A DNA stretch of 64,000 bases from Yamagishiella unicocca (Eukaryota > Chlorophyta > Chlorophyceae > Chlamydomonadales > Volvocaceae). This document shows, one piece after another, positions 1 through 64,000 of the stretch. The stretch lies in NCBI GenBank assembly GCA_003116995.1, contig BDSL01000003.1:2356001-2420000 (forward strand). The letters run 5' to 3'. The translations under genes were made by a program, and so were the position numbers. Positions within the stretch are counted from its first letter, which is position 1. Each line of letters starts with the position of its first letter. The notes beneath the pieces are model-generated. The model was not told where the DNA came from, searched no databases, and worked only from the letters and a program-made list of their open reading frames with translations.

Positions 1-1150
1 GTGCTACGACAAGTTGGAGTAGAGTGTAATGGCCTGATCAACCATTGTCGCGCTCGCAAACAACTCGGCGCAATCCGCAACCACCCTCAGCAACCATATA
101 GTCCCCACTAGGCTGGTCCCCTAGTGCTTGTTGCCGCTGGCTGGTATAGCCAACGGATTTAGGACGGAGAGGCTGGGCCTTACAGGCCGGGAAGCTAACA
201 CCTCCGATCGGGGCCAATTAGCACCGCGCAACACTGAGTCAGTGGAGGTAGTGTTCGCTGGAGACCAACCCGATTGTGACCTAGGTGGCAGCCATAGAGC
301 AAACCAGTGTTGGGGCCTGACAGCTTTGCTGCGTTGGGGCTTCCCCAGAAAGGCTGGGATGCAGTGGGGCCTCGGCATCCTTTCTTGCGGGTTGTCGCCA
401 GTCGCCTTGTGTGCGGGGGACCGGCTGAGGTACTGGTGGATTCGTGATCGGCCCGGGTTGTCTTGGGGAGCGGGGTTTGCCGTGCTTCTTACTTTCCGGT
501 TCTATATGCGCGTTGAGCCCTGCTAGGGGTCCGTGCTTTTTGGGATGAGAGGCGGCTGGTCCCCATGATTGCATCGTTGCGGCGCTTCACTGGTTCGTCG
601 GTTGCTGGGCTGTCAGGTTGGTTGGTGGACGGTTTTTGGTGGTTTGCCTTTGTTCCGGTGCATGTCGGTCTTTGTCTCCTCCGTCTTTCTCAGTGTCAGG
701 CGATGTGCCCGATGGTCCCGCCTCTTGGTCTGGAACCCACTGTAACCGTTACAACAACAACAGTGGTGATACGACCGCCGCTGCGGAATGGTTACAGGGA
801 CTCACTACATGGACACACCCGCGCCCACCCTTAAGGCCATTTGGTCAACGACGGCTTGAGCCACCGGCGGGCAGCTCCAGAAATGATGCTGCCGACGGGA
901 AAGCCCGCTTGGCACCAAGCATCCTGGGCGCACTACTGGAGGTGGCCGGCGGCGCGCCGGTTTCGCCTATTGTATATGAAAGCGCTCTCGGGCCGGGGAC
1001 CCGCGTCGCATGCATGCATGACGGCTACTCGCCGGCCACTTACTACCGCTGGACTTTCCGTGAGATTTACCTCAAGGCATGTCTAAAATACAGGAGGATG
1101 CATGTCGAAGTTGCGGAACCGCTCAACGGGCCAGTATAACCATCTAGCTG
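1..1150. other. Left flank of the U2 array, no gene recognised
   Basis: No ORF here has recognisable protein features. The segment 364-761 is a copy of a dispersed element (separate entry). The rest (1-363 and 762-1150) is unassigned. A short stretch at 789-802 (ggttacagggactcact-like) resembles the first bases of the repeat unit at 1165-1181, which may be a small shared sequence or chance. Confidence 0.5.
364..761 (+). mobile_element. 5'-truncated dispersed element with TGTAACCGTTACAA 3' end, left-flank copy
   Basis: This stretch matches 28531-29000 (right flank) and its 3' part matches the end of every 2330-bp unit (for example 3172-3480). All copies end at the same place, a near-palindrome TGTAACCGTTACAA followed by CAA repeats (here acaacaacaaca). 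They begin at different places or carry internal deletions; this copy lacks about 95 bp present in the array units. A common 3' end with variable 5' ends is the usual signature of non-LTR retroelements (LINE or SINE). No reverse transcriptase is encoded here, so the family is unassigned. Confidence 0.55.
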
Positions 1151-2298
1151 CGAGAGTCGGTAAGGTTACAGGGACCCACTGGAAAGTTTGTTTCGCGCCC
1201 TTTTCCGTTTTGTTAACGGTCACTTTGGGTGGGAGCTTGCTCCCAAAAAGATGGATGAATCCGGCCTGGAGGGAGTGCGCTCCGCGGAAGCACTGGCCTG
1301 GAGCACTCTCCGCAGGAAGGAGATACCGGCACCGCACCGCACGCTGTACTTGTGAAAGGCCTAGTGAAAGGCGGTTGCAATCCAGGACGGGTTCCATGCA
1401 CCGCATGCCAACATACAACACGACTTCTTGATTTGATTTAATGTGTGGTGTTGGATCATCGCTAATAACCATGCTGTAGGTGCTGGTCTGGATCCCTGGA
1501 TCCATAACGAGGCGACGTTTGAGCAGAGGTACGCCTAGCCGTTTCAATAGAGCGCAAGCACAACTAAAAGTTCCATAGCTTTTAAATCCGCATTTGTCGC
1601 CCATACAGCCAGTTGGCGGAGAGCACACCGACAAATGAAATGTTCGGCTTGGGTTTTACTGACCATGTGATGTACATGTGAATAGCATGGTCATTCCTCA
1701 ATGCTTTCATCGCAATTTACTACGCAAGGCGCAAGCAATGACAACTGGGACGTGGGATACCCTGGCCGCAATCGCGTGAGCCGCTTCTCGCAAAGTGTTG
1801 CCGTGAAGCTGGCGAATCATGGGGTCCATACAAACGTGTTGTGACGAGCAATAGAGTACTTAGGATTATACAGAACTGGGAAACAACTGGGAAATACGTA
1901 GAAGAAACCCTAGATTCAATGGCAGAACAAGATGACGGCGTTTATCAACGCCCTTCTCTGGACGCATTGATCGCGGACCGGGAGGAGTAATGACGGCGTA
2001 AGGCCAGGTGACAAGCTTTCCCACGCGCGCAGGAATGGTGCGGTGCGCATCACTGCGTACTTTGCGAGCAAGCGAGCCTGCGGGGGCGGCATTCATAGTT
2101 TACCCTGGATGGATGATTACTGAGATGGCCGCCCGCCTCGCTGCTAGACACGCACCCCCGCACGGCGACAGCAGCGTTTCACTGTATGTCCGGCCCCTCC
2201 TGTACACAGCGGTACCAGCCACGCACTCAGGCGAGCCTTGCTGCTGACGAGAAGGTCTACCCCAATACGTACCTACTTGCTTACATATCACCCCTTAT

Positions 2299-2334
2299 AC
2301 TCGTTCCGCTTCCAACGTGTGAAGCGGAACGAGT
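2299..2334. repeat. Perfect 14-bp inverted repeat upstream of U2 (present in every unit)
   Basis: ACTCGTTCCGCTTC at 2299-2312 is followed by an 8-nt spacer (caacgtgt) and its exact reverse complement at 2321-2334. It lies about 310 bp upstream of the U2 start and recurs in each unit at the same offset (for example 4629-4664). It could be a protein-binding palindrome, the hairpin of another small transcript, or a fragment of an inverted-repeat transposon. The sequence does not decide between these. Confidence 0.7.
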
Positions 2335-2567
2335 AACCGTACATCCCATGCATACGTTCCCGTACGTGGTGGGGCCGTGGTTGTGTACGTGGTTGGAACC
2401 AGGTAGCAGTATCTCGGCTACTCATTATTGGGAGGCAGGGGATGCTTATACGTACTCCGAGGCTTGCCACACGTAGTACGGCTTGCCAAGCAATTATCTG
2501 TGGGACCTGCTGGCGCGGTGGGTGAGAGGCGCTATGGGAGCGACCACGCACAGCAGGCGGGGCGAAG

Positions 2568-2578
2568 GCCCACCATCG
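2568..2578 (+). promoter_or_regulatory. Possible snRNA upstream sequence element (USE-like), unit 1
   Basis: GCCCACCATCG sits about 75 bp before the U2 start. The plant snRNA USE is RTCCCACATCG at about -70; this match needs one inserted base. I see no TATA box near -30, so the assignment is tentative. It is conserved in all twelve units, but so is nearly everything else in the unit. Confidence 0.25.
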
Positions 2579-2642
2579 TGTTGGCCATTTTGTGCGTATG
2601 GCCACATCCGGTTCTGCATTGCGCACCTGCTCCCACACATTC

Positions 2643-2833
2643 ATACCTTTCTCGGCCTTTTGGCTCAGATCATGTGTAGTATCTGTTCTTATAAGCCTAA
2701 ATGCTTATATGGTCCTCATTGAGGACCTGCGATTAACTTCAATCTTTCGAGGGGGCGTGGTCAATGGGGGCGCTTGCGCTCCCGACCCGCCAGCATGGGT
2801 GCGGCCTTACACTACCGCTGCAGCCGTGCACCC
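2643..2833 (+). ncRNA. U2 snRNA gene, copy 1 (left edge, variant loop IIa)
   Basis: U2 is the spliceosomal RNA that pairs with the intron branch site and with U6. The 5' part (ATACCTTTCTCGGCCTTTTG) is nearly identical to plant and animal U2. With A2643 as nt 1, the visible parts are GCU 21-23 and GAUCA 26-30 (U2/U6 helices Ib and Ia), branch-site pairing GUAGUA 34-39, stem IIa 49-54/61-66, a perfect 7-bp stem IIb (GGTCCTC/GAGGACC), an Sm-like site AATCTTTCG near nt 99-107, stem III with a CTTG loop, and a final stem IV ending in GTGCACCC. The length of 191 nt fits U2 (human 188, plants about 196). The 3' end is inferred from stem IV. This copy differs from the others at nt 55, 59 and 60, all in the loop of stem IIa. 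Confidence 0.95.
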
Positions 2834-3171
2834 TACCCACTCAAACAAAGACTACTCCATACTACGTCGACTCCTTTAAGTAATAACTATCCTAAATGTA
2901 TATGCAGCCAGCCCTTCCACTGACGCTTGCTACGCAGCCCCCGCAGCTGTGTGTGTACGACCAACCACACATAATGGCCCCATCGATCGGCACCGGTGGC
3001 AAGGCACCGGTGGCAAAATCAAAACCGGTGGCAGCGGTTGCGGCATTCGTGCGATTGCGGATCCGGCGGCGATGCTGTACGATTGGAACGACGTGGCAGG
3101 ATTGTCGCTGCCCGGGATGGGTGTGGGCTTAGCGGCGGGCTGGAAGGCCGCGGCGGCGGGTGAGCCGGAGG

Positions 3172-3480
3172 GGTCCGTGCTTTTTGAGATGAGAGGCGGC
3201 TGGTCCCGATGCTTGCATCGTTGCGGCGCTTCACTGGTTCGTCTGTTGCTGGGCGGTTAGGTTGGTTGGTGGTCGGTTCCTGATAGGGGAGCCTCTAGTG
3301 CAAAGTCCCCCTGGGGTACTGGCTGCTGCTCTGTGTGCCTACGGCCTGTCGATTTGGTGTTCTGGTGGTTTGCCTTTGTTCCGGCGCACGTCGGTCTTTG
3401 TCTCCTCCGTCTTTCACAGAGCCAGGCGATGTGCCCGATGGTTCTACCTCTTGGTCTGGAACCCACTGGAACCGTTACAA
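3172..3480 (+). mobile_element. Dispersed-element 3' fragment forming the end of the repeat unit
   Basis: From ggtccgtgc to the terminal accgttacaa, this segment matches the elements on both flanks of the array (530-754 and 28737-29000). It recurs at the end of units 1 to 11. The unit boundary lies directly after its 3' terminus, so each element copy abuts the next unit start (gagagtcggtaagg). Confidence 0.7.
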
Positions 3481-4972
3481 CGAGAGTCGGTAAGGTTACA
3501 GGGACCCACTGGAAAGTTTGTTTCGCGCCCTTTTCCGTTTTGTTAACGGTCACTTTGGGTGGGAGCTTGCTCCCAAAAAGATGGATGAATCCGGCCTGGA
3601 GGGAGTGCGCTCCGCGGAAGCACTGGCCTGGAGCACTCTCCGCAGGAAGGAGATACCGGCACCGCACCGCACGCTGTACTTGTGAAAGGCCTAGTGAAAG
3701 GCGGTTGCAATCCAGGACGGGTTCCATGCACCGCATGCCAACATACAACACGACTTCTTGATTTGATTTAATGTGTGGTGTTGGATCATCGCTAATAACC
3801 ATGCTGTAGGTGCTGGTCTGGATCCCTGGATCCATAACGAGGCGACGTTTGAGCAGAGGTACGCCTAGCCGTTTCAATAGAGCGCAAGCACAACTAAAAG
3901 TTCCATAGCTTTTAAATCCGCATTTGTCGCCCATACAGCCAGTTGGCGGAGAGCACACCGACAAATGAAATGTTCGGCTTGGGTTTTACTGACCATGTGA
4001 TGTACATGTGAATAGCATGGTCATTCCTCAATGCTTTCATCGCAATTTACTACGCAAGGCGCAAGCAATGACAACTGGGACGTGGGATACCCTGGCCGCA
4101 ATCGCGTGAGCCGCTTCTCGCAAAGTGTTGCCGTGAAGCTGGCGAATCATGGGGTCCATACAAACGTGTTGTGACGAGCAATAGAGTACTTAGGATTATA
4201 CAGAACTGGGAAACAACTGGGAAATACGTAGAAGAAACCCTAGATTCAATGGCAGAACAAGATGACGGCGTTTATCAACGCCCTTCTCTGGACGCATTGA
4301 TCGCGGACCGGGAGGAGTAATGACGGCGTAAGGCCAGGTGACAAGCTTTCCCACGCGCGCAGGAATGGTGCGGTGCGCATCACTGCGTACTTTGCGAGCA
4401 AGCGAGCCTGCGGGGGCGGCATTCATAGTTTACCCTGGATGGATGATTACTGAGATGGCCGCCCGCCTCGCTGCTAGACACGCACCCCCGCACGGCGACA
4501 GCAGCGTTTCACTGTATGTCCGGCCCCTCCTGTACACAGCGGTACCAGCCACGCACTCAGGCGAGCCTTGCTGCTGACGAGAAGGTCTACCCCAATACGT
4601 ACCTACTTGCTTACATATCACCCCTTATACTCGTTCCGCTTCCAACGTGTGAAGCGGAACGAGTAACCGTACATCCCATGCATACGTTCCCGTACGTGGT
4701 GGGGCCGTGGTTGTGTACGTGGTTGGAACCAGGTAGCAGTATCTCGGCTACTCATTATTGGGAGGCAGGGGATGCTTATACGTACTCCGAGGCTTGCCAC
4801 ACGTAGTACGGCTTGCCAAGCAATTATCTGTGGGACCTGCTGGCGCGGTGGGTGAGAGGCGCTATGGGAGCGACCACGCACAGCAGGCGGGGCGAAGGCC
4901 CACCATCGTGTTGGCCATTTTGTGCGTATGGCCACATCCGGTTCTGCATTGCGCACCTGCTCCCACACATTC

Positions 4973-5163
4973 ATACCTTTCTCGGCCTTTTGGCTCAGAT
5001 CATGTGTAGTATCTGTTCTTATAAGCTTAATCGCTTATATGGTCCTCATTGAGGACCTGCGATTAACTTCAATCTTTCGAGGGGGCGTGGTCAATGGGGG
5101 CGCTTGCGCTCCCGACCCGCCAGCATGGGTGCGGCCTTACACTACCGCTGCAGCCGTGCACCC
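4973..5163 (+). ncRNA. U2 snRNA gene, copy 2
   Basis: This copy has the majority sequence, with the stem IIa loop TTAATC. The U6-pairing nucleotides, the branch-site GTAGTA, stem IIb, the Sm-like site and stems III and IV are all intact. The preceding base context is cacacattc. Confidence 0.95.
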
Positions 5164-7301
5164 TACCCACTCAAACAAAGACTACTCCATACTACGTCGA
5201 CTCCTTTAAGTAATAACTATCCTAAATGTATATGCAGCCAGCCCTTCCACTGACGCTTGCTACGCAGCCCCCGCAGCTGTGTGTGTACGACCAACCACAC
5301 ATAATGGCCCCATCGATCGGCACCGGTGGCAAGGCACCGGTGGCAAAATCAAAACCGGTGGCAGCGGTTGCGGCATTCGTGCGATTGCGGATCCGGCGGC
5401 GATGCTGTACGATTGGAACGACGTGGCAGGATTGTCGCTGCCCGGGATGGGTGTGGGCTTAGCGGCGGGCTGGAAGGCCGCGGCGGCGGGTGAGCCGGAG
5501 GGGTCCGTGCTTTTTGAGATGAGAGGCGGCTGGTCCCGATGCTTGCATCGTTGCGGCGCTTCACTGGTTCGTCTGTTGCTGGGCGGTTAGGTTGGTTGGT
5601 GGTCGGTTCCTGATAGGGGAGCCTCTAGTGCAAAGTCCCCCTGGGGTACTGGCTGCTGCTCTGTGTGCCTACGGCCTGTCGATTTGGTGTTCTGGTGGTT
5701 TGCCTTTGTTCCGGCGCACGTCGGTCTTTGTCTCCTCCGTCTTTCACAGAGCCAGGCGATGTGCCCGATGGTTCTACCTCTTGGTCTGGAACCCACTGGA
5801 ACCGTTACAATGAGAGTCGGTAAGGTTACAGGGACCCACTGGAAAGTTTGTTTCGCGCCCTTTTCCGTTTTGTTAACGGTCACTTTGGGTGGGAGCTTGC
5901 TCCCAAAAAGATGGATGAATCCGGCCTGGAGGGAGTGCGCTCCGCGGAAGCACTGGCCTGGAGCACTCTCCGCAGGAAGGAGATACCGGCACCGCACCGC
6001 ACGCTGTACTTGTGAAAGGCCTAGTGAAAGGCGGTTGCAATCCAGGACGGGTTCCATGCACCGCATGCCAACATACAACACGACTTCTTGATTTGATTTA
6101 ATGTGTGGTGTTGGATCATCGCTAATAACCATGCTGTAGGTGCTGGTCTGGATCCCTGGATCCATAACGAGGCGACGTTTGAGCAGAGGTACGCCTAGCC
6201 GTTTCAATAGAGCGCAAGCACAACTAAAAGTTCCATAGCTTTTAAATCCGCATTTGTCGCCCATACAGCCAGTTGGCGGAGAGCACACCGACAAATGAAA
6301 TGTTCGGCTTGGGTTTTACTGACCATGTGATGTACATGTGAATAGCATGGTCATTCCTCAATGCTTTCATCGCAATTTACTACGCAAGGCGCAAGCAATG
6401 ACAACTGGGACGTGGGATACCCTGGCCGCAATCGCGTGAGCCGCTTCTCGCAAAGTGTTGCCGTGAAGCTGGCGAATCATGGGGTCCATACAAACGTGTT
6501 GTGACGAGCAATAGAGTACTTAGGATTATACAGAACTGGGAAACAACTGGGAAATACGTAGAAGAAACCCTAGATTCAATGGCAGAACAAGATGACGGCG
6601 TTTATCAACGCCCTTCTCTGGACGCATTGATCGCGGACCGGGAGGAGTAATGACGGCGTAAGGCCAGGTGACAAGCTTTCCCACGCGCGCAGGAATGGTG
6701 CGGTGCGCATCACTGCGTACTTTGCGAGCAAGCGAGCCTGCGGGGGCGGCATTCATAGTTTACCCTGGATGGATGATTACTGAGATGGCCGCCCGCCTCG
6801 CTGCTAGACACGCACCCCCGCACGGCGACAGCAGCGTTTCACTGTATGTCCGGCCCCTCCTGTACACAGCGGTACCAGCCACGCACTCAGGCGAGCCTTG
6901 CTGCTGACGAGAAGGTCTACCCCAATACGTACCTACTTGCTTACATATCACCCCTTATACTCGTTCCGCTTCCAACGTGTGAAGCGGAACGAGTAACCGT
7001 ACATCCCATGCATACGTTCCCGTACGTGGTGGGGCCGTGGTTGTGTACGTGGTTGGAACCAGGTAGCAGTATCTCGGCTACTCATTATTGGGAGGCAGGG
7101 GATGCTTATACGTACTCCGAGGCTTGCCACACGTAGTACGGCTTGCCAAGCAATTATCTGTGGGACCTGCTGGCGCGGTGGGTGAGAGGCGCTATGGGAG
7201 CGACCACGCACAGCAGGCGGGGCGAAGGCCCACCATCGTGTTGGCCATTTTGTGCGTATGGCCACATCCGGTTCTGCATTGCGCACCTGCTCCCACACTT
7301 C

Positions 7302-7492
7302 ATACCTTTCTCGGCCTTTTGGCTCAGATCATGTGTAGTATCTGTTCTTATAAGCTTAATCGCTTATATGGTCCTCATTGAGGACCTGCGATTAACTTCA
7401 ATCTTTCGAGGGGGCGTGGTCAATGGGGGCGCTTGCGCTCCCGACCCGCCAGCATGGGTGCGGCCTTACACTACCGCTGCAGCCGTGCACCC
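7302..7492 (+). ncRNA. U2 snRNA gene, copy 3
   Basis: The U2 sequence is the majority type. One base is missing immediately upstream (cacacttcat instead of cacacattcat), which makes this unit 2329 bp. The deletion is outside the transcribed region. Confidence 0.95.
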
Positions 7493-9630
7493 TACCCACT
7501 CAAACAAAGACTACTCCATACTACGTCGACTCCTTTAAGTAATAACTATCCTAAATGTATATGCAGCCAGCCCTTCCACTGACGCTTGCTACGCAGCCCC
7601 CGCAGCTGTGTGTGTACGACCAACCACACATAATGGCCCCATCGATCGGCACCGGTGGCAAGGCACCGGTGGCAAAATCAAAACCGGTGGCAGCGGTTGC
7701 GGCATTCGTGCGATTGCGGATCCGGCGGCGATGCTGTACGATTGGAACGACGTGGCAGGATTGTCGCTGCCCGGGATGGGTGTGGGCTTAGCGGCGGGCT
7801 GGAAGGCCGCGGCGGCGGGTGAGCCGGAGGGGTCCGTGCTTTTTGAGATGAGAGGCGGCTGGTCCCGATGCTTGCATCGTTGCGGCGCTTCACTGGTTCG
7901 TCTGTTGCTGGGCGGTTAGGTTGGTTGGTGGTCGGTTCCTGATAGGGGAGCCTCTAGTGCAAAGTCCCCCTGGGGTACTGGCTGCTGCTCTGTGTGCCTA
8001 CGGCCTGTCGATTTGGTGTTCTGGTGGTTTGCCTTTGTTCCGGCGCACGTCGGTCTTTGTCTCCTCCGTCTTTCACAGAGCCAGGCGATGTGCCCGATGG
8101 TTCTACCTCTTGGTCTGGAACCCACTGGAACCGTTACAATGAGAGTCGGTAAGGTTACAGGGACCCACTGGAAAGTTTGTTTCGCGCCCTTTTCCGTTTG
8201 TTAACGGTCACTTTGGGTGGGAGCTTGCTCCCAAAAAGATGGATGAATCCGGCCTGGAGGGAGTGCGCTCCGCGGAAGCACTGGCCTGGAGCACTCTCCG
8301 CAGGAAGGAGATACCGGCACCGCACCGCACGCTGTACTTGTGAAAGGCCTAGTGAAAGGCGGTTGCAATCCAGGACGGGTTCCATGCACCGCATGCCAAC
8401 ATACAACACGACTTCTTGATTTGATTTAATGTGTGGTGTTGGATCATCGCTAATAACCATGCTGTAGGTGCTGGTCTGGATCCCTGGATCCATAACGAGG
8501 CGACGTTTGAGCAGAGGTACGCCTAGCCGTTTCAATAGAGCGCAAGCACAACTAAAAGTTCCATAGCTTTTAAATCCGCATTTGTCGCCCATACAGCCAG
8601 TTGGCGGAGAGCACACCGACAAATGAAATGTTCGGCTTGGGTTTTACTGACCATGTGATGTACATGTGAATAGCATGGTCATTCCTCAATGCTTTCATCG
8701 CAATTTACTACGCAAGGCGCAAGCAATGACAACTGGGACGTGGGATACCCTGGCCGCAATCGCGTGAGCCGCTTCTCGCAAAGTGTTGCCGTGAAGCTGG
8801 CGAATCATGGGGTCCATACAAACGTGTTGTGACGAGCAATAGAGTACTTAGGATTATACAGAACTGGGAAACAACTGGGAAATACGTAGAAGAAACCCTA
8901 GATTCAATGGCAGAACAAGATGACGGCGTTTATCAACGCCCTTCTCTGGACGCATTGATCGCGGACCGGGAGGAGTAATGACGGCGTAAGGCCAGGTGAC
9001 AAGCTTTCCCACGCGCGCAGGAATGGTGCGGTGCGCATCACTGCGTACTTTGCGAGCAAGCGAGCCTGCGGGGGCGGCATTCATAGTTTACCCTGGATGG
9101 ATGATTACTGAGATGGCCGCCCGCCTCGCTGCTAGACACGCACCCCCGCACGGCGACAGCAGCGTTTCACTGTATGTCCGGCCCCTCCTGTACACAGCGG
9201 TACCAGCCACGCACTCAGGCGAGCCTTGCTGCTGACGAGAAGGTCTACCCCAATACGTACCTACTTGCTTACATATCACCCCTTATACTCGTTCCGCTTC
9301 CAACGTGTGAAGCGGAACGAGTAACCGTACATCCCATGCATACGTTCCCGTACGTGGTGGGGCCGTGGTTGTGTACGTGGTTGGAACCAGGTAGCAGTAT
9401 CTCGGCTACTCATTATTGGGAGGCAGGGGATGCTTATACGTACTCCGAGGCTTGCCACACGTAGTACGGCTTGCCAAGCAATTATCTGTGGGACCTGCTG
9501 GCGCGGTGGGTGAGAGGCGCTATGGGAGCGACCACGCACAGCAGGCGGGGCGAAGGCCCACCATCGTGTTGGCCATTTTGTGCGTATGGCCACATCCGGT
9601 TCTGCATTGCGCACCTGCTCCCACACATTC

Positions 9631-9821
9631 ATACCTTTCTCGGCCTTTTGGCTCAGATCATGTGTAGTATCTGTTCTTATAAGCTTAATCGCTTATATGG
9701 TCCTCATTGAGGACCTGCGATTAACTTCAATCTTTCGAGGGGGCGTGGTCAATGGGGGCGCTTGCGCTCCCGACCCGCCAGCATGGGTGCGGCCTTACAC
9801 TACCGCTGCAGCCGTGCACCC
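9631..9821 (+). ncRNA. U2 snRNA gene, copy 4
   Basis: The U2 sequence is the majority type and all core elements are intact. The unit carries a one-base deletion in a T run near its start (about 8197), far from the RNA. Confidence 0.95.
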
Positions 9822-11960
9822 TACCCACTCAAACAAAGACTACTCCATACTACGTCGACTCCTTTAAGTAATAACTATCCTAAATGTATATGCAGCCAGC
9901 CCTTCCACTGACGCTTGCTACGCAGCCCCCGCAGCTGTGTGTGTACGACCAACCACACATAATGGCCCCATCGATCGGCACCGGTGGCAAGGCACCGGTG
10001 GCAAAATCAAAACCGGTGGCAGCGGTTGCGGCATTCGTGCGATTGCGGATCCGGCGGCGATGCTGTACGATTGGAACGACGTGGCAGGATTGTCGCTGCC
10101 CGGGATGGGTGTGGGCTTAGCGGCGGGCTGGAAGGCCGCGGCGGCGGGTGAGCCGGAGGGGTCCGTGCTTTTTGAGATGAGAGGCGGCTGGTCCCGATGC
10201 TTGCATCGTTGCGGCGCTTCACTGGTTCGTCTGTTGCTGGGCGGTTAGGTTGGTTGGTGGTCGGTTCCTGATAGGGGAGCCTCTAGTGCAAAGTCCCCCT
10301 GGGGTACTGGCTGCTGCTCTGTGTGCCTACGGCCTGTCGATTTGGTGTTCTGGTGGTTTGCCTTTGTTCCGGCGCACGTCGGTCTTTGTCTCCTCCGTCT
10401 TTCACAGAGCCAGGCGATGTGCCCGATGGTTCTACCTCTTGGTCTGGAACCCACTGGAACCGTTACAACGAGAGTCGGTAAGGTTACAGGGACCCACTGG
10501 AAAGTTTGTTTCGCGCCCTTTTCCGTTTTGTTAACGGTCACTTTGGGTGGGAGCTTGCTCCCAAAAAGATGGATGAATCCGGCCTGGAGGGAGTGCGCTC
10601 CGCGGAAGCACTGGCCTGGAGCACTCTCCGCAGGAAGGAGATACCGGCACCGCACCGCACGCTGTACTTGTGAAAGGCCTAGTGAAAGGCGGTTGCAATC
10701 CAGGACGGGTTCCATGCACCGCATGCCAACATACAACACGACTTCTTGATTTGATTTAATGTGTGGTGTTGGATCATCGCTAATAACCATGCTGTAGGTG
10801 CTGGTCTGGATCCCTGGATCCATAACGAGGCGACGTTTGAGCAGAGGTACGCCTAGCCGTTTCAATAGAGCGCAAGCACAACTAAAAGTTCCATAGCTTT
10901 TAAATCCGCATTTGTCGCCCATACAGCCAGTTGGCGGAGAGCACACCGACAAATGAAATGTTCGGCTTGGGTTTTACTGACCATGTGATGTACATGTGAA
11001 TAGCATGGTCATTCCTCAATGCTTTCATCGCAATTTACTACGCAAGGCGCAAGCAATGACAACTGGGACGTGGGATACCCTGGCCGCAATCGCGTGAGCC
11101 GCTTCTCGCAAAGTGTTGCCGTGAAGCTGGCGAATCATGGGGTCCATACAAACGTGTTGTGACGAGCAATAGAGTACTTAGGATTATACAGAACTGGGAA
11201 ACAACTGGGAAATACGTAGAAGAAACCCTAGATTCAATGGCAGAACAAGATGACGGCGTTTATCAACGCCCTTCTCTGGACGCATTGATCGCGGACCGGG
11301 AGGAGTAATGACGGCGTAAGGCCAGGTGACAAGCTTTCCCACGCGCGCAGGAATGGTGCGGTGCGCATCACTGCGTACTTTGCGAGCAAGCGAGCCTGCG
11401 GGGGCGGCATTCATAGTTTACCCTGGATGGATGATTACTGAGATGGCCGCCCGCCTCGCTGCTAGACACGCACCCCCGCACGGCGACAGCAGCGTTTCAC
11501 TGTATGTCCGGCCCCTCCTGTACACAGCGGTACCAGCCACGCACTCAGGCGAGCCTTGCTGCTGACGAGAAGGTCTACCCCAATACGTACCTACTTGCTT
11601 ACATATCACCCCTTATACTCGTTCCGCTTCCAACGTGTGAAGCGGAACGAGTAACCGTACATCCCATGCATACGTTCCCGTACGTGGTGGGGCCGTGGTT
11701 GTGTACGTGGTTGGAACCAGGTAGCAGTATCTCGGCTACTCATTATTGGGAGGCAGGGGATGCTTATACGTACTCCGAGGCTTGCCACACGTAGTACGGC
11801 TTGCCAAGCAATTATCTGTGGGACCTGCTGGCGCGGTGGGTGAGAGGCGCTATGGGAGCGACCACGCACAGCAGGCGGGGCGAAGGCCCACCATCGTGTT
11901 GGCCATTTTGTGCGTATGGCCACATCCGGTTCTGCATTGCGCACCTGCTCCCACACATTC

Positions 11961-12151
11961 ATACCTTTCTCGGCCTTTTGGCTCAGATCATGTGTAGTAT
12001 CTGTTCTTATAAGCTTAATCGCTTATATGGTCCTCATTGAGGACCTGCGATTAACTTCAATCTTTCGAGGGGGCGTGGTCAATGGGGGCGCTTGCGCTCC
12101 CGACCCGCCAGCATGGGTGCGGCCTTACACTACCGCTGCAGCCGTGCACCC
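11961..12151 (+). ncRNA. U2 snRNA gene, copy 5
   Basis: This is the majority U2 sequence in a 2330-bp unit with the cacacattc upstream variant. Confidence 0.95.
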
Positions 12152-14290
12152 TACCCACTCAAACAAAGACTACTCCATACTACGTCGACTCCTTTAAGTA
12201 ATAACTATCCTAAATGTATATGCAGCCAGCCCTTCCACTGACGCTTGCTACGCAGCCCCCGCAGCTGTGTGTGTACGACCAACCACACATAATGGCCCCA
12301 TCGATCGGCACCGGTGGCAAGGCACCGGTGGCAAAATCAAAACCGGTGGCAGCGGTTGCGGCATTCGTGCGATTGCGGATCCGGCGGCGATGCTGTACGA
12401 TTGGAACGACGTGGCAGGATTGTCGCTGCCCGGGATGGGTGTGGGCTTAGCGGCGGGCTGGAAGGCCGCGGCGGCGGGTGAGCCGGAGGGGTCCGTGCTT
12501 TTTGAGATGAGAGGCGGCTGGTCCCGATGCTTGCATCGTTGCGGCGCTTCACTGGTTCGTCTGTTGCTGGGCGGTTAGGTTGGTTGGTGGTCGGTTCCTG
12601 ATAGGGGAGCCTCTAGTGCAAAGTCCCCCTGGGGTACTGGCTGCTGCTCTGTGTGCCTACGGCCTGTCGATTTGGTGTTCTGGTGGTTTGCCTTTGTTCC
12701 GGCGCACGTCGGTCTTTGTCTCCTCCGTCTTTCACAGAGCCAGGCGATGTGCCCGATGGTTCTACCTCTTGGTCTGGAACCCACTGGAACCGTTACAACG
12801 AGAGTCGGTAAGGTTACAGGGACCCACTGGAAAGTTTGTTTCGCGCCCTTTTTCGTATTGTTTACGGCCACTTTGGGTGGGAGCTTGCTCCCAAAAAGAT
12901 GGATGAATCCGGCCTGGAGGGAGTGCGCTCCGCGGAAGCACTGGCCTGGAGCACTCTCCGCAGGAAGGAGATACCGGCACCGCACCGCACGCTGTACTTG
13001 TGAAAGGCCTAGTGAAAGGCGGTTGCAATCCAGGACGGGTTCCATGCACCGCATGCCAACATACAACACGACTTCTTGATTTGATTTAATGTGTGGTGTT
13101 GGATCATCGCTAATAACCATGCTGTAGGTGCTGGTCTGGATCCCTGGATCCATAACGAGGCGACGTTTGAGCAGAGGTACGCCTAGCCGTTTCAATAGAG
13201 CGCAAGCACAACTAAAAGTTCCATAGCTTTTAAATCCGCATTTGTCGCCCATACAGCCAGTTGGCGGAGAGCACACCGACAAATGAAATGTTCGGCTTGG
13301 GTTTTACTGACCATGTGATGTACATGTGAATAGCATGGTCATTCCTCAATGCTTTCATCGCAATTTACTACGCAAGGCGCAAGCAATGACAACTGGGACG
13401 TGGGATACCCTGGCCGCAATCGCGTGAGCCGCTTCTCGCAAAGTGTTGCCGTGAAGCTGGCGAATCATGGGGTCCATACAAACGTGTTGTGACGAGCAAT
13501 AGAGTACTTAGGATTATACAGAACTGGGAAACAACTGGGAAATACGTAGAAGAAACCCTAGATTCAATGGCAGAACAAGATGACGGCGTTTATCAACGCC
13601 CTTCTCTGGACGCATTGATCGCGGACCGGGAGGAGTAATGACGGCGTAAGGCCAGGTGACAAGCTTTCCCACGCGCGCAGGAATGGTGCGGTGCGCATCA
13701 CTGCGTACTTTGCGAGCAAGCGAGCCTGCGGGGGCGGCATTCATAGTTTACCCTGGATGGATGATTACTGAGATGGCCGCCCGCCTCGCTGCTAGACACG
13801 CACCCCCGCACGGCGACAGCAGCGTTTCACTGTATGTCCGGCCCCTCCTGTACACAGCGGTACCAGCCACGCACTCAGGCGAGCCTTGCTGCTGACGAGA
13901 AGGTCTACCCCAATACGTACCTACTTGCTTACATATCACCCCTTATACTCGTTCCGCTTCCAACGTGTGAAGCGGAACGAGTAACCGTACATCCCATGCA
14001 TACGTTCCCGTACGTGGTGGGGCCGTGGTTGTGTACGTGGTTGGAACCAGGTAGCAGTATCTCGGCTACTCATTATTGGGAGGCAGGGGATGCTTATACG
14101 TACTCCGAGGCTTGCCACACGTAGTACGGCTTGCCAAGCAATTATCTGTGGGACCTGCTGGCGCGGTGGGTGAGAGGCGCTATGGGAGCGACCACGCACA
14201 GCAGGCGGGGCGAAGGCCCACCATCGTGTTGGCCATTTTGTGCGTATGGCCACATCCGGTTGTGCATTGCGCACCTGCTCCCACACTTTC

Positions 14291-14481
14291 ATACCTTTCT
14301 CGGCCTTTTGGCTCAGATCATGTGTAGTATCTGTTCTTATAAGCTTAATCGCTTATATGGTCCTCATTGAGGACCTGCGATTAACTTCAATCTTTCGAGG
14401 GGGCGTGGTCAATGGGGGCGCTTGCGCTCCCGACCCGCCAGCATGGGTGCGGCCTTACACTACCGCTGCAGCCGTGCACCC
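14291..14481 (+). ncRNA. U2 snRNA gene, copy 6
   Basis: The U2 sequence is the majority type. Its unit carries the cctttttcgtattgttta variant near the start (12848-12867) and the gttgtgcattg variant upstream of U2. Both are shared with unit 11 rather than with its neighbours. Confidence 0.95.
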
Positions 14482-16620
14482 TACCCACTCAAACAAAGAC
14501 TACTCCATACTACGTCGACTCCTTTAAGTAATAACTATCCTAAATGTATATGCAGCCAGCCCTTCCACTGACGCTTGCTACGCAGCCCCCGCAGCTGTGT
14601 GTGTACGACCAACCACACATAATGGCCCCATCGATCGGCACCGGTGGCAAGGCACCGGTGGCAAAATCAAAACCGGTGGCAGCGGTTGCGGCATTCGTGC
14701 GATTGCGGATCCGGCGGCGATGCTGTACGATTGGAACGACGTGGCAGGATTGTCGCTGCCCGGGATGGGTGTGGGCTTAGCGGCGGGCTGGAAGGCCGCG
14801 GCGGCGGGTGAGCCGGAGGGGTCCGTGCTTTTTGAGATGAGAGGCGGCTGGTCCCGATGCTTGCATCGTTGCGGCGCTTCACTGGTTCGTCTGTTGCTGG
14901 GCGGTTAGGTTGGTTGGTGGTCGGTTCCTGATAGGGGAGCCTCTAGTGCAAAGTCCCCCTGGGGTACTGGCTGCTGCTCTGTGTGCCTACGGCCTGTCGA
15001 TTTGGTGTTCTGGTGGTTTGCCTTTGTTCCGGCGCACGTCGGTCTTTGTCTCCTCCGTCTTTCACAGAGCCAGGCGATGTGCCCGATGGTTCTACCTCTT
15101 GGTCTGGAACCCACTGGAACCGTTACAACGAGAGTCGGTAAGGTTACAGGGACCCACTGGAAAGTTTGTTTCGCGCCCTTTTCCGTTTTGTTAACGGTCA
15201 CTTTGGGTGGGAGCTTGCTCCCAAAAAGATGGATGAATCCGGCCTGGAGGGAGTGCGCTCCGCGGAAGCACTGGCCTGGAGCACTCTCCGCAGGAAGGAG
15301 ATACCGGCACCGCACCGCACGCTGTACTTGTGAAAGGCCTAGTGAAAGGCGGTTGCAATCCAGGACGGGTTCCATGCACCGCATGCCAACATACAACACG
15401 ACTTCTTGATTTGATTTAATGTGTGGTGTTGGATCATCGCTAATAACCATGCTGTAGGTGCTGGTCTGGATCCCTGGATCCATAACGAGGCGACGTTTGA
15501 GCAGAGGTACGCCTAGCCGTTTCAATAGAGCGCAAGCACAACTAAAAGTTCCATAGCTTTTAAATCCGCATTTGTCGCCCATACAGCCAGTTGGCGGAGA
15601 GCACACCGACAAATGAAATGTTCGGCTTGGGTTTTACTGACCATGTGATGTACATGTGAATAGCATGGTCATTCCTCAATGCTTTCATCGCAATTTACTA
15701 CGCAAGGCGCAAGCAATGACAACTGGGACGTGGGATACCCTGGCCGCAATCGCGTGAGCCGCTTCTCGCAAAGTGTTGCCGTGAAGCTGGCGAATCATGG
15801 GGTCCATACAAACGTGTTGTGACGAGCAATAGAGTACTTAGGATTATACAGAACTGGGAAACAACTGGGAAATACGTAGAAGAAACCCTAGATTCAATGG
15901 CAGAACAAGATGACGGCGTTTATCAACGCCCTTCTCTGGACGCATTGATCGCGGACCGGGAGGAGTAATGACGGCGTAAGGCCAGGTGACAAGCTTTCCC
16001 ACGCGCGCAGGAATGGTGCGGTGCGCATCACTGCGTACTTTGCGAGCAAGCGAGCCTGCGGGGGCGGCATTCATAGTTTACCCTGGATGGATGATTACTG
16101 AGATGGCCGCCCGCCTCGCTGCTAGACACGCACCCCCGCACGGCGACAGCAGCGTTTCACTGTATGTCCGGCCCCTCCTGTACACAGCGGTACCAGCCAC
16201 GCACTCAGGCGAGCCTTGCTGCTGACGAGAAGGTCTACCCCAATACGTACCTACTTGCTTACATATCACCCCTTATACTCGTTCCGCTTCCAACGTGTGA
16301 AGCGGAACGAGTAACCGTACATCCCATGCATACGTTCCCGTACGTGGTGGGGCCGTGGTTGTGTACGTGGTTGGAACCAGGTAGCAGTATCTCGGCTACT
16401 CATTATTGGGAGGCAGGGGATGCTTATACGTACTCCGAGGCTTGCCACACGTAGTACGGCTTGCCAAGCAATTATCTGTGGGACCTGCTGGCGCGGTGGG
16501 TGAGAGGCGCTATGGGAGCGACCACGCACAGCAGGCGGGGCGAAGGCCCACCATCGTGTTGGCCATTTTGTGCGTATGGCCACATCCGGTTCTGCATTGC
16601 GCACCTGCTCCCACACTTTC

Positions 16621-16811
16621 ATACCTTTCTCGGCCTTTTGGCTCAGATCATGTGTAGTATCTGTTCTTATAAGCTTAATCGCTTATATGGTCCTCATTGA
16701 GGACCTGCGATTAACTTCAATCTTTCGAGGGGGCGTGGTCAATGGGGGCGCTTGCGCTCCCGACCCGCCAGCATGGGTGCGGCCTTACACTACCGCTGCA
16801 GCCGTGCACCC
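16621..16811 (+). ncRNA. U2 snRNA gene, copy 7
   Basis: This is the majority U2 sequence, with the cacactttc upstream variant found in units 6 to 11. Confidence 0.95.
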
Positions 16812-18950
16812 TACCCACTCAAACAAAGACTACTCCATACTACGTCGACTCCTTTAAGTAATAACTATCCTAAATGTATATGCAGCCAGCCCTTCCACTG
16901 ACGCTTGCTACGCAGCCCCCGCAGCTGTGTGTGTACGACCAACCACACATAATGGCCCCATCGATCGGCACCGGTGGCAAGGCACCGGTGGCAAAATCAA
17001 AACCGGTGGCAGCGGTTGCGGCATTCGTGCGATTGCGGATCCGGCGGCGATGCTGTACGATTGGAACGACGTGGCAGGATTGTCGCTGCCCGGGATGGGT
17101 GTGGGCTTAGCGGCGGGCTGGAAGGCCGCGGCGGCGGGTGAGCCGGAGGGGTCCGTGCTTTTTGAGATGAGAGGCGGCTGGTCCCGATGCTTGCATCGTT
17201 GCGGCGCTTCACTGGTTCGTCTGTTGCTGGGCGGTTAGGTTGGTTGGTGGTCGGTTCCTGATAGGGGAGCCTCTAGTGCAAAGTCCCCCTGGGGTACTGG
17301 CTGCTGCTCTGTGTGCCTACGGCCTGTCGATTTGGTGTTCTGGTGGTTTGCCTTTGTTCCGGCGCACGTCGGTCTTTGTCTCCTCCGTCTTTCACAGAGC
17401 CAGGCGATGTGCCCGATGGTTCTACCTCTTGGTCTGGAACCCACTGGAACCGTTACAACGAGAGTCGGTAAGGTTACAGGGACCCACTGGAAAGTTTGTT
17501 TCGCGCCCTTTTCCGTTTTGTTAACGGTCACTTTGGGTGGGAGCTTGCTCCCAAAAAGATGGATGAATCCGGCCTGGAGGGAGTGCGCTCCGCGGAAGCA
17601 CTGGCCTGGAGCACTCTCCGCAGGAAGGAGATACCGGCACCGCACCGCACGCTGTACTTGTGAAAGGCCTAGTGAAAGGCGGTTGCAATCCAGGACGGGT
17701 TCCATGCACCGCATGCCAACATACAACACGACTTCTTGATTTGATTTAATGTGTGGTGTTGGATCATCGCTAATAACCATGCTGTAGGTGCTGGTCTGGA
17801 TCCCTGGATCCATAACGAGGCGACGTTTGAGCAGAGGTACGCCTAGCCGTTTCAATAGAGCGCAAGCACAACTAAAAGTTCCATAGCTTTTAAATCCGCA
17901 TTTGTCGCCCATACAGCCAGTTGGCGGAGAGCACACCGACAAATGAAATGTTCGGCTTGGGTTTTACTGACCATGTGATGTACATGTGAATAGCATGGTC
18001 ATTCCTCAATGCTTTCATCGCAATTTACTACGCAAGGCGCAAGCAATGACAACTGGGACGTGGGATACCCTGGCCGCAATCGCGTGAGCCGCTTCTCGCA
18101 AAGTGTTGCCGTGAAGCTGGCGAATCATGGGGTCCATACAAACGTGTTGTGACGAGCAATAGAGTACTTAGGATTATACAGAACTGGGAAACAACTGGGA
18201 AATACGTAGAAGAAACCCTAGATTCAATGGCAGAACAAGATGACGGCGTTTATCAACGCCCTTCTCTGGACGCATTGATCGCGGACCGGGAGGAGTAATG
18301 ACGGCGTAAGGCCAGGTGACAAGCTTTCCCACGCGCGCAGGAATGGTGCGGTGCGCATCACTGCGTACTTTGCGAGCAAGCGAGCCTGCGGGGGCGGCAT
18401 TCATAGTTTACCCTGGATGGATGATTACTGAGATGGCCGCCCGCCTCGCTGCTAGACACGCACCCCCGCACGGCGACAGCAGCGTTTCACTGTATGTCCG
18501 GCCCCTCCTGTACACAGCGGTACCAGCCACGCACTCAGGCGAGCCTTGCTGCTGACGAGAAGGTCTACCCCAATACGTACCTACTTGCTTACATATCACC
18601 CCTTATACTCGTTCCGCTTCCAACGTGTGAAGCGGAACGAGTAACCGTACATCCCATGCATACGTTCCCGTACGTGGTGGGGCCGTGGTTGTGTACGTGG
18701 TTGGAACCAGGTAGCAGTATCTCGGCTACTCATTATTGGGAGGCAGGGGATGCTTATACGTACTCCGAGGCTTGCCACACGTAGTACGGCTTGCCAAGCA
18801 ATTATCTGTGGGACCTGCTGGCGCGGTGGGTGAGAGGCGCTATGGGAGCGACCACGCACAGCAGGCGGGGCGAAGGCCCACCATCGTGTTGGCCATTTTG
18901 TGCGTATGGCCACATCCGGTTCTGCATTGCGCACCTGCTCCCACACTTTC

Positions 18951-19141
18951 ATACCTTTCTCGGCCTTTTGGCTCAGATCATGTGTAGTATCTGTTCTTAT
19001 AAGCTTAATCGCTTATATGGTCCTCATTGAGGACCTGCGATTAACTTCAATCTTTCGAGGGGGCGTGGTCAATGGGGGCGCTTGCGCTCCCGACCCGCCA
19101 GCATGGGTGCGGCCTTACACTACCGCTGCAGCCGTGCACCC
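18951..19141 (+). ncRNA. U2 snRNA gene, copy 8
   Basis: This is the majority U2 sequence with the cacactttc upstream variant. The unit appears identical to units 7 and 9 at every variable site I followed. Confidence 0.95.
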
Positions 19142-21280
19142 TACCCACTCAAACAAAGACTACTCCATACTACGTCGACTCCTTTAAGTAATAACTATCC
19201 TAAATGTATATGCAGCCAGCCCTTCCACTGACGCTTGCTACGCAGCCCCCGCAGCTGTGTGTGTACGACCAACCACACATAATGGCCCCATCGATCGGCA
19301 CCGGTGGCAAGGCACCGGTGGCAAAATCAAAACCGGTGGCAGCGGTTGCGGCATTCGTGCGATTGCGGATCCGGCGGCGATGCTGTACGATTGGAACGAC
19401 GTGGCAGGATTGTCGCTGCCCGGGATGGGTGTGGGCTTAGCGGCGGGCTGGAAGGCCGCGGCGGCGGGTGAGCCGGAGGGGTCCGTGCTTTTTGAGATGA
19501 GAGGCGGCTGGTCCCGATGCTTGCATCGTTGCGGCGCTTCACTGGTTCGTCTGTTGCTGGGCGGTTAGGTTGGTTGGTGGTCGGTTCCTGATAGGGGAGC
19601 CTCTAGTGCAAAGTCCCCCTGGGGTACTGGCTGCTGCTCTGTGTGCCTACGGCCTGTCGATTTGGTGTTCTGGTGGTTTGCCTTTGTTCCGGCGCACGTC
19701 GGTCTTTGTCTCCTCCGTCTTTCACAGAGCCAGGCGATGTGCCCGATGGTTCTACCTCTTGGTCTGGAACCCACTGGAACCGTTACAACGAGAGTCGGTA
19801 AGGTTACAGGGACCCACTGGAAAGTTTGTTTCGCGCCCTTTTCCGTTTTGTTAACGGTCACTTTGGGTGGGAGCTTGCTCCCAAAAAGATGGATGAATCC
19901 GGCCTGGAGGGAGTGCGCTCCGCGGAAGCACTGGCCTGGAGCACTCTCCGCAGGAAGGAGATACCGGCACCGCACCGCACGCTGTACTTGTGAAAGGCCT
20001 AGTGAAAGGCGGTTGCAATCCAGGACGGGTTCCATGCACCGCATGCCAACATACAACACGACTTCTTGATTTGATTTAATGTGTGGTGTTGGATCATCGC
20101 TAATAACCATGCTGTAGGTGCTGGTCTGGATCCCTGGATCCATAACGAGGCGACGTTTGAGCAGAGGTACGCCTAGCCGTTTCAATAGAGCGCAAGCACA
20201 ACTAAAAGTTCCATAGCTTTTAAATCCGCATTTGTCGCCCATACAGCCAGTTGGCGGAGAGCACACCGACAAATGAAATGTTCGGCTTGGGTTTTACTGA
20301 CCATGTGATGTACATGTGAATAGCATGGTCATTCCTCAATGCTTTCATCGCAATTTACTACGCAAGGCGCAAGCAATGACAACTGGGACGTGGGATACCC
20401 TGGCCGCAATCGCGTGAGCCGCTTCTCGCAAAGTGTTGCCGTGAAGCTGGCGAATCATGGGGTCCATACAAACGTGTTGTGACGAGCAATAGAGTACTTA
20501 GGATTATACAGAACTGGGAAACAACTGGGAAATACGTAGAAGAAACCCTAGATTCAATGGCAGAACAAGATGACGGCGTTTATCAACGCCCTTCTCTGGA
20601 CGCATTGATCGCGGACCGGGAGGAGTAATGACGGCGTAAGGCCAGGTGACAAGCTTTCCCACGCGCGCAGGAATGGTGCGGTGCGCATCACTGCGTACTT
20701 TGCGAGCAAGCGAGCCTGCGGGGGCGGCATTCATAGTTTACCCTGGATGGATGATTACTGAGATGGCCGCCCGCCTCGCTGCTAGACACGCACCCCCGCA
20801 CGGCGACAGCAGCGTTTCACTGTATGTCCGGCCCCTCCTGTACACAGCGGTACCAGCCACGCACTCAGGCGAGCCTTGCTGCTGACGAGAAGGTCTACCC
20901 CAATACGTACCTACTTGCTTACATATCACCCCTTATACTCGTTCCGCTTCCAACGTGTGAAGCGGAACGAGTAACCGTACATCCCATGCATACGTTCCCG
21001 TACGTGGTGGGGCCGTGGTTGTGTACGTGGTTGGAACCAGGTAGCAGTATCTCGGCTACTCATTATTGGGAGGCAGGGGATGCTTATACGTACTCCGAGG
21101 CTTGCCACACGTAGTACGGCTTGCCAAGCAATTATCTGTGGGACCTGCTGGCGCGGTGGGTGAGAGGCGCTATGGGAGCGACCACGCACAGCAGGCGGGG
21201 CGAAGGCCCACCATCGTGTTGGCCATTTTGTGCGTATGGCCACATCCGGTTCTGCATTGCGCACCTGCTCCCACACTTTC

Positions 21281-21471
21281 ATACCTTTCTCGGCCTTTTG
21301 GCTCAGATCATGTGTAGTATCTGTTCTTATAAGCTTAATCGCTTATATGGTCCTCATTGAGGACCTGCGATTAACTTCAATCTTTCGAGGGGGCGTGGTC
21401 AATGGGGGCGCTTGCGCTCCCGACCCGCCAGCATGGGTGCGGCCTTACACTACCGCTGCAGCCGTGCACCC
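21281..21471 (+). ncRNA. U2 snRNA gene, copy 9
   Basis: This is the majority U2 sequence with the cacactttc upstream variant. All core pairing elements are intact. Confidence 0.95.
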
Positions 21472-23612
21472 TACCCACTCAAACAAAGACTACTCCATAC
21501 TACGTCGACTCCTTTAAGTAATAACTATCCTAAATGTATATGCAGCCAGCCCTTCCACTGACGCTTGCTACGCAGCCCCCGCAGCTGTGTGTGTACGACC
21601 AACCACACATAATGGCCCCATCGATCGGCACCGGTGGCAAGGCACCGGTGGCAAAATCAAAACCGGTGGCAGCGGTTGCGGCATTCGTGCGATTGCGGAT
21701 CCGGCGGCGATGCTGTACGATTGGAACGACGTGGCAGGATTGTCGCTGCCCGGGATGGGTGTGGGCTTAGCGGCGGGCTGGAAGGCCGCGGCGGCGGGTG
21801 AGCCGGAGGGGTCCGTGCTTTTTGAGATGAGAGGCGGCTGGTCCCGATGCTTGCATCGTTGCGGCGCTTCACTGGTTCGTCTGTTGCTGGGCGGTTAGGT
21901 TGGTTGGTGGTCGGTTCCTGATAGGGGAGCCTCTAGTGCAAAGTCCCCCTGGGGTACTGGCTGCTGCTCTGTGTGCCTACGGCCTGTCGATTTGGTGTTC
22001 TGGTGGTTTGCCTTTGTTCCGGCGCACGTCGGTCTTTGTCTCCTCCGTCTTTCACAGAGCCAGGCGATGTGCCCGATGGTTCTACCTCTTGGTCTGGAAC
22101 CCACTGGAACCGTTACAACGAGAGTCGGTAAGGTTACAGGGACCCACTGGAAAGTTTGTTTCGCGCCCTTTTCCGTTTTGTTAACGGTCACTTTGGGTGG
22201 GAGCTTGCTCCCAAAAAGATGGATGAATCCGGCCTGGAGGGAGTGCGCTCCGCGGAAGCACTGGCCTGGAGCACTCTCCGCAGGAAGGAGATACCGGCAC
22301 CGCACCGCACGCTGTACTTGTGAAAGGCCTAGTGAAAGGCGGTTGCAATCCAGGACGGGTTCCATGCACCGCATGCCAACATACAACACGACTTCTTGAT
22401 TTGATTTAATGTGTGGTGTTGGATCATCGCTAATAACCATGCTGTAGGTGCTGGTCTGGATCCCTGGATCCATAACGAGGCGACGTTTGAGCAGAGGTAC
22501 GCCTAGCCGTTTCAATAGAGCGCAAGCACAACTAAAAGTTCCATAGCTTTTAAATCCGCATTTGTCGCCCATACAGCCAGTTGGCGGAGAGCACACCGAC
22601 AAATGAAATGTTCGGCTTGGGTTTTACTGACCATGTGATGTACATGTGAATAGCATGGTCATTCCTCAATGCTTTCATCGCAATTTACTACGCAAGGCGC
22701 AAGCAATGACAACTGGGACGTGGGATACCCTGGCCGCAATCGCGTGAGCCGCTTCTCGCAAAGTGTTGCCGTGAAGCTGGCGAATCATGGGGTCCATACA
22801 AACGTGTTGTGACGAGCAATAGAGTACTTAGGATTATACAGAACTGGGAAACAACTGGGAAATACGTAGAAGAAACCCTAGATTCAATGGCAGAACAAGA
22901 TGACGGCGTTTATCAACGCCCTTCTCTGGACGCATTGATCGCGGACCGGGAGGAGTAATGACGGCGTAAGGCCAGGTGACAAGCTTTCCCACGCGCGCAG
23001 GAATGGTGCGGTGCGCATCACTGCGTACTTTGCGAGCAAGCGAGCCTGCGGGGGCGGCATTCATAGTTTACCCTGGATGGATGATTACTGAGATGGCCGC
23101 CCGCCTCGCTGCTAGACACGCACCCCCGCACGGCGACAGCAGCGTTTCACTGTATGTCCGGCCCCTCCTGTACACAGCGGTACCAGCCACGCACTCAGGC
23201 GAGCCTTGCTGCTGACGAGAAGGTCTACCCCAATACGTACCTACTTGCTTACATATCACCCCTTATACTCGTTCCGCTTCCAACGTGTGAAGCGGAACGA
23301 GTAACCGTACATCCCATGCATACGTTCCCGTACGTGGTGGGGCCGTGGTTGTGTACGTGGTTGGAACCAGGTAGCAGTATCTCGGCTACTCATATTATTG
23401 GGAGGCAGGGGATGCTTATACGTACTCCGAGGCTTGCCACACGTAGTACGGCTTGCCAAGCAATTATCTGTGGGACCTGCTGGCGCGGTGGGTGAGAGGC
23501 GCTATGGGAGCGACCACGCACAGCAGGCGGGGCGAAGGCCCACCATCGTGTTGGCCATTTTGTGCGTATGGCCACATCCGGTTGTGCATTGCGCACCTGC
23601 TCCCACACTTTC

Positions 23613-23803
23613 ATACCTTTCTCGGCCTTTTGGCTCAGATCATGTGTAGTATCTGTTCTTATAAGCTTAATCGCTTATATGGTCCTCATTGAGGACCTGC
23701 GATTAACTTCAATCTTTCGAGGGGGCGTGGTCAATGGGGGCGCTTGCGCTCCCGACCCGCCAGCATGGGTGCGGCCTTACACTACCGCTGCAGCCGTGCA
23801 CCC
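23613..23803 (+). ncRNA. U2 snRNA gene, copy 10
   Basis: The U2 sequence is the majority type. The unit has a 2-bp insertion about 220 bp upstream of the RNA (catattattg at 23391-23400) and the gttgtgcattg variant. Confidence 0.95.
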
Positions 23804-25944
23804 TACCCACTCAAACAAAGACTACTCCATACTACGTCGACTCCTTTAAGTAATAACTATCCTAAATGTATATGCAGCCAGCCCTTCCACTGACGCTTGC
23901 TACGCAGCCCCCGCAGCTGTGTGTGTACGACCAACCACACATAATGGCCCCATCGATCGGCACCGGTGGCAAGGCACCGGTGGCAAAATCAAAACCGGTG
24001 GCAGCGGTTGCGGCATTCGTGCGATTGCGGATCCGGCGGCGATGCTGTACGATTGGAACGACGTGGCAGGATTGTCGCTGCCCGGGATGGGTGTGGGCTT
24101 AGCGGCGGGCTGGAAGGCCGCGGCGGCGGGTGAGCCGGAGGGGTCCGTGCTTTTTGAGATGAGAGGCGGCTGGTCCCGATGCTTGCATCGTTGCGGCGCT
24201 TCACTGGTTCGTCTGTTGCTGGGCGGTTAGGTTGGTTGGTGGTCGGTTCCTGATAGGGGAGCCTCTAGTGCAAAGTCCCCCTGGGGTACTGGCTGCTGCT
24301 CTGTGTGCCTACGGCCTGTCGATTTGGTGTTCTGGTGGTTTGCCTTTGTTCCGGCGCACGTCGGTCTTTGTCTCCTCCGTCTTTCACAGAGCCAGGCGAT
24401 GTGCCCGATGGTTCTACCTCTTGGTCTGGAACCCACTGGAACCGTTACAACGAGAGTCGGTAAGGTTACAGGGACCCACTGGAAAGTTTGTTTCGCGCCC
24501 TTTTTCGTATTGTTTACGGCCACTTTGGGTGGGAGCTTGCTCCCAAAAAGATGGATGAATCCGGCCTGGAGGGAGTGCGCTCCGCGGAAGCACTGGCCTG
24601 GAGCACTCTCCGCAGGAAGGAGATACCGGCACCGCACCGCACGCTGTACTTGTGAAAGGCCTAGTGAAAGGCGGTTGCAATCCAGGACGGGTTCCATGCA
24701 CCGCATGCCAACATACAACACGACTTCTTGATTTGATTTAATGTGTGGTGTTGGATCATCGCTAATAACCATGCTGTAGGTGCTGGTCTGGATCCCTGGA
24801 TCCATAACGAGGCGACGTTTGAGCAGAGGTACGCCTAGCCGTTTCAATAGAGCGCAAGCACAACTAAAAGTTCCATAGCTTTTAAATCCGCATTTGTCGC
24901 CCATACAGCCAGTTGGCGGAGAGCACACCGACAAATGAAATGTTCGGCTTGGGTTTTACTGACCATGTGATGTACATGTGAATAGCATGGTCATTCCTCA
25001 ATGCTTTCATCGCAATTTACTACGCAAGGCGCAAGCAATGACAACTGGGACGTGGGATACCCTGGCCGCAATCGCGTGAGCCGCTTCTCGCAAAGTGTTG
25101 CCGTGAAGCTGGCGAATCATGGGGTCCATACAAACGTGTTGTGACGAGCAATAGAGTACTTAGGATTATACAGAACTGGGAAACAACTGGGAAATACGTA
25201 GAAGAAACCCTAGATTCAATGGCAGAACAAGATGACGGCGTTTATCAACGCCCTTCTCTGGACGCATTGATCGCGGACCGGGAGGAGTAATGACGGCGTA
25301 AGGCCAGGTGACAAGCTTTCCCACGCGCGCAGGAATGGTGCGGTGCGCATCACTGCGTACTTTGCGAGCAAGCGAGCCTGCGGGGGCGGCATTCATAGTT
25401 TACCCTGGATGGATGATTACTGAGATGGCCGCCCGCCTCGCTGCTAGACACGCACCCCCGCACGGCGACAGCAGCGTTTCACTGTATGTCCGGCCCCTCC
25501 TGTACACAGCGGTACCAGCCACGCACTCAGGCGAGCCTTGCTGCTGACGAGAAGGTCTACCCCAATACGTACCTACTTGCTTACATATCACCCCTTATAC
25601 TCGTTCCGCTTCCAACGTGTGAAGCGGAACGAGTAACCGTACATCCCATGCATACGTTCCCGTACGTGGTGGGGCCGTGGTTGTGTACGTGGTTGGAACC
25701 AGGTAGCAGTATCTCGGCTACTCATATTATTGGGAGGCAGGGGATGCTTATACGTACTCCGAGGCTTGCCACACGTAGTACGGCTTGCCAAGCAATTATC
25801 TGTGGGACCTGCTGGCGCGGTGGGTGAGAGGCGCTATGGGAGCGACCACGCACAGCAGGCGGGGCGAAGGCCCACCATCGTGTTGGCCATTTTGTGCGTA
25901 TGGCCACATCCGGTTGTGCATTGCGCACCTGCTCCCACACTTTC

Positions 25945-26135
25945 ATACCTTTCTCGGCCTTTTGGCTCAGATCATGTGTAGTATCTGTTCTTATAAGCTT
26001 AATCGCTTATATGGTCCTCATTGAGGACCTGCGATTAACTTCAATCTTTCGAGGGGGCGTGGTCAATGGGGGCGCTTGCGCTCCCGACCCGCCAGCATGG
26101 GTGCGGCCTTACACTACCGCTGCAGCCGTGCACCC
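25945..26135 (+). ncRNA. U2 snRNA gene, copy 11
   Basis: The U2 sequence is the majority type. The unit combines the 2-bp upstream insertion seen in unit 10 with the variant start (cctttttcgtattg) seen in units 6 and 12. Confidence 0.95.
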
Positions 26136-28274
26136 TACCCACTCAAACAAAGACTACTCCATACTACGTCGACTCCTTTAAGTAATAACTATCCTAAATG
26201 TATATGCAGCCAGCCCTTCCACTGACGCTTGCTACGCAGCCCCCGCAGCTGTGTGTGTACGACCAACCACACATAATGGCCCCATCGATCGGCACCGGTG
26301 GCAAGGCACCGGTGGCAAAATCAAAACCGGTGGCAGCGGTTGCGGCATTCGTGCGATTGCGGATCCGGCGGCGATGCTGTACGATTGGAACGACGTGGCA
26401 GGATTGTCGCTGCCCGGGATGGGTGTGGGCTTAGCGGCGGGCTGGAAGGCCGCGGCGGCGGGTGAGCCGGAGGGGTCCGTGCTTTTTGAGATGAGAGGCG
26501 GCTGGTCCCGATGCTTGCATCGTTGCGGCGCTTCACTGGTTCGTCTGTTGCTGGGCGGTTAGGTTGGTTGGTGGTCGGTTCCTGATAGGGGAGCCTCTAG
26601 TGCAAAGTCCCCCTGGGGTACTGGCTGCTGCTCTGTGTGCCTACGGCCTGTCGATTTGGTGTTCTGGTGGTTTGCCTTTGTTCCGGCGCACGTCGGTCTT
26701 TGTCTCCTCCGTCTTTCACAGAGCCAGGCGATGTGCCCGATGGTTCTACCTCTTGGTCTGGAACCCACTGGAACCGTTACAACGAGAGTCGGTAAGGTTA
26801 CAGGGACCCACTGGAAAGTTTGTTTCGCGCCCTTTTTCGTATTGTTTACGGCCACTTTGGGTGGGAGCTTGCTCCCAAAAAGATGGATGAATCCGGCCTG
26901 GAGGGAGTGCGCTCCGCGGAAGCACTGGCCTGGAGCACTCTCCGCAGGAAGGAGATACCGGCACCGCACCGCACGCTGTACTTGTGAAAGGCCTAGTGAA
27001 AGGCGGTTGCAATCCAGGACGGGTTCCATGCACCGCATGCCAACATACAACACGACTTCTTGATTTGATTTAATGTGTGGTGTTGGATCATCGCTAATAA
27101 CCATGCTGTAGGTGCTGGTCTGGATCCCTGGATCCATAACGAGGCGACGTTTGAGCAGAGGTACGCCTAGCCGTTTCAATAGAGCGCAAGCACAACTAAA
27201 AGTTCCATAGCTTTTAAATCCGCATTTGTCGCCCATACAGCCAGTTGGCGGAGAGCACACCGACAAATGAAATGTTCGGCTTGGGTTTTACTGACCATGT
27301 GATGTACATGTGAATAGCATGGTCATTCCTCAATGCTTTCATCGCAATTTACTACGCAAGGCGCAAGCAATGACAACTGGGACGTGGGATACCCTGGCCG
27401 CAATCGCGTGAGCCGCTTCTCGCAAAGTGTTGCCGTGAAGCTGGCGAATCATGGGGTCCATACAAACGTGTTGTGACGAGCAATAGAGTACTTAGGATTA
27501 TACAGAACTGGGAAACAACTGGGAAATACGTAGAAGAAACCCTAGATTCAATGGCAGAACAAGATGACGGCGTTTATCAACGCCCTTCTCTGGACGCATT
27601 GATCGCGGACCGGGAGGAGTAATGACGGCGTAAGGCCAGGTGACAAGCTTTCCCACGCGCGCAGGAATGGTGCGGTGCGCATCACTGCGTACTTTGCGAG
27701 CAAGCGAGCCTGCGGGGGCGGCATTCATAGTTTACCCTGGATGGATGATTACTGAGATGGCCGCCCGCCTCGCTGCTAGACACGCACCCCCGCACGGCGA
27801 CAGCAGCGTTTCACTGTATGTCCGGCCCCTCCTGTACACAGCGGTACCAGCCACGCACTCAGGCGAGCCTTGCTGCTGACGAGAAGGTCTACCCCAATAC
27901 GTACCTACTTGCTTACATATCACCCCTTATACTCGTTCCGCTTCCAACGTGTGAAGCGGAACGAGTAACCGTACATCCCATGCATACGTTCCCGTACGTG
28001 GTGGGGCCGTGGTTGTGTACGTGGTTGGAACCAGGTAGCAGTATCTCGGCTACTCATTATTGGGAGGCAGGGGATGCTTATACGTACTCCGAGGCTTGCC
28101 ACACGTAGTACGGCTTGCCAAGCAATTATCTGTGGGACCTGCTGGCGCGGTGGGTGAGAGGCGCTATGGGAGCGACCACGCACAGCAGGCGGGGCGAAGG
28201 CCCACCATCGTGTTGGCCATTTTGTGCGTATGGCCACATCCGGTTCTGCATTGCGCACCTGCTCCCACACATTC

Positions 28275-28465
28275 ATACCTTTCTCGGCCTTTTGGCTCAG
28301 ATCATGTGTAGTATCTGTTCTTATAAGCTTAATCGCTTATATGGTCCTCATTGAGGATCTGCGATTAACTTCAGTCTTTCGAGGGGGCGTGGTCAATGGG
28401 GGCGCTTGCGCTCCCGACCCGCCAGCATGGGTGCGGCCTTACACTACCGCTGCAGCCGTGCACCC
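28275..28465 (+). ncRNA. U2 snRNA gene, copy 12 (right edge, diverged)
   Basis: The catalytic and branch-site core is intact. There are two substitutions inside the RNA: C to T at 28358, which turns a G-C pair of stem IIb into G-U, and A to G at 28374, in the Sm-like site (AGTCTTTCG instead of AATCTTTCG). A third substitution at 28477 is just downstream. The unit ends about 65 bp after the RNA. The Sm-site change could weaken Sm-ring binding, so this copy may be poorly functional. Confidence 0.9.
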
Positions 28466-28530
28466 TACCCACTCAATCAAAGACTACTCCATACTACGTC
28501 GACCTTTTAAGTAATAAGTTTCCTAAATTT

Positions 28531-29000
28531 GTGGGGCCTCGGCATCCTCAGCATCCTTTCTTGCGGGTTGTCGCCAGTCGCCTAGTGTGCGGGGGACCGG
28601 CTGAGGTACTGGTGGAGTGTGCGGGGGACCGGCTGAGGTACTGGTGGATTCGTGATCGGCCCGGGTTGTCTTGGGGAGCGGGGTTTCCCGTGCTTCTTAC
28701 TTTCCGGTTCTATATGCGCGTTGAGCCCTGCTTGGGGTCCGTGCATTTCGGGATGAGAGGCGGCTGGTCTCAATGCTTGCATCGTTGCGGCGCTTCACTG
28801 GTTCGTCGGTTGCTGGGCGGCTAAGTCCCCCTGGGGTTCTGGCTGCTGCTCTGTGTGCCTACGGCCTGTCGATTTGGTGTTCTGGTGGTTTGCCTTTGTT
28901 CCGGCGCACGTCGGTCTTTGTCTCCTCCGTCTTTCACAGAGCCAGGCGATGTGCCCGATGGTTCTACCTCTTGGTCTGGAACCCACTGGAACCGTTACAA
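28531..29000 (+). mobile_element. Dispersed element, right-flank copy
   Basis: This is the same element as at 364-761, ending in ggaaccgttacaa. It contains an internal 31-bp direct duplication (about 28586-28647, based on gtgtgcgggggaccggctga). It begins where unit 12 loses similarity, so the array is bracketed by two copies in the same orientation. Confidence 0.6.
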
Positions 29001-29009
29001 CAAAATCCC

Positions 29010-29490
29010 AGACGCAGGGCTGCATCCCGGGGGGTGCCTGCACCAACCAGACTTGCGCCCGTGTCACCCCTGCACTGAGCTGGGTCCCGAGTTGGGCAAT
29101 CACTGCTTGAGCGACCGGGCAGAACCAAAAGTGGTTCAGGCGGGGGGTACCCGCCCCTGGACGCTCCCCAGCCGGCACACCACATCCACAGGGGGCCGCC
29201 GCTACCGTCCGCATATGAGAATTTCCGAGAAGGGGGATCCCATCCACAGACAGCCGCCACCACCCCTCCTTATAGGCAAAGCTCCCACTTCATGCCAGGC
29301 CAGAGCCGCCGAAACACTTGCTGCAGGGCAGTCAGGGCCGCTGGCAGGACAGGCCCGGTACCCCCCAGCGCTTCGCGCACAAACATCTCATGCGCGGCCC
29401 GCCGGGCGTCCGCGATCTCGACCAGCTGCACAGCCGTCCCAACCCGAACAGTCATTTCCCTCAGTGCCAGTGGCGCCCCACCGCCCCGCC
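29010..29490 (-). pseudogene. Remnant of a LINE-type retroelement C-terminal region
   Basis: On the minus strand two adjacent reading frames give fragments with a retroelement look. The first (29490 to 29270) contains ADARRAAHEMFVREALGG. The second (29247 to 29010) contains CGCG, then HFWFCPVAQAVIAQL and VWLVQAPPG, a C/H-rich arrangement like the zinc-knuckle-like tail of algal LINE ORF2 proteins. Frame breaks and stops make it non-functional. A related fragment lies at 39905-40160. Family assignment is from memory of such motifs and is uncertain. Confidence 0.45.
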
Positions 29491-29499
29491 GCCACCCCA

Positions 29500-31350
29500 A
29501 GCTTGTGGTGAGCATGGAGTGTGGTATTGCTTCCGCTGGTATATGCTGATGTGGGAGGTTTCTGCCTTGCTTGTAGTGGCGCTCTGCTGTTCTCACCGGT
29601 TGCACTGCAGTTGAAACTTTGCCTGGGCTGCAGTTGGTGTACTGCTGGTAGGGAGCCCATGAAAGCTGCTTCTCCCTGAGTGGTTGGTTATTGCCGCTGT
29701 TTGTCCTCTCTCTGGGTTGGTCTGGGTTGGAAGGTTTTGGTGATTTACCGCATCTCATGCTGGTGTGTCCTGTTTCCTTTGCCTACTTCGGTGTCAGGCG
29801 GCGGTGCGCACGATGGTTTTCCTTTGGCAGATACTACGAGTGTGTTTGGAATCCGAGGTTTATTCTGCATGTTGGGTCATGTAAAAATAGTATGTTGCTT
29901 AATAGAGTTGCTTGAAGTACGACCCTCGTCTTAATGCCTAGGGTAGGCGGTGGTCGCCTTAAGTATGACACCGAATTTAAGCTGGGCCCTATCGCCATGC
30001 GACCCTAGGTGTCAAACTCCTAATAGGCGGGGATGGCTGTTTGGCTGCTGGCAGGCTGTTTGGCTGACTGATTGGCAGGCTGGAGTGCCCCGTCATGGAT
30101 CCAGTACCTGCTACTACATGAGCGCCACTAACCGCTCAATGTCCCCTACCTGGACCAACATCTATTTAACTCGCCGCAACACGCTCGTTTGTCTCCCATT
30201 GGTACCTGACCACGGCGTTAAGCCGTCGCCTCCTCATTTCACGTTTGGATCTAACCCTAGCTAACGACGGCATTAAGCCGTCGCCCTTTATTTTCACAAA
30301 TTAGAGCTGACGGCAGGATCAAGCCTCGCCTCCCCAGTTCCGGATGGAGCGGACGGCGGCATGGAGCTGTCCGGGCTGCCTGCCATGGGTCCCTGGGTCC
30401 AGAATGAACCGATAGACGGCTGCCGCACAGCTGCCAGCACGGCGCTACCGTCTCCCCTCCCCAAGGGGCCTGACGCAGCCCAAACGACAATCGCACAGAC
30501 TAAGCCGCAATGAAGGATGTCCAAAACAGCTGCCGGCAATGATTTTTGGAGGCCAAACTCGGCTCAGCCACCCAGTTCACAAGGACCTGCATAACCATGC
30601 GAGGGAGGCACGAAACGCACGCACTGGCCGACGCACGCAGCCACGAGGTCGCGGTCCAGGCGCAGGTTAGGACTGGCCCGCTGCAGTCCGGCAGAGCCAG
30701 ACCGAGCAAGCGCGAGCGCCTCAGCTTGCCACGTGCCATATCACCCGTCGCTCCGGGCGCTGCTCCGAGCTGTTTCCAATCGTGGCCGGTAGTTAGCACC
30801 GGTCACGGCGAGATCAACAACGCTGAGCCTGACCCGCAGCCCCCATTCACACGAAACCACTTGCCCCACCGCATCCCATTGCATGCAACGCGCCTACCGG
30901 CCCCCTGGCCCGACACGGAAACACCCCTCACATGCCCCCACACTATCACGACGGGTGCATGACCGCGTCTTATATCTAGCGACTGGTTCCGAATAATATT
31001 ACGCCGGCCGGAGCCTGGCGTGTATTAAGGGGGTGGGGAACTGAGGGGCGGACTCCGCCCCTATATGCCCGCACCACCGGGGAGTCTATTTGCGTGTCTA
31101 TGAACCCAGCAGCTCGTCAACATCAGCCAGAGCCACACCCTCTGGCATCGCGATTTCGAAAAGGTGTTTCGGCGTGTTGTATCACGCTCTGGACTCAGCG
31201 TGATGACGACAATGATCTGTTTCCCGCCAATTCTGCCTGTTCGACATACGCTACTGGCAAACGTCCCTGAAGGCTGTAACTCTGCCGTTGGATTGGGAAC
31301 CGCCCTTGGATTGGGAAATGACTTATCCGCTGTGACCGCCGGACAAGTGG
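29500..31350. other. Gene-poor stretch, no gene recognised
   Basis: ORFs are short and lack recognisable domains. Near 30211-30330 there are two GACGGC-type hairpins (separate entry). The segment 30590-30860 shares a phrase (ctgacccgcagccccc) with 40560-40577, which suggests another dispersed-repeat remnant. No promoter or RNA gene was recognised. Confidence 0.4.
30211..30325. repeat. Short degenerate direct repeats with hairpin GACGGC-attaa-GCCGTC
   Basis: The motif acggcgttaagccgtcgcc at 30213-30231 is repeated as acggcattaagccgtcgcc at 30268-30286, and a degenerate third copy (gacggcaggatcaagcctcgcc) starts at 30310. Each of the first two is a 6-bp-stem inverted repeat with a 5-nt loop. 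Its role is unknown. Confidence 0.5.
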
Positions 31351-31394
31351 ATTAGTGCCCGATGCCCACACTCTGGTGAAGCCCGGGGTGGCAG

Positions 31395-32815
31395 CTAGTG
31401 CCGGACGACGGCGGCCGAGGTGAGGGCGGCGCCGGGCTGGGAGGCTCGGGCGACGGTGGCTGAGGTGAGGGTGACGCCGGGCTGGGCGGCTCGGGCACCG
31501 GCGGCTGAGGCGACGGCGGCTGAGGCGAGGGCGGTGCCGGGCTGGGCAGCTCGGGTGACGGCGGCGCAGGCGAGGGCGGCGCCGGGCTGGGAGGCTCGGG
31601 CGACGGCGGCTGAGGCGAGGGCGGCGCCGGGCTGGGCGGCATGGGCGACGGTGGCTGTAGCGCCAGACGGCGCCGGGCTGGGTGGCTCGGGCGACGGCGG
31701 CTTAGGCGAGGACGGCGCCTGCTGCTGGGTGGCTCGTACGATTGCGGCTGCGGTGAGGGCGGCGCCGGGCTGGGCGGCTCGGGCGACGGCGGCTGAGGCG
31801 AGGGTGGCGCCGGGCTGGGCGGCTCGGGCGATGTCAGCGCAGGCGAGGGCGGCTCCGGGCTGGGCGGCTCGGGCGACGGCGGCTGCAGCGAGGGCGGTGC
31901 CGGGCTGGGCTGCTCGGGCGACGGCGGCTGCGGCTAGGATGGCGCCGGGCTGGGCGGCTCGGGCGACGGTGGCACAGGCGAGGGCGGCGCCGGGTTCGGC
32001 GGCTCGGGCGACGGCCGCCGAGGCGACGGTGGCGCCGCGTTCTGCGGCTCGGGCGACGGCGGCTGCCGCGAGGGCGGCGCCGGGCTGGGCGGCTCGGGCG
32101 ACGGCTGCTGCGATAAGGGCGGCGCCGGGCTCGGCAGCTCGGGCGAAGGCGGCGCAGGCGAGGGCGGCGCCGGGCTCGGCGGCTCGGGCGACGGCGGCTG
32201 CAGCGAGGGCGGCGCCGGGCTGGGCGGCACGGGCGACGGCGGCACAGGCGAGGGTGGCGCCGGGTTGTGCGGCTCGGGCGACGGCTGCTGCGATAAGGGC
32301 GGCGCCGGGCTGGGCGGCTCGGGCGATGGGTGCTGCGATAAGGGCGGCGCCGGGCTGGGCGGCTCGGGCGACGGCGGCTGCGGCGAGGGCGGCGCCGGGC
32401 TGGGCGGCATGGGCGACGGTGGCTGCAGCGTCAGACGGCGCCGGGCTGGGTGGCTCGGGCGATGGCGGCTTAGGCGAGGGTGGCGCCTGCTGCTTAGTGG
32501 CTCGTACGATGGCGGCCGCGGCGAGGGCGGCGCCGGGCTGGGCGGCTCGGGCACCAGCGGCTGCGGCGAGGGCGGCGCCGGGCTGGGCGGCTCGGGCGAC
32601 GGCGGCGCAGGCGAGGGCGGCGCCGGGCTGGGCGGCATGGGCGACGGTGGCTGCGGCGCCAGGCGGCGTCGGGCTGGGCGGTTCGGGCGACGGCGGCTTA
32701 AGCGAGGGCGGCGCCGGGCTGGGCGGCTCGGGCGATGGCGGCTTCGGCAAAGGCGGCGCCGGGCTGGGCGGCTCGGGCACCGGCGGCTGAGATGAGGGCG
32801 GCGCCACAGGCATTC
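31395..32815 (-). pseudogene. Hydroxyproline-rich (PPSP) rod, frame-scrambled
   Basis: The minus strand encodes dozens of [23 protein letters not shown] repeats (about 48 bp per 16 residues), the composition of the rod of volvocine pherophorins and other hydroxyproline-rich cell-wall proteins. No single frame stays in PPSP. From 32813 the rod starts in one frame, moves to another by about 32640, and switches again near 32480 and 31700, before ending in the frame that closes at 31352. The switch points fall in an internally duplicated block (about 31630-31750, 32400-32520, 32635-32720). No globular pherophorin domain flanks it. I read it as a degenerate rod duplicate; sequencing indels in a repetitive region are an alternative. 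Confidence 0.5.
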
Positions 32816-32819
32816 ATTT

Positions 32820-33336
32820 GGCATATTGTCATCCCCGCAACCCGCCATGGTTCCATTGGCAATTCGAGGTGCTTGGCAGGACGCGGTTATTCCTTGCAGA
32901 GTGCCCGTGAGAGGGTTGGCGGTGGCTGCAAGTAGCAAGAAGCGGCGGGAGTGAGAAGTTTTTATCGGGAGGGTGATTTGTTCTGTATATCCATGCATCA
33001 CGCACCGCACCTCGTACGATTTCTCTAGTCCGACATTTTAACGAAGTGCAAACAGATTCACCCCGCAAGCACTAGAACAAGGACTCTGCGCATCTGAAGC
33101 CGCACTTACCGTCCCGACATGCGCCGTTGTCATCCTTGACAGTAAAAGGAACTGCCTCTGTGCCGTAGTTCGTACTGTGCCAGCGATCCCACTGACAATA
33201 GCGATCTGCGCGGAGAAGGCGTATCAATTAACGGTTGTTTGGGAGGTTATGTTGTTATATCCTATAAACCTCCACCTGCAACCCTCAACCTCATCGTCCA
33301 TGTTGCATGTGCATCGTGTCCTTTTGCATCGAGCCA
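32820..33336. other. Intergenic between rod pseudogene and ECM gene
   Basis: I see no recognisable coding or RNA feature. The stretch is less GC-rich than the rod on either side. Confidence 0.4.
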
Positions 33337-35195
33337 TCATATCTCGAATGTACCCTCACTCACTGGCAACGCCGTCGCTCCAGTCCTAATACGTTTTTCG
33401 TTGTAACGGTTACAGTGGGTTCCAGACCAAGAGGTACGTTTGTGTGTCACCCATCGTTGGCTGGCTTCCAGGATTTGGAATAACGGGCACAACTGGCTGA
33501 CAATGTCCTCACTGGACTTGGCACAGGTAGCGCGTTCGTCGCTCCAGTAGAGGCACACCTGGCAGAAGAGCCAGGTGCTGTCGTCGTCTGACACCATGGT
33601 GCACGTGCCGCTGTCCATGTAAACGTCCAGACAATGAGCCTGGTCCGTGCACGTCTTGATGCCGCTCTGCATGGAAGCAAGGACACCATTGTAACCGTTA
33701 CAACAACCACTAGCACCGCACGATACCTTACCACCTTTCAAAGCTTCAAAGTACCCGGCAACGCAGTTAAGCAAGGACAACCGAAAGGGAAAAAGGCAAT
33801 GCAGGATGAAAACATACCGTGGGGTCGCTTGGGTCCATTTGCCTGTAGCTAGTTGCCTGGATCGGCATACGCACAGGGCCGTAATATGCCTGCTGTTGGC
33901 GGGCTCGGAGGTGCAGGTGGCCGTGGAGGCGATCGGGGACGTGGCGGTACAGGAGAAGGAGGACGTGGGCTTGGGGGCTGTAGAACTGGAGGCCGCGGGC
34001 TGGGCGGTGGAGACGGCGGCTGCGGGCTTGGCGGCGGTGATGGCGGCTTGGGGCGACGGCGGCTGCGGCTCGGGCGGCGCCGGGCTGGGCGGCTCGGGCG
34101 ACGGCGGCTGCGGCTCGGGCGGGGCCGGGCTGGGCGGCTCGGGTGATGTTGGCGGTGGCGGAGGCGGAGGTGGTGGCGGAGGCGGATCCATGTAAGGTTC
34201 GGGGCACTCGCAATCTGGCAATGGTAGAGTTAGGGTGATGTCGTCGCTGTATCCCCATGAAGCATTTGCGATTTTCCACATCCATGTCCTGGCAGAAGCA
34301 ACATGACCTCCACCGGTTCGCTGCACACTGAAGCTGGGTTCTGCGTTGCCTCCACCAAAGGCCGGTGTAATGACATCTGCATATGTGCCTGTAAGTTGCG
34401 GCAAAATGGGCGAACGTCAGTTTGAAAAAAGGTAGATGTGATCGCAGCAGGGAGCAACGCACCTTCAGCAGGACCGTCGCTGGCAATCAGATTGTAGCTG
34501 CCGACATCAGGACCGTTAGCCTGGAACTCCAAAACGTGGCTGTCGTCCGTGTACCAAAGCGCGAGGGCACCAACGGGCTGTGGAAGGCTGGTAGGCCCCA
34601 GGTCAACCACCAGGACAAGCCAGCCAGAGTCCTCAGGAAAGTATTGAATAGGCATTGTACAACGCGCGTCGAATACAAGATCTGTTTGGAGTTGTGATGC
34701 GCCGTTCGAAAGACCGTTGAACTGGTATGGAGTAACCGCCAAGCTTCGGTAGTCGTTGTAGCCGCGATGCTTGGGGACCAGGATCTTCACCCAGTCAATG
34801 GATTCCGCATCCACCGTTTTGTTTTGGATCCATTGGCCATATCCGAGTAATGGATTTCACTAATCAGCGCATTGTAACCTGCGACAACGAAGGTGGGGTT
34901 CAGAGCAGGGACACACTTTTGAAGTTTTCCTATGAAACCTGAGGGCGAACGTATGTCAGTGCGCATTTTAGCACAGTAAATGGAAACGGCAAAACAGATG
35001 AAATGGTAACAATCGTGAGCACACATTGTCAACAAGCATGCTGTGGTGGCTGTAAGGTTTCGTGTGCAGACCGCAAGCAACTAACGGAACGATAAAGCTC
35101 ACGGTTGCATGGGTCATAACGCTCCAATGCAGGCGTGTCTGGTGGAGGCAGCTCGGGCGACGGCGGCGCAGGCGAGGGCGGCGCCGGGTCCGGGA
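33337..35195 (-). CDS. Probable cell-wall/ECM glycoprotein with proline-rich rod (apparent frameshifts)
   Basis: Exons by splice signals: a [19 protein letters not shown] segment ending at 35103 (donor GTGAGC), an exon from 34938 (CVPALNPTFVV, GYNALISEI), then IDWVKILVPKHRGYNDYRS and WLVLVVDLG up to 34463, a 74-bp intron 34462-34389, and TYADVITPAFGGG up to CECPEPYMDPPPPP. The rod (34200-33900) leads into a Cys-rich C-terminal domain (about 13 Cys in 90 residues, including SCGASGCCNGYNG and TWLFCQVC). Such a globular-rod-globular layout is typical of volvocine extracellular-matrix proteins, but the globular parts do not show the classic pherophorin FPYCxC motif. Frame changes are needed near 34850 and near 34052. 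The last ~35 codons run into a mobile-element fragment. Start codon and signal peptide were not found. Confidence 0.5.
33401..33437 (-). mobile_element. 3'-terminal fragment of the dispersed element inside the ECM gene 3' end
   Basis: The reverse complement of this stretch (cctcttggtctggaacccac followed by tgtaaccgttacaa) is the 3' end of the element that flanks the U2 array. In the ECM gene frame it encodes TSWSGTHCNRYN close to the stop codon, so the predicted C terminus is partly element-derived. Confidence 0.6.
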
Positions 35196-35316
35196 ACGGA
35201 CGGAGCAGTCGTACATACGTAGGGCGCGGTCGGTGTAGGGCGGGCTGTCTCGGGCCATGTTGCAGGTAGGGGGCCGGGTCCGAGCGATGTAGGGCGGGCT
35301 GTCTCGGGCCATGTTG

Positions 35317-35575
35317 TTCTCAAGACCTGACAATGACGTCCCATGCCGCCAGTGAAGGGAGCCATCTAACCGCGGCAGCGGCTGCGGCACATCTCGTGGC
35401 CACCGCATCGCCAGCATCCGAATGAAGCTCGCTCCGCCGCCTGCAACCTGCCGCGGCGCGGGAGCATTGATTGGTTGGTTGGTTATCTTAGGTCATGCGA
35501 GTAATAATAACGGGAACGACCGCGTGAAGCGCGCTACGTAAGCCCTGTTCGCATATCCCGGATGTCCCAGAAAGA
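35317..35575 (+). repeat. Imperfect direct repeat, copy A
   Basis: It starts tctcaagacctgacaatgac and ends catatcccggat. It matches copy B at 35968-36220 with several insertions and deletions; for example, copy B has an extra ttggcttgcgcccagcag after agggagcc. The pair is separated by about 390 bp. Confidence 0.7.
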
Positions 35576-35967
35576 GCCGATTCCGACAACAAAACCCTAC
35601 CAATGCAATCGCGTGTAACTCGCGAGGAACCTACCTGCCAACGGGGTCTTGTCCGAGCAAAGTCCCCCAGATGATGAATCGCCTCAGCTGCAGGACGAAG
35701 GCGAGTTGCCGTACATCGTTCATTCTTAACAACGCCGACCGATGGAGGTTGAGCTCCGCAGGTTGACAGACGCCCCCGCCTACCTTCGCGGGACCTGAGA
35801 CCCAACGCACATCCCCAACACATGGTTTTTGCCAAAATATTTGTACCCCCGCCCAACATACACATGCCACCCAAGCCCCCACGTGACGACGGCCCCCTGC
35901 TGCCTTCCCAGCCCACCAATCCCACCCGGGAACTCCTTTGGGGAGCCGTACCATTACACCGTCCTCT

Positions 35968-36220
35968 TCTCAAGACCTGACAATGACGTCCCATGCCGCC
36001 AGTGAAGGGAGCCTTGGCTTGCGCCCAGCAGCCATCTAACCGCGGCAGCAGCAGCGGCACATCTCGTGGCCGCCGCATCGCCAGCATCTGAATGAAGGTC
36101 CGGGACCTGTAGCCTGCGGGGAGCCTTGGTTCATTTACATCTTGCGGGTAATAAAAGGGAGCAGCAGCACGCATGCAGCGCGCTCGCGCAAGTCATGTTC
36201 ATCACATATCCCGGATAGCT
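35968..36220 (+). repeat. Imperfect direct repeat, copy B
   Basis: This is the second copy of the segment at 35317. The same start and end motifs are kept. The pair could be the terminal repeats of a very small LTR-type element (TRIM) or a local duplication; I did not find a primer-binding site or polypurine tract. Confidence 0.65.
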
Positions 36221-36970
36221 GCGAGGGAGTCCTCATGTCACTCGCTCCATATGCACGAGCCACAACCCTTCTGCCCACCTATAGTTGTAGGAGTGCCTTG
36301 AGTTTCTGCCCAGTCTATGGTGATGATGCAGCGCGCTGGCAGGATGTCCAACAATAGGATGTCCTTCCACAATTGGGACTCGTGAAGGGCAAGCGAGCCA
36401 TCTTTCCCAGAGTAGATCGTGTGACGTCATGATTATCCTGCAAGATTCACCTGCAATAACAGGAATGGGGACGGTAAGCTGTCGTTGCAGAGCTGCCTGG
36501 CAACCTGCAGCTGTTTCCGTTGCTTCCGAGTACATCGGTTCAGAACAGCGGCGCAGCAGCGAGACAGCGTAAAATTGACATTTCGTCGAGAGATCGCGGA
36601 GAAGCGTAGGAACAGTTCGGCAACAGGCCCAAAGCTCAGCTACACCCTGCTTACGATATTCGCAGTGCCCCCGCCGGCAGACGTAAGCTTCTCTGTGGGG
36701 CGTAATCATATGTTATAAGTAATAACTGAGAGAAGGTGGATTACAGGCATTGGATCTCTGCGCGACAGGTATTGGATCTCTGCATCTGCAGAAATGTCAT
36801 GGCATCAATCGCAAAGTCAGAGGCCCAGCCCCGACGGCTCATTTTGAATGTCACCTACAAGGGCATGTTCCTATGAATAAGACATAGTTTGAAGCCCCTG
36901 CCCTTGTTATCGTACAGGAGAGTTGGGAAAGACAAGAGGCCTGGTACCAGGATCGTGCTTGTAAAGAAAT

Positions 36971-39060
36971 ACTTAGCCTAACATAAGTTTTTGTGCCATT
37001 TCCAGCATTCTTTGAGGCCGCGGGTTGCAAGGATTACATGTTATCCGCGACTCTCGCGCTCCTTTCTTCTGACAACATGGGTGTTGGGCCCCGGAAAGGG
37101 CCCGCACAGTTCGCCACGCTTTGGCCACAAAGCTTTAACTGGCGCAACGTGTTTAACGAGGACACTTGCTCAGGCCACCGGTACATGGCGCGGAAATTCG
37201 GTAGGGCTCCTCCGTCGTGTTCCACACCCACGGCCTGAAGGGCAAAGCACCGGGGCTGGGGGGACTGAGCGGGGGCTGTCTTTACAGTCCATCCCGCACG
37301 CCGGCCCCCTTGCCGCTTTTACACTGGAACGCGGCACAGGAAGCTTCCAGGCAACAGATACACCACATCCGTACCGCTCGGCCCCGCGTCTTCCCGCCTT
37401 AGTTTACGTACCAGGTGTCAGTGCACACGCGCCACCCTGCGCCTGCGCTCCAGCCGCACGTGGGTCTCGCTTGCCCGGGGAGGGTCACCTATGACCTCAT
37501 GTTTTCCTACTCGTTCGATTGGCGCTGCGGCGACACATTGTATTCCGGCACCGCCGCCAGCTCTGTGCTATGCGCTCGTCCCCAACCTCCAATGCTGACC
37601 CCAACCCGGGCTTCTTCGTTCCCCGGACTCGCCGTTCGCTGGCGCGGCTCCCCAAGGGCCTGCGAAGTTGGCAACGGTAATGACCCCCGCTACACCACTG
37701 CTCCCTATCGTGCCTCCCACTGCGTCCAGCTTTCATCGACCTGACCGCATTGGGCCCCCAACCCCGCTGGCTGGCTGGGCCCCGTTCCGGTCCGACACCC
37801 CCGGCCCCGCACTGCCATGCGGCTTAACACCCAGCAGCTGGAGGCAACCCCCATGCCGTGACCGCGTGCAAGTACCCACATCCATTTGGGTCCCACGTCT
37901 ACACCCAACTGCACCTCCTCCCCATCACCTCCTCCCCTCCCTCCCTGCCCCTTCGCGCACCCGGAAGCACTCCTTAGTGCCCCCCACCGCTCCACCGCTC
38001 CATAAAGGGCACCCGGCGATCCCACATCTTCCACTGCCCCGCTCACTGCCCCGGGCCTCCCGGCCCGGCTGTCCCAGTTTTTGTCGGTGCGTCTCGGCTT
38101 TACTTTTCAGTGCCGACCTACGGGGGTTTTCCTCTCATACCCCCGGCTGCCCCACTCCCCATCTCCGTTTCTCCGTTGTAGACCCCCCTCACCGACCACC
38201 AGATTCTCTGCTCCTACACATAAGTTGCACACTCCCTCACCGGCGGCAGCACCCGAACCTCCTCCGTCGAGCTGCCGCCGTCCCCGCCGTTGCAACCCTC
38301 CCGTCCCCCCGCCGCCGGCTCGGCTCCCTCGCTCGCGTTCCCCACCCCCACCCCCCGCGCCACAACCGCAGCCCGCCCACCTGCCCTGTCCTCCCGCCTA
38401 AATGCCTCTTCCACATCCTCGTGGCCGCCTCGCAGCTTGCCTAGGCCCCCGCTCTCACGGCCACGGCCCACCCGCCTTCATTCCGCCCTCAACCACGCAG
38501 CAGGCTGCGCGAGATGACTCCTGTGCGCAAATCGGTCTTCTCGCCAACCCCCCTACTGCTGCCCTCCGCCTCGGCTACGCCTCCAACGCCCGCCAGCCCC
38601 GCCCAAGCAGCCTCCAGGTAGGTCCGCGGGGCAGGAAATAGTTGGAACATCATGTTGCACATGAGCAACATGTGCGCCGCACCCCAGCTTTGTCTCGTGG
38701 CCTCAACGCCCAAACCCACTATTCCACCAGAGGCCATCCCGCACCAACAGGGACACCTGGCCACACCCGCCGCCCCATGAGGACCATATATTTGACCATT
38801 AGCCCACCGCGGCGCACGATGTGCACCACACCGTCGTCTGAGTCCGAGCTGCAGAAGTCATTCCGCATGCCTTGCTTTCCGCGACAGAAGCCCACGGGCA
38901 AGGACAGCGGTGTCGATCATTGCAAATGAGGGATTATGAGTTTTAGCTTGCAGCAATATCCGCGTAACTTCTTTCGGTGTCGAACCATCTCTGAGCCACG
39001 GGCAATTGGTTGGTAACATGTACAACAACTACCGGTAGTCGACTGAGTTCAAGATGGTAT
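36971..39060. other. Unassigned stretch, C-rich from about 37700 to 38640
   Basis: Long proline-rich ORFs on the + strand (such as 37668-38444) reflect C-rich composition rather than a protein I recognise. The motif tacgggggttttcctctcat at 38119-38138 matches a short motif found in introns elsewhere in the window. No gene is called. Confidence 0.35.
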
Positions 39061-39419
39061 CTTCTATGTCGAGTTCAATATATGTGCAAGGAGACGGAAA
39101 GAAAGGAGCATTCGGAGGTTTGGCGAGGAACACGGCACGTCCTTTTGGCCAGCTGACTGTTGGTGAAGCGACGGTGATAGGAGACCCGGCCCGGTTGTGA
39201 TGTGTTGATGTGTGTTGGAAAGGAAGGCGTGATGTTGTTGGAGCGGTCGTCAAGTTGTTGCGGCACCGGGCCGCGCAGCTCAGCCCAAGAACATGACACA
39301 ACATCGCGGGAGTCATGCGGACGGTGACGTCCAGACCAAAAGGCACAATAACCACGGGGCGCATCACTGGACATTGAAAGAGGCGAAAAGAGACCGGAAC
39401 CATCCATCACCGCACCAGT

Positions 39420-39510
39420 AGCAAACCACCAAGATACCAAGCAAAAGTCCACCAAGACACGCCGCAAAAGTCCACCAAGACACCAAGCAAAAGTCCTGCG
39501 GCAAAAACAG
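39420..39510. repeat. Short tandem repeat based on aaagtccaccaagacacc
   Basis: About three to four degenerate copies of a ~23-bp unit lie here. Just downstream, 39544-39571 is an inverted fragment of the U2-unit dispersed element (reverse complement of ttggtggtcggttcctaata). Confidence 0.55.
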
Positions 39511-39904
39511 CAGGGAACCCTAGGGAGGATTTGCGTTGTAGCCACCCCTATTAGGAACCGACCACCAACACAGCTGGCGAACCCTCAATCGGAGAACCAG
39601 TGGAGCTCCGACGCGTCCCGCCTCACCATGTCCAGCCGACCACCCAAGTTCGCACAGCTGCGCCCCAAACGCCAACACAAATCATTTTCTTTCTTTTCCT
39701 CTAGCACGCCGCAGATCCACAGGTTTCTCGGATAAGCAACCTAAGTCCTCCGATGTGCACCCTTGAAGTCGTGTCCGATAACTATTCGCCGGCTAGCTTC
39801 TGCCCTGTTTCTATGCCATGCAACAGGGTCTTCTCGCCGCCCCCGGACGCATACCAGGAGGCGCGCCATACCACAGGAAGTGCCTGCCACTCCCTGAATA
39901 CCGA

Positions 39905-40160
39905 GTTCCGCCACTGTCGGCCGCCAGTATCCCTTCTAATGGGAAGGCTCCCACCTCACCCCAGACCAGAGCCGCCTGAACGCGCGGCTGCAGGGCAGCA
40001 AGGGCCAGGGCCGGTGGCCCCAAGCGCTTCCCGCGCGAACAGCTCATGTACTGTCCGCGACTCCGGCTAGCTCCACAGCCGTCCCAACCCCAACAAGTCG
40101 TCTCCCTCAGCGCCTGGGGAGGCCCCCCTCCCAACCGCCACCCCAGGCGCGCGGTTCGCA
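39905..40160 (-). pseudogene. LINE-like remnant, paralogue of 29270-29490
   Basis: The nucleotide sequence parallels 29290-29500 (shared phrases include cagccgtcccaaccc and gtctccctcagcgcc). On the minus strand it gives a broken reading frame starting LGWRLGGGPPQALRETT. Frameshifts and stops show that it is inactive. Confidence 0.45.
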
Positions 40161-40169
40161 TGTGCATAT

Positions 40170-41340
40170 GGTATTAGAGCGGTCGCATGCTTTCCTATGG
40201 TCCAGCTTGCACCGACAGCGGTGGCCATGCGACCGCACATGCCGATCCTGACTTTTCTCGGGTTAGACGTCCACTGTACTGTCAGCCGCTTCGCCAGGAA
40301 GCGGCATGCGTGGCTTACTCTGTCGGCTCACGATTCCTCTGAAGTCTTGTGCAACGCAGGTGTCAGCCGGTGTTTCGGGAGTTCCGTCCGTCAAGTCTGT
40401 AGTCAGGTCAGGCGATCATGCACGCCAACAAGGCCTCCTTCCAATGGCCTGTTGAGTGCGAGTTCGTGCACCATGCTCGGTTATAGTTACACCGTTTTAA
40501 AAATTTCGCGCACAATGTTGGCGCCATTAAAGAACATGCTCCTAAGCACGCGCGGCGACCCTGACCCGCAGCCCCCGTCGGTTCTGCTGTAGTATCGTTT
40601 TCGAGGGTCCCTGGTGCTGGACCAAACGGCCGTGGGAGTAGCTCAGTTATCAAACCCAATTTTAGCGGAGCGGCGAGAGGCCCGACTGGGATGTATCACA
40701 GCTGCCATGACGAGTAGCCCACACGGCATACATTGCAACCGAAGCACGAAGCATCCTGCCCCCTACAGATTCGCCCTCGACCATTGCGCCGCCCATGCCT
40801 TCCTTCTGCCTCCCGCTGCCCCTCAGGCCTCTCTCGCGCTGACCAAACATTACTACAATCGACGACAACACGACAGTCTCTCATGTACCTGACATGAAAC
40901 CCGCCGATAAAAAAACGCATGCACCGGCGGAGACAGAGGTCGCAATGGGCCGGGTTCGCCCCTCCGCACCCATAGGCCAGTCAAATCCGACCGGTTAAGC
41001 TCTACATGGCAGCAGAGGAGCATTGCGCAATCCGGTTAAGAGCCGCCAAGATTCCGCATCAGCATGGCCTGCGCACCCCACATCCGGCGGATGCTTGCAT
41101 GAGCTCGGAGGCCCCATGCCAGCCCTGTCCCCCAAGGCACGTCGCCTGTAACCGAACCCGGCCCCTTCGCCGTGCTGCCGGCTCTTACCCAACGACGCAA
41201 AGCCCAGCACCGTATGGCACCGGCACCGTATGGCACAGGCTTATGACCGGCAAAAGCTGGGCCAAAGCGCTTTTCTCGGTCCGGGCGCATGCAGCCCCCC
41301 CAAAAGGCACCACCAACAAGTCGCAGCTATTCCGGCACAG
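40170..41340. other. Unassigned intergenic stretch
   Basis: No recognisable gene. The sequence ctgacccgcagcccccgt near 40560 is shared with 30830-30850. The 3' UTR of the GIP1-like gene must end somewhere in the right part, but I did not find a clear TGTAA polyadenylation signal that I would commit to. Confidence 0.35.
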
Positions 41341-41344
41341 CAGC

Positions 41345-44232
41345 TCACTGCCTGTTGTAGCCAGGGCCGCGGTTGTTGTACCCGCCGTAGCCGCCACGCT
41401 GGCCGCCGTAGCCACCACCGCCGCCACCGCCACCACCGTAATGGCCGCCGCCGTAGCCCTGGTTAGCGCCGTATCCCTGGTTGGCGTAACCCTGGTTGCC
41501 GTACCCGCCGTAGCCCTGGTTGGGGTAGTGGCCTGCAGCGTGGTGCTGGCCGCCATGGCCCATGTGGCCGGCCTGGCCCGGCTGGCCTCCGGCCTGTTGC
41601 TGCATGGCCGCCTGCGGCAGCTGCTGTTGCTGCTGCTGGGCCCCCATGCCGTAGCCGCCTAGGTTGGACGGGTCCTGCTTGTCAACCTGCTTGACGGCGC
41701 CGGCGCCCGGCACGTTGTATGCCGCGGCGCCGGTCGAGGCAGCTGCGTTGACGGCCGAGGCAGTGGCGGTGCTCGCGTCGTCGTAGCCTGTGGGTCGCCG
41801 CAATGCGGGTTTTACGATGGTGGGTCGGAGGGTGGGTCAATGGGACAACGCGGCGGAGTAGGGGAAAAGAGAGCGGGTGGGGTGTGAGAGCGACTTGCTT
41901 CCCAGGCGCTGTCGTTTTCCAAAGTTATGGCTTCACTCGAAAGGACGAGCGGCATGAACAAGGGTTAAGGCACAAATGTTACGTTACTGAACTTACGTTA
42001 CTGAACTTACGTTACTGAACTTACGTTACTGAACTTACGTTACGGAACTTACGTCACGGAACTTGCCTTATCCCTTGCCTCAGACCGACTACACGAGCCG
42101 CGACCGGGACGAATCCCGTCCCGCTCGTTCCCTAACCTTGTCACACACAGCCCCAAGAAATCAGCCATGAAGCTGGGTCCCCAGCCAGGACAGAACAGAC
42201 AGAAGACAGCAGTAAATGAGCTTACCGGTCAGCCCGTAAGCGCCCGCGGGAGTGGCGTTGTAGGCGCCGCCAGGCACCTGGCCGGCACCGGCTGCCACTG
42301 GGTTGGGCGTGTTGTAACCGGGAAAAGCCGACCTGCAAGGAGCAAGGTGACACACAGAAGCAGGAATGGTCAGCGATGGGGCCTCGAACTAGCCGTACTA
42401 GCGCCGCACTGCAGTCCCGGGTCCAGACAAAGGCGTGCATGGCAGCTCGACCCTGGGAGCAGTAGGCGAAGCATCAATGCAATGGGTATCGCTGCTTTCG
42501 CGAGGGAAGCCTTTACTACGTGCGCTTTTGGCAGTTTTACGCTGCGTCAAAAAACCATGGCTGCACCACGGCTTGCGTGCACTGCTTGCAATCGAGGTAG
42601 TTTGCCTTGGTTCGCCATGTCCTTCCCTTGCTAGGGCTCCTCAACTGCCCTGCCTTCGCTGCGGAACCTCCCGCAACAGCGTGATCCAGGACCAGCACAC
42701 ATGGTAAATGCCGACCTACAAAACCCAGACAACCAGGCTCGTTGCACCTTACGCAAGCGCCTAACAATAAACCTCGCGCGCCGTCTGTGCAGTGGATCAT
42801 CAGCGCGTTTTTGGGCGCATCTAGCCAAGCTCGCTATCGCGCCAGGTCGTGGTTGCTCGACACGAACGGCTTCCACAAACTTTGCGGTTGCTCGACACAA
42901 ACGACCTCCAACACTAGCATTTGGAATGCTGTACCTTTGAGCGGCACTCGCACCGTACCCACGTCGCAAAATAGATCTTGCCTACAACGTGACCCAATCT
43001 CCATAAACACAAGCTTGCGGATACCTACTCCCAAGCTCCCACTCCGCAGCCACCCTTACCTTTGGCCCATGTGCTGGTTGGTCTGCAGGTAGGGCTGGGG
43101 CTGTGCTGCCGCAGCAGCGGGGGCCTGGTACTGGCCGTAGCCGATCTGCTATGGCATCATGCGAGAGGGGAAAGGGACACAGCAGTCAGGCCTCCCGGCA
43201 TCCACACGAAAAGTACATCCCAGATGACAAGATTCACGCACGGGCGGGACTTCTCCACAAAATACGTAGCGACGACCTAAACAGCCATCTTGCCCGTCGT
43301 GATGACACAAGGACGGTCTTCACCCAAAGCAATTATCCCGTGCAGGCGGCAGAGGTTCTTGGCGAAGGTCCCAAACACGCCGCCGGCCCCGCACAGCGCC
43401 AGCACGAATCCGCAACTCGAGGCATCGCGCCTGCTGCCGCATCACACGCCAACACAGCGGCTGCGCGAACCCTATGAATACAGCCTCCAGCAATCGGGCT
43501 TTACCCAACCATCCTTATTCGGCTTATCTACCACACCACTCAACCAAACTTTTTTCACACTTCCCGCGCCACCCGCTAACGCTCAACCGACAACACCTGG
43601 GACCGACCGGCCCATCGACAACGATCCATTCATCCTCAAATGGGCTTGGCGGATCCGCGCACCTCTTGGCTCACCTGCTGGTAGTACAGGTAGGGGTTGC
43701 TGTACGCCATGGTAGCAAATGCAGGGTTGTTATAGGGGTTGTTATAGGCCTGCGTGTACGGCAGGTGGCCGGCCGCAGCGCCGGCGGTGTTGAACTGCAT
43801 GGCGGGGGGAATCGCGACGGGGGTGTTGTACTGGCCCACGGGCATCGCACCGGCGGCAGCCGCCTGGGCGTTCGGTACCTGTTGCGTGGCAGCGGCCGAG
43901 CTCGCGACCGCGGCGTTGGAGGCCGCGGCGGCGCCGCTGAGGTCGCCCTGGCCGTACATGCCAGTGGCGGGATTGTACTTGGCAGCGCCCGCCTGGGAGT
44001 AGGCAGCCGCGTTGGCGGCCTGCTGTCCCACCTGACCCTGGGTGTACGGAACCTGCGCAGCCGCGTACTGGGCCTGCACGGCGGCGTACTGCTGCTGCAC
44101 CTGGCTGGCCTGGTGGGCCGCGTACTGCTGCTGCTGTTGCTGCTGGCTCGCAGCAACCTGCTGCTGCTGCTGCACCTGTTGCTGCTGCTGCTGCACCTGC
44201 TGCTGCTGGGGCTGCTGCTGCTGAGGCTGCTG

Positions 44233-44266
<34 letters not shown>

Positions 44267-46053
44267 TGCTGGCTGCCGTAGGCTGACGGCGCCTGCGCAG
44301 CCGGCGCCTGCCCGTACACGGCCTGGGTGGCCTGCTTGAGCGCCTCCTGGTTGTAAGCAGCCGCGTAGTCCGACTGAGTGAACACGCGGGTACCGGCATC
44401 GGGGACCTGACCGGCGCCGCCGAAACCAGCCGCGCCGAAAGCACCACCGAAGGCAGCAGCAGCCTGCGACGGGAAGCTGCCGTAGGTCGCTGCGCTAGTC
44501 TGGTCGGCAGCGACAGCAGCGGGCGCAGCGGCGGCCGCCTTGTCCGCGGCGGTCTGCATGGCGTACTGGGCGTATGCGTGCTTGTACTGGTCGGCAACCA
44601 AAGCCGCAGTAGATGCAGCAGGTGGCGCCGGGGCGGCCTGCTCGACCTGCTGCGGCTGCTGCTGTGGCTGCGGCACGGCCTGCGGCTGCTGCTGCTGGGG
44701 CTGCTGCTGTTGCTGCTGCGGCTGCTTGGCGGGGTCCGAAGCTGCCTGGCCGTTGTAAGAAGCGCTGAAGTTGGCGCCGAAGTCGCCGAGGCCACCGCCG
44801 ATGTTGAAGGTGCCGAAGCTCAGCTGGAGGCTCTCCACATCCTGGCCGGCAGTCGGCGCGGCCGCCGGAGCAGGCGCCTTGGGCGGCTCGGCCGGAGCAG
44901 GGGCGGCCGGAGCGGGAGCGGCCACGTACGAAGCGTACTGGTTGCTGGTGTTGGGGGGAGCGACCTGGTTGTCGGCAGCCGAGAGAGTGACAACCTTGTC
45001 GGCGGTCACAGGAGCCGCAGCGACTGGGACGGGAGCCGCGGAAGGGGATGGCATAGGCGCAGGCGCGGCTGCTGGTGCAGGTGCAGCGGGCGCGGCCGGA
45101 GCAGAGGACTTGCCCGCGCCCGAAAGCATTCCCATAAGATCCTTGCCGGCATTGGCTCCCCAGTCGCTTGCCGCCGTCGCCGCCGAAGGAGCTGCATAAC
45201 CTGAAGAGGTGCTTGTCGCCTCGACATTGGAAGCTGCGTTGTCCGACTCGGGTAGCGAAGACGCAGGCGCAGTTGGCGATGCGGGCGCGGGAGCAGGCAT
45301 GGCTGGCTTGGGCGGCTCCGGTGTCGGAGCAGGAGCAGGAGCGGGAGCGGGAGGCTTCTGCTGAGATGCCTTGAGTTTCTCGGCCATGGTCATCCCACCA
45401 CCAGGCCGAATGGGCGCGGGATGCTGAGTAGGCGCGCTCGAAATGTCGCTCGGCGCGGCACCCCAAGCGCTGCCGGAAGTGGAAGGAACAGCCGCAGGTG
45501 CTGAGCCAAAGCCTGTTGGAGCAGAAGTCGAGGTGTCGGGTGCCTTCTCCTCGCCCCAAGCAGCGCCGCCCGAGTTGCCCCACGCATTGGCATTGTCATC
45601 CGAAGCAGCCGGCGCCGGCCAGCCGCTATCGACGTGAGCCGATGCGCCATTCGATTCTGAAGGAAAAGTAGAGGAATTTGCCGGGCGAGGACCGGCAGAG
45701 GTACCGCGCGGTGGTGGAGCCCCGGCAGATCCACGTCCGGTCGCGTAGCCGCTCCCCCGGCCGCCACGCCCGCCCTCGCCCCTGCCGCGGCCCCTGCCCG
45801 AGCCACCGTTAGCAAACCGATCATAGCCACGGCCACCAGCAGACCGAGAGTCAGGCCTGCGGTCATCCTCGTGCGCCTTGCGGTCTTTCTTCTTGCCCAC
45901 GGTTTGGAAAGGGCTCTCGAGCAGGCGCTCGGTCGCCATGTTCACGTCCCCGTTACAAAGCTGCAGCATGGACTTGATGTCTTCCTCTGTGGCTTGAGTG
46001 GCCTCCTTCATGGTCTCAATGACCTTCCTCGGCGTCGGCTTTAGCTCAGCCAT
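41345..46053 (-). CDS. GIP1/UBAP2-like protein: UBA-like domain, RGG and Q-rich low-complexity regions
   Basis: Four exons: 46053-43675, 43145-43060, 42332-42226 and 41787-41345. Phases match at every junction and give 1004 aa. Residues ~8-58 form a UBA/CUE-like GIP1_N domain (VIETMKEATQATEEDIKSML, then NGDVNMATERLLESPFQTV), known in plant GIP1 proteins and similar in layout to animal UBAP2/Lingerer. An RGG-rich stretch follows (~95-120), then long A/P-rich and Q-rich regions with several poly-Q runs (44080-44275), and a G/Y-rich tail (NQGYGANQGYGG, ending RGPGYNRQ). In animals and plants such proteins bind RNA or transcription factors and enter granules; a ribonucleoprotein-granule role is inference. 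The ATG giving MAELKPTP was chosen because the GIP1 domain follows; an in-frame ATG at 46098 would add 15 residues. Confidence 0.85.
41976..42065. repeat. 14-bp minisatellite in intron 3 of the GIP1-like gene
   Basis: The unit ACTTACGTTACTGA is repeated about six times; the last copies are degenerate (gttacggaacttacgtcacgg). It lies inside intron 41788-42225. On the gene (minus) strand the unit reads TCAGTAACGTAAGT and so contains GTAAGT, a perfect-looking 5' splice donor, several times over. Confidence 0.85.
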
Positions 46054-46781
46054 GGTGGCGGGAGGGGCCGCAGATCTCGTCGGCAAGGGCGAGGGCAACT
46101 AAAAAGTGCGTTCGAGTGTCGGCAATGCGGGCAACTAAAATATACTTGAGCTAGGAACTAAACAACCACATGCATGTGGAATGCTCGCTTGCATGTTGCC
46201 CGCCCAGTCCCCAACGGGCTCCCCCTGGACCTGTACGACGTCTTCCGGTATGGCCTTGAACTCTTGTTTGGGATGTACATAATGCTGATATGAAGTTAGC
46301 GATACGCTATAAGCAGGGAGTATCAAAGATATCCGGCATGGGCACGTCCGGTTGTATTGTCATAACATTAATGGGACATACTGAAGCATGCTGAAACATG
46401 CGTTATAATAATATAATGTAGAACCAGGGCAATGGAAAAGGCAACTCGTACTTTAGCGTCCTTCAGTTAGCATGGAGAAGCAGCGTAGCCTGGGCGGTAC
46501 TTGTTCGACCAGCAAACCAATCCAAAATCCCAGCGTCACCACAAGCATAGTTTAGCGTGAGCGAAACGCCCGATCGGTGGCGATTGTTGTTTGTTTAGTA
46601 AGGGCAGCGAAGGAAGACTTGCCTCCACCTTGTGCAAATACTTGCGCTTGCAGTTGGGGTGCAGAAGCAGCTGAACCTGTTTCCCCAACGCCAACAGTGC
46701 ACGCGAGCGCTGAGCTGGTGCGCTGCAGCACGAGCGCTGCCACCATAGGCGCTCTTCTGGTGAGGGCTCGGCCGACCTAAA
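46054..46781. promoter_or_regulatory. Shared intergenic region between two divergent genes
   Basis: The GIP1-like gene starts leftward at 46053 and the OPR-like gene starts rightward at 46782. The 728 bp between the two start codons must hold both promoters and 5' UTRs. No TATA box or other named element stands out; short tracts such as gttataataatataatg at 46402 are AT-rich. Confidence 0.5.
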
Positions 46782-49700
46782 ATGCTGCGGCGGCAATGTC
46801 TAGCACGTCCAGCATTCTTTGGCTCAGCCTCCGCTTCTGCCATCAGCCTATCTGTCGCTGCCGCAGCAGCAGCCACGGTACGTCCGGGAACATCTACTCC
46901 GCCCACCGCGCCGACTGCGGCCCACACGCTCCTTGCGCGGCCGGTGGTCTCCATCAACCGTCTACCAACACCACCGGCAGCGCTGCTGGGCAGCGCAGTC
47001 GCTGGCGGTGATTCCACCGGCAGCGGCGGCGGCGTGGCACCCATCTTGGAACCATCTCGCCTGGTTTCGGCGCTCGAGAAGCTGGCGCGCGCAGGTCACA
47101 CCCCTGAGCCTCGCTGGCTCGACATGTACTTGGCGGCATGCCAGCCTGTCCTGCCCATGCTAAGCATGAGCCAGCTGGCGAGCCTTGCCCGCTCTCTCGG
47201 CCGCCTGGGCGTGGAAGTGCCTGTGCAGTGGGTGCGGGAGGTGCTGCTGGTGAGAGGGGTGACGGGGGGGCGCGCATTTGGCTGGTGAGGGGGGTGCGAG
47301 GAAAACCCGTATACGAGGCAAAACCCGGCCCTGCCCCATCCTGAGGGGGGCGCGGCCGGGGCCGCGGCCGGGGTTGTGGCTGGGCGAGGAGCGGCAGCGG
47401 CAGCTGGGGGGGACGCGGCACTAGCTTGCGCACCATTGGCAGGGCACCAGCCAGGGGGCGACGTGAAGGCGAGGCAGTGGCAGTGGGGTGTATAAAAACC
47501 GTTCTACGCAACGGGACAGGATAGTGAGGCAGTGGGGTGTATAAAAACCGTTCTACGCAACGGGACAGGATAGTGAGGCAGTGGGGTGTATAAAAACCGT
47601 TCTACGCAACGGGACAGGATAGTGAGGCAGTGGGGTGGGGCCGCCAGCCGCCGCGCAGGGTGCGGGGAGTTGTGGTTGGCATAGGGCCCCCAAGGCTGCC
47701 TGCCGGGCCGCCAGCCCGCAGCTGCCAACGCGCGGCTGGCGGCACCCTGGGGGGTGGGGAGGAAGCCCATTGGGCGAGACAGGAGGAAGAGGACACGCTG
47801 ACTGGGGGATCCCTGGCGGGCGTCACCCGGGGGAGGTTGGGGGGAATCCCGCGGGGGGAGGCGGGGAGCCCGCCTCGGGGGCGGCGGCCAGCCCGGCGCC
47901 AGGCGCACACCTCCTCGCGGCTTGGCCTCGAGCGGCAGCTGACTCCCAGGGGCACGCTGCACGCGGCTGCACCCGAGACACCCTAGGGCGTTCCGGCGGC
48001 AGACAGAGCAACAAAAACTGCAGGCAAAACTTTGGGAGAAAAGATTGTTTTTTCCTCTGGAAGAAAAGAAAAGCCGTCTTCTTGCCATCCGACGCGCGCT
48101 GTAGTACGGTATTCGTGACGCTGCGCAAGGCCGTACCGCCACACCTCGACTGCTGACGTGGCTTCCGGTCAAACCCCAACCGCGACGTCCCGGCCGCCGC
48201 AGCCGTACGGACAGCTAGAGCGCAACGGTACTAACCCCCCACCGCCGTACTGGCGCCGTACGTACGTACGCCCCTTTCCCCCGTTACTCCGCCGTTACTC
48301 CTCAGCGCCGAACGACGGGTTTCTTCTCGTACCCCCCCCCGCCGCGAGCAGCCTGCGCGCGCGTCCAGGTGTCCGAAGGCTATGCACCAGCCACACTTCC
48401 CATGTCGAGTTACCGGTTCTGTTATGTAACCCCCCCCCGCCGCCGCCGCCGCCGCCGCCGCCGCATAAACGTTTTTTATGCCACCCCCCGCCGCCCCGGT
48501 CCCGGTCCCCATGCCAACTGTGCTGACCCCGCCCCTTCCCCCGGCCGTCCCCGCCCCCACCCCGCCCGCAGGCGTCCGAGGCTGTGCTTCACTCCGCGGA
48601 CCGCCCGGGTGACGTGGCGGAGCTGCTGGCGTGGCTGGCGGCGGACGGGCGGCTGGTTCCGGAGCCGGCGTGGGTGGGGGCGGCCCTGCAGCAGGTGAGC
48701 GCGCGCTCGCGGAGGGGTGGGCGTGGAAACGTGTGTTTGACACTTGAAACGAAGGGCAACCGATGCTCGTGGAGGTGGGGGCCAGCTTGGGGGTGCGTGT
48801 ATTGACGCATGGGGCGAAGAACCCGGAGCCCTGCCGTGGATGGAAGCCGGGGAGTTGCGGTGGGAGAGGAAGCCGGCGTGCGTGGCGGGGGTTGCGAGGG
48901 AAACCGGGGTACACGACATAGGAGACGCGGAGTAGAATGTGCCGGGCATTGTGTGTGTGTATTTGGTGCGTCCAGGGGGGGTATTGGCGCCGTAGGGTGG
49001 CCGCTGATGCCGCCACGGCAGGACGCGGTGGGTGCAGCCAGATGGCTGCGGCGCGGTCAGAAGAAGCCGCGGGAGGACACAACGTGTGCTTGCTGCTGGT
49101 GGTGCCGCTGCCCCCAGCATACCGGGGTATGCTACGGACGGCTGTAGCCGCCCGCAGCTGCTTCTGGGTGAGGTGGCGTGAGAGCTGGACTGGCTGGCTG
49201 GGGCCGGGCCAGCCCGCGCAGGCCGGCAGGGGCCTGGAGGAGGCGTTGGCCGCGACCATCCGCCAGCTGTTACCTTGACCGACCGCCGCCGAACCCGGCC
49301 TCGCTGCCGGAGCCGCAGCGCACTGCCCGCGACCCCACGATAACCTCCCCCTCCCCCCCCGGCCCCACACAAGCACCATGACGCAGCCGAGTTTGTGTCG
49401 TGTCCTCCAGCACGCCGTCGACGGTCCGCGTCCACAGCTTCCCCGATAGGCAACCCAGCTTCTTCGGCATGCACACTAAACCGCGTGTCCCTGCTGGTTT
49501 CGGCCCTTCTTTTGTCCTATGTCGGGCAAACGGGTCGTCTCGCCCCCACCCATCACCACCATGACTCAGCCGCAGCCAAACACACACCACCATGATGATA
49601 CACCCGCAGCCTGCCCCCGTGGGGTCATTGGGGGCCAGTCATGGGGCTGATCCGAAATCCGAACACGCGCGTCGCTGTGTCTTTTCCTCCCTTCTAGCAC

Positions 49701-52700
49701 CGCTCATTCCCCCTAAACCCCCCACCCCACCACCACCAAGTCTCCCCTGTCGCTCCACCGGTTTATTCTCTCCCCCTCCCCCCCCCTGTGCCCCGTTGCC
49801 CCGTACGGCACGGATATGGCGCACTCCCTCCCGCCCCGAAACCGAGCCAGATCCAGATCCTCGTCATGGCGCAACGCAGCCACCTGAGCCCCAGCCACGC
49901 TGCTGACGTGGCGTGGGCTGTAGCAAGGATGGGCTACCGTCCCGCGGATCCGCTGCTGGACTGCCTGGCGGCGGCCACCCTGGGGGCGTCGTACCGCGGC
50001 GGCGGCGGCGGCGGCGGGTTGCAGGAGAGCGGGGCGGCTGCCAGAGACCCGTGGGTCGTTGCAGACGAGGTGGGCGCGCAGGGCCGGGGCGGCGGGCTGG
50101 GAGAACTAGTTTGGCGTTGTGCATGAGCGCGAGGTGGCGCCCTTTGAGGGGCACTGCGACCAGCTGTTGTAGCCGTGTAGGGGTAGAAGGGTGGGGGTCG
50201 CGGTGGATGGCAAGAGGAGAAGACGCCCGGGCGGGGGGCGGGCAGACCGGAATTATCTTTTAACCCCCTCCCCGGGGCCGGCCACCCTAGTCCGGTAGCA
50301 TGCGCGCGCGTCCACATGTCCGAAGGCTATGCACCAGCTACACTTCCATGTCGAGTTTCCGGTTCTTTTATTGTTATCCCCTCGGGCGTAAACACCGGGC
50401 CGCCGCTGCTTCGTTTTCGGCCAACCTACGCGCCACAACTGCTCCTTGGCGGCACACGATGAACACACCCATCCGCAGCCTCGCGAGGCTTGCCCGCAAC
50501 TAGGGACAATTATGGAATGTCGTACGAGGGGCGATGCCTGCAGCATGTAGCCTGCGGCCTGCACTTCCGCTTCCACACGCTTTACGCTTCACACCCACCG
50601 CCTGGCAAGCGGCGCGCGTTCCGACTCGCGCGTCATTGCCGACCGCCGGGTCTTTCTCACATGCCCGACACACGCGGCCGCACCCGCGGACGCTACACCG
50701 GCACATCCGACTTGGGTCAACATCCCACCTGCCAAGCAACACCTGCCAAGCAACACCCCGCCACCAACACACCTGCCAAGCAACACCCCGCCACCAACAC
50801 ACCTGCCAAGCAACACCCCGCCACCAACACGCCTGCCAAGCAACAACACCTAGCAAGGCCCCTCGCTGCGGAGCAGCCGCGTCGCCTTTCACCCTGTTAC
50901 TGCCTGGCAGCTGCATTCTCGCATTCGTCGCTCCACCGCGCCACCTTTCTTCCTCTACCCCCAACCGCCGTCCGATGTCGGGACCCGCAGGCCGGTGGGT
51001 CGGCGGCAGCAGCAGCAGCAGCAGGAGGAGGAGGTGGAGCAGCCGCAGCGGGGGCGGGAGCAGGGCCGGGGGGCGCGGCCCTGGCCAGCCTGCCACCCGA
51101 GCAGTTGGCAAAACTGGCGTGGGCGTTTGCGTCGTACAACTACTTCCCGTCGGATGACTGGGTCAAGGTACGGCGGGCTGGGTTGGGGTGCAGGACGGGC
51201 CGCAGCAGGGCGGCACTGGAGGCAGGGGGAAAAAAGGGGAGGCAGTTGAGCGATGGTGGTTTGGGTTTCGGAGGAGGTCGCGCCTGCGCCTGCCAGCCAT
51301 GGTAACCGTCCCACGGCTTCCATCGGGGTGTTCGCCCTGCTGGCTGGTATTGCCCTACCCTACCTCCCCCATGACCGGCACTGCTTCCCTCCTCCCCCCT
51401 CCCCCCTTCTGCCCCCTCCCCCCTCCTGCCCCCTCCCCCTCCTGCCCCTCCCCCCTCCTGCCCACCCGCCGCCCCACCCAGTTTCGAAACCCGCGCATCC
51501 TCCAACCTTGCTCGACACCCTTCTCGCGCTAGTCATGCCTCGATCAACCGGATTGTCCCCGCCCCTGCCCCGCCCTTCCCGCACCGCCCCCTCCCCCTCC
51601 CCCCTCCCCCTCCCCCTCCCCCTCCCCCCTCCCCCTCCCCCCGCCCCCGCCCCCCGCCCCCTCCCCCTCCCCCTCCCTTCCCCCGCGCCCGCGCCCGCGC
51701 ACCCGTCTGTCCTAAACGGTTTTTCTTTCGTACGCGGGTTTTCCTTTCAATCCCCCGCGTACGCCCCCGCCCCCCGTCCCCCCCCCCCGTTTCTTTTCTT
51801 GTACCCCTCCCCCCTCAGGCCTACTGGCTGGAGGGCATCTGGCTCCGCGGGCTCAGCCCCGAAGGCGCCACCGCAGTGTTGTGGAGCCTGGGGTGCATGC
51901 AGCTGCCGGTGGAGGGGCTGTGGAGGCAAAACTACTTCCTCATGGTGCGTGCTGGCGGGCCTCACACGGGAGCAGGGGGGGTTACAATTATAAAAGAACC
52001 GGTAACGCGACTGGGGAAATGTAGCGTGTGCATAGCCTTCGGACACCGGGAGCGGGGGGGGGGGCTTGGAAGGTGTGGTGCCGTGCAGGGGCGAGGTGGA
52101 GAGCGGGCAGCAGCCGACTCTGGCCTCCTCGCGCCCAGTCCAGGGAGGCTCGACCCCTACACCTCGCGTGTCCTGGACGTGACGGGCTCGTCGCGGCTCG
52201 GCCTCGTCGCTGTTCCCCCCAGCCTGAAGGGCAGCCTCCCCACCTCCCCCTCCCTCCTGATGAGGGCGACCCACGGGTCGGGGAACCTCCCTTCCTGCGT
52301 CGTACCATTGTACGGACGTTCAACCGTGTGCTCTTGCTCCACAGACCGCTGGGCGGCTGGGTGAGGTGCAGCCGGAGGGGCTGGTTAACGGGCTGTGGGC
52401 CCTCGCGGCGTGCTGGGAGCTGGAGCGCGTGTCGGCCAGGACGCGGTCGGCGCCCGGGGTGGCGGCCACTGCTGCACCGGCGGGGCCCAGTTCGGATCCG
52501 CTGCGCGCACAAGAGCCGGGTGAAGACGCAGCGGCGGCGGCGGCGGCGGCGCAGGAGGAGGCGGCGCAGCGGCTCGAGTACGACAGCGTTGCGGCGCAAA
52601 TGGAGCGGCAGCTGCAGTCCCTGGCGCGGCTCGGCGGCGGCGGCGGCTCGGAGCAGCAGCGGCAGGCGATCGCGCAGTTGCAGGCGGCGCTGGAGCGGCG

Positions 52701-53388
52701 GGTGGCGCAGCACGGGGGGCCGCGGGGGCCGGCTGGCGGCGGCGGCGGCGGTGGCGGAGGGGTTAGCAGCCCGCGCGGCGGCGGCGGCGGCGCCGTGGCG
52801 GGGCCGTGGCTGCCGGAAGCGTGGGCGGCGGAATGGTACGGCGCGACGCTGCCGTACTTGGACCAGCTGGACAAGGCGCTCCTGGTCAAGGCGCTGTGGG
52901 CGGTGGCCTACCTGGAGCTGCGGCCCCCGGCGGCCTGGCTGCGGCGCCTGCTGGCGGCGGCGCAGGCGCTGCTGGCGGCGGGGGCGATGGACTCCCTGGA
53001 GCTACTGTACGCCAGCCGCAGCGCGGACACAATGCTGGCGCGGCGGGGCGCGGCGGCGCTCCGCGCCGCCGCAGCGGCGCCGCCGGCGGCGCCGGCGGGG
53101 CCGGCGTACGAGGTCCTTCTGCAGCAGCAGCAGGAGGAGGCCGCGGAGGAGGAGGAGGAGGCTTGCGAGGCGCTTGCGCGCTTTGCTGGGGAGAGCTTCG
53201 GCGCGCTGAGCCGGCAGCAGCTGCCCAGCTCCTGGCGGCGCCTCAACCCGCGCTTCCCGCCGTACGGGCAGCCCAAGCCGGGCGCGGCGGAGGCGAATGC
53301 GGGGGACCGCGGCGGCGGCGGCGGCGGCGAGCGCAGTTTGGTGGGTCCGGTGGTCCCGGGTGCTGGGCTGCTGCGGCCGTTTAGGTAG
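46782..53388 (+). CDS. OPR-like (octotricopeptide-type) helical-repeat protein, probably organelle-targeted
   Basis: Six exons: 46782-47249, 48572-48694, 49857-50069, 50991-51167, 51819-51944 and 52345-53388. All junctions are phase 0 and the product is 716 aa. The N terminus (MLRRQCLARPAFFGSASASA) is basic and Ser/Ala-rich with no early acidic residues, like a mitochondrial or plastid transit peptide. The rest holds degenerate alpha-helical repeats with W and LA/WALA signatures: SQLASLARSLGRLG, VAELLAWLAADG, ADVAWAVARMGYRP, EQLAKLAWAFASYNYFP, ATAVLWSLGCMQLP, GLVNGLWALAACWELE and LLVKALWAVAYLELRP. Chlamydomonas OPR proteins bind specific organelle RNAs and control their stability or translation; that role here is inference. 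The C-terminal exon has Gly and Ala tracts and no RAP domain that I can see. A further exon between 48695 and 49856 cannot be excluded. Confidence 0.7.
47474..47637. repeat. 49-bp minisatellite in intron 1 of the OPR-like gene
   Basis: About three copies of a 49-bp unit containing tataaaaaccgttctacgca start at 47491, 47540 and 47589. A single inverted relative (gttgcgtaaaacggttttta) is in a P450 intron at 56198-56217. Confidence 0.85.
48355..48430 (+). repeat. Intronic dispersed element, copy 1
   Basis: It contains gtgtccgaaggctatgcacc and then a run ending ttaccggttctgttatgtaa before a C tract. Related copies are at 50306-50375 (same orientation) and 51980-52050 (inverted), all in introns of the OPR-like gene. 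Confidence 0.65.
50306..50375 (+). repeat. Intronic dispersed element, copy 2
   Basis: It contains atgtccgaaggctatgcacc and a tail ttccggttcttttattgtta. It lies in intron 3 of the OPR-like gene. Confidence 0.65.
50729..50846. repeat. 30-bp minisatellite in intron 3 of the OPR-like gene
   Basis: About three and a half copies of a unit made of acctgccaagcaacacc plus ccgccaccaacac lie within the intron 50070-50990. Confidence 0.85.
51540..51680. repeat. Polypyrimidine (CCCTCC/CCCCTC) tract in intron 4 of the OPR-like gene
   Basis: This is a nearly uninterrupted C/T strand made of ccctcc and cccctc runs. The complementary strand is purine-only and G-rich and could form triplex or G-quadruplex structures. 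Confidence 0.8.
51980..52050 (-). repeat. Intronic dispersed element, copy 3 (inverted)
   Basis: The reverse complement contains gtgtccgaaggctatgcaca and ttaccggttcttttataatt. It lies in intron 5 of the OPR-like gene. Confidence 0.65.
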
Positions 53389-55160
53389 CGAGTGAGTGGC
53401 TCCGGGTGGTGAGGGGGGAGGGATCGTGTAACCCAGATGGAGTAACAGCACACGGGAGATTTGCCGGGCGGTGCACGGTGGATGACCGAAGAGCGCCGAA
53501 GCCCATAACCAACTTACCGTTAGTCACGTGGAGAGGGGAGGCCAGGTAGTGCGTGCGGTAGTGCTGGTGAGCTTGCAGTTGCGGTTGCGGTTGTGGTTGT
53601 GGACGTGGGCGTGGTTGTTGGGAAGGGGGGCTGGCTTGCAGCTGCTGCTTGGAGGCAGGGGGATGTGGCGTGCGGAAAAGGGTGTGCCTCGCGGCGGCGG
53701 CTGCCGCGGCAGCTGGCTGGCCGGGTTGCCTCCCCTGGAGTGGCGGTGTTTGTTCTGATGACGCGAGGTGGGGGGAATGACGCGAGGGAGATGGGGTTGG
53801 AGAGGCGGAGAGAGCAGTGCAAGATCTGCTTGCGCGAGGGACCTTGGCATGTAGAGCCGGCCAGGGAAGGCTTTTGAGGCGGATCGACGGCCTCGGACAC
53901 CCGTGCAATGGCGTCGTGCTACAGCGAGCTGCCATACCTGTGGACAGAAAGCTGCCGTACAAGTGTAGTTCCTGGGACCGCATTAGAAACTGCGTTTGTA
54001 ACAACAGCCCAACTCTCGGTGGTGTCACCTGGGATCCGATGAAAAGGAAACGTTGTGATACTCAGTCAGCCTCCGGACGAGCGCGGGTGAGGGGGGCGGA
54101 GGCTGCGTCAGCGAGCTGTCACGGGATAGATTACCCTGATTACATAGCACGACAACGTTGCTCTGGTCCAGCTGGATCCATGGCGTTCGTTGCGTCCAAA
54201 AGGCACTTACAGACTTACTCATACACGGCATTCAGATCCGGGCAAACCGTTGCCGCGACGCCAACGCAACACACGCCGTACGAGTACGGCTAGCGGCCCC
54301 AGCTCGGCCTTGCCGTCACCCCCCCCGGCCCCAGCGCTGTCAGCCGACCGTCCGGGCAGCGCAGCCGCCAAGTCCCATTCCTCAGCTGCGCACAGGTTTC
54401 CAGGACGGAGACCTGACAGCTGGCAGCGTTTCAACGACGCTCCAGTCCGCTCCACTGCACTCCACTGCACTTCACTGCACTCCACTGCACTCCACTGCAC
54501 CCCACATCCCCACTCCGCCCTTAGTTACGGGTGAAGCTCGTGTCGACGAAACCCACTGCCCGCGCCCCGGCGTGCGCGCCTTAACCACCAACCTCCAACG
54601 ACACAACGACTGAAGGGCACGGCTCCAACCACCCCTGGCTTCAACCCCGGGTGTCCCGCCAACCAGATCAGCCGGCCAGACCCACGACCTCCCCACCAAT
54701 AGTCTCAGTACCAATCCACGGATACGGTTCCTCTTTTCTTACTCACCGATGCCCTAAACTGCTCACGTACGACCAATAATGGGTGGGGGGGAACACGGTA
54801 TACAGATCACGGGCAAGCGCTCTCGTCCAGCCTGCCGCACTAGCACTCTTGAAAAAGAGAAATTGTGGCAAGCTTGGCATCCTCTGCACCTTTCCGTCAC
54901 CACCATCATCATCACGCATGCCTGCCTGCCAGCCAGCCTGACCACGCGAGGGCCCCAGGAGTCCCACCGGCGACGCGGGTCCCGGCCCCCGAAGGAGGGG
55001 GGTAAGAGGGCCCCGGCCCCCCGGGTCCCCCGCCCCCTCCGACGGGGGTTACAAAAACCCAACCCCCCCCCCAGGGGGGGGCCGTAAGGTCCCGCCTCCC
55101 TCCCCCTTTACCTCGGTTTGTCGGCCGTGGATTCGCGGATTCTCTTATCACCACCCCCCT
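53389..55160. other. Intergenic between OPR-like and P450 genes (convergent 3' ends)
   Basis: No gene is recognised. The ORFs, including 215 codons on the minus strand ending at 53381, have only biased composition. A ctccactgca decamer is repeated about five times at 54447-54500. The region 55010-55110 is very G/C-rich in homopolymer runs. The 3' UTRs of both neighbours must lie here. Confidence 0.45.
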
Positions 55161-55886
55161 TTACCCGCGCACCCGCTCGTGTACCGTGAGCCACACCCCG
55201 TCTGCTGGGCCGAAGCTGAGGCCGGTCCTGGTGGGCAGCGGCACGACCTGCTTGGGATGCAGCCTGAGCGTGAAGCGCCGGAACAGCGCCAGCAGCGTGG
55301 CCTTGGCCATCTGCAGCCGGGAAGCCAGGGCGGGGGCCGGTAGCAGGCGGGCTTCAGGCGTCAGGCCGGCAGGTATCAGGCGGGCAGCCAGGCGGGCATC
55401 AGGCGTCAGGCCGGCAGGTATCAGGCGGGCAGCCAGGCGGGCATCAGGCGTCAGGCCGGCAGGTATCAGGCGGGCAGCCAGGCGGGCATCAGGCGTCAGG
55501 CCGGCAGGTATCAGGCGGGCAGCCAGGCGGGCATCAGGCGTCAGGCCGGCAGGTATCAGGCGGGCAGCCAGGCGGGCATCAGGCGTCAGGCCGGCAGGTA
55601 TCAGGCGGGCAGCCAGGCGGGCATCAGGCGGGCGCGCAGCGGGGGAATGGCGGGGGTGGGGGGTGAAGGGGGGGATTGCGGAGGGCGCGCAAGCTGCGGG
55701 GGGGGGGCCGGGGAGGAGGTCCGGGACCATCCGATGCGACAGGGCAGAGGCGCGGGGGGGTGCAAAGAAAACCCGTGTACAGCGGGGTGGGGTGGGGAGA
55801 TGGGGAGGTGGGGGAGGAGGGGGACGAAGGGCGTGCTGGAGTGTCGGCTGGGCCTCGCGCGTCAGCAGCGGGTTGTCCGCTGGAGG

Positions 55887-55920
<34 letters not shown>

Positions 55921-58900
55921 ATTCCGGCCATCGCTCCAACCCAAGCGCACCTGACTCCCTGCCCCTCGCCTGCCCCTCCCTCCTCCCCGCCATACGCACT
56001 CGCGTCCCCTCGTGTCGGACCACGGGGTTTCTCTCGCGGCCCCCACCCCCCTTTCCCCACAAACCCTAAAAACCCCCCTTTCCCCACAAACCCTAAAAAC
56101 CCCCCTTTCCCCCGACACACCCCCCCCTTTCCCCCGACACCCCCCCCCTTTCCCCACAAACTTGGTGTCCGACGACCATGCGCCAACTCTCCTGTCTCGT
56201 TGCGTAAAACGGTTTTTATACACCCCCCTTTCCCCCGACACGCCCCCACCCCACCCCACCCCGCCTCCTCCCGCACCATCATGACCAGCTTGTGTCCCAC
56301 ACACATGCGCGCCCCCATTCCGAACGGCGCCCAAGTGGCTGGGAGCACCGGGTCCACCAAGCCGTCCGCCTTGGGCAGGAAGCGCTCGGGCTTGAAGAGC
56401 TCGGGCTCCGGCCAGTAGGCGGCGTCGTGGTGGATGGCGTGTGTGGCCAGGGCTACCATGGTACCCCTGCGGGCAGCGGGGGAGCAACAGCGGGCAGGTT
56501 GCAAAGCAGAACCGTTTATCGTTTACTCGACATGAGCAACAGCGGGGGGGAGGGGGGGGCGACCAAGAAAACACTGTGTATGAATGAAACAGCGGGGGAG
56601 GGGGAGGGTTCGAGGGAAACCCGTGGATGTCCGAAAAAATCGTTTAAAACAGAAGTTTTGAGATGCATGCGGGAGAACTGGGTTGGGGAGGGGGAGGGGA
56701 TGCAGGAAGGAAACGGGGATGGGCGGGTGGGCGAGGAGACCCGGTTACACGACATCGTGTGTCGTATACTACGTGTCGTACTACTACTCGCCCGGGCGTC
56801 ACCCTGCGCCCTCCCCCCCCTTGCCGAGCTGCCCCGTGTTCGTGTGTCGTACGGTTTGTCGTACTACTCGCCTGGGCACCACCCTGCCCGCACCCAGGTC
56901 CACGTCCGCCTTGGCTTCCCGAGCCAGGAAGGTGCCGCCCGGGTAGAGCCGCAGAGCCTCCTTGATAACCGCCTCAGCGTACGGCATCTGCGCGTACGGC
57001 ATCGCCACGAGGGCCGACGGTTACCGTTGCGGCAGGGGCAGACGACGGAGGGGCGAGGGGCACAGCAACCGAAATCGGTTAACCGACATTACGAGGCGTG
57101 GTGGCACTGTTGGAGGTGGTGGGCGTGTTAGGCACGGGCGGAGCATGGGGGTGCAGGGGCCGCGATGGTTTAGCGCGGGACGTTCGGCCCATGAGCCACT
57201 GGCATTGCACACTTACAACACACACTAACACTTCACACTACCAATACCAATACCCACTAACGACACTCCTAACAGTACACCCTAACAACACAAAATAAAC
57301 AATACGCAATAACAGTAACCCTACCCCACCCTGCCACACCCGCCCCTACGAGACACACACCCTCACACACACACGCACACACACACACCCTCTGGCGAGT
57401 TCAAACGATTTCGGGGTTTCGCTTCTTATAGCCGTACAACACAACCCACCTCTGCCAGCAGCTCCGGCGAGGGCTCCCTGCCTCCCAGCCCATCCACCTC
57501 CTCTACCAGCCGCTGCTGCACCTCGGGGTGGCTGGCCAGCAGGAACAACGTCACAGCGGTACCGGCGCTGGTGGTTTCGAAGCCGCCCAGGATGAAGGTG
57601 AAGCTCTGCGCGATCACCTGTCGCACACCGCCGGACGGCGGTTGGTGGTTGGCGGTTGAGGGAGGGGAGGCGCCACGGCAGGAGGTGTCACGTGGGGGGG
57701 TGGCGGTGGGGGGTGGGGGCGGGCGGGGGTTAGCGTTGAAACCGAGGAGTGACACGGCAGGTGGGGGGGAGGGAGTGAAAAAGCAGGGGTCGTGAGTAGG
57801 TGGCAGTGGGTTTCGAGGGGCCTCGGGGTGTGTGTATGTTTTAAGTATGCTGAGCTGAGCTGTGTGTATGTGTGTGTGTGTGTGTGTGTGTCGGGGGGCG
57901 CTTTGTTACAGCCACCCCAGAGAGCCAGCCCTTGTACGGCCGCGCCTCTCGTTTCTTCCCCTAGCTACAGCCCACAGGCCGCAGCTCCTCCACTCAGTTA
58001 TCCGGCCTCGTGTGTGAGTCGGACCACGGGCTTCACCTTACCCCCTCTCACCCCCCACCCCACAGGGCGGCGCCCAGGCCTACACATCACCCACCCGGCA
58101 GCTCCTCCAGCTCGCTCAGCCCCCCCCCCACCGGGTGTTCCAAATCCTCCCCTTGCTAGTGTTTCAACCCCTCCTTCTCCTACGTCTCGTACACGGGTCT
58201 CCTCGCCAGCTCACCTCCAGCTCTCCCACCCCAACCCACCTCCAGCTCTCCCAGCCCCCTGCCCCACCCCACCCCGCCCCACCTCCAGCTCGCTCAGGCG
58301 GTCCTTCTCGCTGGCCCCCTTGCGTCCCTCCATCATCGCCGCCATGAAGCTCGAGGCGCTGATGCCCCGCCCCACCTCCTCGAATGAGCCGGCGCCCCCG
58401 GCAGCCCCCCTGGACCGCCACTGCTCCAGCAGCAGCCGGCTGATGGCAACCACCTTGGCGCGCCCGCGCATCGCCCGCCGCTGGTTGGCGTCGGGTAGGC
58501 GATGCGCCAGCCAGCGGATCGCGGGTGCCAGATTAGGAAACATCAGCTGCGGGGTGTGTTTTTGTTTGGTGTTTTTTGGGAGGGAAGGGGGGGAGGAGGG
58601 GAGAGGGGGGGAGTTTAGGCGGGGGGGGGGGGTTGCCAAGTGGGGTATGGGGTGGTAGCTGCGGGGCCGGGGGCGGGGGTAGGCAGGAGGGCGGGAGGAA
58701 GGCCGCCGACGGCTGCAAGACGCGGCTTCGAGATAATGGAAGAGGGGGTGAAAGGTTTACGGTACCGGTAAGCGCTCAACGCGGCAGTGTTCAAATCCGC
58801 AAATCCGCGCTTGTGGCGCGACAAATTATGGGCATTCTCGCGCGTAGCCGATGGATTGAAGACGGCTCGAAAGCGGGGAAGGCAGAGCCGGGTACTGCAA

Positions 58901-61900
58901 CCCAACCCTCAACCCACCCCCATCTCGCCCAAACCCCTGCATGCAAACCCCAAACGCGTGTCCCAAACTTCTTCTCCAGCTAGTCCTTCTTCCTCTCCTC
59001 CTTCCCCCATCTCGCGCAAAACCGTTTCCCCTCCACCCTCCCCCCAAACCTGAAAGGGCAGGTAGATCGACGCCTTGTCCGGCCGAAGCGTCTCGAAGGT
59101 CTCCTTGGCGGCGGTAGCCAGCTCCTGAACCACCCCGCCGTCCCTCGCGTGGCCCTCCGCCAGCACGGCCTTGCCGAAATCAACCCTGCGCCACCAGTGG
59201 TTGGTTGGTTGGTTCCGCCCCGGCCATGAGACCGATTTCCCGCCGCCCCCGAGGTTTCGGAGCAGCAGCAGCGCCGCGCGCGCGTGCCACGGCGTCCAAC
59301 GCGCCCCCGCCCCGCTGTGCCATGCCGCCCGCCCTTCCAGCTGCCACCGCCGTTCCGGGGATATACCGCCCGCCAGCCCGCCCGCCGGCCCGCCCGCCAG
59401 CAGTACACCGTACGACGGTACGATGTACGACACGTACCCGTACGCGATCTCGCCGATCATGGACAGACTCAGCTCGCCCAGGGCCTGGTGGACGTCCACC
59501 GGCTCGCCCGAGTGGGCGTAGCGCTCCAGGAGGGGCATGAAGCGCGCCAGGCAGCGGGTCATGGCGGGCATGTGCGCCGCGAGGCTGGCAGCCAGGAGGG
59601 TTCGAGGAAGACAGCCAGGAGGGGGGGAGGGGATAAGGACCGCTTACACAACATAGAGGTATTATGCCAGCCAGAAACGGGGAGGGTAGCGGTGGGTGGG
59701 GGCGCCAAGTTTTACCTATCATCCCACACATATTTCAAGGCGGCACCATTAACGTGCAAACAATCCTCATTCACGTTCGACAGGGCAGCACCATTTTGCG
59801 GTAGCTTACGTTCTCCTCGGCCGCGAAAAGGTGGCATGGGCATTTACGGTGTGGCCTGTGCCGCCCCAGAAAACAAATGTTGGCTATGCCTCGGCCACTC
59901 CGTGCCATTGGTTCCTTCGCCCCGCAACCCCATCTTTCCATTCTGCCTCCGAAACCCGGACAGCCCGTTCACCCCTCCAGCTCCCGAGCCACGTGCGCGC
60001 ATCTTGCCGCTCACTGCGAGCTCGCCGCACCTGGCTGGATGTGTGATGGAGGCCTCGAACACGCGGTGACTGCGGCGCCAGGCTTCGCCCCTACCACGAT
60101 GGCGCGAAGGGAGACAGCGGGGGCGGAGGCGGAGGCAGATGGCGGCGGGGAGGGGGGCGGAGGCGCGTGCTCATCACGGCAGTGATGGCCGAGGCGATGC
60201 TTCATATTTGCGCAGCATCCCCCCAAAACGGCGGCAGCGAGTCCACTCGGGGAGCGGCCGCGAAGCGGCTTGCTGCTGGTGGTGATGAGTACGACCACAG
60301 CCACAGCACACAGCACGACAGATGGACGAGTAGGTGCCGCGCAGTGCAGTGCAGTGCAGTGCCGTGCAGTGCAGGCGAGATGGTTCGGCCCGGGCACCAG
60401 ATGCCTCCCGTCAGCTGTATGAGCCAGCAGTAAGCATCACAGCCTGTAGGCGAGCGGCCGGCTGCTGTGTCGAGTCGTGGGTTACCGTAATTGGGTGTCA
60501 ATCAGCGAAACAGCTCCTCAGCTCGTGCGTCAGGCGCCAGCCCGAGTCCCCCAGTCGATGTGTCCGCAGTTCGTCCGTCAAGCTCTCCGCTGCCCCAGTC
60601 CCAACCCCAGCCCGGCCCCCACCGCGCAACTCACTCCGCCAGGAAGATACCCGCCCGGTCCACCTCGCGGTTCTCCCCCGTGATCACGTGCATGTACGAC
60701 GCGAACTCAGGCGACCTGGAAAGCAGATTGCAGGCCAGCTTCCTGTAGGGCCCGGAGGGCCGGGGGCGGGTGGTTGGGAAAAGTCCGTGAACAAGGAAGT
60801 CGAGTAGGCGGGGGGAGGTGGTGGTGGTGGTGATGAGCATGGCATCGGCCAGCGGTAATCCGGTTATGGGGGGACAGGGGCGGCAGGTTGCTGGCACCTT
60901 CCCGGGCTGAGGGTGAGGATCTGGGGCGGTGATGGGTTCGTCGGGGGCCCGGGAGGGGGAGAGGAGGCGGGCCAATGCAGAAGCACAGACGGCAGGGCAC
61001 TGCGCGGCGCGGCGCTTGCTTTCGCGGCGCTCCCGCAGCCCCCGGCCATGGGAGAAGTCGACATCGCCACCGGCAAGCAAGCAGGCAGGGTGCCTGCATG
61101 TCGTACGCGCCCCGGCAGAAGCAGCTAGGGCCCGCTGCTGCAGGCGAGCCGGCTGCAGTGCCGTGCCGTGCCGTGACGCCGACCACCCGGGTGACCACCC
61201 GGGCCGGCGCCCCCTCCCTCACCCAGTCCGGTCCGTCAGGAGCGGAATTCCGAGCCGCCCCTTGCCTCTGGCGGCCCGCCGGGCAGCCCCATACCCCCTC
61301 CAGTCGCTCCAGGGGGGAATGCGAGGAAATCTCGCTCCAGGGGGGACAGGGGCAGCTGCAGAGACTCACCGCACCAGGTCGGGGTCGCTGACCAGCACCC
61401 AAGGACGAGTGCCGAACCAGAACTGTCGTACGAGGACCAGGGGTTGGGGTTGGGGTAGGTGGTTGGGTGGTGGTTGGGTGGGTGGGCAGGCGCAGGGGGC
61501 ACGAGGGGAGGCGTGGCGGGTGTGGGAGGATGCAGGGGTGTGTGGAGGGGAGGATGCAGGGGGGCGGGTGGGGGAGGATGCAGGGGGCCGGGCGGGGCGT
61601 GCTGCGGCGTCTTCGCGGCGTCAGCAGCAGCAGCAGCCGGCTGCCGTCTGTCGCAGCAGTGGCGCCCGCAGGCAGATGCCTCGCAGGGGAGCCCCGCCGA
61701 GGGCCACGACAAGCCGACGGCCTGGGTGGCCACTGCGCCTCGTACCCCCGCGCAGCTCCCCTGGAGCATTCTCCCACACCCCGCCGGCTTCACCGCTTGG
61801 CTAGCTGTCCCGGCAATCCCCCCACGAGTGCCCCTGCCCCTCCCCGTGCCCGCTCCCGTGCCCGTGTCCGCGCCCGTGATCCGGGTCCTCCCCTCTCGGT

Positions 61901-62012
61901 GTCCTTGCCTTGCAGATCGGGCCGTACTTCCGGGCCGCGTGCAGGAAGAAGTTCGTTATGTCCATAGAGCTCATTTGCGGCAGGTTTCCCAGCAACGGGA
62001 GGCCGAAGGGAC
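55161..62012 (-). CDS. Cytochrome P450 monooxygenase (N-terminal exon not found)
   Basis: Eleven exons by phase-consistent splicing: 62012-61909, 61422-61370, 60742-60635, 60090-60031, 59584-59438, 59185-59050, 58546-58283, 57617-57450, 56987-56872, 56466-56277 and 55310-55161, giving about 498 residues. Visible P450 parts in order: PFGLPLLGNLPQM (N-terminal hinge), FWFGTRPWVLVSDPDLV, GEAWRRSHRVF (C helix, W and R for the heme propionate), FILGGFETTS (I helix, ~300), KEALRLYP (K helix ExxR, ~357), FKPERF (~413), heme loop PFGMGARMCVG (Cys ligand ~440) and a C-terminal FxLRL-type strand. The I helix resembles CYP3/CYP711-clan enzymes; the substrate cannot be told. Introns 61908-61423 and 56871-56467 need GC donors. 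The first exon (membrane anchor) should end in phase 1 upstream of 62012; one candidate donor is at 62373. Confidence 0.9.
55350..55630. repeat. 45-bp minisatellite (about 6 copies) in the last P450 intron
   Basis: The unit contains ggcatcaggcgtcaggccgg and caggtatcaggcgggcagcc. Its length is a multiple of three and on the minus strand it reads ARLIPAGLTPDARLA without stops. Confidence 0.9.
55894..55922. repeat. Hexanucleotide repeat (gacccc), about 5 copies
   Basis: It lies within the last P450 intron, near C-rich tracts and a ccctaaaaacc-containing 26-bp duplication at 56056-56110. Confidence 0.8.
57361..57392. repeat. CA microsatellite
   Basis: This (CA)n-rich tract is in the P450 intron between the I-helix and K-helix exons. 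A (GT)n tract lies in the adjacent intron at 57858-57890. Confidence 0.8.
60337..60374. repeat. gcagt pentanucleotide repeat
   Basis: About six to seven copies of cagtg, in the P450 intron between exons 60742-60635 and 60090-60031. Confidence 0.75.
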
Positions 62013-63380
62013 CTGCACCGCGGCCGCAAGGACGGAGGGCGGGCGGGGGGGAGGTAAGGTGTAGAGGTGTCGCGACAGGGGCAGGGTCGCGACGATGGCA
62101 GCACCGCAGCAGCAGACCATTGGTTTGATATAGGGGACCGGCACCGCTTCTGAATACGGTGCTTTTGGGCGAGTTTGGGAAACGCCCTATCATGGGACTC
62201 GAAGAGGCTCGGAGACGCCCAGCCCTAGACAATAAAAGCGCACCGGAAAAGTGCCTGAACTGCCATCGACGCAGCGGATACCAGGCGATCCAGGTGACCT
62301 GCATTTGCGAAGGAGGTTTCGGTGACGTCAGGAACCAGGCAGATCGAACGCACGGCAAATTGAGCCGCAGCTGATCCTCACCACTATCATGAAAGCAATA
62401 CAAACCGCTCCATGAAATGTTTGGCTGAATGCGACTGCGGGACCCAGGATTGTCATCATAGGATGGGTTGGTTCGCAAACCGCTGTATGCAAAGGCCCAA
62501 AGGAATATGTGACGACTACAATGCACGTAAGCCTCGTGGGAAGCCTCGTGGCTGCCAAGTATGTGTGCGCTTTCCAACTTGGTACGATGTGGCGCACTTC
62601 CAACCGTCTGGTATGACGGATCTTCTAGTACCGCTGGCTACGGCTTTTAGCATAATATTCATAATTATTCTCACTCATTAACCGCGTTATTTATGGAGTC
62701 GGACGCTGCCATGCAGATGTTACGACATTCTAACGGTACCCGCTGCCGCGTTCCGGCTTGACATCCTTATTGCGAACTGCCTACCTATGCGTGAGTGCGT
62801 CCCTTCATCGTCACTGAATTATTAAGTGCCTCAATATGGCTCCATTAATACCAATTTTGGCATTACCTGAGCAGCCGGACCATGAATCGAGGATAGTTTT
62901 CATCCTAATTGCAGGTGGGAGATGACATTACTGTGTGCACACCGTGCATTAGGATAGCTTTAACACCTGCTATAACATATATAGCGCAGGCGCAAAACGG
63001 TTAGGGGCAGGTGTGCGGCCGCATTTGCCTGACTTGCGCGCCATGGGAAGTGGATCGCTTCCTTACCGCACCTCAGGACCCTCCAGACATGCCTCCGGTC
63101 CCGCGCTGGCCCCATGATAGGGCCCCCCCACACAAACAAGCTCACAGGCCTCCAGGGGAGCGCCGCGGAAATTCGCGTTACCCGCCAGCGGAACCCAATC
63201 GACGGCCAGGCGCCAGATGCGCGCCAGAATACCTCCTTGTGGCGGTTTTTGTTGTAAGGAAACCCGCGGGTCGTCATTGAAAAAGGAAACCGGTTAGGAC
63301 CCGTGGTTCGGCACTGAAGTGAAACCGGTTAGGGAACGTTTGGTATGCTCTTTTTGAATTCCATGCTGGAGGTTTTGGTT
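62013..63380. other. Upstream of the P450 exons, no gene called
   Basis: The P450 promoter and first exon are expected here on the minus strand. An open frame ending ...GLYCFHDS with a G|GTGAGG donor at 62373 has the right phase, but it lacks a hydrophobic anchor and a PPGP motif, so I do not accept it. From 62640 to 63000 the DNA is unusually AT-rich for this window. The phrase aaaccggttagg occurs twice at 63288-63331. Confidence 0.35.
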
Positions 63381-63388
63381 TAGGTGCA

Positions 63389-63565
63389 GGCACGCGGAGC
63401 TCGCGTGTCGATCGCCGGCTGCTATGTCTTGACCAACGTAAACAAGGCCCCCGAGCGGTCTAGTGAAGTGTTTCAAGATCCCGTTTTTGGTTGCACGGTG
63501 GAAAACCTGGTGTGGTGGCTGGACATGCGAGAGCGAGACCTGGCGAGACTTCGGCCACGGGAAGG
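63389..63565 (+). CDS. Possible internal exon of an unidentified gene
   Basis: A stretch flanked by an acceptor (ggtgcag ending at 63388) and a donor (gaag then gtgagcc at 63566) reads without stops. It contains VSIAGCYVLTNVNKAPERSS, FQDPVFGCTVENLVWWLDM and RERDLARLRP, a composition more like a real globular protein than the surrounding frames. I do not recognise the family, and no neighbouring exons were identified before the window ends. It could also be retroelement-derived. Confidence 0.25.
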
Positions 63566-64000
63566 TGAGCCACGCGCGGAGCACCCCTCCAGGAGGCAGG
63601 GGGGCCACGGGGAGCCACGCCTCGTGCCAGCCAGCCGGGGCAGCAGGAGGGCGGTGACAGCGTCCCCTGAGGGGGCCGTCCAAGTGCTGGCAGGCTGGCG
63701 ATGCACCGCGCGTGCCGCCACCCACCAGCCAGTCCACACGCACATCCAGGAGCAGGCTCGGGCATGACGGCCCCAGTCCGCGAAGGCCGGCAGGCTGGAA
63801 GCCGACAGCGCCTGGGAGACAGCGACCAGGGAGCGCCGATGAGCCCCGTGGAGGACGCTAGCTGGCTCGGACAGGAAACACCGCCCAGCAAGGGCGGCCA
63901 GGATATCGCCTGGTGTCTGCAAACTATGACAGGCGAGCAGGCCGGGATGGGGAATTGGGGATGCTCCAGCCCAGGCCGCCGTGTGGTGGCACCCGGGGCC
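63566..64000. other. Right end of window, no feature recognised
   Basis: GC-rich sequence with overlapping open frames on both strands and no motif that I can assign. If the exon at 63389-63565 is real, this is the start of its downstream intron. Confidence 0.3.

Follow-up and report, generated by a model that had tools for sequence, protein, structure and literature searches.

The locus raises the question of why U2 genes stand twelve in a row on a single contig of this green alga, and of whether they form a multigene locus serving the spliceosome, a satellite in which most copies are idle, or a row whose length owes something to the assembly. Our results indicate that it is very probably a locus of tandem genes for the spliceosomal U2 snRNA, which would have been built from a U2-bearing segment and a dispersed repeat, multiplied head to tail and homogenised by exchange.

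Layout and extent of the U2 array

The window, that is, the whole 64-kb stretch of DNA analysed here, corresponds to contig C3:2356001-2420000, and the genome searches were run over the 133.4-Mb assembly to which it belongs (133,378,104 bases in 1415 contigs). When the whole window was scanned (cmscan) against all 4227 Rfam families at the gathering threshold, exactly 12 matches to the U2 model (RF00004) were obtained, all on the + strand and spanning model positions 1-192 of 192, and no RNA gene other than U2 was detected. These matches score 139.9-144.8 bits against a gathering threshold of 46, with E-values from 1.1e-29 to 1.6e-28. The Rfam check thus bears out the twelve U2 genes, always on the + strand, that the initial annotation had proposed; the gene length of 191 nt given there has to be corrected, the Rfam footprint being 194 nt.

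The first gene lies at 2643..2836 (140.7 bits). Genes 2 to 11, each scoring 144.8 bits, occupy 4973..5166, 7302..7495, 9631..9824, 11961..12154, 14291..14484, 16621..16814, 18951..19144, 21281..21474, 23613..23806 and 25945..26138, and gene 12 is found at 28275..28468 (139.9 bits). The successive spacings are 2330, 2329, 2329, 2330, 2330, 2330, 2330, 2330, 2332, 2332 and 2330 bp, in agreement with the tandem unit of about 2330 bp claimed previously.

By self-BLAST, the repeat extends from 1151 to 28528 on the + strand (27.4 kb) at 99.2-99.8% identity, and consists of 11 complete units of 2329-2332 bp followed by a 3'-truncated twelfth. The start is that of the initial annotation, and the end falls 2 bp short of the position 28530 given there. 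Unit 12 is 1746 bp long and ends 60 bp past its U2 gene, which is intact, so that the former description as a complete array of twelve holds for the intact U2 genes and not for the units. Both edges do lie inside the window, as had been stated: the flanks join other sequence, and the 10 kb upstream hold no further U2 match. Among the genome-search matches (46 of 5236 candidates scored), contig C3 has no other U2 outside the array. The copy number given here is the count in one assembly.

Promoter element and predicted RNA

A motif scan found CCCACCATCG at -73 or -74 of 12/12 array U2 genes. It is located at 4899..4908 (+ strand, -74) for gene 2, at 7229 for gene 3 (-73) and, always at -74, at 2569, 9557, 11887, 14217, 16547, 18877, 21207, 23539, 25871 and 28201 for the others, all on the + strand; the 64-kb window contains one additional occurrence. 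Throughout the genome, the form CCCACCATC[G/A] precedes every one of the 30 intact U2 genes found by 73-75 bp, including the 18 outside the array; two copies in which other sequence takes the place of the initial ~15 nt (C220:15632 and C455:6207) lack it at that distance. The same form was recovered at -73 or -74 in 11 of the 12 U1 loci whose flanks were examined (17 U1 loci were found), the twelfth having CCCACCATTG. The array genes therefore carry a promoter mark common to the intact U2 genes and the examined U1 loci. When ten U2 promoters were compared without gaps, no conserved position appeared near -30; a TATA-like box of variable spacing would be missed in this way.

Plant snRNA promoters have an upstream sequence element, RTCCCACATCG, near -70. 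They likewise have CCCAC-ATC conserved at a constant distance in both U1 and U2 genes, although CCCACCATCG has one C more than the plant element. As each unit has its own element at -74, it should be transcribed independently by a polymerase II machinery of the snRNA type, as suggested by the promoter.

The predicted RNA carries GUAGUA at U2 position 34 of the reference copy, invariant across the array copies, which we take to be the branch-point pairing sequence of U2. A predicted Sm site, AAUCUUUCGAG, aligns to the consensus site of Rfam, from which its sequence deviates. Inner copies carry UUAAUC (positions 55-60), the exact complement of GAUUAA (89-94), and their predicted fold uses this pairing. 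In unit 1, changes at positions 55, 59 and 60, presumably within the stem-IIa loop, turn UUAAUC into CUAAAU; the 6-nt complementarity with 89-94 is lost and a hairpin is predicted to form instead. The U2 genes of the array look functional on the whole.

Proposed origin and homogenisation, and alternative readings

The unit consists of a U2 segment of ~1.95 kb, the remainder being mainly a dispersed repeat of ~311 bp. The U2-bearing segment (reference unit positions 80-2024; 3560..5504, + strand) matches a single U2 locus on contig C9 at 93.4% by BLAST, and parts of the unit match the units of another U2 group, on C35, at ~80%. Unit sequence upstream of U2 also has relatives on C79, C56, C23 and C64 without a U2 match. 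The dispersed repeat, located by genome search at 5500..5810 (+ strand) at the unit junction, is present once in each of units 1-11; outside the array it occurs in at least 29 places and as three short fragments (40 of 2039 candidates scored), its left end being fixed by the query chosen. Diverged copies of it, also on the + strand, are found at both edges by BLAST: at 525..754 on the left (92-94% in two blocks with an internal gap), within a longer repeat that begins near 370, and at 28734..29001 on the right (83% with gaps). A longer stretch is common to the two edges (370-757 and 28546-29003, BLAST).

The array is not isolated in this genome. At least 32 U2 copies were found on 11 contigs (46 of 5236 candidates scored), with 12 on C3 and 20 on ten other contigs. 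C35 holds seven, at a 3.4-kb spacing interrupted by longer gaps; C92, C220 and C455 together hold another seven, in ~5.5-kb units that also carry a mitochondrial-carrier-like gene; and single genes are located on C9, C46, C10, C24, C32 and C44. Since C92, C220 and C455 overlap each other, with contigs breaking in or near their U2 array, some of their U2 copies may be one gene seen twice. An Rfam scan of 14 of 31 loci returned 13 U2 genes and one tRNA. Four U1 genes form a run on C35, ~7.3 kb apart, and the genome has at least seven U4, 23 U5 and nine U6 genes. Tandem growth of snRNA genes is thus recurrent here, and the window's array is the largest case found rather than an exception. The U2 genes of this genome have undergone multiplication and disruption more than once.

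Human RNU2 undergoes concerted evolution, and the same process had been proposed for the present array. Our alignment of the units shows 25 variable columns in 2335, and unit pairs differ by at most 0.75% (gaps ignored), against 6.6% to the C9 copy of the U2-bearing segment. The U2 bodies of units 2-11 are identical; private U2 changes are confined to unit 1 (the three described above) and unit 12 (two, at positions 84 and 100), the latter having further changes just downstream of its U2 gene. Position 157 is G in 12/12 array copies versus T in 20/20 other copies found, and this position alone separates the U2 bodies of the array from those of the single-copy C9 and C46 genes. Over the first ~1745 columns, several units are free of substitutions relative to each other; with indels set aside, this holds for units 6 and 11, which do not adjoin. 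Units 6, 11 and 12 have a four-site haplotype in common. Exchange within the array would give both this haplotype and the likeness of units 6 and 11. The invariance of the U2 body in units 2-11, the variation at the edge units and the array-private G157 support the proposal of concerted evolution. Homogenised inner units with drifting edges fit the marks expected of exchange inside the array, as far as these can be told from sequence comparison; G157 could have been present in the founding copy, and its fixation alone is no proof of exchange.

In the scenario that we favour, a U2-bearing segment, such as the one present in single copy on C9, would have been joined to a copy of the ~311-bp dispersed repeat, and this founding unit would have multiplied head to tail, most likely via unequal exchange. 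Ongoing exchange and gene conversion would keep the inner units nearly identical, and the edge units, which would pair less often, would drift. The array presumably confers a dosage benefit.

The homogeneity could also come from a recent burst of duplication instead of continuing exchange, against which the drift at the edges and the array-private G157 suggest a certain age without being decisive. It is rather unlikely, in our view, that the array, real in kind, owes its size to the assembly, with units collapsed or over-extended, so that neither twelve nor complete could be relied upon. The units free of substitutions between them over those ~1745 columns, the 27.4-kb length and the overlapping contigs that break in or near another U2 array all speak for such an artefact. 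Nevertheless, both edges of the C3 array join other sequence, the window runs 35 kb beyond it without any N, and the units can be told apart by the 25 variable columns, by their length (2329-2332 bp) and by the edge-specific changes.

We consider it very unlikely that the units form a silent satellite, multiplied by chance around a U2 gene and with only one or a few copies transcribed. The loss of the 6-nt complementarity in unit 1 would agree with it, as edge copies may decay, and exchange alone, without selection, could give the conservation observed. Nevertheless, unit 1 is in other respects predicted to fold with nearly the stability of an inner copy (-79.8 vs -80.8 kcal/mol), none of the twelve genes has lost the upstream element or the full-length U2, and ten copies have the same U2 body. 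A mobile element acting through rolling-circle or retroposed copies, rather than unequal exchange, appears a most improbable maker of the array. Units 1-11 do each hold a dispersed repeat with at least 29 further places in the genome, and a helicase-bearing element sits inside a U2 gene in another U2 array, but the repeat is too short for autonomy, the twelve U2 genes of the array are uninterrupted, and the unit's longest frame (235 aa), the only one scanned of the 16 frames of at least 70 aa that overlap the reference unit, has no Pfam match. Homogenisation of a tandem U2 locus by exchange is the reading that we retain.

A disrupted U2 locus and comparison with known arrays

The helicase-bearing element just mentioned is located on C92, where only nine nucleotides matching U2 follow a third U2 promoter, with looser similarity to +17. 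After this cut U2, fragments are chained in a single orientation, each corresponding to the upstream region of a U2 locus: C44-like (99.3% over 1444 columns), C9-like, C24-like, C35-like, C24-like again and C3-array-like (100% over 119 bp). With that of C92 itself, there are seven fragments from six locus types, six of them with their end at -1 to +10 relative to the U2 start and one with its end near -22. C92 and C220 are the only contigs on which the chain was detected, and C56 has a further C9-like promoter cut at ~+7. At the chain joints the fragments have short bases in common, such as CAT and ATGGGA.

Past the chain, two long frames occupy the opposite strand. One contains a PIF1-like helicase (Pfam E 6.4e-24), and the other encodes a 694-aa putative tyrosine recombinase, whose R...H..R...Y layout was judged by eye. 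They are the only frames of at least 180 aa in the unspliced sequence of C92:417601-434241, the last ~0.7 kb on the right being known from C455 and C220 only. Pfam recognised no HUH Rep domain in the frames of the element and no reverse transcriptase in its two long frames. The 694-aa protein has no significant match in Pfam, PHROGs, NCBIfam or PDB sequences (best PDB E 0.22); among the matches listed (8000 candidates scored per search) it has a single relative, the homologue P0001 (39%), with which its candidate catalytic residues are conserved, by eye. No relative was confirmed in the viral contigs scanned for this recombinase-like protein. Diverged relatives of both C92 genes (28-33% identical) are located near each other and in the same order on C15 and C137, and with this order kept, the two-gene unit looks like an element family. 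The right end of the element returns to a U2 body on C455 and C220, which, summing coordinates across the overlapping contigs, gives ~17 kb, and the helicase copy on C220 has stops.

These features raise the tentative and, on balance, doubtful idea that U2 loci are the target of an undescribed mobile element, encoding the PIF1-like helicase and the tyrosine-recombinase-like protein, which would insert near +7 to +10 and would have moved serially through about six U2 loci, the C3 array included, taking along a piece of each promoter. If the C92 element is mobile, it would stand for a new class of site-preferring DNA element with U2 genes as its target. Two observations weigh against movement into U2: the two copies occupy U2 units of one kind, so that a single insertion may have been duplicated along with its array, and the relatives on C15 and C137 are not near any U2 match listed. 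The promoter chain could equally arise from template switching at a start site with high transcription. The chain was also considered as the end of an ordinary Helitron, which we did not adopt as no Rep domain was recognised; the short bases at the joints would equally be given by microhomology-mediated template switching.

Tandem U2 arrays are already known from human and Phytophthora, and the array described here adds another example; among open-access titles, we found no report of a U2 array from a green alga. The initial annotation had likened the array to human RNU2, and the likeness holds. RNU2 is a tandem array of 6-82 copies of a 6.1-kb unit, also with one U2 per unit, arranged head to tail in a nearly perfect array and with mobile-element sequence inside the unit (PMC3795722); the present unit is shorter, at 2.33 kb. 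In further contrast to RNU2, the C3 array is one of three U2 tandem groups that coexist with six single loci, and its private edge variants are visible. In Phytophthora, U2 arrays with Utopia insertions are reported (PMC4640811). These are likewise tandem U2 genes in a protist, and the present genome also has disrupted U2 genes outside the window, whereas every copy of the C3 array is free of disruption. Non-LTR retrotransposons are the U2-targeted elements that the Utopia paper names (PMC4640811), in contrast to the C92 disruptor with its helicase and putative recombinase, which sits at U2 +9, near the 5' end.

With the present locus, the U2 arrays on record gain what seems to be a representative from a green alga. 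Since its two edges and every assembled unit can be read, drift at the edges, as predicted under concerted evolution, becomes testable in a small genome. Three tandem U2 groups and six single genes under one promoter element also offer a natural experiment on the build-up and repair of snRNA dosage.

Right flank of the window's array and a further tandem repeat

The right flank of the U2 array (window 29517-32805) matches contig C9 of the same assembly (stretch L029) at ~75-95%, and these matches lie on both sides of the single U2 gene of C9. This flank includes a 45-bp minisatellite (31500-32805); further along the window, a 49-bp tandem repeat is present in 3.2 copies with 100% matches (47479-47637).

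U2 and U1 groups on C35

Contig C35 carries both a U2 array and a tandem run of U1 genes. Its seven U2 genes (129232-179305) are separated by six spacings, three of 3.4 kb, one of 5.3 kb and two of ~17 kb. The four U1 genes (785860-807968) are spaced by ~7.3 kb.

Interrupted U2 loci and neighboring genes

In the overlapping contigs C92 (417501-424875; L018, L044), C220 (1-5608) and C455 (6207), a U2 gene is truncated at +9 and followed by a chain of seven U2-promoter fragments whose sources are six U2 locus types. Beyond this chain, we found a PIF1-like helicase gene and a putative tyrosine-recombinase-like gene; relatives of the two genes are located close together on C15 and on C137. Likewise on C92, ~1 kb upstream of its first U2 gene, an open frame of 1191 aa (L017, 1-3576) contains a reverse transcriptase domain (E 7.9e-28). 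On C56 (602981-603180; L046), a U2 promoter precedes only ~seven U2 nucleotides, the U2 body being absent within the 200 bases examined.
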